A stretch of DNA of 64,000 bases. Origin: Liolophura sinensis. Lineage: Eukaryota > Mollusca > Polyplacophora > Chitonida > Chitonidae. The position numbers and the translations under genes are program-made. The notes beneath the pieces were generated by a model that had not been told where the DNA came from, made no database searches, and saw only the letters and a list, made by a program, of their open reading frames with translations. How positions within the stretch are numbered: position 1 is the first letter of the stretch; every line of letters starts with the position of its first letter. Where the stretch lies: positions 10,337,717 to 10,401,716 of the forward strand of contig NC_088305.1 in the NCBI RefSeq assembly GCF_032854445.1. Direction: 5' to 3'. Of the stretch, positions 1-64,000 are shown in pieces.

Positions 1-72
1 GGCAATGGTATAGACATGATTTCCACAGGCATATGTGCACTATTAATAAATATGACCCTTGTTTCCGTCCAG

Positions 73-277
73 GTTTTCACGGCCTGAACAGTTGACGTAC
101 CGCCAACAGAAGACAAAATCGGAGCAGGAGGAGCCCTTACAACGCCTCCTGCATCTTGATCACCAATTCAGCGTCGCGAACACTGGGCGAAGCATAACGC
201 CTTACGTCAACGTCAACGTCAGCGTTCCCATCAGAACGAGGGACGGCAAACCGCTGTATCAGATTACTTCTGTTCAG
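73..277 (+). CDS. Gene A exon, calf-1/calf-2 region
   Basis: Acceptor is gtccag, donor is gtcagt. The first base completes a split codon, then the exon reads FSRPEQLTY at its start and ends in YQITSVQ. The PEQ(L/I) start and the NTGRSITPYVNVNVSVP strand pattern match gene B exon 17 ([25 protein letters not shown]) and gene C exon 60523-60712 (SFPEQLTY, NTGPSLLPGAEITISIP), which fixes frame and phase. Confidence 0.92.
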
Positions 278-3200
278 GTCAGTCAGTATAAATGAAGCCC
301 AGTTGTTTTTTTTATCAATATGGTGTGCATCATACGTGGGGAAGCTCGTCATTAATTTGCCAAAAGTCGGTAGTTTACCCTGGGCACCCCATTTCTTCCA
401 CCTAGTAAACTGGGTAAATTATGTGATAAATTCTTGAGTATAGAATTAAACAACTAATGAAATAAATAAATTAATTAATTACTTCTTTTCTCACATGTGT
501 ATCTCACGTTTCAGTGAAAGATAAGGATATCAATAATTTTTGGATTTACCCTTCCGTTCGTCCCGCTGTGGTCTCCTTGCAGTAAATGCGCAAAATATTG
601 TTCGATTTTTTCTAAGGTTTTGTGAGCAAGTTCATTTTGTGAAGCTCACATTACGTCTGAAAACCCGCCCGATATTTGGGCAGGTTTTATGAATGAATGC
701 TGTCATTTTCAATGGCCGTTGGTTTTCATACAATAACTTCTCCAAATATTGTTCAATTGTGCAAAATTCTGTGTGCGGATTTATTTTGTGTAAAGTCGGA
801 ACCGTGTCAAAATCTTGCATATTCAACGATTTCCTTTATTCCGATTGGCTGTTGGTTTTGATACAATATCTGCTCCATATATTGTCCAATTTTATTTGGA
901 TATCATATCTGGACTTTAAAATGGGCAAATGCGATACCCTTGCACCTATTTCGAGAGTACGTAATAATCGGTCTTTATTTTTTTATTTATTTATTTACGT
1001 TTTGCGCCATACTCAAGAATATTTCACTATGGTGGGAGGAAACCGGGCAGAGCCCAGGGAAGACCCACGACCATCTGCAGGTTGCTGCAGACCTTCCTAC
1101 TAACGGCCGGAGAGGGAGCCAGCATGTAACAAAAAAAGCTAAAAACTTACGTACCTGTACGGAATCAATGATAATAACTACATATATGACAAATAAAGTT
1201 TTATAAAATTTTTATACAATATTTGTATAAATATGTCAATGTCAATTATAAACTTTTGTCAACAGATCGTTCCAGCCAATGGAAATCCACGTGACATTGC
1301 TGGCGGATGTCAGACTTCTCATATACCGCCGTTCGAGGTTATTAATGCCACAGCTTCCTTGATTGACCGAAGTGAGCGTCGAAGAAAACCGCGAGATGTC
1401 GGCAAAATGACCGACTTATATGTGGTGAGTGAAAAAAAGGGTTGAAACATACTCCTTACAGCGAATGCACCGCTCTCTACGTTTGCTTTACATCGCTGCC
1501 AGCGATAGTAAATCTTTGCACACGTAGCCTTCAACAACTCAGCCACTGGGGTCACGGCGATCAATTTAACATTGGTATATCAGCCGTCAACTAAAATGAA
1601 CGTTTCCGGGATACTAATCTCAAGGCCAATTTCCAAAACAACGCTCAAGAGAAACTACCAGAGATATTCGAAAGTATATAAATGTGTTAATGTGTAATGT
1701 GCTGTTTTTATCTGTTTTTAGTTGACACATACAGATTAGATAATGTTTGCCGAGAATTACAAGATATAATACGCGATAATCTCTGACAGCAGGCAACACG
1801 CGATACAGTGCGTCCAATATTGTAGGCCGGTATATATACTCTGTGGATCATTGGGGCCTTTTCATTGGCTGATGACCCAAGGAAAAGGAGGCGTGTGGAG
1901 GCGTGTTGAAGCGTGTGGTAGATTTGCACGAGGCAATTTTCTTGCTGATTGTGGGTTCGCGTGAAGACACTAGCGGTGAGGCTAAGGCTAAAGAAGCCCA
2001 CATGGGTCACACAGGATATTTTCAATGTGCAAACGTGTTTATTGGTGACAGTAATGTAAAGCAAAGATAGAGATGGGCATATCCACCAAGAGGAGTATAA
2101 AGTTGAAGTTGTTTTCATCTGTACCGAAGGAATATGACAAGACCTCCACTTTTAATTCACGTATACGCCTATAATTGTGCGAGTTAAATAAAAAACATTT
2201 TAAAGATGTGTTTTTTAAATATTGTATAAAATTTTTATAAAACTTTACTTGTCATATATGTAGCTATTATCATTGATTCCGTACAGGTACGTAATTTCTC
2301 ATCTTTTTTTGTAAATTGGTCTATTTAGCTTGTATCAGTCTGAAATACACTATACTAGTACACTAAATACTCTAGTATGCCAGTGTTTGGGGTATCTTTT
2401 TAGACAGCTGTCTTAAAGAAGTATTTTTTGTTTCGCAAATAATGCAAAGGGCCTGGTATGTTAAGGCGGGGAATCGGCCCCAGTGAAAGACATTGTTCAC
2501 CTAAGGCAACGAAACTAACTAAGTTGTTAGTGACAGCTACTGGCTCATCAAGGCTAATTTTTATTTTCAGCTCTGTTTTACTCCTCTCTTCCTGTTATAT
2601 GGCTATTATGCGACTTAGAAAGCTCTCAAGCATGCACTCATTCGATGTGCAGGTCATGAAATCGAAATTTGTAGCCCGATTCAGTATCTGTTTTTTACAT
2701 TAAACACTGTAGAATTGTGAAAACCACAAATGTAACGTTCTGAAAAATTCTTGAACAGACAGTTATGAACTAATCAACTAACTAAATATATAACGCTATA
2801 GTTTTCAAATATTACGTTATACCATATCTAAACCATTCTAATCTAAGATAACACTTATTTAATACAAGACGGCCTTTAACTTAACTCACACAAAAGAAAA
2901 ATAAAGATTGCCACAAAGATTCGAACTACTCCAAAGGTACAAGCTCTTCTCAACAGCGACGTCGTTAGTCCACTGTACCATGACTGACAGACTAAAGCAG
3001 AAATACTTATTTCAAACTTGCCAAATATGACAAAATTGATCACATTATAAAGTTTGTGTTTTACATATGAAGACAAACGTTAACCAAAACAAAACTTGAT
3101 AACACATAGAAATACACACATGAAAGTTTCAGAAAAGATATTTTTCTGGCTAACGTTGATCTTCATATTGTAAATTAAGAGCACAGCGTTTTATTATTGC

Positions 3201-6200
3201 GCAATCATTTCTTTTATGGCCATATAACTTTTATGGATACTTCTCACAAGATTTATATATATTATCAAGATTTGGAAATTTACAGAGCTGCGCTGGGATT
3301 TTTTAATTTGCACTACCTCTCTGGGGCCGATTCTCCGCCTTACCGTACCAGGTCCTTCACTGAATTTTGTTTGTCACTGGTAATATGTTACCAGTATTTT
3401 CCTTTATTTACGGAGGTCTGTGTGGCCCATAACAGACTAAAGTGAATAAATACTATAGTCTATTTCATTTAGCTAGTCGCCTGTACTTTGCTGTCTGTAA
3501 AATCTCGCCGACTCACTACCAAAATTCATTGACACATATTGTGTATGACTGATTTTACAGATAGCCAAATACAGGCGACTGGCTAAATGAAATAGACTAT
3601 AGGATGCTTGCACATGTATTTGGGTCTTTTTTGGAGTTTTACATTTAAAAGCCATTTTTAGGAAGTGACATTTTGTTTTAAATAATGGCATTGTGCTGAA
3701 TTAAGTTTATCATAATTGTTGTCTTTGTTCTTCTTATTTAATAGGTAGCATTTCCCACAAATAGTAACTCGGTCTTAAGCAGTGTAACCTTTCGTTAGTT
3801 TCTGCCTTTGCGATGACGTGTTGTCGACAATCGGGTACCGTAATAGATGTTCAAAAGTGTACTGATCTATGCGCCGAAACCGACATTCGCATACCAGTCG
3901 TCAACCAATAAGGACGTTCCAGATCAATAATCGCAAGGCCAATTCCCAAAATGACGTATAACACAAACCACTAAAGAACTATGAAAGTATAAAAACTACG
4001 AATTACATGCAAAGAGAAGTCCAGAATAAAGTGACATTTACTTTGTATTTGGATGAGACTGGTCTTAAGATCTAAGCCTGGCTTAACTTTACTACACTTT
4101 TGCAAATTTGTACCCAGATTCATTGCAAGAGAACTACGGTTAATTCAGCTTGCATTCTTTCTCGTCTTTGCGCGGGAAATGGTACCCCATTTGTTAACGC
4201 TCTTGTACTACCTGATACTTGGTGTATATGGGCTATCAAACTGAAATGAACAAACACTAATTACGAGGATGCATGTGCTTGGGATGTGCTTTCAGAACTG
4301 CTCTTACGCCCTCTGTGTGACTGTCCCCTGTCAGCTGAGGAGGTTAAAGCCGGGAGCAGAGGCTATCCTCACAGTGTTCGGTCGAATCTACGAGGATTCC
4401 ATCATTAACCTTCAGGTAATAATTCATTTTCTAATATGAAAATATTATAATGCTGAAAAGTAGAGGGGGTCGCCGTGGCTCAGTTGGTTAGCGCGCTAGC
4501 GCAGCGCAATGACCCAGGAGTCTCTCACCAATGCGGTCGCTGTGAGTTCAAGTCCAGCTCATGCTGGCTTCCTCGTACGTGGGAAGGTTTGGCAGCAACC
4601 CGCGGATGGTCGTGGGTTTCCCCCGGGCTGTGCCCGGAATCCACCCACCGAAATGCTGGCCGCCGTCGTATAAGTGAAATATTCTTGAGTATGGCGTAAA
4701 ACACCAATCAAATAAATAAATAGTAACTGGGAAGTAGAGATAATTAACCTCTGGGAGGAGGATCTCAGTTTTATACGAAAATTGGACTATGTTTCGAAAT
4801 TACTTCGAAACCCTCCTGGAAAACACATTAGATTACATCTTCACAATGCTGTTCTCCTGTGTAACAAAGACACTTCAGATAAGCTGTGATATAAAACACG
4901 ACAGTACAGCACGGAAAGTAAAATCAAAGCAATAACGACAGTATGCCAGTTGGCGAATGGTCACTCGTAACCGGTGAAATCCGGCTATGACAATGTCGTC
5001 GCTGCTCTGGGTTAACTCTCCATTCTGGACTCTTTTTATATTCTTGACTTTTCGTGTTTTGATTGTTGTTTTAAGCTAAAATCATAAAAACATCTTATTT
5101 TTCAAGTCGCCATCATATGACCAACATGGCTTTGAAGCAGACAGGAGATGTTAAACACCTGATTAGTAAGAGATCGTACATTGATTGATCTTTTGTCCAC
5201 AGGCAAACGGAATAATCAAGCTTCAGACGATTGGTGCTATTCAAATTGAGCAGGATGCAATCAGCTCTGAATCAAGCTTCGCACAGAAGACTGTGATAGT
5301 AAGTACACACTGATTCAGCCCTGAATCTAGCGTCCAACAGAAGACTGTGATAGTAAGTACACACTGAATGAACCCTGAATCTAGCTTTGCACAGAAGACT
5401 GTGATAGTAAGTACACATTGAATCGACTCTGAACCTAGCTTCGCACAGAAGACTGTGGTAGTAAGTACACACTGATTCAGCCCTCAATCTAGCTTCCAAC
5501 GGAAGACTGTGATAGTTACTACACACTGGATCTGGTTTCTCACAGAAGACTGTACTAGTGAGTGCACATTGAATCAACCCTCAATCTAGCTCCGAACAGA
5601 AGACTGTGGTAGTAAGTACACACTGGATCTAGCTTCTCACGGAAGACTGTGATAGTAATTACACACTGAATCAGCCCTGAATCTAGCTTCCAACAGAAGA
5701 CTCTGATAGTTACTACACACTGGATCTAGCTTCTCGCGGAAGACTGTAATAGTGAGTACACATTGAATCAACCCTCAATCTAGCTTCCAACAGAAGACTG
5801 TGGTAGTAAGTACACACTGGATCTAGCTTCTCACGGAAGACTGTGATAGTAAGTACACACTGAATCAGCCCTGAATCTAGCTTCCAACAGAAGACTCTGA
5901 TAGTTACTACACACTGGATCTAGCTTCTCGCGGAAGACTGTAATAGAGAGTACACATTGAATCAACCCTGAATCTACTTCCAACAGAAGGCTGTGGTAGT
6001 AAGTACACATTGAATCTTGTACGAAGCTTGGTTGAAGCTTCTCACGGGAGAGGTACATGTACTAGTAAGTACACACTGAAATAGTCCTGATTCTAGCTCC
6101 TACCTGAACACTCTGATTGTAATTACACACTGAATCAGCCCTGAATCTAGCTTCCAACTACAGACTTTCATAATAAGTACACACTCAAGACAGAAACACT

Positions 6201-7804
6201 CCTAACTGCACCTTCTCACAGAAGCGTTACAAGTATTAGTAAGTATACAATGAATCAGCCCTCAATCTAGCTTCTCACAGAATACTGTCATAGTAAGTAC
6301 ATACTGAGTAAACCCTGAATCCTAGCTGGACACAGACCCCTATTACAACTTCCGTTTTTCAGAATTCTGTGTATTTTAGGGTGTAAAGTCTTTTTTTGCT
6401 GCCAGTCTGCCGTTTTTTGGTGTACTGGTGTATGCTTGGTATCAAAATGATGGAAACTGTCTAAGCTTTGGGCAGGTATGAGTTTTATTGATGAAAGTTT
6501 GAAATTCTGGGCGAGAGGACACAGGGAGACAGGTGGTGATGAGGCTGGGAGTGACGCCCCTTTGGCGTTGCTAGGCACCCCTCCCAGCTGCCGGCATAGA
6601 AAGGTCCAGATTTTGACAGTCAACCTATGTCAAGATTTTTATGGCTTTCTCACAGGCTGGGCCAGGTATGCACCAAAGGTTACTGGCAACGGAATATTTG
6701 GGACTGAGCCACAGCGCTAAACGTTAACATTGTCGCTTATGGAAAACTAATGGGGGTCTCCGGCCAGCTACTCCCAGCAGACCTTCATTTTGTTTGTGTT
6801 GCGTGCATTTAAGTTATACAATTGTTAAGTAACTTTTGATATCACTGAAAACACTGTTTGTCTTTTGCCTCCAGGTGACCACTGAAATATATCCGCAAGT
6901 TCTCGGGAGATCTCGTCTGAACACGTGGATTCTGGTGGTGTGTATAGCGGGTGGAGTGATAGTGCTAATGTTTGTCTACCTTGGATTATGGAAGGTCAGT
7001 GAAAACATAGTGCATTTCATTTGTGGAGTAACCGAAGTGTTAAGACATCAAGTGACATTTCAGACACACCTGTGCTCTATAAAGAGGAAAGCATTGTGAA
7101 CAGGCGGAACAATCGCCCCCCCTCCCACTCCACACCGCGAGGAGTATGGGTGGGCGGCGTGTTAGAGTTGTTAGCATGTTAGCGAGGCAAGGTTGCGTAG
7201 AAATCCCTCACCAATGTGGTGGCTGTGACTTTCAAGTCCAGCGCTTACTGATTTCCTCTTAGTCTGTGGCCGTACGTGAATTTGGAAGCAACCTGCAGAT
7301 GATGGTTTTCTGCCGGTTTCCTCCCATCATCGTGAAAGTGAAATATTTGTAATACACAAATCAAATAAATAAATAAATGAACTGGGCTGTTAGTTACTAG
7401 GCCGATGGAGGCGGCTTACTTTACGCAGTTTGTTCCAAAATTATACTACAGATCATCCATTTCCTTCTTTTGTGTGTTAACAGATCGGCTTTTTCCGGAG
7501 AGCTAAACAAGAAGAGCTTCAAAGACTGATCAGCCGAACGGACTCGACGCCTTCCGACAGCGGTCGAGGCACCAACTCGAACTCCACCGATAACGAGACG
7601 GGAATACCCGAAGACGTAAGCTCGGCAGCCGGTCACACAGATTCGGAACCACCTGAATCTCCCCGATATCCTGATGACGTTGACTTTGACACGCTCTCGC
7701 GGTCTACGTCACGCGAAACGAAAAACTTTATCTTTGATCGGCCAGACAGAGCCTTTTCAAACTTGACTTATGACGAAGCGACGAGATTCGGCACTAGGGT
7801 TTAG
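73..7804 (+). CDS. Integrin alpha subunit gene A, 3' part (alpha4/alpha9-like), six coding exons
   Basis: Integrin alpha chains pair with beta chains as membrane receptors for matrix or cell-surface ligands. Only the C-terminal 339 residues are in the window. Coding exons are 73-277, 1266-1424, 4296-4415, 5203-5298, 6875-6994 and 7484-7804; all are bounded by AG and GT and their phases agree (the first exon enters with one base, all later junctions are phase 0). They encode the end of the thigh/calf region, the calf-2 three-cysteine motif, one transmembrane helix and a GFFRR membrane-proximal tail. The exon layout matches exons 17-22 of gene B one for one (205/202, 159/120, 120/120, 96/96, 120/114, 321/324 nt). 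The 5' exons must lie upstream of position 1. Identity as an integrin alpha is near certain; the alpha4/alpha9-like assignment rests on the paralogue B. Confidence 0.93.
975..1127 (-). mobile_element. SINE A, 3' part
   Basis: Reverse copy of the tRNA-derived SINE described at 62584. It begins at the TAAA tail and ends in the GGCCGGAGAGG.AGCCAGCATG block; the tRNA-like head is missing. Confidence 0.85.
1146..1230 (+). repeat. Left arm of long inverted repeat around a gene A exon
   Basis: This arm (containing CTTACGTACCTGTACGGAAT and ACATATATGACAAATAAAGT) reappears inverted at 2214-2296 with only a few mismatches over about 80 bp. Exon 1266-1424 lies between the arms. Confidence 0.9.
1266..1424 (+). 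CDS. Gene A exon, calf-2 linker with basic cleavage-like site
   Basis: Acceptor caacag, donor gtgagt, phase 0 on both sides, 53 residues. It begins IVPANGNPRD and ends DLYV. It carries a basic stretch SERRRKPRD at the place where many integrin alpha chains are cut by a furin-type convertase into heavy and light chains. An NAT glycosylation sequon is present. The exon lies inside a pair of long inverted repeats (about 1146-1230 and 2214-2296). Confidence 0.9.
1573..1700 (+). repeat. Dispersed repeat family D, diverged copy
   Basis: Blocks TATCAGCCGTCAACTAAAAT and TCAAGGCCAATTTCCAAAAC, ending near CGAAAGTATATAAATG. It lies in a gene A intron. Confidence 0.65.
2214..2296 (-). repeat. Right arm of long inverted repeat around a gene A exon
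   Basis: Reverse complement of 1146-1230, with conserved blocks ATTCCGTACAGGTACGTAAT and ACTTGTCATATATGTAGCTA on the plus strand. It could be a foldback element with the exon inside it, or two independent insertions of one repeat. Confidence 0.9.
3454..3601. mobile_element. MITE-like foldback element, 148 bp, in a gene A intron
   Basis: The ends are inverted copies of each other over about 51 bp with four mismatches, starting TATAGTCTATTTCATTTAGC and ending with its complement. TA at both ends suits a Tc1/mariner-type target. Internal sequence is short and non-coding. Confidence 0.85.
3885..4040 (+). repeat. Dispersed repeat family D
   Basis: Blocks CAGTCGTCAACCAATAAGGA, CGCAAGGCCAATTCCCAAAA and GAACTATGAAAGTATAAAAA. 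Related copies are at 1573-1700 and 41685-41870. All three end in a TATA-like AAAGTATATA or AAAGTATAAA segment. Origin unknown. Confidence 0.7.
4296..4415 (+). CDS. Gene A exon, calf-2 three-cysteine motif
   Basis: Acceptor tttcag, donor gtaata, 120 nt, phase 0. The translation starts NCSYALCVTVPCQLRRLKPG, the conserved C-x4-C-x4-C element of calf-2 found in all three genes here ([12 protein letters not shown] in B, NCSSQECVVVTC in C), and ends YEDSIINLQ. It is too short to stand out as an open reading frame and was found by homology to the paralogues. Confidence 0.93.
4465..4722 (+). mobile_element. SINE A, full length, gene A intron
   Basis: The tRNA-like head has an A box TGGCTCAGTTGG and a B box near GAGTTCAAGTCC, then a core with GTGGGTTTCCCCCGGGCTGT and a 3' end CGTAAAACACCAATCAAATA plus TAAA repeats. 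AAGTAGAG on both sides (4458-4465 and 4732-4739) may be the target duplication. Confidence 0.93.
5203..5298 (+). CDS. Gene A exon, calf-2 strands; seeds a tandem array
   Basis: Acceptor tccacag, donor gtaagt, 96 nt (same length as gene B exon 20), phase 0. It reads ANGIIKLQTIGAIQIEQ at the start and FAQKTVI at the end. The last 25 or so bases plus the donor are repeated about twenty times downstream (5299-6310). Confidence 0.92.
5270..6310 (+). repeat. Tandem array built from exon end plus splice donor (gene A)
   Basis: About twenty units of roughly 55 bp follow exon 5203-5298 without a gap. Each unit repeats the exon's last bases (..AGAAGACTGTGATA) joined to GTAAGTACACACTG and a short spacer. 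Around half keep an exact GTAAGT; others carry GTGAGT, GTAATT or GTTACT. The first unit is the real exon end. See findings. Confidence 0.95.
6875..6994 (+). CDS. Gene A exon, juxtamembrane and transmembrane helix
   Basis: Acceptor cctccag, donor gtcagt, 120 nt, phase 0. It starts VTTEIYPQVLG and continues into a hydrophobic span WILVVCIAGGVIVLMFVYLG ending LWK, the typical integrin alpha membrane helix. The next exon supplies GFFRR. Confidence 0.95.
7165..7379 (+). mobile_element. SINE A, diverged copy
   Basis: Core and tail of SINE A, with CTCACCAATGTGGTGGCTGT and a CAAATCAAATAAATAAATAA end. The head is degraded. Confidence 0.8.
7484..7804 (+). CDS. Gene A last exon, long cytoplasmic tail
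   Basis: Acceptor aacag, stop TAG at 7802-7804, 106 residues. It begins IGFFRRAKQEELQ, the conserved alpha-tail motif that contacts the beta tail. The rest is Ser/Thr/Asp rich, contains NLTYDEATRF and ends GTRV, which fits a class I PDZ ligand (T at -2, V at 0). Integrin alpha tails are usually 15-60 residues, so this is long. Gene B has a tail of nearly the same length and ending. Confidence 0.95.
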   Translation: MGFFRRAKQEELQRLISRTDSTPSDSGRGTNSNSTDNETGIPEDVSSAAGHTDSEPPESPRYPDDVDFDTLSRSTSRETKNFIFDRPDRAFSNLTYDEATRFGTRV

Positions 7805-10458
7805 GTGAAAACATTTGCAAGATTTACTGAGCTTCTTGGCACTGCCTGATTTAGAAATTTACAGTTCTTCTTTGTCGGTAAAAATTGAAAAAAAGTCCTG
7901 AATGACTGGGTCTAGCTTCATTAAATGGGATCCATATACTCATGCGAAAGTTTTATTCTTCCTTGTCCTGTGATATTTATCCACCAGGAGTACAGTTTGG
8001 CCTTGAATTTTACGTTAAAACTTGAATGAACTGTATTACGCCAAAACGAGATTGCATTCAGAGATTTATTTATGCGGCTCTTCAGCATTTATTTATGCGG
8101 CTCTACATTATTTTGGCCATTTCATCCAGCTTTTCACATTCTATCTTTCACTCTGACGTGGCATTACTGAAGCACCAGTCGAACGATTAGCGGCACTAAA
8201 ATGACGTCATACGCCCCACTTTGGACTTCTGCTGGTATCCCATTGTAATGCAAAAGCAGAAAGTTCATTCACAGGGGGAGGCAACCCTGGATGCGTTGCT
8301 TGTGAAGAAGAAGGTGAATATTGCGATGACCTTGCTGCGAACTGAAATTTACATGATGCTGATTGAGCGGAGTCACATCAGTAGCGTTTCACTGTGACAC
8401 CCGTCGGAGTTAAACGTGACACGTTGAGACAACTGTGTGGTTTAAATGTGCCCTAAATTTTGTGCTATAGCAATGACAAGAATCTCAGACTGTTGATCAC
8501 ATTCAACTTTGTTCATAGTAACTGTATGACATTTAACTTCCGTGTCTATAGATTTTTCATTTTTACAACAACAAAAAAAACAGCTCATGTGAAGACCTTG
8601 CAGTTGGAACTCCGTTACCTTTCTCAGTGTATTTATTCCTTTAATCTGAAATTAGTATTAACACAAAAATCTACATGAGTGCATGTAAATATATGTATAT
8701 ATTGGACAATATTGTATTCATTGTTTTGTAACTGCAAAAAATTATATCCTTCATTCATTATGTTATAATTCGTCTTTTATACCCGTTTATATAGATCGTG
8801 ATACCGTACGAGCTGTTAAATACACAACTAAAATAAATGAATTGGATATATTGTACAGCAAAATGTTAAATTTAATTTATTCATTATTCATCAGATAAAT
8901 GAATTTAATTGAGTACCAGAACATTATATGACCATTTTGTTTCTACCAACAAAGAAAAGTTATAAAGACGCAGAGCATACAGTGTTTTTGTACTGTTTAT
9001 AATCGATTTTGGGGAATGCAAACTTCACACCAGTATAAATGTAAATAGTTTCCATTCGTTTGTGCTTACTAATAACATAGTGCTTATTTCTTAAGTTTTC
9101 CTTATTCAAGTTCAATTAATCTGTGTACAAATGTATACTTAGCAAGCAGGTTCTTCGGAAATCCGAACTGGCATTTGGAGAATCTAGGTAGTCTAGGTAG
9201 TATAGTTCAACACAAATTTGACTGCTCTTGCTCACTTACGCATGATTTTTCGATAGTCAAGGGTTTAATTTTACTCTTGGGATAGTTGGTTTTAGAACAT
9301 TTCTGAAATCAATTAAACCTGAGGTAGGTCGTGTTTCCTGACGTTAGACATACAATCTGTCTGACTGCTGGTGCAAAATCACTCGTTATAAATTGGCAAA
9401 AGCGCCTAAACTGTCTAGGCCAGGCCTGCGTAAATCCCGAGTCAGTTAAATGTGGGCATGTTTCTATTTGGATAATATTAAAAAAAATATATTTACGGTC
9501 CTATAAGTTAACTAATTTAATGTAAATGATTTTAGTCTTCAAGTTTAATTACTCCAATTAAAGCGGTGCAATTTTACAGTAAAATAAACAGGTAGTTTGA
9601 TATACAGAGCATTTTTTCCCTATAGACCAACAGCTTCATTCTGACTGTAAATTTACATGATGTAAAGTTACAGCTGAAATGAGTGTACGTAAGCCGATGG
9701 TACGTATTTTTGACGTAAAATGTGACAAAATATATTGTATATATGGATAGATTGTATACACTACACCTGGTAGTCATTCGCAAGCTCTACTCATAGCGTT
9801 CAAAATAAAGCTTTAACTTTTCATCCTTGGACTGATTTGTTGTATCAGTCGTGCTTGCACATGCTGTATTCAATACTTTGCTCCTAATGCAATGTGAATA
9901 GTTTGTACGTGTACGAGTCACGTGGTCTGCACGTTTCGTGTATTTATCACTGCCATGTTTGTCCTCTAAAGATATCTAAATAAACCCATTTTGAAATAAC
10001 AACGCAGACTTATGTTATCTGTCCATAAGCTTAATTAAAGAAGCAATGTGTGAATAAGGGTCGGAATGCCCATGGTTTATCAGTCAGTGGGTCTATCACC
10101 CAATACACTGGTTTCGAAATATACATGTACAACGTTAGGACAACAGGGGGACAGCCGTTTACGACGTGGCATTGTCACTTTATGGCACGGTAGGGTCACT
10201 CTCCCATTTTTAACATCAGGTGGTGTATAGAATATAGGAAATTAATAAGATAAAATTGATAACCTTCCTAATTATCTTCTTGGGTGGGTTTGGACGTCAA
10301 ATATTGCAAAATAATGATAGCCTGTATGCAGATTTGCGGCGAAAGCTCAGTCATATATTTATAATAGAACTTGTTTCAAGTGACAAAATCTTACAGGCCT
10401 TATTATTAGGGACATTAGATCATGTATTTCAAAGCACGTACAGTAGACCCAGAGTTAG

Positions 10459-10549
<91 letters not shown>
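10459..10549. repeat. AT then AC compound microsatellite
   Basis: An uninterrupted TA run of about 55 bp passes directly into an AC run of about 35 bp. It produces spurious YIYIYI and THTHTH open frames. Confidence 0.97.
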
Positions 10550-10552
<3 letters not shown>

Positions 10553-11558
10553 GGGGTGAGGATGGCGCTAGTTTTAGTCGCGTGTCCAACCTCAGAGCGT
10601 GTAACAGCAATCCTTGGGTGAAGTTTTGCCGTTTTTGTCGAGTGTATATGTTTTACTCCCGCGTACATGTTTTACTCGCGTGTACAGGTTTTACTCGAGA
10701 ATTAAGGAGGAGAAATCACACTGACACACCTGAATAGCACTAACTTTAATACAAAAGTCCACTGTATGGCTATTTAGGTTCAAATCTACGCTTTATTGAC
10801 GAACATTGTGCAGATTGTTCTTAACGTATCACGTAGAATCACCAGTTGACTAAGGCATACATGTAATGTTATTCTCCATTTCCTGTAACCTTCCTTGTCA
10901 CATGTCACCGCATGATAAGGAATACTGACTCACCATATTTAGTCATTTGCTTGAATGACATATGAAAATATTTTTACTTTCAAATCGGAACAAACTGTCA
11001 TACTTTGAATTCCGTACGCTATTGTCCTGTCGAGTTTTGGGCGTTAGATACGGATGTATGACTACCGAGAACCGACCGTATTGGCCAAGTATTAAATCCC
11101 ACGACTTGAGTAATACATATTACGTATGAGGCATCTTGTTGAGCCAATGGGGTAACACGGATATATAGGGGGTGATTGCCAGCTGGTTTGGCACACTCAT
11201 AATCTCTGTTATCTATGTCAAAGAAGGGTGGGTTATCCTTACATTCAAATTAACAGCCCTTGTATATTCGGGCCATTGGACGCCATTTTGACATTTGTCA
11301 CATTACATCGAATGTTATCTGACCACCGTATGGTCAGTCAGAAACCCTTCTCAGTTAATGATCATATCATAAATATGTATTAATTAGGTAATAACGTAGT
11401 CCTTAGTAATTAATTTATTGTTTAATAGTAACCTTTTGTATTAATCCTGACGATAACACAGCATTTGATTAATTCGAGGCCATCCACGACTAAATAAATG
11501 CATTTCTGCATTTTTGTTTACCTACTTCAGCGTAACCCATGGCGCTTGAGAATTCTAA

Positions 11559-11708
11559 ATTGATACTATTTAAGCAGTCACTTGAACAGTTAAAATAAAA
11601 CCCTAACTGAGGTAAACTGAGGTGAGAAGAGGCTGTATTTTGCTGGTTGCCTGTGACCATTTGGCATCATACTGTCGTTGTTGCTCTGTTTACTCTCTAT
11701 GCTGTAGA
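11559..11708 (+). repeat. Dispersed repeat family C, copy 1
   Basis: About 150 bp with blocks AATAAAACCCTAACTGAGGT, GTGACCATTTGGCATCATAC and CTGTCGTTGTTGCTCTGTTT. The same order of blocks occurs at 22420, 41012 and 63548. No terminal inverted repeat or tRNA-like part is evident. Confidence 0.8.
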
Positions 11709-12294
11709 GTGTAGCTCAGGCAGCGTTTGCCTACAGCCGTGACGGTATAAACGTATGCATGTGCACTGTGTGAAAGTTGACATGATGGAAGACATATAAA
11801 TTTTCTAGTTGGACCTAATTATCCTGTAATTATACAGTACATAATTCGTTATGGGAAGGCTGACAAATAGTGAAAAATAAAAAAAGATAAAACATCTGTG
11901 TCAGGTTTGTATGCATACGAGCACCCAAGGATATAGATGTACTGTACATCAACGCGTTCTGTCAACAATTAACATCACGAGCTCTCTTTCAAACGCATAG
12001 CCACTCACTTTAGGTAGACCCGGTGTGGTTGTATCTGCATTACGAGCGGCAATAAGCAATTAGCTATTGGATAACTCAGTTCATCATTAAATCATCAAAT
12101 ACTGTAATGTTAATTTATTCTGACTGATTGTCTGATTGACTGAATAGTTCTGACTGTGGGTGTTTGCCGACAATAAGAGGCCAACGACCCTTATATTGCC
12201 TTTTACGTTGTTTAACATACGTTGCTTAACCTACGTTCAACTAATATCGTGTCCATATCTTTACGTCACATGTGGAAAAATTCGTCAGTAGCAT

Positions 12295-12377
12295 GCCAAA
12301 AGCTGGTGGTTTTATGCTAGGCACTCTGGTTTCCTAATACTGACCGCCGTCGTGTAAATCAAATAAACAAACAAACT
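12295..12377 (+). mobile_element. SINE A-related fragment
   Basis: A GCCAAAAGCTGGTGGTTT..GGCACTCTGGTTTCCT block followed by CTGACCGCCGTCGTGTAA and AAATCAAATAAACAAACAAA. The tail resembles SINE A; the middle resembles a variant also seen near 370 and 37880. Confidence 0.65.
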
Positions 12378-12892
12378 CTTGGTCCTTTTAATCTTCCGTA
12401 CATCGGTCACATATGCAGCTAAAACCCAAAAAGGGAAGTCGTGTCGGATGTAGGCGGATGAGGTTTTAAGCCGCGCTGGGGATCATGTTAAAATAACCCT
12501 CAGTATAATTGAATCTTCCAGCGTGAGCTGACAACATTGGCATGCTAGCAATTATACTAAATACAACTTTATGTACAATAGTTAAGAGTAACCACTTATA
12601 ATTTACATTTCTGATAAGCGTCATGGGGAGCTGAGCTAAAGGAAAGCCTTACAGAGTTACGGTTCCTGTTGGTTTGTCATGTGACGGAATAGGCTCTGGT
12701 ATGACATGGTTATGGGCACATCCCTGTGTCGGGCCGTCACTCGTCGGTTCAATCCGGACGCTCGGACTTGTCACTTCCGGCTGATTTGATGAAATCATCA
12801 TTACTTGATCTGTCAATGTAACTGGTCTGGCCTCGTGTATCACGTCCCATTACCTCTGGCAGTACGCCTGTTTTTCTGCTGCTGCAGTCGTC

Positions 12893-13062
12893 ATGCTATG
12901 TAACGACATAGTTGTGGGCTTGACTCTCGCCTTAACCTCAATACTGCACATAGCAGAATGTTTTAACATTGACATCAATCTGTCCCGACTACAACAAGGG
13001 CCAGCTGGATCTGACTTCGGATTTGCTTTGGGGATCTTGAGAAATGACTCACAGGGAGTGCG
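12893..13062 (+). CDS. Gene B exon 1, signal peptide and start of blade 1
   Basis: ATG at 12893 is followed by a hydrophobic stretch [18 protein letters not shown] and then [20 protein letters not shown], the standard integrin alpha N-terminus (signal peptide, then F/Y-N-(I/V/L)-D and the first FG-GAP). The exon ends GVR with two bases of the Arg codon before gtaagt; exon 2 starts with the missing G. This ATG is chosen because it puts the mature FNID just after a normal-length signal peptide. No TATA box or other promoter element was recognised upstream. Confidence 0.9.
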
Positions 13063-16000
13063 GTAAGTCATTCATTCAGTCGTCGTTAGGGTTTAGCTTG
13101 GGGCCCGTTCTTCGAGGCAGTCGTATACTGTACCTGGTGCAATTTCCATGACAACATACGGTGAAGAGATCTGTCACCATGGTGAATACGCTTGAGGCAG
13201 CGTAGGGGCAGCGTTGCGACAGCGTTGTACAACGCAGCCCCATTGTCAGTGACTTATAGCAATTTAAAAACGACACGGCCTCTTGACGCAGCGCAACGTC
13301 ACGATATGACTTCGCACAACGTCATCGTGTTTCAGGCCATCATATATAAAAAGAAACTTGCATGTTTCTAACATCTTCCCACTTTTGTCCAGTTTTGAGC
13401 GACGTCTTACAGTTATACTGTCAAACGTGTGCACTACATGTATTTATTTATTTATTTGATTGGTGTTTTATGCCGTACTCAAGAATATTTTACTTATACC
13501 ACGACGGCCAGCGGTATGGTGGGAGGAAACAGGGCAATTGTCGTAGAAAACTCACGACCATCCGCAGGTTGCTGGGAGACCTACCCACCGAAGAGGAAGG
13601 CAGCATAAGCTGGACTTGAACATTGTCATTGCGCGCGCGGGCACGATAACCACCTCGGCCACGGAGGTAACCCTGCACTACGTAAAAATGTATTTATAAT
13701 TGCTTGGTCTTTTAAATCAATAATCCGACGTACTCCTACATTCGTTTATTTATTTAATGAATTATTGGCTGATTTATTTGATTGTTATTTTACACCTTGT
13801 TAATTTTTCACAATGACGGTGAGTTTTATCAGTTAAGGAAAACCGTCGACCAATGGCATGTTTCTAACGAACTTTTCCACATGTGGCGTACAGATAATCT
13901 TCATGTAATCTAGCCAGCGATATCCGACATCATCTACCTTAATTTACTGAACCCTTAACTCTTCAAAGCTGTGAACTTCCTTCATAAATATGCATGGTTC
14001 AAGTCCACCTTAGTTATTGACACTGACAGGAGATCATAACACCATGGAATGGGGGAGGGCAGAGAGTTATTTTCTAGCGCTGGCACTTCCACGTCTTTTG
14101 TGAAAGCAATTTATTTCATACACCGCATACTTTTCGCTAAAGCCACTTTAGCAGAATAAGCATACCTCCCGCTCGAAGCGCACAAGCTCAGCACAAAATG
14201 CGTTCAAGATTCTCTTCTAAGACTAAGGTTAAAGCCGTATAGCAAAATGTGTAGAACGTATCACTACAGAGAAGCTTGAAATAAAAGAGAAAGCGCTGGA
14301 CAGTGCTAAATAGTTTGTCAGAAACCTATCTCGTATATCTCTTACGGAGGACGATATTCTTCTCCTATCTAAAAGACTCAGTTTTGTCCCAACCCCATAT
14401 ATTGGTTCTCAAGATCTTATGTGGGATTTTAGGACTTTTGAAAAAGACAAGAGAACTAGGGTTTATTTACACAATGCCAATAGAGATAACAAGCAAAGGT
14501 ACATTCCCTTTAAGCGCATATATCAAATTGTCCATCCTCCAGCAAATGACTGTGGAGAATCATCTCTATGCAACCAAACCACTCATATAAAGTCACTGGT
14601 ATGAACAACCTCTCGGAGGGAGAAAAGAAGTCTCTTAATAAATCACGCATGCCCTACCGTATAATTATCGTTACGAAAGCTGATAAGGACAATAGTACTC
14701 TAATACACAATGTCTCTGATTACACTAAGTAGGCAAACAGGCAGCTCTATGGTGGTATTCGCTACCGTGAAATCGGAACAGGATATTCCATGATGTATGT
14801 GAATTACTCAACACAAAGCAGTTTGATAAACGGTGTCATGAATATCTACCTGATATTTCCTGCCGCATGCCAACAACTATATTTCCTACAAAAATTTACC
14901 GCATTTACTGCATTTACCGGATACGATATCAATCGCCCCTTTTATCAGTCACTCTTGAAAAATGACCTTATTCTAAACTCTAATGAGTTTAACTTTAACG
15001 ACAAACATTACAAGCAGATAGTGAGTGCGCCCCAGGGTGCAGTCCCTTCCCCTGAACTTTGTGACATTGCCATATTCAGGCACATCAGTCGGATCCCGAA
15101 TAAATTTTCACATCGCAGTAGTATAATCTTTCACAAACGATTCGGAAATGATGAGCTTACCATGAAGTCTAGCAGACGTATTGCTGAACATCTCTTTGAG
15201 CTTGCGAACCAAGAATATTCATTCCTTACATTTATCGATGAGATTTCAAATTCAGAAATGAACTTTCTCAACATGACTATTTTTAAAGGAGAAAGATTCA
15301 AACGGGATTGCATCCTTGATCTGAAATGCTATTCAAAGCCCACCGGAACATATCAACATCTACAGATAGGGTCGGCACACCACCCGCCCTGCTTTAAATC
15401 TTTTATTAGTGGTGAAATCACCAGGTACTGTCGTAACTGCAGGAATGTGCCGGATTTCTTTAAGAAATCGACACTCTTTTAATCGAAATTACTCGGAAAC
15501 TGAGGTTGATTCCATTTTCAACAAAGACAAATTTGAGGACCGCCCTATGAGAATCCATAGGAAAAAGAAGACTACAAAAGTCGTGTCCAACAAACAAACG
15601 GTTTATAACGACCTATCAAACTTGTCAAAGGAATATTAGAAACACCCTTAACAAATACTGGCATCTGATTGAAGGAAATAAAGATTCTAATGAAATGTTT
15701 CCTCTTTGTCCTCAAATCACCTACCGTGGAGGCTGCAACCTGCGTGAAATCCTGCTTAAATCCAAATTATAGCATATGCTACCTTAATCTTTGTCGTGGA
15801 CATCTGATGAGGGTAGACGCGGCCAAACATACCCGAAACACTGACATAGTCATGTATAGGCTGAAGCAATTTTCAATGCTATGACAACCATTGACTTATA
15901 CAGTTGTTTGTCTCACTTAGTTTTATACTTTTACACAGCTTACTCAAATGGACAGTGTCGAGTCTACCTCAGGTAAACTTTGGGTGTGGCTTACTGGTTC

Positions 16001-16755
16001 AGTTTTCTCTGAAGGCTTCGACACAAGGAAATACACACTTTTAAGGGACAATCAATGATTGGCTGAAAATGCCCTGCCTGAAGTACGCTGGCCGCGATGC
16101 CATTGGCTGTCGAAAGAGTAGATTCTCTGAAGACTTATATATTGAGTAAAGCAAGGGTGATATCGAAACCTATAGCAAATATCAAATTTGGTGACAGGGA
16201 TATGTGTACAGATGTACACACGATATGAATTCAAGTATATTGCACTTATATATGATGGCAGGACTGCTTATGGGCGGAGAAAACTTCGCATCGGAGCGGG
16301 CATTGCTGTTGGTAAAGTTACTTGGCTTTCAGTGGCTATAGGCTACACAGGACGTGGGCACAGTACAATTCTCAGTGCCGCTTGTTACCTGACATTAGAA
16401 ATGTTGAATGACAATATTGATGACAGCCTTAAGTGAGTGGGGAGTTACTTGAAGTGCTAGATAAAACAGCATGGTTAATTGTTTTTGAAATGAGAGGGCA
16501 TAATGTTAAATGTAACATGGCATAATGGGCATAATGGTTGTTCGCAAGTTCTGACATAATGATAGTTACAAGATTTTTAACATTTCTTTGCGCAGTAAAA
16601 CAATTAAAAGCTTTAATTTAACGTAAGATAGTGTCAGATTGCAACATTTTTAAGTATTTTAAAAAGTGGTAATTTGTGACAACTTAGAAAGTGTTAGCTT
16701 ATAATCATAAATAAAACATCCACAACTATATATATAAGAAGGCGAAGAACTTCGA

Positions 16756-16809
<54 letters not shown>

Positions 16810-17800
16810 ACGGTATTGAAAGCAGCAACAGAAAACAGACTCAGTGACTCAATATTACAATGTAAACAATGCTTTATATATAAAATGAGACGTACAGTTT
16901 TACAGACAGTTCAACAACAACATACACATCAGTATTACCGGTCTTTAAAAGTTTCCAGTTCACCTTTGCATCCCAAGGAACGTGTTCCAGGAGATCTAAC
17001 GTAAAGATCATGGGATAAACACACAATTCACACAAGTCACAAATTGTCCTAGACAGGTACTTCGCCAGGTTAGCGAACACGAACACAGTACACAGGTTAC
17101 ACAGAACTGGAACAGTCAAGCCTTTGAATGACGTCACACCCGCAGAGCACAACACAGGGTAAATACAGGCATGGAGGTATAATCCACTTTAGAACAATCA
17201 CATCTCCCGCAGAAACTCACAAACGAGCCGTTCAGAGACGTAGAGTAATGTCACCTTGTGGCAGGACGAACGTCCTTTGCAAAACTGAAAACTTCAGTTT
17301 AGAGTCCTTGACGACCTTGTCGGTCAGGTGAGGTCAGCGTGTTAAACAAACTACACAGTCAACACTGTATAATCATAATAAAGATCCGAACACCAATAAA
17401 CGTGACTTCCGCAGAAATTCACATAAACCAGACATCAGTACTACTGTGGTACACAAACGGTGTCGGCATAAAAATCTGTCCTCCCAAACGAAACTGGCAT
17501 CACCAGCTCATATAAATATAATGGACTCGATACGAGAGCATCGCACACTCTCCTGGCTCCCAGTGGATGCAGCAAAAATACCTCCCCTCTGCACAGAAAA
17601 CACGGCTTATATACGTCCCAGGTGGATTCAACTATTTTTAAACACAGAATTAACAGCCAATGAACAGCCAGTTAAATAAACAGAGCATTGAACAAGGTGC
17701 TTTCCATCAGGTCCGCGCTGTACATATATAACAGGGCCTGTTATGCTTTCACAAAGGTCCGCAGACTAACAGTACATGAAGACGTTAAATAGTCATACAT

Positions 17801-17868
<68 letters not shown>

Positions 17869-20800
17869 GGATGTTACATTATTGAAATTATGTGTAACAT
17901 TTCAGCTTAGTTTAAAAGAGAATATAAGAAAATATTTAAGATAATGAATACCTTCTCTCCTCCAACACTGCCAAAATGTTGCATGTAACATATTTATAGT
18001 TACATAAAACATTTCAATGTTAATAAATAATATCACAGCTGATGGATGGCTCACCAATGCTTTCAATTTGCCCGATTTGTAACATCCGGGAGGGCATCCT
18101 GTCTGCGTCGTCCACAGACCAGGAGGCCGGCAGTTGTGTAGCAGCTTAACATAACTACCAATCGAAATCAACTCTGTGTACTGTAATTCTTCTAATTTTG
18201 TGGATATCTGGTCTGCTCGTTTTAGTCAATATTCATATAACTGAACACTCAGTTTCTCACATGGTTAGTCCATCTATTGAATACCATAAACAAATCTTTG
18301 TTTTTTCGAAAAAAAAAAAAACAACTGAGAGAGAAATGTAATTTTTTCTTTTAGCACGAATAATATCTGTCCTGAAAATTAGAAGAATTAAGAATTATAT
18401 AGTATCTATACGTTTATTGTATGGATGCTCGTTGTAGCCATCGCACACTCCGTTAACACTGTGTACCCAACTCTTGAGAAACGCCCAGTTTGCCATTAAC
18501 TTGTCGAATCTCTCTACTATTTAACGCGAGACAAAGTAACATTTAACTGTTAAACATTTAAATGTTCAACTCTTTTAGTGTTTTAGTGTAAAATATCGCG
18601 GTTTTCTGGTTTTTGGATCACAGATTGATGGGGACAACGCGGCCTCATAATATTTTAGCTGTTAATTGTCGTTTTCCAGATATAGTTTTACACATGTGCA
18701 TTTCATAACATGCTAATTAGCTGAAGTGAAAATAACATTGAAGACACCAACAGCCTTTCTTTGTTTCTGCGCAAGAGCAATCCGTTGAACGGAAAGTTAA
18801 AATACTACGTTTTCGTTTTACCGTCTTATCTTAGTCGCACTGAAGACATATATTAACTTACAATGTCTCATTTTTAGAAAAATCTTTACAGCTACAAAGC
18901 GACATTTCTAGGCTCAAATGCCGCATATTGTATATTGTAGAAATATTACCAGGTGACGCTTTTCATGCACAAATATGGTTTCGACAGGCGACATTTTATA
19001 AATCAAATTTCGTCTTATCGCCATGTCAATCTGTTTGATTTCATTCACAAGAAAATGATAAAAACACACAATTGTACATTAAAATATCGCTGTTCTTTTT
19101 TTTCCTCTGTCGACAAAGCCACAAAAGCAACTCTTTTATTCTAAAGTTTGTTATAGCGTGCTTCCTTTCGCTGCAGCAAAAAGCAGGAAACCTCACTATT
19201 TCAAAGTTAAAGATATTGGTGCAATATCTTTGCCTGTTCTCAAATGGATAGGGCAAAAACGTTCCTCATTCCACCCATCCACCCACTCAATCATGACTCA
19301 GGCATCCACCAAGAAATTCATACCTCATCCACCCCTTCTGTCATTACCATCCATCCATACCCCATCCATTCATTCACCCACACATCATTCCATCTGAAAT
19401 CCATGTCCAGTCACTTTCTCATAAATCATCCTCCCATCTATTTATTCACATGCATCCATCCACCTATCATTCCATCTCTAATACACTCATCCACACTTCC
19501 GTTCACCCACCCATCCAGCCATTCACACCCATCAATCCACCTATTCAGTCATCCACCCATCCAGCCATTCACACCCATATATTCACCTATTCAGTCATCC
19601 GCCCATCCAGCCATCCATCCAGCCATTCACACCCATCCATCCACCTATTTAGTCATCCACCCATCCAGCCTTTCATCCAGCCATTCACACCCACTCATCC
19701 ACCTATTCAGTCATCCACCCATCCAGCCATTCATCCAGCCATTCACACCCATCCATCCACCTATTCAGTCATCCACCCATCCAGCCATTCACACCCATCC
19801 ATCCACCAATTCAGTCATCCACCCATCCAGCCATTGATCCAGCCATTCACACCCATTCATTCACCTATTCAGTCATCCACCCATCCAGGCTTTCATCCAG
19901 CCATTCACACCCATTCATCATCTATTCAGTCATCCACCCATCCAGCCTTTCATCCAGCCATTCACTCCGATCCTTCCACCTATTCAGTCATCCACCCATC
20001 CAGCCATTCACACCCATCCATCCACCCATTCAGTCATCCACCTATCCAGCCATTCACACCCATACATTCACCTATTCAGTCATCCGCCCATCCAGCCATT
20101 CATCCAGCCATTCACACCCATCCATCCACCTATTCAGTCATCCACCCATCCAGCCATTAATCCAGCCATTCACACCCATCCATTCACTTATTCAGTCATC
20201 CACCCATCCAGCCTTTCATCCAGCCATTCACTCCGATCCTTCCACCTATTCAGTCATCCACCCATCCAGCCATTCACACCTATCTAGCCACCTATTCAGT
20301 CACTCAGTCAGTCTCAATCAAAGAATCATGAAATAAATGAATGAACGAGCAATCAATACATCAATGAGTCACTCTATAACGTTTTCATTTTTATTTGTAT
20401 TCATTTTTATGTCTGTTTTTATCTTTTGCAGGTTAATTATTGGTGCCCCAAAGTCTAACTCGACCTTCCAGCCAGGTACTCTCCAGACCGGGTCCGTGTT
20501 TGACTGCAGCTATGACCAAATCAAGTGTACCGAACTAGATATGGGAGTCAGCGGTAAGTCCTGTAATCTCGCTAAGAGTTCGAATCAAGTTCACGCTGGC
20601 TACCGCTGCGACCTTAAACCAGGATTGTTTTTAGATATCTGGTGAGGTGCGATGGACTCCTCTGGGCTCTGCAGAGTTTGCAAAGCCCGAAAGATGTTAA
20701 AAATTCACCATATTAAGGGGTGACACTAAATGGTGAGATGAACCAGGGCCCGTATTTATCATACGTCTTAAGCCTTCAAACATTCAAACACAGTTACAAT

Positions 20801-23800
20801 TAAAGTGCTTCGCTCCAGAATGTTTAAAATTTGTACTAATCACAATATGACCCGAGTGTGAAGTTGCTTGGTAAATACGGTCCCTGGTCTCATCGTTGCT
20901 TGTTGCATGAATCCTGGCATTTTGACTTTCTCATTCTGTGACCTGGTTGAAAATCATATACTAAATTATGCTTGTGTTTACCTATGCGTTTCTGTTCTTC
21001 TTTGATTTTTTTTTTTGGGCAGCAGGTGTTATTAAATACAGGAAATCGTAGATAAAACACAGAACAGCACCATCACCAAGTACGTTTCACCAAACAGAGA
21101 ATTTAGATATATATACTACAGAACAACTCGAAGAATTTTCAGAATGTTTCACAATTGGCATGAAAATGAATGATGCACCGATTGTGATTGGCAGACGATA
21201 ACAAACCAGTCCAGATAGAAAATCAACGGCTTGGATTCAGCATTGCTGTGGGCGAGGAGATTTCTCCCAGAATCACTGTGAGTAGGAGCGGAAGTCCATG
21301 TTTCATAGCTTTTTTCAGGAGGCGGTCCACACTTAGTGTGGCCCTTTGCAAAGGGAAGTAAATTTTGTAACTGATAGAACAACAGCGCTCTCTACCTTCC
21401 TGAATAACAATGTCGGTTATGTCAATACCATTTCAAGTGATCAAGGAATAATCAAAGCTGTTATTGTTACTCAAGTAATAGCGAATGCTATATTTGAGCC
21501 TAACGACTTCATTGGCCAAGGGGTCAAAGGTTGGAAAATCAATAAAAAAAAAAAGCTTGGCGAAAAAACAAAGAAAATATTTTGAGCCATGGAGGGAATT
21601 TTGAGAGCATCTTTTTTCTTCAAGCTTGCGCACCATTATGGAACAAGTAATAAAGCCTTAGTCAAAACAGCGAACGCTAGGTTTGAATCTAACAACTCCA
21701 CTGGCCGAGGGGTCAAATGGCTGGAAAATCAACAAAAGTTTGAGGAAAAATGAAGAAAATGTTTTGATTCATGCAGTGAATGTTGAGGTCTTTTTTTGTC
21801 AGCCTGCGCACCATTATGGAAAAATACCCGAATTCAGGCTGCTTATCTGGCTCAAGGCCGATGTCACGAGATAGGCTATGGAAATCCACCCAGATTCTCT
21901 GCTACCTACACGCCTATGAAACCTCGGAGAAGCTCGGTAAAGGACAAATGTAAGTCAATGAGTGCTTGGGGTTTAACGTCGTCATGAACAATTTTTCAGG
22001 CATATGCCAACAAAAAAGTCCTTAGGGTTGCACGCGGTGTGCCTGCATGTTGCAGGACGGATTTCCACCGTTCTTTTTATCTAGTGCTGTTTCACTGAGA
22101 CGACTTACCGAAGGCAAGTAAACAGCCCCACCCGAACCATTATACTGATACGGGTCAACCAGTCGTTGCACTATCCTCTAAATGCTTAACGCCACGCGAG
22201 GAAGTTATCCTTTTTTCAAGGTCTTTTGACCAGCCCGAGATCTACCGCCCCATGAAGCGGACGATCCATCTTCGGGGCTGTGTGACAACTGGCAAATGGA
22301 GGAGAAATGTAGGTTACTTACATAATCAGTGTTGCTGGGGAGACGCTTTCCAGGGCAATGCTACGCGTTGCAGACTGCCTTATTCGGCTCAAGCCGTGGT
22401 GCCATGGGGAGTGTAATTTGCTACTATTTAAGCATTTACATGAACAGTCAGAATAAAACCCTAACTTAGTTAAATTGACAGGAGCCTGTATTTCACTGGT
22501 TATGTAGTGACCATTTGCCAGTTATCACACTGTCGTCACTGCTGTCGGTTTATTCCCTGTGCTGTACGTGTTTAGTATATTTTATCTTATTGAAAATTGA
22601 TTCAGATAAATACACAATCCATACCATAACGATATCAATCTATCCAGCAATATGTCTCGTAATATAGCTCAATAAATCCCTGTGTCAATCAAGCAATGAA
22701 CCTATCTTTATTGGTTGAAAACTAGCAACTATAGGGATTTAGTGGGAAAACAAACGGATTTTCGGTCATTTGGTTTTCAAGTTAAGCAGAATGATCTTTA
22801 TTAAAGACATTTAAACGACGCCATTGTCATGTATATTAACATTTGCAGGTAACATTCATAGAAAGATTTTACTGTTGCAAAATTTTGGATACATGGACAT
22901 TTGGGTAATGCCAAATATAGGGAACAATTCTCCTAAGTGGAATTGCGCGATAAATTTACAATTTCCGAAATCCCTGATTATCCTTGTCACACTTTTATTA
23001 CAGTGGTACATGGTGACAAATACATCAAGGGAATGGGTCAAGGCGGCTTCAGTATTCATTACTCAAAGGTAGGTAACGTTTGTTCTAAGACAAGTGGAAT
23101 TCAACGTTCCAAGGGTAAGTAACGTTTGTTCTAAGACAGGTGGAGTTCAACGTTTATCATCCAAAGGCAAGTAACGTTTGTTCTAAGACAAGTGGAATTC
23201 AACGTTCATCATCCAAGGGTAAGTAACGTTTGTTCTACGACAGGTGGAGTTCAACGTTTATCATCCAAAGGTAAGTAACGTTTGTTTTAAGACAAATGAA
23301 ATTCAATGTTCATCATCCAAAGATAAGCATCATTTGTTCTTAGACAGGTGGAATTCAACGTTCATTACACAAACGTAACTAACATTTGTCCAGGGACAGG
23401 CGGAATCCAACGTTTATTACACAAAAGTAAGTAACATTTCACCAGAGACAGGTGGAATTCAACCTTCGTCACATAAATTTTAGTTATATTTATTCTGACG
23501 TAGGTGGGATTCAGTTTTTTACACGCAAAGGTAAGTAAAGGTGGGTTTCGTGGGGGGGGGGAGGGGGGGGGGGCTTGTCAGCATCCATTACCATTACACA
23601 AAGGTAAGTGACACTTGTCTTGGGACAAAGGGGAGCAAAGGAGAATTCAGCAGTCATTATACAAAGTAAGCTATCACACAAAAGTGTGTGTTTTGAACAC
23701 AAATGCCTTTCAGAGAGTATTTCGGTTTGCTAAGTTGAAATACCTAAGGTTTATGTCCCGTTTTATCTCTATGCACTAACTGAATGACAAGCGTTGTTAA

Positions 23801-26800
23801 AATACCTCCATTTGCAGGAGCTCTTTTGTTGTATTACATGATCAGAGTTACAATTATCTTAAAAAGGCTATGCTGGAAATTTTTAGACAAAAAGTCCATA
23901 TTCGCTAATCGAACCAATATTTTTATATTGACTAAGGATAGCTCAAATTATCCGCTATCAGTAAACATCATGCTCGTACCTCTACTGTTTATAGTGTTAA
24001 AGTGACTCTAAACTTTGAATAAGTTATAATGCAACCCTGCCTTTTATTACTAACTTTGAACGGTAACGTACTTACATAGATAAAGCGGATATTTTGTGAA
24101 TGTTAAAATATCTGCTCTGTTAACCTTTGCTGTAAAAATAATAGCAAAAATTCAACAGCTTTTGCGCCGAGCGATTTTTTTTACCGAATATCTCCGGTAT
24201 TGCCTCTTAAAAGGACTATGCCATACATGAACAATCCTAAATTATTCTCAGCGCGAACTGCAGTTCAGCTGACACCTTTCTTTTCCAGACGGTGAATGGC
24301 AAATCTGAATTAGTTGCTGGAGCACCGGGATATTATGATTGGAAAGGTGAGGTTTCAAATACGTCAGCTGTATTCTCCGATCTTGTTAGTGGCACAAAGA
24401 AACAAGAAGAGAAAGTCTAATTGCCACTTAGCTGTTTAAAACGGAGTGTAGCTTTTATCTGTCGTCATCATAAAACAGCGCAATGGCTTTGTCATTTGTC
24501 ATCGGGGATCCATGTTTAAAAACGACTAACAGGAAGTATTTTAGGTTTCTTTTTCCTGAAAGTGTTTTAACGAGTAGACTGTATGCGCATAATATGTGGA
24601 CGAAAGTATACTCATACATCATTTAATGTTGTCAAACACAAGATATACAATTAATGTTGTAGTTCGGAGGAAATATACATTTCATGACGGAAATAAAAAG
24701 GAGAATTTTAAACATCAACAATGGCAAGAGTAATTGAGCGTCTTGTGAAGAAACCGTAAACCGTGGTTTTGTATGCATACTCCTCGTCCAACACTGGCCC
24801 ACGGGTATTGTGGTAGTTGCTGGCGTTAGGCCGTCGGTCCGTCCGTTTGTTCTGTTCTTTGTAAACACAACGATTTGAACGCTTGTATACAGGAATTCGT
24901 ATCAAACCTAGACTGCATGTGCACTTATGCACCTGAAAGAACCGTGTCTATGTTATGTGGTTTTGGTCCATTTTTTCAAGGTCTCTGGGGTCATTCGTGT
25001 TACATTTTTGAAAGGATTTTTTAAACACGATATCTCTAAACGTTTTAAGCAATTTTCATCCAAGTGTGTCTGATGTGCACCTTGTCATGTGCGTGTAGAA
25101 GAACCTTCTATTTTTTCGTTGAACTTGACATATTTTGACATAATTGTAAACACATATACATTGTAAACATATTCTCTTCCAACTGCGCTAATGAGCGAGT
25201 GCTGGTATAGTGCATTGCACGTATTTTATTTATTGATACCGTATTTTTGTTCGTTCTGGTGATTTTGCAAACTGAATCCCCATCCCCATTATTGGATGGA
25301 ATCCCCATCCCCATTAGCTGATGAAACCTACATCCATTGTTTGCCTTGTTTCAGGTGGGATAGCGTACATTGATAACACGACCACTGATGTTTATTCACT
25401 CTCCATGTTGGGAGAGCAGTTCCCTTCAAACAGCTATACAGGTAAATTCTGGTTTGTTTATGGTATTCGTTGTTTGGAGAGTCATGTCTGGTGTCATTAG
25501 CATGGTTTTGCAGTGGGGCAGCCACATATGGTGGTATTAAGGCCCTCTGCTACATGTACAAGGGAACACCGTCCTGATGTGACGGAAATAATTTTGAAAG
25601 GGAAGCCAAAGGTTAAGCAAAAATAATAGGCAGGTTATAATCAAGAAATATTTAATTGCAATTGAAACGTGTATATAGTGGCGTAAATTTAGGAAGTATA
25701 TCAACTATCTGCCCCTAAAACTAGGTCTTCCTATCTTTAGACAAAATAGCGACTACAATGTCATTATTGCTATTTGGAAATAGAGATTGGCATACAGCAA
25801 CTTAGCAATTCTGGCAAAATGTAGATCTGTATTTATTTAATTATTTGATTTACGTTTTACGCCGTACTCAAGAATATTTCACTTACACGACGGCAGCCAG
25901 CATTATGGTGAGAGGGAACCGGGCAGAGGCCAGGGGAACCCACAACCATCTGCAGGTTGCTGGCAGACCTATACGCGTACGGCGGAAGAGGAAGCCAGCA
26001 TGAGCTGTACTTGAGATCTGCATTTATTGTTGATTGAAGTATATGTATTGGTTTGAAGGGAAGTAACTGTAAAACACTATCAGTTAAAAGAGCATAAAAA
26101 CTGCATCTGACAATATCTTTACTTAGTGTAAGATTTATAATTTTACTGAATGAATATCAATCAAATGGATTGTAAGGTGAGAATTATCTGTCTATTTATT
26201 CATTCATTTATATTATTTCAGTTATATGACGGCTGCCAACATTATGGTGGGAGGAAACCGGGCCGAGCCCGAACAAAACCCACGACCAATGTGGCAATTA
26301 TGAACCGCATCGATGATGCATGTCGTCAGTTACGTCACACAACTTTTTCTACACATTTGTGCTCAGGTCTGATTGAAATTAACCCATGTAATATGTGGCT
26401 ATGTACAGAGAAGCAAATGTGACATTAAATTCCTATTTCCGGAACAGAAATCGGAGAGACTCCACTGATGACATGCATTATCAATATGGCCAATGAAGTC
26501 CACCTTAAAACAGTTGACTGCATTCCCGGTGTCATAAAAAAGTTTTCTGAAATTGAACAAAGAAATCGGATTTGGGCATAGCTGAATCTTGTGATTGCCC
26601 TCCAATACGCCCCCCCCCCCCCCACCACCCCGCCTCCCTAAAAAAAACACACAAAAAAGGAAAACATTAAATGGTCTGTTGCTTCTAATTATGAAAAAAG
26701 AACATTGCCTCTGAATTACGTAGGCTGTTTCACGAAATTTATTCAGTCATAGCCTATGACTATGCATAAACGTGATATTTGCCAAACCGGGCTTATGCTC

Positions 26801-29800
26801 TTATTTCATACTGTATGTTTAAATTATCACCACCATGGTGTAATGGCTGGCCGCGCCGTTCAGTGGCAGTTTGTGAAAGATCTTGACCAGAGTGGTCGTG
26901 TGTTCGAGTCCATGACGGTCAGTTTGGCTGCGGATTTTTATCCAGGTTTGCTAGGTACATGTTCAGGTATGCTGGCTAACTTTTCGGTTCCGTAAATCCA
27001 TGGCCGACGCAAAGCTGAAAAAATCCTGAGTTTATCACCAATCACACAAATAAGTAAATATTGATTTGTTTACAGCTTACAGTATGACATCTGGACATTT
27101 CTTCTCCACACGACACCTCCAGCTAGTGACCGGAAGTCCAAATTGGAATAATACGGGCAAGGTACGAGCTGCATTGACATATAATCAATGACGCAATCTT
27201 AATTATTGTCAGACGTTAAATTCCAGTCGATGTTTATAATATTTGCCCACATTTGTGTCCCGATACCCAACATTCTCCCACCTTCAAATGCAGGCAATGA
27301 TCACACTTGTTCTGTGAGAAAGATTTTTTTTATAGAATATTTCATTAAAAAATATGTTTTCAAAGCATTACACCATTATTTTGTAAGAATTCAAACTTCG
27401 TCCCTTCTTGGCAGGTGTTTTGAAAAAATATTTTTAAAATTTTACCCGCATAATTTATAACAATTCAGATTTCGTCTTTTTTTCATGCAACCTTTCTTTG
27501 GTCAATGTCTGGTATGTGAACAGCATCTTAATTTCTTACAACCGAAGCTACCTTTTCTTTAAGTAAAAGTGTGATGTATTAGACTATAATATTGTAGTCT
27601 GAGATTACTTTGCCATTGTTTCATCAGATCCCATTTGAAGACTGTAACCGTCACAGCTTACAGAGACTGATGAGAGTCTCGGTGTGTAATTTCAGGTAAT
27701 CGTCATGAAAAGGACTTTTAAGGACACCCTACTTGAACATCAGGGCGAACAGGTAAGAGAACTTGAACATCAGGGCGAACATGTAAGAGTACTTGAACAT
27801 CAGGGCGAACAGGTAAGAATATGAGAACATCAGGGCGAACAGCTAAGAATACGAAAACGTCAGGGCGAACAAGTAAGAGTACTTGAACATCATGGTGAAT
27901 AGGTAAGAATATGAGAACATCAGAGCAAACAGGTAAAAAAAACTTGAACATTAGGGCAAACAGGTAAGAGTACTTGAACATCAGGGCGAACAGGTACAAG
28001 TACTTGAACATCAGGGAGAACAAGTAAGAGTACTTGAACATCAGGGAAAACGGGTACAAGTACTTGAACATTAGGGCAAACAGGTACAAGTACTTGAACA
28101 TCAGGGCGAACAGGTAGGAGTACTTGAACATCAGGGCGAACAAGTAAGAATACAAGAACATCAGGGTGAACAGGTAAGAATACGAGAACATCAGGGCGAA
28201 CAAGTAAGAATACGTCAACATCAGGGCGAACAAGTAAGAGTACTTGAACATCATGGTGAATAGGTAAGAATATGAGAACATCAGGGCAAACAGGTAAAAA
28301 AACTTGAACATTAGGGCAAACAGGTAAGCTTACTTGAACATCAAGGCGAACAGGTACAAGTGCTTGAACATCAGGGCGAACAAGTAAGAGTACTTGAACA
28401 TCAGGGAAAACAGGTACAAGTACTTGAACATCAGGGTGAACAGGTACAAGTACTTGAACATCAGGGCGAACAGGTACAAGTACTTGAACATCAGCGCGAA
28501 CAGGTACAAGTACTTGTTCATCAGGGCGAACAGGTACAAGTGCTTGAACGTCAGGGCGAACAAGTAAGAGTACTTGAACATCAGGGAAAACAGGTACAAG
28601 TACTTGAACAACTTCAAAGTGCAGTTAGTTTACCTCTTCCACTTGAGCTTCTAACTTCTGAGGCGTCTATTTACATAATGCAAACTTCTACACCATAGTC
28701 ACTAAAACCATACCAGCAATGACAGTGGAAAGGCCTGCAAATGATCACACAAAACTGGTGAAATCCAACCTCTTCTTAATATACCTCAATTAATCTGTGT
28801 GATATTGTCATAGTTTGCCACGTGCATTTGTTTACATCATAGCACATGTGTATGTTTACATCACATGATCAGCTCCCCTATATTAATATTCATGACGTTG
28901 CAACATAGCGATTGGCTAATAATACGTATGTAACATACTGCGGGACTGCTCGAGGTGATGAAGTGAGTGGAATAGAGTGACTGTCTGAATGGAGACGCTG
29001 TTTCGAGTCCTTTATTTATTTACACTTTCTTACATCAAAAGACGGTGACATAAAAGTATTACATGGTGTCAGAAGTTCAGAAGAACCCTCGAGATGGCAG
29101 CAAACGTGAAACAGATGTCTCCCATGGATTTCGACAGCGGTAATGTTGCAGAAAACTGGTCACGATGGAAAGAACTGATGCACCTCGTGTTCACCGGACC
29201 GGATGCCTACAAGTGGAAAGCGGAGCAAAAAGCCGCACAGTTCTTGATAAATATCGAACAAAAAGGCAGAGACATTTGCAGAGCATGACGTTCTAGTGGT
29301 GAACTTTCAGAAGAAGATTCTAAGAAGCCAGAGAAACTGTTCGAACTTTTCGAGTACTACTGCAACCCGAAGAAAAACACGTCGGTACAACGTAAGTTAT
29401 TTTATCAACGGGGTCAAGGTCAGTCAGAATCGATGGACGAATGGGTCACTCAGTTAAAAATCATTGGTTGTGACTGTAGTTTTCATGATCTAGACGACAT
29501 GATTAAAGACAGGATTCTCATGGGCTCAAATTCATCTGAAGTTCAGGGAAAACTTCTCTTAGAAGATGATCTGACTCTAGAAAAAGCAACAAAAATTGTC
29601 AGGGCTCAAGAAATATCACGTGAACAATTGAAAGTGTTGAACAAAACTCCCGTTGAAGTCCACGAACTAAAATTTGAGAATAAATTTGGAAAGAATAAAT
29701 TCAAAACTGGTCAACAGAAATTTCAGGGACAAAACCAACAGAAATTTAAGAAGTTTCAGAAAGGGAACACAAATGACAAGCAGGACAATTCTCAATGTGG

Positions 29801-32800
29801 CCGGTGTGGATATGAACATAAGAAGTCAGAAACTTGCCCAGCAATGGCAAAAATTGTATGAAATGTGGCATCAAAAATCATTTCAGGAAAATGTGTAGGT
29901 CTAAATCAGCTCATGCTGTTTGTGAAGATGATCATTACACAGAGACTGATACTGAAGACAATGTGCTATTTTTAGGAACAGTTAATAAAACTGAAGACAA
30001 CGAAAATGAAGCTTATGCAAACACTGAAATAGGAAACAGGCAAAACTCCCAGGTGTAAACTGGATACTGGAGCACAGGTAAATTGCATTCCCACAGAAAC
30101 ATACAAAGGATTACTGTCAAGCGAAGTACCTTTACAAACACGTTTTCTCAGGATATGGTGGTAATGAACTCAAAGTCACAGGTAAATGCAGGGTACCATG
30201 CAAGTACAAAAACATTATTCGGAACTTAGAGTTTGTAGTTGTGGATAGCCCAGCGAAACCACTCCTAGGCTTCAACGCCTGTAAGCTGCTACACCTGGTG
30301 AAAGTGGTTATGACAATTGATCAACCAATCACAAAGCAGTTTTCGAATAAAGAATCAGTGGTCAACAAGAACAAGGATATCTTCACACAGAGCTTGGTTG
30401 TCTTCCAGGAAAAGCCAAAATTAGACTCAAAGACAAAGCACTACCAGTTGTGCACGCACCACAGCGTGTCCCGTAGCCTTAAGGGATCGTGTCAAAAATG
30501 AACTAAAATGTATGGAGTCAATGGGCGTTATCACAGCCATTGACGAGCGCACAAAATGGGTAAGCTCAATGGTGGCAGTCGCGAAAAAAGAAAACACACT
30601 TAGGATATGTATCGACCCAAAGGATTTGAATGAAAACATAATGCAAAAGCACTATCAACTTCCTACATTGGAGGATATAATACATAAACCGACAGGTGCC
30701 AAATACTTCAGTCGGCTTCAGTCAGGGCACTGGCAGATCCAGCTACATGATGAAAGCAGTAAACTCACAACATTTAACTCTCCCTTTGGCAGGTGGGCAT
30801 TTACACGCTTACCTTTTGGCCTTGTATCAGCCCAGGAAATCTTTCAAAAGAAAGCACACGAAGCCCTGGAAGGTCTTGACGGCGTTGAGGTCTTGGTTGA
30901 TGACATTCTGCTCTACGCACCAACCCGAGAACTGCACGACGAGCGACTCAGAGAACTACTTCAGAGATGCCGTGACAAAAACCTACACCTGAATGCTGCA
31001 AAAATGGAAATTGGGGTCACAGAGACAAAGTTCAACGGACACACTCTCACGTCGGAAGGTCTGAAACCTGACCCAGACAAGATTAAAGCGATTGAACAGA
31101 TGCCAACCCCTACCTCGAAAAAGGAAATGGAAACGGTGATGGGTATGATCTATTACCTCACCAAGTTTGCCCCAGGACTTGCCACAGCCACAGCTCCAAT
31201 AAGAGAACACTTAAAAGAAGATGTTGAATGGCTATGGGATTGCGACAAAGCATTTGAACAGGTGAAATACATCATCACGCGAACACCAGGACCGGTGTTA
31301 GCATACTATGACGTCACCATCCAAGTAGACGCGTCAGAATCAGGCCTTGGCGCAGTCATTCTTCAAGAAGGCAAACCAGTTGCCTACGTCTCACGAGCAC
31401 TTACGCCGACACAGCAAAACTATGCACGGATAGAAAAAGAAATGTTGGCAATTCAGTTTGGGTGTGAGAAATTTCATTCTTATATCTATGGAAAACAAGT
31501 GACAGTACACAGTGATCACAAGCCGCTTGAGATAATCATGCGGAAACCACTGGCTTCAGCACCATCCAGACTACAGTGCATGATGCTGCGCTTACAGCTC
31601 TACGATTTAAACGTAGTTTTTCGTCCCAGAAAGGAAATTCCGATTGCGGACATACTCTCGAGAAATTACAAATCTGGACATGACGCACATGAAGATCCAA
31701 CCCTGGAAGAGGACGTTCATGCAGTATTTGAACGGATCCCAGTAACTGATCAAAAATTGGAAAAAATCAAATAGGAAACATAGAAGGTTCAAACTCTCAT
31801 CAAACTTAAGTCTGTCATTCACAGAGGCTGGCCACAGACTAAACAACAAGTGCACGCTGATCTGAGAGAATTCTGGCATGTGCGAGACGAACTGACTGTT
31901 TTGAACGGCATAGTTTTCAAAAGTGACAAAATTGTGATTCCAGCATCAGTGCATGTCGATATGCTGCAATGGATACATGCAGGACATTTCGGCATGGAAC
32001 TTTGCAAAAGACGTGCTAGAGAATTTCTCTACTGGCCGCACATGTGTTCACAAATTGAGGACTATGTGAACAGATGTAGCACATGTCTCGAATACAGATC
32101 CTCCCTACCGAAGGAACGGATGATGTCACCGCCGATACCAAACGGGCCATGAAAATTGTAAGCACAGACCTGTTTGAGTGACACTACCGTAACTATCTCA
32201 TTGTGGCTGATTATTATAGTCACTATTTTGAGATCAGCATGTTACCTAATATCACCGCCAACAGTGTCATCAATCACATGAAATCAATCTTTGCCCAGCA
32301 CGGCATATGTGAAGAACTGATATCGGACAATGGAAGGCAATACACATCTGCAGAATTCAAAAGATTCGCTGCAGGGGTTTCAAGCACACCATGAACAGCC
32401 CCTACCATCACTAATTTAACGGACTTTCTGAGAAGTATGTCGGTACAGCAAAACGGATCACGAATAAAGCCCAGACCGACGGTACTGACCCGTACATGGG
32501 ATATTAGTCTACAGAAATACACCCACTGATGGAACCGCTACGCCAGCTCCAACTACTAATGAGTCGTCGTCTTCGAGACAACCTCTCAGTCCAACAAAAA
32601 CCGCTCCGTCCATCTGTACAAAACGCAAAAGATGTACAAAGGCGACTTTCACAGAAACGGATGAACAGTGAGAAATACTATAACCCTAACACCCAATCTC
32701 AAAAACCATTAAGGGAAGGAGAGGATGGGTACATGCAACAACTCAATGGGAAATGGAAACCAGCGATAGTGAGAAAAGTAGCCGAGATACCACGATCATA

Positions 32801-35305
32801 TATTGTCTCGACATCTGACGGTGGAAATTATCAACGGAACCGTGGTCACATCATTCCGTCCAAACCAGCACCACTGGCCAACAGTCCGAACAACAAATCA
32901 ACAGGCTCGACACCTCCACCGCTGGAAAATACAACTCATCCAAGATTTTATCTGATTTCATAACTGGATAAAGTGGATGTGTGTGTTATTGTGAGCACAG
33001 TTTGTTTTGCTCTCAGTTGCAGATCTCAGTCAGAATGCTAATTCCAGCTCCAACAGTGAATTTGTGAATCTGACTAATGTGTGCATTCTATTCAGTTCAT
33101 TGGATTCTATCATTCCACGGCATTGAAATGAGCGATGCATTTACAGATAGGTTCAGTTTTTCCATTACTCAGATTTATGGATTTGGATGATTCAAAGTGC
33201 TACGATAATTTTATTTACTATGTTAAATTGTTCCGAATTGTGTGATCTTGACATTCTTATGAAAGTTTAATGGATGGATAAATTTGTGTTTAGCTTTAAA
33301 ACCTGGTGAACCACGGATATCATTTGACATTTGACTCCAACTCAAGTTTTAAGTATCAAACTGACTCTACAAATACTTACAGTTTGCAGTGTAATCTGTT
33401 TTGTTTTAAATTGAAATTTGTTGCATTTAAAATGTATACTCGGGCAGTCCTTTAGAAGTAAAATTTCTTAAAGAATGTAATACCACTAGCTTTTCTTCAA
33501 AAGAAGGGGTGTGTTATATTTTCTTAGTTTGCAACGTGCATTTGTTTACATCATAGCACATGTGTATGTATACATCACATGATCAGCTCCCCTATATTAA
33601 TATTCATGACGTTGCAGCATAGCGATTGGCTAATAATACGTAAGTAACATACTGCGGGACTGCTCGAGGTGATGAAGTGAGTGGAATAGAGTGACTGTCT
33701 GAATGGAGACGCTGTTTCGAGTCTTTTATTTATTTACACTTTCTTACATCAAAAGACGGTAACATAAAAGTATTACAATCTGCGTGTGGAAAGAAAAAGA
33801 AAGTTTAAATATCAGATTTATTTATTTATTTTTAAGTTAATATGATTGGCGTTTAATGTACTGAAGAACTTTGTCTTGTGTCGCGGCGGTCGGGCGCATG
33901 GATGGAGGTGTCATGTTGCTGCTTTTGAGCCACCTATCAGGAGGTTAAGTTGATCAAAGACTGTTCTGTGTTTCAGTTCGTTTTATAATAATAACTGATA
34001 TTTACCGACAGCGCCTTTATGGTAAACAGTGACAGTTAACGTTGCGGTTTGGTTTGTCATCCTTATATGTAATGAATTTAAACACGGATTAGTTATGTTG
34101 CAGTTTGACTGTTACGTGGCTGGAGGAAAGGGCTGATAGTTTTATCAGATATTTTTATGTTTAAGTTTGGCTCGCAATTTTGAGCATTCGTATATGCCAC
34201 TGATGTAAGCACCAACTGGTTATGTGGCAGTTTGTCTATAGCATGGTTTGAGGTTAACACAGAGAGTGTTGTGTTGTAGTTTGGCTCTTACTTTGGAGCA
34301 GCGGTCTGTGCAGTTGATGTAAACAACGATTCTTTCGATGAGCTGCTGATTGGGGCGCCATTATACTCTTCAACGTATGAGGAAGGAAAGGTGTACGTGT
34401 ATAAAAGCAACAAGCTTGACGTAAGCATACCTAAATCACATTCATGAGCACAGATGTAAAAGAGCATTTGGCCTCTTTCACCCGCCATTCTGACATAATT
34501 TTTATCCTGCTAAAATCATTAACCACAGTGGATGATCCGTGTTTGGTGCTTTGCAAATCTATACACTAAAATACGTTAATTTTAATGCAAGTCTCTTGTG
34601 CTGAGTGATGTCAGAATGTGTTCTGTTATCATGACTGGATACTCACACACGATATATGTTATCGTGTTAATCTTATACAATCTATACTAGTACGTGGAAT
34701 GAATATGTGTGCTATATTTAAATTTTTTTTATATAATTGATTGGTGTTTTACGCCGTAATCAAGAATATTTCACTTGTACGACGGTGAACAGCATTATGG
34801 AGGGTGGAAAGCGGGCAGAGCCCGGAGGAAACCCACGACCGTTCGCAAGTTCCCGGCAGACCTTCCCACTTACGGCCGGAGAAGAAAGCCAGCATGAGCT
34901 GGACTTGAACTCACAGCGACAGCTGTGAGAGGCTACTGGGTCATTACGCTGCGCTAGCGCGCTAATCAGCTGAGCCATTTCTTTGCCCTGTTAATCTTAT
35001 ACAATCTAAAACAGTACGTGGAATGAATATGTCGGCTGCCATTATTAAGGTGAGAAGGAAACCGGGCAGAGCTAGGGGAAAACCCACGACCATCCACAGG
35101 CTGCTGGCAGACATTCCCACGTACGCTAAATTTAAAAGAATAGTGTGTTGCACTAACTGAATACAATCAGCATCACTCAGAAAAGAGACTTTCTTTCTAT
35201 CTAAAGAAACTTTGCAATAAAATGAGTATCTTTGAGTCAGATGTTACTTCAGACGTGGATGAGGCGTTGCACATACCGGTCATCACACATTTCACATATA
35301 TACGT

Positions 35306-35336
<31 letters not shown>

Positions 35337-38300
35337 TTTGCTTGGTGTTTCACGCCGTACTCAAGAATATTTCACTTATACAACGGTGGCCAGGATTATG
35401 GTGGGTGAAAACCGGGCAGAGCGCGGGGGAAACCCACGACCATCCGCAGGTTGCCATAGGTTTATACTGACAATTTATACCTGTATGGTAAGACCGAGTC
35501 TTCTTGTAATGGCCAAATTAAAACAGACTTCTTTTCATGTGAGCGTAGGGGGCTTATCCCTTTCATGCGGCGGTTGTTGTTGTGGTGAAGTATACCGGTT
35601 ACAGATAGAACCACTTTTTACATTTGGCAGATAATAATCCAGTACCCGGATCGTGGTTAATTAGAAGTACCACTTACTTCCAATCGCTTATTCTGTTAAA
35701 CTTCTCCTGTCGTAAATTCGAAAACCAAAGTCGGCTCATGACACAAAAAAATCATGGTTTTGTGTTTTGAAGCAATGATTCCACTTGGTTCAAAAGATTG
35801 GCGTTGGCATGCATTCAAAAAGAGCTCATCTGACGGGAGAGGAACCCGTGTTCCTTCACATCTAATAATGGAACAGTCAGGAAGCGATCAGTATGTTCTA
35901 CTTTAATGAGATTGGTGCACAGCTTTAGGTCACAAGCAAAAAAAAAATACTCCGCCCTTGAGTACAATTCTGAAAATGTTACCGCCATTTGGGAATTTCT
36001 TCATAGTGATAAAATCTTGTTCAGTGTTCTGATGTTAGTTATTTCTTATACCGTGAATATTGCTCTCAGTGCCATCTTCTTTATTTCAGTATATGGTAGC
36101 GAGAGATCCGCTAGTCGGCCCGGGTGTGGCCGGAGGCAGGTTTGGAACGACCATCGGAAGCGTGGGTGATCTAAACAACGACGACTTCAACGGTGAGTAG
36201 GAAGAATTGTGAATTCTGCCTCCTCCAAGCATTGCAAATGCACCAGGCTTCATAGTCATCACTCCTCCCTGTATTTTGAAAACTGGCTCTCCCAGCATTA
36301 AATATCTTCTACCATCGGTAATCAACCCAACTCCCAGCATTGGAAATCCACTTGCACTGGTAATCCTCTCTTCTCTCAGCATCACAAATTCTTGCGTCTT
36401 TCATCATCGGAAATCCTCCAGCATTGGCAATCTTACCTCCAACAGACATTGTGAATCCTTTCTTCTGTTACATTGCCAAATCTTCCTTCCTCCCAACTCT
36501 CGGCACTGGAAATCGTCGAGCGTTGGTAATCTCTCCGATACCGAGCACTGGGAACCATTGTCTCCTTGGGTGAGCATAATATAGGAGTGTTTGTTTAAAA
36601 TCCACAATCCCTTAACCAATCGTCAGCTTCTATTGGTTCATCTGCAACTTCTAATCATGTAGAGTTGCTTCCCCTGAGTTGTTCCTGGTTTCTTCAGTAT
36701 CCTGTGCCTTACGTCATTTAAGTGAAACAGTCTAGAATGAAACAGTCTAGAATGTGGCGTAAAACACCAGTTGGAGAATAAATAAATGTCTTATTCCTAT
36801 GATTTCCGTCTCTCCGTTTCTTTGCCTTTTCGCTTTTGCGAACAACAATACAATCTTAGCGTCAAGTCTGTCAAATCAAATGTAAATGGCTTAACAGCGC
36901 ACTACAGTGATTTAAAGGGTAATACCTTCAAGGTTGAGTTACTATGCAAGAAGACAACTTTAATGAATATCTGCCATGCCTGGAAATCCAGCCTGACATG
37001 ATTGAAAATCCTGCCTCCTTCAAGGGTGGAGAATCCTTTTTCCCATGACTGGAAATCCTGTCTCCCATGATTGGAAATCTGCCTCTTTTCAAGATTGGGA
37101 ATCATGCCTTCTGTCAAAGTGATTGTCACAATCCATGAAAACAGCTTCATGTCACAATCATGAATAATAACTCCTCCCACTAATGCGGTCGCTGTGATTT
37201 CAATCCTGGTTCATTCTGGCTTCATCTTCGGTGGTATTTGGGGAAGTATGCAGGTAACCTGCGAATGGTCGTGTGTTTTTCCCGAGCTCTACGGCGTAAC
37301 TCACCTGTCAAATAAATCGATGAACAGTAACTCAAAATGATTTGAGCCTCATCAATTTGGATTTGAAGTTGTGTTCAGAAATGTTAACTCTCTGACACAT
37401 TCGTTGACCTGGCGTGTTCATGAATAGATCATCACAACCGTCCTTACAAATTTTAACACACCGATGTATTATGCCGTCTCCATTGTTTCAGATGTCATCA
37501 TTGGAGCTCCCTTCGCTTACACCACTGGTGCCATCTACATTTATCAAGGGAGCTCAACTGGTTTAAGAACAACTCCCTCTCAAACTATTCAGGGAAAGTC
37601 CATTGAACCTAACTTGAGGGGGTTTGGGTGGTCGATCTCCAAGTCATTTGATACGGATGAAAATGGATATCCTGGTAATACTCTTAATGCTTGCTTTTCA
37701 GGTGTTAGTTGTCAGGTGTGGGTTCAGACACACCCTTGAACAAAGAAGTTGATAATTCTCCCGCTTCCATTGCATGTAAGACGTTGATGATAATAAGCGA
37801 TCAATAGCCGTTAGCGGAATCTCACATGCCTTAAATACCTGTTATCTTCCATGAATATGGTCACACGTGGGAAAGTTACTCAGTAAATTGCCAAATGTTG
37901 GTGGTTTATCCTGGGGCTTCCAAAAAAAACTAACGGCCATCATGAATATGAAAACAATCTCAATATGATGATAAACAAAAGTCAGATGAATAAATGAATT
38001 AGACTGCATAAGGCAGCGTAATAACCCAGTGCTATCTTTGTTAGCGACGCACCAGGGTTTCAGTCACGTGCCAGGTCATACCAAAGACCTTAACATTGGT
38101 ACCGGCAATCTTGGCACTATATTGACTTACGACTTAGCGTAAATAAGGGTACTGACTGGTTCCGTATCATTATATCTTGACTGGGTGGAGATGTTCTGTC
38201 TGGTATTTTCGGCAAAGCATTTCATGCCAGTATTAGAAACGCTCGGTCACAAGGAAACCACATTGTGAAATGGCCAAGATATTGTCGTATCTGACCAACA

Positions 38301-39291
38301 GATTTTTGAAAACGGCGTGAAATGACAGAACTAATGTTAAACACCTTGTGAAATGGCCGAAATGGTACAAAAAATATTTGTGAAATTATCGAAATAATGG
38401 CATCCTAGCACGAGCAATTTTTTTTTATACTGTCAGACTTCATCTCATAAATATTTAAAGTTTGCCGACAAATGCAAGTTCTCATGTAGACTTCAGTTAT
38501 ACTAGTGGCGCTAAATTATACGGTAATCATTTCATCAGTCAGTCTACTTTTTATTTCAGACCTGGCAGTGGGCGCCCCTATGTCAGATCACGTGGTCACT
38601 TTACGGACTGTACCCGTGGCTTCGGTGTCAGCTTCGCTTGACATTGGACATAACGTCATCAGTCTGCAACCCAGCTGTCGTTTTCGTCAGAGGATTTACG
38701 TATGCACTGACGTCACTCTAACGTTCGCTTATACAGGAAAACAATGTCCTCCAACATTGGGTGAGTGGCATGGCAATCCTGTTGTAATGGGACGCCATTT
38801 CCCGCGCATTGGCGACACGGCCCCGTGCGGGATAGACCATTGTTCTCTCGTAAATACAAGCGCACTGTTACCAGTTTACCCACAAATTGTTATCGCAAAG
38901 GCGGGTATAAACAATAGATTACATAGATTTTGCGCGAATTAGTTTTTTTAGGTAAATGGATTTAATGTTCACAAAGACTTCGCCCGGGTGTGAATACAGA
39001 GGAAAGAGTGATGTGACGTGAGAAAAGCTTGCCACTGGCAGTATGCGCCATAAAACCATCCTTTTAATTCAAACATGCGAATGTATTTCATGATAAATTT
39101 TAAATGATTCAAAGTCTAAAAATAAAAAAAAATCAACAGATATAGGTTCCAGCAATATACTTACTTCACTTTTATTTAGTTATAGCTAAAATCAGTGTGC
39201 GCAAATAAATGGTAAGATTGCGTAAACCTACGGTAGTGTTGCTTGTATTTGTACAGTGAAGTCTTGCAGATCAGTTGTGATTACAGTTCTG

Positions 39292-39340
<49 letters not shown>

Positions 39341-42300
39341 GACATCGAGTTTGAGCTGAGAGCGGACACACTGACCAATCCGGATGAAGAGAGCGGCAGA
39401 GCCCAGTTCATAATGACGTCCGACATTATCTCTCCATCAATCCACCGAAACCTGACGCTGTTGCGTGGGAAGGTCGTCCGGTTCAACTACCAGGTCATCA
39501 TACAGGTAAAACATGTTTGCCAAAGCCTCTGAGGTTCTTGGCCTGCTTCTTGCAGCGCATGCGCCCCATAATCGACGCTCGCTTTACATCACTGTCACCA
39601 CCTGATAACTTTGACCTTTCGACCCCATGCCACAGGCTTGACCTCACCTCTAGCATCCTCACAATTACCTATCGTCGATGTTATCTACAAGCAAAGCTTA
39701 TGCTTCCAACTTTATTCCGAACTCGTCTCGCCGTCGTGTAAATGAAATATTCTTGAGCACGGTGTAAAACTCTAACCTTCATGCTGGTTGTGCGTTTGCC
39801 CCGGGCTCTTCCCGGTTTTCTCCCACTGTAATGCTGACCGCCGTCATATAAGTGAAATATCCTTGAGTACAACGTAAAACACCAATCAAATAAATAAATA
39901 AATAAATAAGTAAACTGTAATCAAATAAAAAACGCTTTGAACTTAAGATGTAAGTGTTAGGTCTTATATCACCTTAACACTGCTCAACCAAAGAAAAGAG
40001 CCTTTACAATATCGATAGTTTGAAGTCAAATTTGCAAAATAACCATTTATTACCAAACACCAATCAAGTGTGATGTGTAAGGATATGAAATAAATCCAGG
40101 TAATGATCTGAAAAGGTTCCAAAACTTAAAACAATCGGCTTTCATCTTTAGGCATATACTGTTCCCCAAACCTGTTAGCTTATGTCACTGAAATCTGATA
40201 GATTCGGATTAGTTCTTTTAATTCATTGCTGTTTAACGCCAGAGTCAAAAATGTTTCATGCACACGATTACGGTCATTTGCCAAGATCTCATGAACAATG
40301 AGAACCTGCCCAAGGCCGCAGGTGATCCCGCACTTCCGTACCTTACTGAGGTCACACCTTACTCACTGACATCACACGTAGTACTAGTACTCTCTGAAGT
40401 CACACCTTATTCACTAAGGTCACATGTAATACTCACTGAGGTCACACCTTATTCACTAAGGTCACACGTAATACTCACTGAGGTCACATCATACTCAATG
40501 AGGTCACATCTCACTCAATGAGGTCACATCTCACTCACACATTTAGGTCATATCTTACTCACTGATGCCATACCTTTCTCACTGAGGTCACATCTCACTC
40601 ATTTAGGTCATATCTTACTCACTGACGCCATACCTTTCTCACTAAGGTCACAATTTACTCACTGAAGCCATACCTTACTCATACAGGTTACATCTAATAC
40701 TCACTGGGGTCACACCTTACTCATATTCTCACACCCCTTTTCCGATATGTCTGCATGCGACTGTCCTGTCACATGATATACCAATTGCCACTGACTAATG
40801 TGTAAAGAAATTTTTTGGGCCCAATAAGCTGATATCTGTCGGTAATTTGGGCCCACTTTCAGTCGCATTAGATCTCAGTAATGTCTCCAGCTAGTTGTAA
40901 ACGCTACTAATTCCAGACCAGTGACATCTACTAAATTGCAATTAAAACATCACTATATTTTTACCCAAGTATGCTTAATCAAGTTATGGTGCTAGGGGGC
41001 GTTTAATTGGCTATCATTTAACATTTACATGAACACTTAAAAATAAAACCCTAACTGAGGTAAATTGACCGTATGGGCCGTATTTCAACGGTTACATGTG
41101 ACCATCTGACAAGCAGCACTTTATCGTCGCTGCTCTGGTTTTACTATCTGTGCTGTTTGTTTTTAATAATCCTAAATATTTTATTATTAGTTTTACGACA
41201 ATAAACATAAATATCTGTTTTGGTCTGTAGAATATTCCCTTCCTTTTCTTTTCTGCTGACAGCCTAGAAAAGACAAATACACCGACGTCGGTTTTGAACT
41301 GAGAATCAAACAGAAGAATAACTGTCAGCTTGGCGCAGAGAAGTGCCCAATACCGGATATATACTCGCCGGATCTCCTCCGGAAGCAGGTTCGTACTTAC
41401 ATTCGTCTACATACAGAAGGAAGGTCTGCCAGCAACCTACGGATTATCGTGTGTTTCTGCCGAGCACTGTGCGGTTTTCTCCTACCAGTGCTGACCGCCG
41501 TTGTGAAATATTCGGCGCAAAACACCTATCACTGATAAATAAATAAACAAATAAATAAATAAATAAATAAATAAATACAAAAGAAAGACGCCCATAGTAT
41601 AGTAAATATAATCAAAAATAGTTTGGCAGATGGCATTTTGTCACATGGTACAGTAGGACGAGTTTGAAATTTATGTGTCGAAACAGACATTTATATACCA
41701 GCCGTCAAGAAGTATGGACGCTCGAAGTCAAGAATAGCAAGACAAATTTCCAAAACGTCGTCGTCAAACAAAGAACCCTCCAAAATCCAGGAAAAGTATA
41801 TATAGTACGAAATTAGGACGGAACCATGCAAAGAGAAGCAATCAGCAGTTTTTAATGATGTTGGAAAAGCGCAATAAATGTTGTAGTGGAACGAGTAAAA
41901 TCAGTATTCAAATCGTTTACCATCCTAGTACATAAGTTGTGGATAATAAAATATGTATCTCAGTTGCGGTTTGTTATATGCAACTGTTCGTATATCCAAT
42001 GTGGCAATCTAATTGAAAACGATGAATATACGGCTCCTAGCCAAGCGGTATTTGATAAATTCCATTATTAGCAAAAATTAGCATTTGATTTTTTTAGCCT
42101 TCAATGGCTCGAATCCAGATCTTACTGGTTCGCCAAAGGTCCATTCCTACCCAAAGTCGGTGGTTTACTCCGGGCATTACTGCCCACGCTATCACTCTAC
42201 GTAACCTTCAAAGTTCGTCGCTGTACAAAATGTTGAGATTTCGAGCATACGGCTCACCGTTCTAAAGTTAAAGGTTTGCCTTGACTCACCGGCTTCCAAA

Positions 42301-45300
42301 ACCTACCGGGTCTGCCAAGGCTCTGGGCTCTACCAAGGTTCTGTGCTTTGCTCTGCGCTCTACCAAGATATGCCTCTCTACCAGAGCTCATATTTATCAA
42401 ACATCTAAAAGTCAAAAATTCAAACACATCTACAAGAAACATTTGTAACATCGTAACATAACAACATTTGTATACTGATTCCTTACTGCAGAATGATGTA
42501 TCAACCACAGTTTCAATTCTTTTCTGTTTTGTCGTTTTAACCACTTGTAATTTTTGACTTAAGTCTTAAATTGCTTGATAAATGCAAGCCCAGAGCTCAG
42601 TTCTCTACCAAGACTCGGCACTCTACCGAGACTCACCGCTGTACCAAAAGCTCACCGGTATACAAAGTTTCACCGTTCTACCATGACCTGCCGCTCTATC
42701 AGAGAGGAAGTTGTAACTTCTTTTGTAGCTTTTTTACTTGGCGTTCATTATTGCGGGGATAGTATAACGACTGGTTGAACCGTATCAGTATAATGGCTCG
42801 AGTGGGGCAGCTTATTTCCTTTCGGTAAGTCGTTTCAGAGAAGCAGCACTAGATAAAAAAAACGATGGAAATCAATCCTGCAACAAGGAGTCCCATGATT
42901 GATAACTTGTTAAGTGCGACGTGAAAACCTAAGTATTCATTCACTTTTGCGAACAGTTCATTATTTTTCTTCTCTCGACAGGTGCCTTTTGCTAAAGAGT
43001 GCGGGGATGACGATGTGTGTATCGCCGACCTCTCCCTTGATTCCTACGCACCCAGCTCTCTTCTAATCGGCAGCTCTAAGTACCCCGTGAAAGTGGTGGT
43101 CAAAAACCGAGGGGAGGCAGCTTACCTGACCACCGTGAATCTGAACTACGACAAACAGCTTGCGGTAACTGATGTGACTACGGTAGAGTCTCCCCCGGGG
43201 GCAACCGTCACGTGTGAGCTGGGGCCGTCCCCTCGGGACGACAAAGGGCAGGAGCAAGTCACCATGATCTGCTACACCGGCAACCCTTTGCCACCGGACG
43301 GATTCGTCCACTTTCTGCTGACGTTTGACGTAAGCGAGCTGAGAGCACGCTCCAATACGACGACCATCTCGCTGAAGGCGTCGACGCTGAGCGAGGAGTT
43401 GAACGCCACAAAGGCAGACAATGTCATGAGTATAGACACAGTGCTGATGATGGAAGCTCATCTTACAGTACAAGGGTAAGTTTGCTTTCAAAGTATTTTG
43501 TTTCGCATGTGAAAGTGCTGAGCTTCAGTGAATCAACTTAAAGCTCGGGTGAAACATATTCTTAACTCGTTTACTTAACAGTTTGCTAATCTAAGTTCAT
43601 GACCTGCGTGAAAACTTGTAGATGTGGTACTTTTTCATTACATAAAAAAAAATTGTTACTGAGATTTTGGTTCAGTGGTTTAGATAATATCCAACCCAGC
43701 CGCCACTCATTGAAGATTTCATTTCCTTTGTGGTCAGTAAAGCTGTAAACAAAGAAAGGGCTTGAACTTTTGTATATCAAGCAAATTATTTAGAAAAACA
43801 GAAAAAACTAAAAGTATAGAGTTAAATAGAAAAAAACGTTAACCCATTGGAGCCTGCGGATGGTCGTGAGTTTCCCGTGGGCTCTGCCCGGTTTCTTCCC
43901 ACCATAATGCTGGCCGCCGTCGTATAAGTGAAATGTTCTTGAGTACGGCGTAAAACACAAATCAAATAAATAAATTAATTAACCCACTGGAGATGGGTGA
44001 AATACATTTTACAACGAGCTGGGTATTTATACATTTACGAAAAATGTAGATTCTCCTTGTTTGCCCTTATTTTTTAACTTCTGATTCTTTTTCGTACAGA
44101 GCGTCTCTTCCGGAGCAGATTCGGTACGGCCAGCCACAGGCACACACTGACACGGACGTGGAGAGTAAGCGGATACCTGTTGTACATGAGTACACCGTGG
44201 CCAATGTCGGACGAGGCAGTACGCCCGGTATCGATGTTCAAGTTAGTGTGCCCAGCGTGGACAACCAAGGGAGACAACTTGTCCACATTTCATCAGTGGA
44301 GGTAAGCAATGCGATCCGAATGTTGCGTTTTAAGTATATAGGGCTCAGGGGAAATAAATACTGGAGCTGCTTTACCCTTTGATTACTTGAGTAATAATGC
44401 CGGCGGGAGGGGTGGGGGTTGATCACTTGTATGGTTTTCGAAGTCACTGGTATTACTATTGTTGAAGGGTGAGGGCGAGACTGATTCATGAGCTAGAAGA
44501 TTTGTTCCCATTTATGAGGATTATTGCACGTTATACCACCGTACTGGAAACGCATAGTTACGTTGTTCAAGGTTAATCCAATATGAAATATGTTTAAGTG
44601 GCATACAAAATAGGTTTAATGCTAAATTGTAAATTAAAATCTGAAGATGGGTGAATGTTTAGAACTACCCACTGCCCGAAGGTAAAACATTTTGGCAGCC
44701 GTGTGTATACATGTACAGTAAATCATTATTCTACATTTGTTGTTTGCGAAATGTGACAAAATGATTAGAATCATAACTAACACAGCAATGGTGGTTAATG
44801 TTTTAATCTGTTTAAATATTAAAAAAATCGCGTTGTGGAACCGTCTGAATGTAGTTGTTTAGTGTAATGATGTTCTTCTTGGTCCAGGTGCTGCCGATAG
44901 AGGGCCAAAGGCAGGATATAGACGGTCACTGTCACTGGGATCCCTTAAAACCCCCAACAGGCAGCGAGGAAGGGGGGCAATCGTCATCAGATGACGTGGA
45001 ATATCTGGTGAGTGAAGAAACACCAAAGATGCCTTGGCTGGGACAGGTTGTCACCAATTCAGGAATCTTGAAAGAACATATGGTAAACTGATTGATCAAT
45101 TGATTTAGTGATTGATTGATTGATTTTTATGTATGCGGTTGAGGCCATTTTTATTGGTGGAGGAAACGTACAAACCACACCAGACTTCCACACCATACTA
45201 GCGGAAGACAACTGATCCTTAACAAAATTAATACTACACAAACGGTTAATTGTCACCAAGGCGCCACAAGCACTGACAGGGGGAAATCTAAAAATCACGT

Positions 45301-47979
45301 GGCCAAGGCCTGGATTGAGCCGGCATCTCTTCTGTCTTGTATGTTTCAAAAAGGTGACAGGTTTGTGTCATGTTCGTCTCGTCGACTAATTTTCGTTGTT
45401 CTAATTTGCTCAGCGTTTATTTAAAACATTTAAAGGTCTAAGTGTTAAATGTGGCGGTTTCCTCCCACCATAATGCTGGCCACCGTGGTATAAGTGAAAT
45501 ATTTTTGAGTACGGCGTAAAACACCAGTCGTTTCCTCCCACCATAATGCTGGCAGCCGTGTAATAAGTGAAATATTCTTGAGTACGGCGTGAAACACCAT
45601 TCGTCTGTGTACTATATCTCACTGTGCAATAGTTTACATTGTCCCTCATAGAAGACGTTATAATTTTTAAAATGAATCAGTAATTGTATATCTTGAAAAT
45701 TTTATATCTAAAATGAACTCTACTTAACATTTGTCGATGTGTTACTCAGACTTGCCTGACGACCAAATGTGTGACAGTCACCTGCCAAGTGTCCGAACTG
45801 AAGCGTGGTGACGCAGCGGTCGTCTTTGTCAATGGCTGGGTGGAGGAGAGTACGTTCTGGAATTATGGGGCGAGTATCAATCACCAAAACAAAAAATTTG
45901 TTAAACTTGTAGTTTTTAAGCAATACTGTTGCATAACTTTTCGTTTCAGTCCAATTATAAACTCAAAATACGGCTGGGAATGTGAAGTTATTTTGGCGTT
46001 ATTCTTTGCAAATTAACTTAGGTTAGAAAATAAACTTCTGTTGTCACATCAAGCAAGTTCTCTTGATAGATAGATAGATAGACCAAAATGCTGTCAAATA
46101 AATCGTCGAATATAGTGTTGACTGTGTAGAACTTTTCCCAGACGTGGACACAAGTCCTCTTGAAATACAATGTTTGTATCCGCGTTAGCCCCGCCAAGGA
46201 GGTTAAACGCAGGGCGTTTATTTGTCTATCCGTATTTATGCCTGTCTATTGGTCAACAGCTTCAGGGTAAAAGCCGTGTAGTGGATTTTAGGGAATTTTA
46301 TGCACAACATGGACTTGGACTGCGGACCGATCCATTTAATATTCGTGGCAATTCCGACAATGATCCGGAATTAGTTTTAAATAGTTTTTAGTATATATAT
46401 ATATATATTTGGTCAAAGTAGAAATCTTAAATTATTTATGCTTGTTTCATTTTACAGTCCAATAGCGCCTTCAAGCTGAAAACGAATGCCACGGTGACAG
46501 TTCAGCAACATTCGCTTTTGGTTCTGGGGAGCTTTCAAAAAGGCCATTCCCATGTACGTGTGAAGCAATTCATTCTTGCCTTCGGTTTTCAATCCTTCGA
46601 TGCTTAAATAATGAAGTTAGGATAGAAGTTGATAAGCGTGGTTATATTAGACCACGCCTACAAATATGATATGCAGTACTACAACAACCCCGTCTACAAG
46701 TTATTATCTGCACGCTGGGCTACTACCACATCACAGAGTTGGATGCCATAATAACGTCATTGCACTGACGCTTTTGCTTGTTGTTGTTGTCTTTTTATTT
46801 CTGTCTTTAAATGGCACGAAAAGGGCAACTAAGGTATATCTTGTAGAATTTATTAACAATGCAGATGTTCTCAGTCAGTGACAGTGTGACACGTGTATGA
46901 CGTCAGTCGCATGAAATGAGTACAGTGACTTTCATATTGTTTTTCAGATTCAAGGGAGATAATTTATTATAATGTTAGGAAACAAATGACCTAAACAAAA
47001 ATGTTGGACTTGCAGTGAGCTTTATTTGGATATTGTACACTGGCCTAATTGGCGTAAGATTCATTCTTCATGAACTTATGTATATACTGTATATATTTAT
47101 TTATGCGGTTATTATTTGACTCCATGCTCAAAAATGTTTCACTTATACAATGTTGGAGGCCTCCGTGAGTCCATGAGTTGGACTTCAGCTCACAGCGAAC
47201 GCATAGGTGAGAACTTCCTGGCGAATTGTGTTGAACTAGCACGATAACCACTCTGCCACGGAGGCCCCATTTTATCCCTTAAGATACAATCGTCCTAATA
47301 TAAGGTATCGGCATATGTTTTTTATTAGATAGTCACCGACATCTTCGGTCCATTGACGAGTCCGGCCGATCCATGGATCCTCCTTGGCTGTCTCCTGGGT
47401 GGCTTTCTTCTTCTGTGTCTGATTTGTCTCGTCCTGTGGAAGGTAGGATTTGCAAAGGAACCCCTCTGCATTGTTTTTGCATTATCATTATCCCCAGCTA
47501 CTTGGTCCTTTTGCACTTTATTTTTCATTATCATTATGTCCAGAATCATGGTCCCTATTTCCTTCTGCCACGTTATCAGTATCACCAGCATCAATATTAC
47601 TTTGTTGCAATATCTTGATCCGTCTTTTCTGTTTTTGCATTACAAGTATCTTGATCCCCAGTATTCTGAACTCTCTTTTTATTTTTTTTTTTTTGCATTA
47701 TGTTGATCCCTCGTTTCTGTTTTTGCATTATCTTCATCCCAAATATTCTGATCTCTCTTTTTATATATTTGCTTTATCTTGATCCCTCGTTTCTGTTTTT
47801 GCATTATCTTCATCCCAAATATTCTGATCTCTCTTATTATATATTTGCTTTATCTTGATCCCTCGTTTCTGTTTTTGCATTATCTTCAATATCTCCAATA
47901 TTCTGATCCCTCTTTTTATGTTTTTGTATTATTAGTATCCTCAACATCCTGGTCCATTTGCATAAGATAATGCATGAAG

Positions 47980-48064
<85 letters not shown>

Positions 48065-48534
48065 GAGTGTGTACATATGCATCTCTTTATATTATAAACC
48101 ACTGTACATTCCAATCTGTTACTAAATTTGTTCAGGTATTTGGTCGAATTTGAACTGTTACCAGTAAAACCTTATGTTTATGCATATATGTTTTGTACCA
48201 TGATTTACAGGTTGGTTTTTTCAAGAGGAAAAAGCGGGACGATCTTAAACAGCTTTTAAGGGAGGAAAACTCCAATGTTGAACTGGACTCGGTGAGCTCC
48301 CAAGGCCAATCCCCCACGGGACTGGGCGAGGTACCTCCCCCAGCACCACCTGGAGCTGTGGGGGGAGCTGATTATATCGTTCCTGTTTCAAAAAATACCT
48401 GCCCGGATGACCCATATCTACACCCAGTTAGTGTTGCCCTGCCTCCTTCTGGGCGAACATCAAACAATTACGTCCGGTTATCTTCGGAGGATAAAGCTGA
48501 AGACATGGACGCATTCATAGGAACCCGGATGTGA
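12893..48534 (+). CDS. Integrin alpha subunit gene B, complete, 22 coding exons (alpha4/alpha9-like)
   Basis: Assembled from splice sites and homology: 12893-13062, 20432-20553, 21195-21281, 21803-21949, 23004-23068, 24289-24346, 25355-25441, 27076-27161, 27696-27752, 34280-34420, 36090-36192, 37492-37674, 38560-38760, 39342-39505, 41263-41388, 42982-43475, 44100-44301, 44888-45007, 45750-45869, 46458-46553, 47329-47442, 48211-48534. Total 3267 nt, 1088 residues plus stop, all phases consistent. Order: signal peptide (about 1-22), seven FG-GAP blades (to about residue 440), no I domain, thigh, calf-1, calf-2, membrane helix (about 958-981), GFFKRKK at about 983, 107-residue last exon. Cation loops DVNNDSFDE (about 306), DLNNDDFND (about 367) and DTDENGYPD (about 428) are intact. 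Blade motifs match the vertebrate alpha4/alpha9 group best, from memory of that family. Most introns carry repeats or mobile elements. Confidence 0.93.
13438..13674 (-). mobile_element. SINE A, nearly complete, gene B intron 1
   Basis: Reverse copy from the TAAA tail (TTTATTTATTTATTTGATTG) to a degraded tRNA-like head (CTCGGCCACGGAGG). Confidence 0.88.
14360..15890 (+). pseudogene. Decayed Penelope-like reverse transcriptase, gene B intron 1
   Basis: Several frames give pieces of one reverse transcriptase: [17 protein letters not shown] (about 14660-14720), the 230-residue frame at 14790-15482 with [20 protein letters not shown] and [20 protein letters not shown], then about 15700 [20 protein letters not shown]. 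These are the conserved blocks of Penelope-like (and related) elements. The catalytic Y-x-D-D position reads FGNDEL and the frame is broken by stops and shifts, so the copy is dead. Assignment to the Penelope group is from memory of the motifs. Confidence 0.65.
16806..17804. mobile_element. Candidate solo LTR inside a TA microsatellite
   Basis: A 999-bp non-coding block starts TGTTACGG and ends CATAACA (5-bp TGTTA/TAACA inverted ends) and is flanked on both sides by TA repeats (16758-16805 and 17805-17863), as expected if an LTR element inserted into one microsatellite and recombined to a solo LTR. There is no second LTR or coding region in the window to confirm it. Confidence 0.5.
19255..20320. 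repeat. CCATCCA-type minisatellite in gene B intron 1
   Basis: About 1 kb of CCATCCA-rich sequence organised into higher-order units such as CATTCACACCCATCCATCCA plus CCTATTCAGTCATCCACCCA. It is open in several frames and ends about 110 bp before exon 2. Confidence 0.93.
20432..20553 (+). CDS. Gene B exon 2, propeller blade 1
   Basis: Acceptor ttttgcag, donor gtaagt. Reads [20 protein letters not shown] then [12 protein letters not shown]: the GAP motif and cysteine pair of blade 1. It exits with one base. The long CCATCCA-type minisatellite ends about 110 bp upstream. Confidence 0.94.
20742..20888. mobile_element. MITE-like element, 147 bp, gene B intron 2
   Basis: Terminal inverted repeats ACCAGGGCCCGTATTTATCA and TGGTAAATACGGTCCCTGGT (18 of 20 complementary). 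No open frame. It sits between exons 2 and 3. Confidence 0.8.
21195..21281 (+). CDS. Gene B exon 3, blade 1/2 strand
   Basis: Acceptor ggcag. Reads [20 protein letters not shown] and continues EISPRITV. Two donors overlap: gtgagt at 21278 and gtagga at 21282. Only the second leaves the single base needed by exon 4 and gives ..RITVTCAPLWKN, like the alpha4 sequence around VTC..RWKN. The gtgagt site would shift the frame. The exon is short and was found by homology. Confidence 0.82.
21470..21832 (+). repeat. Tandem duplication covering the exon 4 acceptor (gene B)
   Basis: Two imperfect copies (about 21470-21645 and 21643-21832) share CAAGTAATA, GGCC(A/G)AGGGGTCAAA, GGAAAATCAA and end with a T-rich acceptor followed by TGCGCACCATTATGGAA. 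The second copy supplies the real exon 4 start; the first ends after 18 bases of exon-like sequence and reads into AAGTAA. Confidence 0.88.
21803..21949 (+). CDS. Gene B exon 4, blade 2
   Basis: Acceptor tttttttgtcag, donor gtaagt. Starts (A/T)[11 protein letters not shown], the CAP-W-N motif of blade 2, followed by [14 protein letters not shown]. The exon exits with one base, completed by exon 5. A tandem duplicate of its acceptor and first 18 or so bases lies just upstream (21600-21645). A SINE-like repeat starts within about 10 bp of the donor. Confidence 0.88.
21957..22300 (+). mobile_element. SINE-like family B, full copy, gene B intron 4
   Basis: Starts GAGTGCTTGGGGTTTAACGT, contains TTGCAGGACGGATTTCCACC, GACGACTTACCGAAGGCAAG and ATACTGATACGGGTCAACCA, and ends with a degraded tRNA-like stretch. 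Similar repeats are common in molluscan genomes as far as I recall. Confidence 0.75.
22420..22570 (+). repeat. Dispersed repeat family C, copy 2
   Basis: Blocks AATAAAACCCTAACTTAGTT, GTGACCATTTGCCAGTTATC and ACTGTCGTCACTGCTGTCGG. It lies in gene B intron 4. Confidence 0.8.
23004..23068 (+). CDS. Gene B exon 5, blade 2/3; seeds a tandem array
   Basis: Acceptor tttattacag, donor gtaggt, 65 nt. Reads [20 protein letters not shown] then K, matching the QGGFS(I/V)-type motif of integrin alpha chains. The last 27 bases and the donor are amplified downstream with a period near 52 bp. Confidence 0.9.
23042..23690 (+). repeat. Tandem array built from exon 5 end plus splice donor (gene B)
   Basis: About eleven units of roughly 52 bp. 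Unit core is GGAATTCAACGTTCAT..CCAAAG followed by GTAAGTAACGTTTGTTCT. The core is a diverged copy of the last 27 exon bases (GGCGGCTTCAGTATTCAT..). Units become more diverged away from the exon and end in a G-rich tract near 23550 and two looser copies. Confidence 0.93.
24289..24346 (+). CDS. Gene B exon 6, blade 3
   Basis: Acceptor ttttccag, donor gtgagg, 58 nt. Reads [20 protein letters not shown], the GAPG.Y.W.G motif conserved in integrin alpha blade 3. Phase 0 in, phase 1 out. The absence of any long insertion here shows that the chain has no I domain. Confidence 0.93.
25355..25441 (+). CDS. Gene B exon 7, blade 3
   Basis: Acceptor tgtttcag, donor gtaaat, 87 nt. Reads [20 protein letters not shown] then [10 protein letters not shown], fitting the G.(L/I).(V/Y) strand after the W.G motif and the start of blade 4. 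Confidence 0.9.
25831..26014 (-). mobile_element. SINE A, 3' part, gene B intron 7
   Basis: Reverse copy with tail, ACGCCGTACTCAAGAATATT block and core; head missing. Confidence 0.85.
26186..26292 (-). mobile_element. SINE A fragment, gene B intron 7
   Basis: Reverse fragment with CAACATTATGGTGGGAGGAA and GGGCCGAGCCC blocks. Confidence 0.75.
27076..27161 (+). CDS. Gene B exon 8, blade 4
   Basis: Acceptor gtttacag, donor gtacga, 86 nt. Reads [20 protein letters not shown] then PNWNNTGK. The S-GHF.S..... V-G-(S/A)P pattern is the blade 4 form of the alpha4/alpha9 group, which lacks a calcium loop here. Confidence 0.92.
27696..27752 (+). CDS. Gene B exon 9, blade 4/5; seeds a 30-bp array
   Basis: Acceptor atttcag, donor gtaaga, 57 nt, 19 residues: [19 protein letters not shown]. 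The next exon continues FGSYFG, so GEQ-FGSYFG reproduces the blade 5 entry of integrin alpha chains. The last 22 bases plus the donor form a 30-bp unit repeated about thirty times up to 28620. Confidence 0.9.
27731..28620 (+). repeat. 30-bp tandem array built from exon 9 end plus splice donor (gene B)
   Basis: Thirty units, nearly all exactly 30 bp, immediately after exon 9. Each is ACTTGAACATCAGGGCGAACAG joined to a donor-like GTAAGAGT, GTACAAGT or GTAAGAAT. Because 30 is a multiple of three, the array reads as ([10 protein letters not shown])n in the exon's frame in places, which creates long spurious open frames on both strands. Confidence 0.97.
28798..29063 (+). repeat. 5' LTR of the Gypsy-type element
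   Basis: Starts TGTGATATTG, ends AAAAGTATTACA; 257 of 266 positions equal the 3' LTR. Preceded by ATCTG. Confidence 0.96.
29094..30056 (+). pseudogene. gag-like region, broken
   Basis: Begins [20 protein letters not shown]. An in-frame stop (29286-29288) and a frameshift near 29850 interrupt it. Two nucleocapsid-type zinc knuckles are visible: [14 protein letters not shown] and [14 protein letters not shown] (C-x2-C-x4-H-x4-C). A capsid-like helical region precedes them. Confidence 0.88.
30057..30300 (+). pseudogene. Retroelement aspartic protease region, broken
   Basis: [12 protein letters not shown] carries the D-T-G active-site triad of retroviral-type proteases. A frameshift follows within about 60 bases, after which [20 protein letters not shown]-like sequence continues in another frame. 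Confidence 0.75.
30512..31774 (+). CDS. Reverse transcriptase-RNase H open frame of the Gypsy-type element
   Basis: A 420-residue open frame. RT blocks include [34 protein letters not shown] and the catalytic [10 protein letters not shown]. RNase H has [21 protein letters not shown] and VHSDHKPLE with the D, E and D residues. The start codon is only the first Met in the frame; pol would normally be read from an upstream frame that is broken here, so this is a remnant rather than a host gene. Confidence 0.92.
   Translation: MESMGVITAIDERTKWVSSMVAVAKKENTLRICIDPKDLNENIMQKHYQLPTLEDIIHKPTGAKYFSRLQSGHWQIQLHDESSKLTTFNSPFGRWAFTRLPFGLVSAQEIFQKKAHEALEGLDGVEVLVDDILLYAPTRELHDERLRELLQRCRDKNLHLNAAKMEIGVTETKFNGHTLTSEGLKPDPDKIKAIEQMPTPTSKKEMETVMGMIYYLTKFAPGLATATAPIREHLKEDVEWLWDCDKAFEQVKYIITRTPGPVLAYYDVTIQVDASESGLGAVILQEGKPVAYVSRALTPTQQNYARIEKEMLAIQFGCEKFHSYIYGKQVTVHSDHKPLEIIMRKPLASAPSRLQCMMLRLQLYDLNVVFRPRKEIPIADILSRNYKSGHDAHEDPTLEEDVHAVFERIPVTDQKLEKIK
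31790..32963 (+). pseudogene. Integrase region, broken
   Basis: An HHCC zinc-binding domain ([13 protein letters not shown].., RCSTC) is followed by catalytic-core pieces [10 protein letters not shown] and [12 protein letters not shown], then a C-terminal [17 protein letters not shown] module. Stops near 32150 and 32180 and a shift near 32395 separate the pieces. Confidence 0.85.
33512..33777 (+). repeat. 3' LTR of the Gypsy-type element
   Basis: Starts TGTTATATTT, ends AAAAGTATTACA and is followed by ATCTG, the target duplication. Confidence 0.96.
34280..34420 (+). CDS. Gene B exon 10, blade 5 with cation loop
   Basis: Acceptor gtgttgtag, donor gtaagc, 141 nt, phase 0. Starts [20 protein letters not shown] and continues [20 protein letters not shown]. 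The D-x-N-x-D-x-F-D calcium-binding loop and GAP motif are intact. Confidence 0.95.
34733..34979 (-). mobile_element. SINE A, full length, gene B intron 10
   Basis: Complete reverse copy ending in a tRNA-like head (GCGCTAATCAGCTGAGCCAT). It is flanked by a 44-bp imperfect direct repeat (34665-34708 and 34989-35032). Confidence 0.92.
35033..35130 (-). mobile_element. SINE A fragment, gene B intron 10
   Basis: Reverse core fragment (CGGCTGCCATTATTAAGGTG to CATTCCCACGTACG) without tail or head, directly after the second copy of the 44-bp repeat. Confidence 0.75.
35305..35462 (-). mobile_element. SINE A, 3' part, gene B intron 10
   Basis: Reverse copy with a long TTTA tail and core, head missing. 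Confidence 0.87.
36090..36192 (+). CDS. Gene B exon 11, blade 6 with cation loop
   Basis: Acceptor tatttcag, donor gtgagt, 103 nt. Contains [18 protein letters not shown] with the final Asp completed by exon 12. A loose repeat of about 24 bp starts within 30 bp of the donor. Confidence 0.95.
36205..37110. repeat. Loose tandem repeat in gene B intron 11
   Basis: Two blocks (about 36205-36560 and 36985-37110) of a degenerate 22-26 bp unit resembling AGCATTGGAAATCCTGCCTC. The first block starts within about 15 bp of the exon 11 donor. I see no clear copy of exon sequence in the unit. Confidence 0.75.
37172..37322 (+). mobile_element. SINE A, diverged copy, gene B intron 11
   Basis: ACTAATGCGGTCGCTGTGAT start, TGCGAATGGTCGTGTGTTTT core and a CAAATAAATCG end. 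Confidence 0.78.
37492..37674 (+). CDS. Gene B exon 12, blades 6/7 with cation loop
   Basis: Acceptor tgtttcag, donor gtaata, 183 nt. Reads [20 protein letters not shown], then [17 protein letters not shown] with the final Asp completed by exon 13 (blade 7 loop). The match to integrin alpha chains is direct (SQ.I.G, FG.S, D.D.NGY.D). Confidence 0.95.
38560..38760 (+). CDS. Gene B exon 13, end of propeller and start of thigh
   Basis: Acceptor tatttcag, donor gtgagt, 201 nt. Reads [20 protein letters not shown], the standard end of blade 7 leading into the thigh domain, then a cysteine-containing [15 protein letters not shown] strand as in alpha4 (VCIDLTLCFSYKGK-like). Confidence 0.94.
39293..39338. 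repeat. TA microsatellite abutting the exon 14 acceptor
   Basis: About 23 TA dinucleotides ending 3 bp before the AG of gene B exon 14 (exon starts 39342). Confidence 0.96.
39342..39505 (+). CDS. Gene B exon 14, thigh domain
   Basis: Donor gtaaaa, 164 nt. Reads [20 protein letters not shown] at the start and [11 protein letters not shown] at the end. The acceptor (tttag) sits directly after a TA-dinucleotide microsatellite of about 45 bp, so it has almost no ordinary polypyrimidine tract. Confidence 0.9.
39728..39906 (+). mobile_element. Two nested SINE A 3' fragments, gene B intron 14
   Basis: One truncated tail (CGCCGTCGTGTAAATGAAAT) followed by a longer one ending CAATCAAATAAATAAATAAA. 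Confidence 0.82.
40330..40730. repeat. 20-bp minisatellite in gene B intron 14
   Basis: About twenty units of ACTCACTGAGGTCACACCTT with variants. It lies some 800 bp from the nearest exon and shows no link to a splice site. Confidence 0.85.
41012..41162 (+). repeat. Dispersed repeat family C, copy 3
   Basis: Blocks AATAAAACCCTAACTGAGGT, GTGACCATCTGACAAGCAGC and TTATCGTCGCTGCTCTGGTT, gene B intron 14, about 100 bp before exon 15. Confidence 0.8.
41263..41388 (+). CDS. Gene B exon 15, thigh domain
   Basis: Acceptor gctgacag, donor gttcgt, 126 nt, phase 0. Reads [20 protein letters not shown] then [20 protein letters not shown]. Position, phase and the DV.FEL/ Y.P.L pattern suit the thigh domain; individual family residues are less diagnostic than elsewhere. 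Confidence 0.85.
41395..41578 (+). mobile_element. SINE A, 3' part, gene B intron 15
   Basis: Begins seven bases after the exon 15 donor. Core GTCTGCCAGCAACCTACGGA, 3' end with a long TAAA tail. Confidence 0.82.
41685..41870 (+). repeat. Dispersed repeat family D, second long copy
   Basis: Blocks CCAGCCGTCAAGAAGTATGG, CAAATTTCCAAAACGTCGTC and GGAAAAGTATATATAGTACG, followed by CATGCAAAGAGAAG as in the copy at 3885. Confidence 0.7.
42780..42935 (-). mobile_element. SINE-like family B fragment, gene B intron 15
   Basis: Reverse copy of the middle of family B (CTTTCGGTAAGTCGTTTCAG, GCAGCACTAGATAAAAAAAA, TTAAGTGCGACGTGAAAACC). It ends about 45 bp before exon 16. Confidence 0.75.
42982..43475 (+). 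CDS. Gene B exon 16, thigh end and calf-1
   Basis: Acceptor tcgacag, donor gtaagt, 494 nt, the longest exon. Reads [20 protein letters not shown] near the start (the F...CG.D..C..DL hallmark of integrin calf-1) and [11 protein letters not shown] in the middle. It ends with two bases of a codon completed by exon 17. The locally GC-rich base composition sets it apart from the flanking introns. Confidence 0.96.
43853..43978 (+). mobile_element. SINE A, 3' part, gene B intron 16
   Basis: GAGCCTGCGGATGGTCGTGA to CAAATCAAATAAATAAATTA. Confidence 0.88.
44100..44301 (+). CDS. Gene B exon 17, calf
   Basis: Acceptor cgtacag, donor gtaagc, 202 nt (1 + 67 codons). Starts [11 protein letters not shown] and includes [20 protein letters not shown]. 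Same structure as gene A 73-277 and gene C 60523-60712. Confidence 0.95.
44888..45007 (+). CDS. Gene B exon 18, calf-2 linker without a basic site
   Basis: Acceptor ggtccag, donor gtgagt, 120 nt. Reads [20 protein letters not shown] and ends in an acidic stretch SSSDDVEYL. Unlike genes A and C there is no dibasic or furin-like site, so this chain may not be cleaved. Confidence 0.93.
45450..45601 (+). mobile_element. Tandem pair of SINE A 3' ends, gene B intron 18
   Basis: Two consecutive copies of the last 70 or so bases of SINE A (both contain TTTCCTCCCACCATAATGCT), without tails. Confidence 0.85.
45750..45869 (+). CDS. Gene B exon 19, calf-2 three-cysteine motif, GC donor
   Basis: Acceptor ttactcag. 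Reads [20 protein letters not shown] and ends STFWNYG. The equivalent exons in A and C are both exactly 120 nt and phase 0. Here 120 nt ends at 45869 and the intron starts gcgagt, a GC-AG type donor. The nearby gtacgt at 45851 would break the frame with exon 20. Confidence 0.85.
46188..46380 (+). repeat. Degenerate dispersed repeat, gene B intron 19
   Basis: Starts CCCCGCCAAGGAGGTTAAAC and ends near AATGATCCGGAATTAG. This resembles an old repeat with a CCAAGGAGGTTA start found in many marine invertebrate genomes, as I recall; naming is tentative. Confidence 0.5.
46458..46553 (+). CDS. Gene B exon 20, calf-2
   Basis: Acceptor tttacag, donor gtacgt, 96 nt, phase 0, same length as gene A 5203-5298. 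Reads [20 protein letters not shown] then [12 protein letters not shown]. Confidence 0.92.
47094..47268 (-). mobile_element. SINE A-related copy, gene B intron 20
   Basis: Reverse copy with a tail, TTTCACTTATACAATGTTGG and a tRNA-like head (TAACCACTCTGCCACGGAGG); the core is deleted. Confidence 0.75.
47329..47442 (+). CDS. Gene B exon 21, transmembrane helix
   Basis: Acceptor tttattag, donor gtagga, 114 nt, phase 0. Starts [16 protein letters not shown] and continues with the helix [20 protein letters not shown] ending WK. A minisatellite begins within about 30 bp of the donor. Confidence 0.95.
47470..47965. repeat. Minisatellite in gene B intron 21
   Basis: Repeats of a T-rich unit with TTGATCCCTCGTTTCTG, TTTTTGCATTATCTTCATCC and ATATTCTGATCTCTCTTT segments, period about 75 bp in the regular part (47700-47930) and shorter, looser copies before it. 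It begins about 30 bp after the exon 21 donor and runs into a TA microsatellite. Confidence 0.85.
47981..48059. repeat. TA microsatellite in gene B intron 21
   Basis: About 39 uninterrupted AT dinucleotides, about 150 bp before exon 22. Confidence 0.97.
48211..48534 (+). CDS. Gene B exon 22, long cytoplasmic tail
   Basis: Acceptor gatttacag, stop TGA at 48532-48534, 107 residues. Starts [20 protein letters not shown], the membrane-proximal alpha tail motif, then a Pro/Gly-rich segment ([12 protein letters not shown]) and a C-terminal part with YVRL (a YxxPhi-type sorting sequence) ending FIGTRM. The GTR(V/M) end is shared with gene A and resembles a PDZ ligand. Confidence 0.95.
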   Translation, partial: VGFFKRKKRDDLKQLLREENSNVELDSVSSQGQSPTGLGEVPPPAPPGAVGGADYIVPVSKNTCPDDPYLHPVSVALPPSGRTSNNYVRLSSEDKAEDMDAFIGTRM

Positions 48535-50267
48535 ATCCACATTTCACCTTGTATGTCTGCAAGAAAAAAGTTCACTGGGGAAATCTGCCGAGACGAAGAA
48601 ATAGGCTTCTATCCTATATTTGATATTAATAATTACGTTTTGTTGTCATATAAACCTACTTCTCTGGAATCTTGAAAATCGTGATGTTTTCGCACATTTT
48701 TCACTAGTATTCTCCATCTTGATCTCTCCACTCTCTCCCATTAACTGGTGGATATTGTGAAACGTCATATCCGGTTGTGACGTCATTATGACACTACCAG
48801 GCAATAGTCGAATGGTTTGCACGACATCCGTGTGAGGAGCCATGAGGAATGTAATCTGTCAAGTTTAAACCCTGAGAGTTATTCCTAAGAGAGAGGTTGT
48901 TATCTCCTGTTCCTTAAAGCTCCAGGAAACATATTGGATCTTTAGATTGCGCATTGGAAAGGATACATTTGAAACTTGCAGCAACATTTACATGTGTAAA
49001 ATGTATATATTGAAAGTCTTTTGACCGAAAAGCTGTCAACTGGCATATTAAAGTAAAAGAAAGCTAAAATATTAAATAAGGTTCATCATACAGACTACTG
49101 AAAACCATGAGTAAAAATACTTCCATTTAGTTTTCACAGTGTCGAAAGGCATTCAAATATTAGAATACAATAGTGGATTTTATGAGCCATAATGACGGTA
49201 TGTAGAAACTTTAACGTCACACCACCTTGTTTTTCCTAATGTTCACCAGAAGGAAAGAATTTTTGGGGGGCATTATTTCAGTAATCTTTTATTCATCAGT
49301 AAAAAGAATTATTCCGATATTCGGTGTCGTGATTAAAGTTGGATAAACTTCCTGTGATGGCGGAGTTCCTAACCTCTGATAGTATGGTCCATAAAGCCCA
49401 CCTTAGATTTCACATGTTCGCGTGCTTTTAACTCCTTTCACAAAAATATAAAAAATGAATGAAAGTATATTTATGCATAGTTTTAAGTGGCCTATTTATT
49501 GATGCCTGCTTCGATTTGTAGAGGTCTTTTCTTCTACAAGTCTTATGTATAAGTATTGATTATAAGTAATTTTGTGCACTTCAATGGCCATGCATGTTAC
49601 TGCTGGCGCCTATGTAACCAGTAAGCTGGCCTGTTGGGGCATTTCACTTTGTACAAACTGGGCCTGGTGCATCTACTACGGTCGTTAATATGGAAGTATC
49701 AAAGTGCAATGAATAGGTAAATATTCAAAGAACCAAGAGATCTTAGCCTCAGTAGGACTGGACAACTGATATCACAAATGAATTGTTAGAATTGTTGTTT
49801 TTCGCGGTTACGATCTCGTACATAATGGTGGCCCGTATAAAAGTCAATAAGTTTTTCTCGCCTCCAAAAATGTTATACATAGTAATGATTCAGCAACTAG
49901 CAATGACAACATCTTATAAAATTCTTGTAACATGTTATCGAGACGATTAAATTGCATATTTTCCCAAACTGAGTCGAACATTAAAAACTAACAGTCTATG
50001 TAAATTATCTAATTTTTATTGTAAGTTACGATTGTCATAACTTACAGTCCCATCATGAAAGAGGGTGTCCATTGTTAGATGGGTTTATGATCTTGAACTT
50101 AGTGATTTACGCTCAACTGAATCTTACGATCCAGCGTTGCAAGCTGCCCCTGAAGTCTTCCTCTTTTTTTGTTTCATCTCTGTTGTTTTGAACCTCTCAA
50201 ACTTCCTCCGCACATGCTGCTCTCCAGTAGCATTATAAAAATTGCAGCAAACCCAGCAATGTTAGGG

Positions 50268-50386
50268 CCCAGTTTCACAAAGCGGCGAACGACATTTTTT
50301 ATCTTACATTTGTCGTGCGATATTTTGTAAGTCACAATGGCCGTACCACGGTAATCGCACATATACGACATCTTTGTGAAACTGGG
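50268..50386. mobile_element. MITE-like foldback element, 119 bp
   Basis: Perfect 15-bp inverted ends CCCAGTTTCACAAAG and CTTTGTGAAACTGGG. Similar GGGCCCxGTTTCAC ends are familiar from MITEs in marine invertebrates. Non-coding. Confidence 0.75.
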
Positions 50387-52921
50387 ATCAGGTACATGTA
50401 AAACACAATTAAAGACGTACGCTTTAATACAGGTTTACTGTATAGATGCGAAGTCCACTGCATACGTGGGCTTTCTTTTTTCTTGCGAGTGGAGATTTTT
50501 GTGTCTTGATCTGAACTTTATACTTAAAGGATTATATATATGGGAGGTTTTTATACATATAATGGCGGTGTCTCCGTAGCATCTCAATAGCGTTCGCCTG
50601 TCATCTTCAAAGGGAGACAAATCTTATCGCTCATAACAACAGCAGCGCCCTCTATCTGCTTGAACAACAACACCTTCCGATCATTCACGGTCAGTTTTAT
50701 TGGTACTGAAATCGCTGGTATTAGTATTCAAGTACCTAGAGCGCACTGCTGGTATAGAAGTCTTTGCAGAAGATTTGCATACTCCATTGCATAAGGATAT
50801 CTTAAAAAGTCAAATTTTGGCAAAACCGTTTTTGCTTAGTTTTTTCATTTCTGTCTTAATTTGGACATAGCAATTTGCTTGCTTTTGTTTGTATATTTGT
50901 GAAATGGTTGCAAGAACAAATAAACCTAAAGATATCAAACTGGAGATCGTATTAGCTCCAAGAATTCGCCTTTCTTCTTGATTTCTTCATATGCATTATA
51001 ATCAAACTCTAACTATATTTTCAACAGATCCGCAGAAAAGACAAAACTGAATTTAATTTTGTTTTTGGCTTGATTTTTATCTCAGACACAGGAATTTTTG
51101 CATCTTCATATTTGTATATTTGTGATATGGGTACAAGAGCGCGTACATATAATGGCATGAAATGGGCAAAGATGCGCGCTCCACTTCCTCTTACATTTGT
51201 TCATATGCATTTTAATCGGATTCTAGTTAACATTTTTGTATCAGAACCCTGTAAGAAAATAAAGCGATAATTTTGTATTTCAGATATTTTTGTTTGTGAA
51301 TTTACCAGAAGCGTGCTCAAAAAGGTGGTCGTTATACTAATTTAGAAGACACAAGTGCATGCTTAAAATATATTGAATGATTAAAGTTTATGAAGAACGC
51401 AAATATATAAATACAGACATAGACCATATAGAGCAAATCTTCGATATAGATGTTTTAAGTTACTTTATTTCCATTTTCATGACAAAAATGTCTTATTCTT
51501 TCCCATCAAGTGATTAAGGTCTAAGCTCTTTTGTCTGTTGTTCAATCCTGCCTTTCCAATGTTAATGGTATGCCAAAACGATAACGGACTGCCCATAACA
51601 TGGGAGTTATGTTGATCCAGCTTGGACCCGAGTCGCGAGTATAGACGGGGTAACATACTGTAGTGTTGCCTTAATCTTATGCTTCTTAGTTAATCTTCCG
51701 TTTATGCAACAGTAGTCAGGGCATGTCGGTGTGCAGGGAAGCCCTCCATAATACTTGATACACACCTGCTAGTATAATTTTGAAGGCGAGCCAGCAAGTA
51801 CTGGGTTCGAACTATTAACTTTAGTGCGTTGTGTATCAATCCGCCACTGAGTTACAACAATGTCACATAAATATGAATTAACATTGCTGAATATTTTGTT
51901 ATGCGACATGGAGTAAAATGTATAATGCGTTACATATTTGGGCTTATGTTTAAGATGAGTTAAGTCATTTGCATACGTCACTTTAAATAGTCACAATCTC
52001 ATTATATACTAGCTGTTCGAATATATCTGCAAGGCCTAGTTGTTAAGAAGTGCATTAGCTTATAATAGTATTGTATAAATCATATTATACTATTAAATTA
52101 TTAGCGAAATTCGGGAGTCAACTGCCCAAAACCCACGTATAACAACAGCAGACTTTGGGCAAAGTACACATTTAAAGACAGCTTAAAGTTAATTCCGACA
52201 TGAAGCCATCAGTCAGTTTTGGACCACCACGTCCTGATCTTGTATCAAATCTCGCGGTCGTAAAACGCACCAAACCATTTGTGTAGACAGCAAAACTTTC
52301 ATCGCACAGTGATGTGTATACGCTTATCACACAGTACTGAGCACAGAAAGGTTTCCGCACAGTTTACGGTATACCGCGCAAGTTTAAACCTTACGGTTTA
52401 TATACAAATCAATCAAGAGGTACAGAGCGGTAACCTTACGGTACTGAATCGCTGTTGACAGTACTCAGCAGCTGTGCTGTACTGCACAGCTGCGGCAATG
52501 CAAGACTGTTAAGTTCGTGATTTCATTTTTACATGTACCATATGCATGACTATGCAGTTCCGCAACGAAACTTCTGTTCACAGCACTGCTCATTTTTTTC
52601 TTCTGAAATTTCTCAAAAGTACTGCAGGCTTCAGAACTGTCCGGTATCAAGGGACCATGGTTCAGCTCTTCACCCAAACTACATTGTAAATACAGCGTGC
52701 CGTTCTTGGTATCAATATATTTCACGTATAAGATCTGGAGACAGCGTTGGAAGACAAGAGCAAGGCATATATGAATATATGTGTAATAAAATTTAATAAA
52801 ATGTTCCTGCATTTTAAAAATACAAAATCTGATCGATAACTGATTCATGAATTAAACATATGCGTGTCTATATATACATATATCAATCGGTCGACTTTTG
52901 GAAATATAAACATGCATAATA

Positions 52922-53085
52922 GTTTATTTATTTATTTATTTGATTGGCGTTTTACGCCATACTCAACAATATCTTACGACGGTGGCATTACGTTGGGCAT
53001 TACACCATAATGCTGGCCGTCGTCGTATAAGTGAAATATTCTTGAGTATGACGTAAAACACCAATCGAATAAATAAATATAAAAT
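52922..53085. mobile_element. Two SINE A tails in inverted orientation
   Basis: A reverse 3' end (52922-52985) faces a forward 3' end (53005-53085) with about 20 bp between, giving a long hairpin-capable structure. Confidence 0.85.
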
Positions 53086-53565
53086 GTATACACGTGAAGG
53101 TCTGTATACATTTCTGCACTTGTATAATTGCAGTTTCATGAAATAATAATGATCTAAATTAGTAAATTTACTAATGTTCGACAGTAAATCACAACATTCA
53201 GAATGTGTTAACATAATTATAATAACAATATATTCACACAGATCTCCAAAGTTTAAATAACACAAGGATGTGGGTGTTTTCTATATTACGTAATAGAACG
53301 AACACGCAGATTGGGTAAATAATAATTTCAATTACATCTAAATTTTAACCATAACCTAAAAACTAACTTAAAAAGCAAGAGATAAAAACGCAAAAAGTAC
53401 ATTTTTACACATAGCGGTGAATGAGTGTCAAGCAAAAGGATATATAATGCTAAAAAGCTGCTGGATGTTTTAAGTGGCAGATGCTTGTTGAAAATAGCAC
53501 CGACTGTTAAATAGTCATACATACAATACACACACGATATTGATAGAAAGCCGGTGAGTGTATGT

Positions 53566-53890
53566 ACGAAAGAATGCTTGGGGTTTAACTTCGTACTTCA
53601 CTATTTTCCCGTCATATGACGGCTAGGAGTCTTCAGGTGTGTGTACATATATTGTGTCTTCTTGTAGCAGGGCGAGTCCATGCCGCCAAAGTGCTGCCGC
53701 TACTGAAGTATTATGCCGAAGACATCAGACATGACACCCCACCAAGTCATACTATACTGACACCGAGCCAACCTGTCTTGTTTGCTTGCTCTAATCCCTC
53801 ATTACTGAACACCAAGCTAGGCAACAACAATGTAATTCGTAATTTTAAACTCCATAAGCTTGTTTTCGAGGTGAAGAATCGTATTCTCGA
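53566..53890 (+). mobile_element. SINE-like family B variant
   Basis: Starts AATGCTTGGGGTTTAACTTC and continues TTGTAGCAGGGCGAGTCCAT and GACATGACACCCCACCAAGT, a layout I associate with a widespread invertebrate repeat. It contains a 92-codon open frame with a signal-peptide-like start, which I treat as fortuitous. Confidence 0.65.
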
Positions 53891-54079
53891 ATGACGTCAT
53901 AATTATTCAAGAAGGAGTCAATTTTGGCACTGAATGTGAGTGACATTACAAATAAGTGAGCCTAATTAAATGATTAAAGTATGTCAGACTTGGTGGCTGG
54001 AAACATCAATAAGCTGTAGACTTGGCAATAGGATACATCATTGTACAGTCATGTTGCATTATAATTTGACAATAATCAA

Positions 54080-54850
54080 TGTCTCGACTTGGACTGCAGA
54101 CTAGGTGACTAGGTGAAACGTCACTGTACGGTAAGACATGTTGTTTTTACAATTTGACAATGACCAATGTCTTGAGCACTGCAGACTTGGTGATAGGGAA
54201 CGTCACTGTAGGGCCTACGGTAAGACATGTTGTTTTTACAATTTCACAATGACCAATGTCTTGAGCACTGCAGACTTGGTGATAGGAAACATCATTACAT
54301 AGTAAGACGTGTTGGATTACAGTTTGACAATGACCAATGCCTTGAGCACTGCAGACTAGGTGATAGGAAACGCCACTGTGCGGTAAGACATGTTGTTTTT
54401 ACAGTTTGACAATGACCAATGCCTTGAGTACTGCAGACTAGGTGATAGGAAACGTCACTGTATGGTAAGACATGTTGTTTTTACAATTTGACAATGGCCA
54501 ATGTCTTGAGCACTGCAGACTTGGTGATAGGGAACGTCATTACATAGTAAGACATGTTGGATTACAGTTTGACAATGACCAATGTCTTGAGCACTGCAGA
54601 CTAGGTGATAGGAAACGTAACTGTATGGTAAGACATGTTGTTTTTACAATTTGACAATGACTAATGTCTTGAGCACTGCAGACTAGGTGGTAGGAAACGT
54701 CACTGTACGGTAAGACATGTCGTTTTTACAATTTGACAATGACCAATGCCTTGAACACTGCAGACTTGGTGATAGGAAACATCACTACATAGTAAAACAT
54801 GTTAGACAATGTTTGGACAGTTTGACAATGACCAATGCATTGGGCACTTT
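54080..54850. repeat. 82-bp minisatellite between genes B and C
   Basis: About nine units of roughly 82 bp, core GACAATGACCAATGTCTTGA then GCACTGCAGACTTGGTGATA, with a conserved GGTAAGACATGTTG segment. It gives short open frames by chance. No exon was recognised next to it. Confidence 0.9.
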
Positions 54851-55343
54851 CACTACAAATGACTTGCAATGAAGCAGATATGGATTATCAGAGAAATGTG
54901 GTTTTGCGCTCAGTCTAAAAGGTAAACAAAACTGCAAGCCGTGTTATAAACTGCAAAATGTGATTTTTGTTTGTTGGTAAAGTAGCCTTTTTGTAATAGG
55001 ACTTTTTTGGCAAAGTGAAACAACATCAGCCCGGGTAAGAGACAAATGACACGGTAATCGGGGATGAAATCAGTCCACCTCTATCGGAATGCTTTGTTCA
55101 TAGGAATGACTAGAATGAGGCTAAACTCATCTCAGATTTTATTTTTAAGCCGTTTAGCAAATATTAAATGTTTGAAATGCTGTCATACATGTATAAGACG
55201 ACTAGTCAAGGGGAGACAAATCCACTCACAACAACTAGCATATACTCAAAAGAAGCAAAGTTTAAAACAGTCTATTCTTCAATCTAGGGGACGCCTTTTA
55301 TATGCAGCAAATACATGAAATCTGATTGTTTTTCTTTCTTTTT

Positions 55344-55480
55344 TTTTTCTTTGTTTGATTGATAAACGCCATTCTACAGTACTTTTCACTTATACAGTGC
55401 ATGGTGGTTAGTTTTATGGGTGAAAGAAAACCAAAATGCAACGTGTGGCAAGTTATTGACAAACTTTCCCACTTGCATAC
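55344..55480 (-). mobile_element. SINE A, strongly diverged copy
   Basis: TTTGATTGATAAACGCCATT, CTTATACAGTGCATGGTGG and TTTCCCACTTGCATAC correspond to the reversed SINE A tail and core. Confidence 0.55.
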
Positions 55481-55499
55481 AGAAATACAGATATAGACT

Positions 55500-55835
55500 A
55501 TTTCCGTGACCCAATGGGTAGAAACAGAGCCTCGATGTCAGGAGACATCATACGAAAGACTTGTAAAATCGTACGTCTGAAACTCTCGCTTGGCGCTCAG
55601 CAGCGAAAGATTAGTGCAAGGAAGCAGGTCTGGTTCGTCTAGTGTCAGTATAACGTGACGGGGTGAAGTGTTTGGTGTCTTCTGCATGATTCCTCAGTGA
55701 CGGCAGCAGTTTGGCCGCATGGACTCGTCCTGTCACAAAAAGACACGATATATCTACACAGACCTAATGACGCCTCGTAGTCATATGATTAAAAAAAATG
55801 TTAATTACGACATAAAACCCCAAGGTTACATTGAT
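55500..55835 (-). mobile_element. SINE-like family B variant, reverse
   Basis: Contains AACGTGACGGGGTGAAGTGT, CATGGACTCGTCCTGTCACA and ends TTACGACATAAAACCCCAAG, the inverse of the variant at 53566. Confidence 0.65.
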
Positions 55836-56637
55836 ACATACATAAATACATACAAACATACAGGTATGGACACCATACAGGTGGAAGACGTGATCTTCAA
55901 CGAAAGTTAGACTGCTTGTTGTCTAAAGGGCTCACAAGCAAATGAGATCGCTGGAAGATACATATTCCCTGCCCCAGTTCGGGGTTGAACCATATGCTGG
56001 TATGTCCTCGCGATTGGAAGCGTTTCAAATTATTTCCAAAAAGATGACATCATATTAATTACACTGTAGAATGCCCGCCAAAATATGAGTATGACATATG
56101 ACAAAATGAGTGAAATGAATATGATAAAGTTAGTCAAAGATCTTAGAAAAGCACAACTGAACAATTCCGGCTGCATTCTGTTAATAAATAACATTTGATT
56201 TTGCTGCACGTGACAAACTCAATCTTCATAGGTTGAACAGATACGCTCCGACCCCCTCGGCAACGTAACATCCCCACCCTTCCCAACTCATCCTAGCCAA
56301 CTTATCCTCGCCAACCGACCCTTTTCTTGCCGTAAAAAGAAGATATCCCATCGGGAACGTCATTCTGATGTCTAAAACTCGGCATACACGGCAGATTAAG
56401 ACCCAAAGCAACTCAACACCACTGTTGCGTTGGGTTCTAAGATCTCCTGTATGCGAATTAATCACGCGACTCAACTGGAATTGCGCTCCAGTCGATTTGT
56501 GTATAGGCCTACTGGTCAATCCGAGTGGTATGACCATTAGCCACTATGACCAACTACGTACGATCAGTTAAGCTGAGATGAGTCGCGTCCTACGCTCTCG
56601 TGTATGCCAAGTATAACACCCCAACTCCAAACAAAGC

Positions 56638-56751
56638 CTATTCAGTGGCACTCGCCCTTGACGAGTTCGTGCGATGGCTGCGTCGACTGTAGCCACTTTT
56701 TCTCTTCCAGTCCTCAATTGCGGCTCGTTTCTTTCTTCTAAAGAATCCCAG
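56638..56751 (-). CDS. Gene C last exon, short cytoplasmic tail
   Basis: Acceptor tgtttcag, stop TAG, 37 residues: begins LGFFRRKKRAAIEDWKRKSG and ends SRASATE. The GFFRR motif is intact, and the tail has the usual length for alpha4/alpha9-type chains, in contrast to the roughly 106-residue tails of genes A and B. Confidence 0.93.
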   Translation of the reverse strand: MGFFRRKKRAAIEDWKRKSGYSRRSHRTNSSRASATE

Positions 56752-59700
56752 CTGAAACATAGCAAAATATCCTTAGCTTAGAGTTGTTTCATTTGTCTCC
56801 CTGAGACATAAAATGTCAGGCATGAAATTCATGTAAGGCGAATTCACGCTTAAGAGCGAGATTTGCATGTTATCAGATAGACTTGTGTTCACGTGAGAGT
56901 CCTAGTATTATGAAGAATTGTTGCGTAGTGGGATTTAGTATAGCATTAATTGTAGTCCACATGGGATGCAAATATATTTAGATATACAAATCATATGGAA
57001 GATTAAAGCATAGAGAGTAAACGAATATAGCAACCACGACAGTGTCATACATGTGAATGTTTAGATTTCCTAAATGCTTATTGGAACGCCATGCGCAGCA
57101 AACGCTTTCAACCATTAACAATACACTCAAAAAAGGCCTAAGCAGAAATAATGCGTATTGCAGAGACTTAATTCAGTCTCCGTCACTGAAAACTACCACT
57201 AAGCCGACAATGACAACAGTATGATGCAATCTGCCAACATATTATCGATCGTGGACAGTGTAGACATCATGACGCTGTTCTGGTCATGTGACAGTGGATA
57301 GACGTCGTGTTCATTGAAAAGTTATCTAACATAAATAACAGCTAAGTGGGCCAGCTATCCATACCCTCTGTTGTGCGGAGATTTTCAGTGACGGAGAATG
57401 ACTTTTGAGAACTGCGCACGCGTAGACTCTTGGGACCGTGGTGTCTTGGCTTTTTTTATACGTAACATAAATTAACTATGGGAATGTTCAATGACACTTT
57501 AATGAAGAAGGTGTGCCACAGGTTGGTTGCTAACCTTTGCAAGTATAAGAAACATCAGAAGTAGGAGAAGCAGACACCCTACGGCAGCCACGATGATGAT
57601 CCACAGGGCCAATTCCTCCTTGGGTGGTGCAGACGGATGGAACACCGTGCTGATCTGCAGTCAAATGATGCTCATTTCATAAGGTTGCGAAAGAATTTAT
57701 TATGTAGCGAGTGACAAATTGCTTTAGCAAGATAGTCATGCGCTGAAAGTACTTATCAAGTGTTTTTGAACTTCAAGATAAGCTCGTCAGAGCAGAGTAA
57801 ATATAAAAACAATGCCCTCAAAATGGGAAGACAGTGTCATAGCATAATACGACACGTAATAAGGGCGTTTAAAACGGAGGTCTTAACTGGGGAAAATATT
57901 CTGGTGTACGAAATACTTCTGTCGTCATTTCATTGCTATTGTAACTACATTGCTTTCGTCATTTCATTGCTGTCGTAATTACATTGCTGTCGTAATATCT
58001 CTGATGTCGTCATATGATTGGTGTCGTCATGTCATTGCTGTCGTCATTTTCTTGCTGCCGTTCCATTACTGCCGCCATGCATTGCTGTCGTTGTTTCACT
58101 GCTATATTTATTTAATTGCTGTCATCATTTCTTAGCTTAATCCGTTCTTGCTTAAAACTCACCGTGGTTTCTAGCCTGTGATTATCCAGCAGTTTGGGGA
58201 AGCCGGGTTTTGTTTTTCTCTGGATAGATATGGATGTCTCCAGACGAATTACCGCACTCTCCTGTCGTGTGGAAACAATAACGATATCAAAATACAGGTC
58301 GAGTCCGTTCCAATACGTACATAAAAAAGTGAAAAATCGTAAGAAATCGAACGTGCGACCTCACTAGTAGCGGTACTCCATAATTAAACAAAAGAAGAGG
58401 TAAACGTCTGAATTAACATATCCTATTTTTCTTTCTCCATCTCATTTTTTTTCTCTTTTTAATATTTATTTTATCGGATTCGAGTGTGCGACATCATTAA
58501 TGAAAGACTATGAAAGCGCCATCGCTTTAATCGACTGAGCCACAGAGGTATCATGACGTATACGTAAATCGAGAATATACGACACAGTGTTCAAAGCACA
58601 TGAGTTTATACTTCGCGATCTTTACCTGTCTTTTGTCCAAGGCTGCCTGATTCACGCGGAGAGATACATTGACTTGAACGGTCTGACCAACCAAAAGCTG
58701 TCCTAGTTGACACGTGACCACGACGCACTCCTGCGAACTGCAGTTCTGTTGGATGCCAGGAAATGAAATAGGCAAGTTATTACAAGGAATGTAGAGTAAT
58801 GACGCTAATAATTGTGTCATACATTAAAGCCGTTACAACTAACGGATAGAAAGCAATGAGAATCTTTGGAGTTACTGAAATCGCCACTCCTATAAGAATT
58901 CAAAACGAGAAGCTTAAAAACGTACCAAAATTACTTGACGCTTTTCCTCCGTGACTGTTTTGTTTTGAGTCAGAGAACGTCGTTGTGGTTCGAGGTACGG
59001 TAAAGTGAGGTTTTCGGTTACTTCCCTTGACATCTCAGTTATGTTTTCCATTGTTAAAGTTGGAGTGGTGGACATTATTACATCTTCAGATTGAACAATG
59101 TCACCAGATGACAAAAGGTTCGAGTCACTAACAGCACAGCTCACTGGTTCGCTCCCAACTGACGCCTCATTCCACATGAAAACCTTTCATAAGAATAAAA
59201 CACATCGTAATTTACTGATTTTGGCCAGTCGGTCTGAGGACATTGGCGACATATATAATCAATACGGTGTAATAAAAACATTTGACTGTATTCCTTCCGT
59301 TAGGAAAAGCTTCAAAAAAAATTTAAAGAAAAAATACATAAGCAAATGTACAAATTTTTAATGTTTATTTTTCTACTGGTACATGTATTACTTTACTTCA
59401 ATACATTCTTCCCTTATATTGACTCATAAAGTAACTCTACAGTGCTTAGGTGGAAATAATTTCAATTTCTTCCATGTCTCTATGACGTCAATGTTAACTT
59501 CTTTAATTCTTGATAACAAAAAATGGCCAAAAAAAAGCCCCCAAAAACAAAGAAACAAACGAAAACAAAAGATAGCATGTGTCAATTCAGTCGACATTTG
59601 ACTGTAACGTAGGTCTGTTAATTTTGGTGTGCCTCTTCTAAAATAGATCACACTTTCGAATCCATTGTGGTTTTAAGTCAGCTGATTTTTCAGGTATCTG

Positions 59701-62700
59701 GCAAAGGTCTATTTTTGCACTCAAGGCTCTTATGTTTCCTTTACCCATAATCCTGACTCGCGTCATATGAGTGAAAATTCACTGAACATGACGTTAAAAA
59801 CAAACCAGTTAATCAATCAATTACTCACATCACTCATCTAAGCTCTGTTCCTATCAGCAAAGGTTGCCGAATGTGTTAAAAAGCTGTAGTGACGCACATC
59901 AGAACAATAATGCAACAATGAATGAGTGAGTGAGTGAGTGAGTGAGTGAGTGCTTGGGGGTTGAACGTCGTACTGAACAATTTGTAACACTGAGAAACTG
60001 TTTACCAGTAAACTGGAGTAAATGATCATAAACGAGGTCGCGTGTTCAATTTTGGTTAATGGTGGCTAGCCTACCTTTATTAGACAGTAGCATACCTTTA
60101 TTTTGAGTTAATAGTAGCGTAACCGGATTTTGGTCTAATGGTAGCAAACCTCTACTTTTGTTTTATTGGTAGCCTACCCCAGTTTAGGTTAGTGGTGGCT
60201 AGCGTTCATCTTTTTGACAGTAGCTTGCCTCTGTTTTGGCTTAATAATAGCGTGACTCCATTTTGGGTTAATGATAGCGTACCTCTATTTTGGGGTCAGT
60301 GGTAGCGTACTTCAGTTTTGATTAATGGTGGCTAGCGTAGCTCTATTTGACAGTGGTGTACCTCAGATTTGGTTAATGGTATAGCGCACAACTATTTTGG
60401 TTAATGGTAGCGTACTTCTATTTGAAGAGAACGTAGTTCAGTTTTGTCTGGCAATAGCGCGTCTCTGTTTTGATTGAAGGTAATGTACCACTAATGTGGT
60501 TTACGATATTGCGTTCATGTACCTCTATTTCGGATGGATCTAAGTAAGAAGAAGTGGCTTCCCGCTTCTTGAAGGGAATGGAAATGGTGATCTCTGCCCC
60601 TGGGAGTAAACTGGGTCCGGTGTTCTGCAGAGACAGCTTTTGCGTCATATTAAGCAATGGTAGCTCCTCTTCTTCAATTGGATTGTACGTTAACTGCTCG
60701 GGAAAAGACTGACTGCCAAAGAAAAATAAAACAGCTACATGTATATTTTAACGATTTCAGTTGCTTAAGATTGCTCTTGAAATTTGAATAATCATTGTCG
60801 TATGTTTGAACCGTCTAGGAGTTTTGGCGCCAAAAGAAACGACAGATATTTGGTCACAAGCTTTGACGCGCGTGCGTCCCAAAAGCGTGCCTTACGTTTT
60901 AAAATAAGAACACCTTCTCCAACGGCTACGACGACAACAACAGCAGCGACAGCAGGACCGTCGTCCCAGAACGTGTCCGCAGCAATTGATGTTGTAAACT
61001 TCAAACGTATTATATACATATCTCAGCAATTTTTAACAAGCACACGTACCATATAAAGACGTATCCACTTGGTATTTTCTCTGTTTCTCTATACTACAAT
61101 TCCTCAAAAGGATTTCATTCACAAAATTTCAACGCGCTCATTGTTATCGTAATATTAACGTAAAAAAGCATCAAGACTGTTCTTAGTGCTGCTATTCACA
61201 AAGGTTGCACTTCATATGCAATCTGGTGAAATCATTTACTAACAGTGAACACACTGAGGTATTCCAATGGGTACAATCTGTATCCTCTTTGGGTAGGCCT
61301 ATAGCTGTTTTCATAGGAACGGCACAACATGCAAAATTTACCATGTAAAATTAATCATTTCATTTACCAGACGGTATATTAATAATGTTTAAGCAATAAA
61401 TAATTCCCATATTGCCGAGGCGGTGAAAGAAATGATCGACCTCCTTTGGATTTGAAGGAGACAACAGATAGTCTTAGAGGTACATCTTACTTTGACAAAC
61501 TTGTAAATATCTGTATAAGGATGACAAAGGTCTCCTCTCAAACCATTACAAAAAGCGATGTTTTCAATCTTGAAATTGTAAATTATCCATTATTTGGATA
61601 TATACCAGACGGTCCGGTAAATATTTAGGCTGGTAGCATTGTAGAATTAGAGTGCCAAGGACATTCAATCAAACGCCCCCGCTCTGCTTTATGATTGTGT
61701 CTAATTCCTCTTATCCCGGGGCTAGGTGACGTATATTGAAGTAGATCGTCACTCTGGATATAGGAACAGTTGCCATCAAAGCACAACTGAGATTCATATA
61801 TTATTATATGTACAAGTATGCAGTAAAAACAGTGTAAATTAAAACAAGAGGTAGATGTCGGTGAAATCAACCAGGTGCCATGACTTAATTGTGGTGCATT
61901 ACGTTTGAAAGCTAAAGCTTCTTTAAAAAAAAAAACAATTAGCTCTGTTAATTACCCTGGTGTTTCTTTGTAAAATATATCGAGGTGATTTGACTGGTAT
62001 GGTGTTAAGCAGACGGTCGGACAGGGTAAATATTTATCTATTTATTTATTTGATTGGTGTTTTAGCCGTATTCAAGAATATTTCAGTTATACGACGGCGG
62101 CCAGCATTATGGTGGGTGGAAACCGGGCACAGCCCGGGGAAAACCCACGACCATCCGCAGGTTGCTGGCAGACCTTCCCACTTACGGCTGGAGAGGAAGC
62201 CAGCATGAGCTAGACTTGAACTCACAGCGACCGCATTGGTGAGAGGCTCCTGGGTCATTACGCTGCGCTAGCTCGCTAACCGACTGAGCCACGGAGGCCC
62301 CAGCAGCGTAAATAAGTTGGAGCATTGCTCAATATGAATTTCGCTAGTGCTGTTGTTGTTGTAAAAGTCTTTGTAGCACACATTGTTCTGCTTCACCTAT
62401 GTATTTATACCCACAACCAGGATAGGTAAGTTGTTATACTACATAGCTTGGAGTTTCCACAAAAACTTTGCTTTTGTTAGGCACAAATGAAGAAAAAGGT
62501 AGAGACCTGTACATTATAATAAATTTAACATTCTTAGTTACAAGTCGCTGAAATTTAGAGATGGACTTTCTAATTATGTATGAGGGGCCTCCCTGGCTCA
62601 GTAGGTTAGCGTGCTAGCGCAGCGTAATGACCCAGGAGCCTCTCACCAATGCGGCCGCTGTGAGTTCAAGTCCAGCTCATGCTGGCTTCCTCTCCAGCCG

Positions 62701-64000
62701 TAAGTGGGAAGGTCTACCAGCAACCTGTGGATGGTCGTGGGTTTCCCCCGGACTGTGCGCGGTTTCCACCCACCATAATGCTGGCCGCCGTCGTATAAGT
62801 GAAATATTCTCGAGTACGGCTAAAACACCAATCAAATAAATAAATAAATAAATCTAATTATGTATGAACGGTGTTTGTCAAAATAGGATATATTCACAAA
62901 TAGTTTAACGGCGTTGTCATCCTAATGTGATAAGGATATTTTTTTAACATAGTGACCGAAATATAGATTTACTTAATATGACTTCAATATTCAGAGTTAC
63001 TTTCCTTCTTTTTATGGGAAAGTGATCAGTTGAACCACTAGATTAAATACACCAGGGTGGTGTTTTTATGAACAGTTGCAATCCCAGATCAGAAATTTGA
63101 AATGGATATCATGCCTAGAACATCCACTATTTATATGGCTAGTATAGACTGTCTATACCGCTGGTATAGACTGTCTCTACGACTGGTATACGAATGACTT
63201 TCTCGACGCATATATTCCTTGCATCACTGAAAACTGATGACAGCTTCTGTTTTACATGCTACCAGCCCCATTTGCGATTTATTTGTTATTTCTTACAAAT
63301 GACTTTGAAAATGGGGTCTTTTGATAAGCGGCATGGAAGACCCTTTCATGTTATACGAAGTGGTATACGAATGCAGGCCATTACGCTTAGATTTATGTAC
63401 TTTTTGTTGACTCTAACTAACCATGTTCGGCACGACACTTACTGCACGAACGTTCTACGTGATGAAGACAAAATAAGTAAATAAATAAATAAACAGAGTA
63501 AACAGAGCCATACCAATTAAGAGATTATTTTTTTTAACCATGGTGCTCAGTTGCTAATCTCTAAGCATTTACATTAAAGCAGAATACAACTCTGACTGAG
63601 GTAGACTGACAAGAGGCCCGAATTTACCTGTTGGGTGTGACCAGTTGTCAGCTATCCCCATGTCCTCGATGCTTTCATTTTACTCGTTATGTTAGAAGTC
63701 TTTTATATTACTGTGTTTGTCACAACTGTTCTCGAGTTTGCTATATTTTACCTCTCCATCATTAGTTTCACCTCGTACATTGCCGGCACAGTGATCGAGG
63801 CCTTGTTGTCCAGGCTCGTCCTGTTTTTCTCATGACTCGTTGACGTTATATCTGCTCTGAAGTGGAGATGGGTCGTGACCTTGGGCACGTTGTCAACGTT
63901 CAGGTTTACTTTCAGTGTGGCATTCCGCCTGGCACTGAGAGGATTCCCCAGGTCAATGGTCAGCGTGCTTGAGGTGGGCGAGAAAACGGCGGGACCGAGA
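56638..64000 (-). CDS. Integrin alpha subunit gene C, 3' part (alpha4/alpha9-like), seven coding exons
   Basis: Exons in transcript order: 64000-63752 (cut by the window end), 60712-60523, 59183-58926, 58745-58626, 58261-58163, 57654-57535, 56751-56638. All junctions are AG/GT and phases agree. They correspond to gene B exons 16-22, giving calf-1, calf-2, a membrane helix and a short GFFRRKKR tail. It runs convergently to gene B, with about 8 kb between the two stop codons, so the locus contains an inverted paralogue as well as a direct one. The remaining 5' exons lie beyond position 64000. Confidence 0.93.
57535..57654 (-). CDS. Gene C exon, transmembrane helix
   Basis: Acceptor ctgcag, donor gttagc, 120 nt, phase 0. 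Reads ISTVFHPSAPPKEELALW then a helix IIIVAAVGCLLLLLLMFLIL ending AK, followed in the next exon by LGFFRR. Confidence 0.95.
57900..58140. repeat. Short-unit repeat in gene C intron
   Basis: Degenerate repeats of TTGCTGTCGTCATTTCA, unit 16-19 bp. In gene C orientation it starts about 30 bp after the donor of exon 58163-58261. No exon-derived sequence is evident. Confidence 0.75.
58163..58261 (-). CDS. Gene C exon, calf-2
   Basis: Acceptor cgacag, donor gtgagt, 99 nt, phase 0. Reads ESAVIRLETSISIQRKTKPG then FPKLLDNHRLETT. Homologous to the 96-nt exons of genes A and B. A short GTCGTCAT-type repeat starts about 30 bp into the following intron. Confidence 0.9.
58626..58745 (-). CDS. Gene C exon, calf-2 three-cysteine motif
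   Basis: Acceptor tccaacag, donor gtaaag, 120 nt, phase 0. Reads NCSSQECVVVTCQLGQLLVG and ends ALDKRQ. Same length and cysteine spacing as genes A and B. Confidence 0.95.
58926..59183 (-). CDS. Gene C exon, calf-2 linker, extended, with basic sites
   Basis: Acceptor tatgaaag (weak pyrimidine tract), donor gtacgt, 258 nt, phase 0. Starts VFMWNEASVGSEPVSCAVSD and ends EEKRQVIL. It is more than twice as long as its counterpart in gene B (120 nt) and rich in Ser/Thr with several NxS/T sequons. EPQRRS and EEKRQ are possible convertase cuts. The start was chosen because it restores phase 0; an internal acceptor 24 bases further in would break the frame. Confidence 0.85.
59917..60045 (+). repeat. 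Family B repeat start with TGAG microsatellite
   Basis: A run of GAGT tetranucleotides followed by GCTTGGGGGTTGAACGTCGT, the same start as the family B repeat at 21957. Only the first 100 or so bases are recognisable. Confidence 0.7.
60050..60500 (-). repeat. Minisatellite next to gene C exon donor
   Basis: About sixteen units of 26-34 bp. On the minus strand the unit is ATTAACCAAAATAGAG followed by GTACGCTACC. The exon ends CCGAAATAGAG followed by GTACAT, so the unit contains an 11 or 12 bp match spanning the exon end and donor. The units are variable, and the derivation is less certain than for the other three arrays. Confidence 0.75.
60523..60712 (-). CDS. Gene C exon, calf
   Basis: Acceptor tttggcag, donor gtacat, 190 nt (1 + 63 codons). 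Reads QSFPEQLTYNPIEEEELPLL, then LQNTGPSLLPGAEITISIPF, ending DPSEIE. Its end and donor resemble the unit of the minisatellite at 60050-60500. Confidence 0.93.
62033..62302 (-). mobile_element. SINE A, full length, gene C intron
   Basis: Complete reverse copy, tail to head (CTAACCGACTGAGCCACGGA). Flanked by CAGGGTAAATA (62022-62032) and CAGCGTAAATA (62304-62314), a probable target duplication with one mismatch. Confidence 0.95.
62584..62852 (+). mobile_element. SINE A, full length, gene C intron, with perfect target duplication
   Basis: A tRNA-derived head (A box TGGCTCAGTAGG, B box region GAGTTCAAGTCC), core and (TAAA)n tail. The 15-bp duplication TCTAATTATGTATGA lies at 62569-62583 and 62853-62867, which defines the ends exactly and implies a recent LINE-driven insertion. 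Confidence 0.97.
63548..63695 (+). repeat. Dispersed repeat family C, copy 4
   Basis: Blocks CAACTCTGACTGAGGTAGAC and GTGTGACCAGTTGTCAGCTA, gene C intron, close to the exon at 63752. Confidence 0.75.
63752..64000 (-). CDS. Gene C exon, calf-1 (partial at the window end)
   Basis: Donor gtaaaa at the low-coordinate end. Reads LGPAVFSPTSSTLTIDLGNP, then LKVNLNVDNV and ends AMYEVKLMME plus two bases. DLGNPL matches the CDLGNP(L/M) element of integrin calf-1; gene B has CYTGNPL in the same place. Several N-glycosylation sequons (NAT, NRT). Confidence 0.93.

Follow-up and report, generated by a model that had tools for sequence, protein, structure and literature searches.

Minisatellites spanning exon-intron boundaries in a cluster of integrin-alpha-like genes of the chiton Liolophura sinensis

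The 64-kb stretch of DNA analysed here (the window) holds all or part of three integrin-alpha-like genes, modelled as follows:

73..7805, forward strand: gene A, the C-terminal part of an integrin-alpha-like gene, six exons modelled
20432..48534, forward strand: gene B, similar to integrin alpha-4 and modelled with 20 exons, 5' end left out
57535..63928, reverse strand: gene C, the C-terminal part of an integrin-alpha-like gene, six exons modelled, extending beyond the window

The best PDB match of gene B was integrin alpha-4 (E=1.6e-66), in whose alignment exons B7 and B8 join without a gap and B3 and B4 with a one-residue gap. Paralog comparison supports the donor positions, since exons A4, B19 and C5 end at matching places, and likewise A1, B16 and C2. 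Whole-frame scans, in which stop codons were read as residues, found no match in the PDB and, in Pfam, only a retroelement and one FG-GAP repeat; scans of the sequence with Rfam (gathering threshold) and for tRNAs gave no matches. The final exon bounds place the end of B14 at 43475, the donor of exon C1 (gene C) at 63752, the start of B18 at 45750 and the acceptor of B8 at 34280. The junction test, the counts at random intron positions and the placement probability in the window used an earlier exon list (B14 donor at 43329, exon C1 donor at 63772), and the junction test took the B8 acceptor at 34271. Both lists give the same affected sites, 4 of 30 donors and 2 of 31 acceptors, and the number of exon-interior positions rises from 420 to 444. 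Terminal exons A6 and B21, which have no donor, and the A1 acceptor, with too little upstream sequence, were set aside in these counts, the acceptor of exon C1 was included with no more than 72 bases of sequence upstream, and exons beyond the window were excluded.

The four affected donors, spread over the three genes, each start a minisatellite whose unit is the end of the exon joined to the donor:

5203..5298, forward strand: exon A4 of gene A, its end position matching paralogous B19 and C5; last ~40 bases within the repeat unit
5259..6327, forward strand: array at the A4 donor (TRF), ~54-bp unit, higher order 97/194
23004..23068, forward strand: exon B3 of gene B; last ~14 bases within the repeat unit
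23055..23471, forward strand: array at the B3 donor, 52-bp unit, higher order 104/156, decaying further to about 23650
27696..27752, forward strand: exon B7 of gene B; last ~23 bases within the repeat unit
27730..28610, forward strand: array at the B7 donor (TRF), 30-bp unit, 29 copies
60523..60712, reverse strand: exon C2 of gene C, a paralog of A1 and B16, its donor at the corresponding place
60050..60530, reverse strand: degenerate array following the C2 donor, its units of ~27 bp nested in a higher order of ~133 bp (TRF to 60423), its link to the exon probable

A sequence-only reading of this DNA had given the units as about 55, 52, 30 and 28 bp, where 54, 52, 30 and roughly 27 bp were measured, and it had rightly described independent arrays at several exons, lying on the intron side and leaving the coding frame untouched. 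Units have diverged from each other, and at C2 some of them carry AAATAGAG joined directly to GTAC.

In the junction test, a 30-base segment spanning the donor was compared with the following 700 bases of intron, with 200 dinucleotide shuffles as the null. The scores were 56 at A4 (donor at 5298), 27 at B3 (23068), 52 at B7 (27752) and 25 at C2 (60523, reverse strand), each exceeding all 200 shuffles, whose means were 14-17; the margin over foreign donors was small at B3 (27 vs 24) and C2 (25 vs 20). The exonic-only test, which set the last 16 exon bases against 1000 shuffled exon ends, gave a score of 32 at both A4 and B7, reached by none of the 1000, and of 21 at B3, reached by two. At C2 the score was 17, and its exonic share is not secure because 34 of the 1000 shuffles match it and the exon end of A3 scores 20. 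Arrays joined to the exon are secure at A4, B3 and B7 and probable at C2; three of the four sites first proposed, with their match to the exon ends, therefore stand against the shuffles, and the fourth is retained as probable only.

Most of the tiled decoy units keep their GT (10/11 at A4, 5/7 at B3 and 27/28 at B7). Decoy donors scoring at least 2.5 number 7 at A4, 9 at B3, 19 at B7 and 3 at C2, so that the tens of decoys announced from the sequence are reached in sum and not per array, and those ahead of the first in-frame stop are 0/7, 1/9, 2/19 and 0/3, respectively. Some decoys in the B3 array (AAG/GTAAGT, 8.5) outscore the true donor (AAG/GTAGGT, 6.0). The conservation of the donor 9-mer ranks 21/22, 21/44 and 28/46 within the unit in three arrays: decoy donors show no more conservation than the unit around them and look neutral.

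The pattern is not restricted to donors; the sequence-only reading missed the acceptors. Boundary-spanning duplications occur at two of the 31 acceptors in the window, B2 and B8, and just beyond it gene C has an acceptor array with 40 copies of a 48-bp unit.

21533..21646, forward strand: upstream duplicate of the B2 acceptor junction, comprising intron end and exon start, aligning to 21723-21824
21803..21949, forward strand: exon B2 of gene B, its reading phase fitting B1 and B3
34076..34211, forward strand: degenerate duplicate of the B8 acceptor junction, lying upstream and aligning to 34203-34325; junction score 26
34280..34420, forward strand: exon B8 of gene B (FG-GAP, Pfam 4.9e-9)

The B2 boundary copies lie ~178-190 bp apart (junction score 37, reached by 0/200 shuffles). 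Exon B2 falls in a region outside the integrin alpha-4 alignment and its translation is one that, by eye, we take to be integrin-like; the real acceptor is probably the downstream (last) one. The intron preceding exon B8 holds a Ty3/gypsy-like element.

Twelve arrays were found in the window, of which eight have no exon contact and four lie at a donor edge, so the claim that every array starts at a donor is true of these four and not of the arrays at large. Random placement would predict 0.22-0.28 donor-edge arrays (P 5e-5 to 2.5e-4), a significance inflated because the window was chosen for its donor-array pattern; the integrin cluster is a possible local hot spot for such arrays. Random intron positions had an array in 137 of 993 cases in the downstream test and 158 of 993 in the upstream test, and none of the 444 positions tested in the interiors of the modelled exons did. 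A 98-kb sample, composed of nine chosen 10-kb stretches and 8 kb adjoining the window, contained 20 arrays, about one minisatellite per 5 kb, and none of these 20 has a donor scoring at least 6 in its consensus unit. Arrays are thus common away from exons, against the earlier suggestion that they are removed elsewhere; since they are absent inside exons, their removal from exons would be enough to make them look one-sided. Several candidates were rejected: the array at 54050-54803 has a donor-like GGTAAGAC, lies between inverted repeats with no flanking exon seen and was not counted; that at 40345-40723 comes after an open frame (40243-40321) judged to be due to chance and non-exonic; that at 57919-58131 is 31 bp past a donor and that at 47605-47926 is 163 bp past one, and no exon bases were seen in either; and a repeat of 2.6 copies of a 25-bp unit stops 20 bp short of the B5 acceptor and has no exon bases.

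The sequence-only reading knew of no named process for such arrays; they belong to a known kind, the boundary minisatellites of amphioxus called 'mirages'. In the text available from PMC3087553 and PMC3902484, mirages are described in Adh3, the globins BflGb6 and BflGb9, TnC and PGBD5; both 5' and 3' boundaries are affected, splice signals persist in many of the units though not in all, regular splicing is undisturbed as judged by RT-PCR, and their length is unstable between alleles or cells. Like mirages, the chiton units span the exon-intron boundary (securely at A4, B3 and B7, probably at C2), occur at 5' and 3' boundaries (the two window acceptors and the array outside) and mostly keep GT. 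Unlike them, they belong to a mollusc, several lie in one gene cluster with up to about 40 copies, and they were compared with control words genome-wide and are known here from the sequence of one assembly. The human ABCA7 intron-18 VNTR, as presented in the accessible part of PMC5954066, has a unit of 25 bp that opens with the two bases of the canonical exon-18 donor, and its array extends into the intron; it is one human locus with a unit beginning at GT, whereas the exonic part of the unit is about 40 bases at A4, 14 at B3 and 23 at B7. The Rogers model of intron gain by tandem genomic duplication, as cited in PMC3087553, shares with the chiton arrays the tandem duplication of splice signals, but the A4 and C2 arrays enlarge existing introns at shared positions and a new intron was not seen. 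No mollusc case of boundary-spanning minisatellites was found among the literature matches listed, the accessible text of the amphioxus papers PMC2206037 and PMC2632668 does not name boundary arrays (the word 'mirage' does not occur in that of PMC2632668), and a text search of the literature for SINEs gave no matches.

We consider it probable that the chiton arrays are boundary-spanning minisatellites that were born blindly, are confined to the intron by selection on the exon and are spliced at the outermost site. Tandem duplication and unequal exchange would make minisatellites genome-wide at the observed density, and where the first duplicated segment happened to span an exon-intron junction the array would carry a piece of exon and a splice site. 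Such an array would survive only if the outermost site (first donor, last acceptor) remained in use, leaving the protein unchanged; purifying selection on the exon would halt growth on that side and the array would expand into the intron, its inner donors being tolerated decoys whose use would mostly introduce a stop codon. The basis is the anatomy of the arrays, their presence at both types of boundary, the abundance of minisatellites in a small sample, the array-free exon interiors, the neutral-looking decoys and the lack of a strong genome-wide excess of donor words; the duplication mechanism, the selection and the choice of the spliced site we infer.

That the donor or junction region is itself expansion-prone, owing perhaps to structures linked to transcription or to a GTRAGT core that promotes recombination, and seeds arrays preferentially, seems to us unlikely. 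It would account for the four donor-edge arrays among the twelve of this selected window (P about 1e-4 under random placement) and for the counts of the donor word AGGTGAGT: within the same 10.45 Mb this word formed 13 arrays where its reverse formed 5 (P=0.10), and its raw matches numbered 1188 where those of its reverse numbered 418. Over most of contig C1, however, the donor word AGGTAAGT formed 16 distinct arrays (1.2x the pooled controls) over 93.4 Mb, while three control words formed 17 over 90.4 Mb, 16 over 94.3 Mb and 7 over 96.4 Mb; pooled donor words gave 20 arrays against 12 for control words in the same 10.46 Mb (P=0.22), and acceptors carry such arrays too. Arrays of the two donor words were 0.9 to 2.8x as frequent as those of control words, varying with word and measure, and their raw matches were 1.4- and 2.8-fold above those of reversed words, an excess presumably supplied by true donors. 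The strong donor-specific seeding genome-wide that the first reading envisaged is not supported; a modest bias toward donors may exist, judging by the AGGTGAGT counts. Among the 16 donor-word arrays fetched from contig C1, three abut exons with database support (a Core-2/I-branching enzyme, 1.5e-6; GH31, 6.2e-13; RPC1, 5.9e-8), which contribute 39, 28 and 32 bases to the repeated unit, and ten could not be linked to any exon. The exons abutting arrays L042, L044 and L045 look coding and gave no significant match in the database search; we take that at L042 to be DERA-like and that at L044 Sec7/ARFGEF-like. The locus L037 is weakly polycystin-like (E 0.039).

Still less credit is due to the idea that the arrays are kept for a function, their extra donors recruiting U1 or tuning splicing and expression by array length. 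The length of the ABCA7 VNTR tracks exon 19 skipping and lower expression (PMC5954066, in its accessible part) and several arrays lie within one integrin cluster, but the decoy 9-mers show no special conservation and GT is lost in 1/28 (B7), 2/7 (B3) and 1/11 (A4) decoys. The authors of the amphioxus globin study suggest that new introns may arise by way of mirages (PMC3087553, in the text available), and the chiton arrays could by analogy be introns gained when proto-splice sites of the AGGT type were duplicated in tandem, or else introner-like elements of the dispersed sort; this is very improbable, given that the A4 and C2 intron positions are common to the three paralogs (A4/B19/C5 and A1/B16/C2) and that the 29-base pattern of the B7 unit was found once in the 609 Mb genome (exact matches, B7 only). 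An assembly artefact or a chance resemblance we hardly credit at all: tandem arrays are error-prone in assemblies and shuffles can equal the C2 exonic match, but the assembly is HiFi-based (according to the accessible text of PMC11068029), the units are mutually diverged, A4 and B7 lie far beyond the shuffles and the same structures occur at unrelated genes. A bolder proposal, which we think has little chance of being correct, is that chiton junctions, donors above all, seed minisatellites at ~2x the rate of other sequence, with hot spots like the integrin cluster, and that array length is a fast-mutating dial on the efficiency of receptor splicing, as with ABCA7.

Recognized as mirages, the chiton arrays place a mollusc beside the lancelets and the one human locus with boundary minisatellites, and the findings suggest that they are not rare in this genome. 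The chiton genome offers a natural test of how the spliceosome chooses among repeated, sometimes stronger donors spaced by some tens of bases. It could likewise show whether the arrays are neutral debris or, as reported for the ABCA7 array, alter expression.

To model the window's 32 exons, splice scores were combined with open frames, reading phase and the similarity among paralogs; the exons are named by gene and number. Gene B (+) is integrin-alpha-like, with its best PDB match in integrin alpha-4 (E=1.6e-66), and genes A (+) and C (-) are represented by C-terminal exons of integrin-alpha-like genes. Exon B18 presents an apparent GC donor (GGG|GCGAGT, window 45869) and its paralogs A3 and C4 have GT. 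At four donors, TRF delineated minisatellites whose unit joins the exon end to the splice site, probably so at C2:

5259-6327, + strand, array at the A4 donor
23055-23471, + strand, array at the B3 donor
27730-28610, + strand, array at the B7 donor
60050-60423, then degenerate copies beyond, - strand, array at the C2 donor

For the junction test, a 30-base window across each donor was searched against the following 700 intron bases and compared with 200 dinucleotide shuffles. Four of the 30 modelled donors passed the threshold of 25 (A4 56, B3 27, B7 52, C2 25), none of them equalled in 200 shuffles, and each of the remaining 26 had its score matched by at least 4 of the 200. The sequence-only reading had derived these units, the fourth probably, from the exons' own ends, and comparison of the last 16 exon bases with the array bears this out for three: shuffled exon ends equalled the match in 0/1000 cases for A4 and B7 and 2/1000 for B3. 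At C2 they did so in 34/1000, and exon end A3 (20) matched the array better than C2's own (17). Donor boundary arrays are therefore secure at A4, B3 and B7, while C2 depends on the joint match of exon and donor.

The boundary matches exceed chance relative to shuffled introns but not relative to other intron positions. Random intron positions passed in 137/993 cases downstream and 158/993 upstream (43/838 and 47/838 outside the six boundary arrays), and none of 444 positions inside modelled exons did. Acceptors passed in 2/31 cases at the same threshold. Of the 12 arrays of the window, whose extents were set by hand using TRF output, four end at a donor edge versus 0.22-0.28 expected at random (P 5e-5 to 2.5e-4, a value that does not allow for the window having been chosen for the pattern). 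Arrays with any exon overlap showed no excess in the window (4 versus 3.3 expected, P=0.43).

The two passing acceptors are B2, where intron end and exon start are duplicated at a spacing of ~178-190 bp, and B8, a degenerate duplication of the boundary. Beside the window, a gene C acceptor carries 40 copies of a 48-bp unit composed of intron end and exon start (L049:4034-5985, ~67.3-69.3 kb in window numbering). This unit equals 16 codons and its frame is open over long stretches, so inner acceptors, if used, could insert in-frame repeats.

Sequences resembling mobile elements also occur in the region. The gene B intron that separates exons B7 and B8 contains Ty3/gypsy-like retroelement domains (RT, RNase H, H2C2, integrase; 30581-32373), placed downstream of the B7 donor array and upstream of the duplicated B8 acceptor. 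An inverted repeat (53604-53777 and 55623-55796, ~2 kb apart) surrounds the 54050-54803 array, and the segment it bounds is possibly a mobile element. A SINE-like element recurs in many copies and both orientations (934-1130, 4495-4780, 62000-62285, 62600-62860 and others).

With a filter of period >=12 and copies >=2.5, the window holds 12 minisatellites, two with donors scoring >6; a 98-kb sample (8 kb adjoining the window and nine selected segments of 10 kb each) holds 20, with a top consensus-unit donor score of 5.3. The whole assembly (609,464,459 bases, 632 contigs; contig C1 96,433,062 bases; C11, which carries the window, 32,819,725) was searched for places where a given word is repeated to make three copies, spaced 23-53 apart. 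The two donor words gave 551 (AGGTAAGT) and 1188 (AGGTGAGT) matches, their reversals 395 (TGAATGGA) and 418 (TGAGTGGA), raw ratios of 1.4 and 2.8; a further control, TAGGATGA, gave 492 and its reverse 418. Because matches accumulate in long arrays, they were clustered; array counts refer to the matches listed, about the first 100 per word, with starts partly copied by hand. Among these, C1 carried 16 AGGTAAGT arrays in 93.4 Mb, 17 TGAATGGA in 90.4 Mb, 16 TGAGTGGA in 94.3 Mb and, tallied by eye, 7 TAGGATGA in 96.4 Mb, so that the AGGTAAGT rate was 0.9x its reverse and 1.2x the three controls pooled. Up to 10.45 Mb, the reach of the AGGTGAGT matches listed, there were 13 AGGTGAGT arrays versus 5 TGAGTGGA (P=0.10), 7 AGGTAAGT and 7 TGAATGGA, or 20 for donor words versus 12 for reversed words (P=0.22). 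The first 10.5 Mb, ~1/9 of C1, holds 7/16, 7/17, 5/16 and 2/7 of the listed AGGTAAGT, TGAATGGA, TGAGTGGA and TAGGATGA arrays. Scaled by matches per array, donor words reach 0.145 and 0.253 arrays per Mb and controls 0.11, 0.11 and 0.10. Array rates and raw ratios together place the donor-word excess anywhere from none to 2.8-fold, depending on word and measure. Real donors would themselves enrich the genome for donor words, by ~1.5-fold according to the splice-score weights; single-copy counts in sampled sequence (AGGTAAGT 4, AGGTGAGT 4, TGAATGGA 8, TAGGATGA 5) are too small to decide this effect. By a rough estimate, the window's 13% per donor would imply several hundred donor-word arrays beyond those found.

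Sixteen donor-word arrays from C1 were inspected for adjoining exons. Three adjoin database-supported exons, of a Core-2/I-branching enzyme, a GH31 glycosidase and RNA polymerase III RPC1, with 39, 28 and 32 exonic bases within the unit; the structure is therefore not confined to integrin genes. Three more (L042, L044, L045) terminate open frames, sharing 9, 35 and 31 bases with them, and these frames have no significant database match; the remaining ten were not tied to an exon.

Decoy donors inside the arrays look tolerated rather than maintained, because their 9-mers rank 21/22, 21/44 and 28/46 in unit conservation in three arrays. Some B3 decoys outscore the true donor (8.5 versus 6.0) and few decoys precede the first in-frame stop (0/7, 1/9, 2/19 and 0/3), so selecting the outermost donor should matter. 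In amphioxus, minisatellites across exon-intron boundaries already bear the name mirages (PMC3087553, PMC3902484). In human ABCA7, a VNTR starts with the exon-18 donor, ~2% of transcripts keep one unit through the donor one unit inward, and a longer VNTR accompanies increased exon 19 skipping (PMC5954066).

The donor-specific process proposed from the sequence is not needed. Tandem duplication would be indifferent to exon-intron junctions; selection acting on the exon would leave arrays one-sided, with the mirror image at acceptors. There may still be a modest bias toward junctions, or a hot spot of local extent. No mollusc boundary arrays were found in the literature searched, which includes few subscription journals. 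Boundary arrays are a real feature, of a kind already known, in a lineage that is new.
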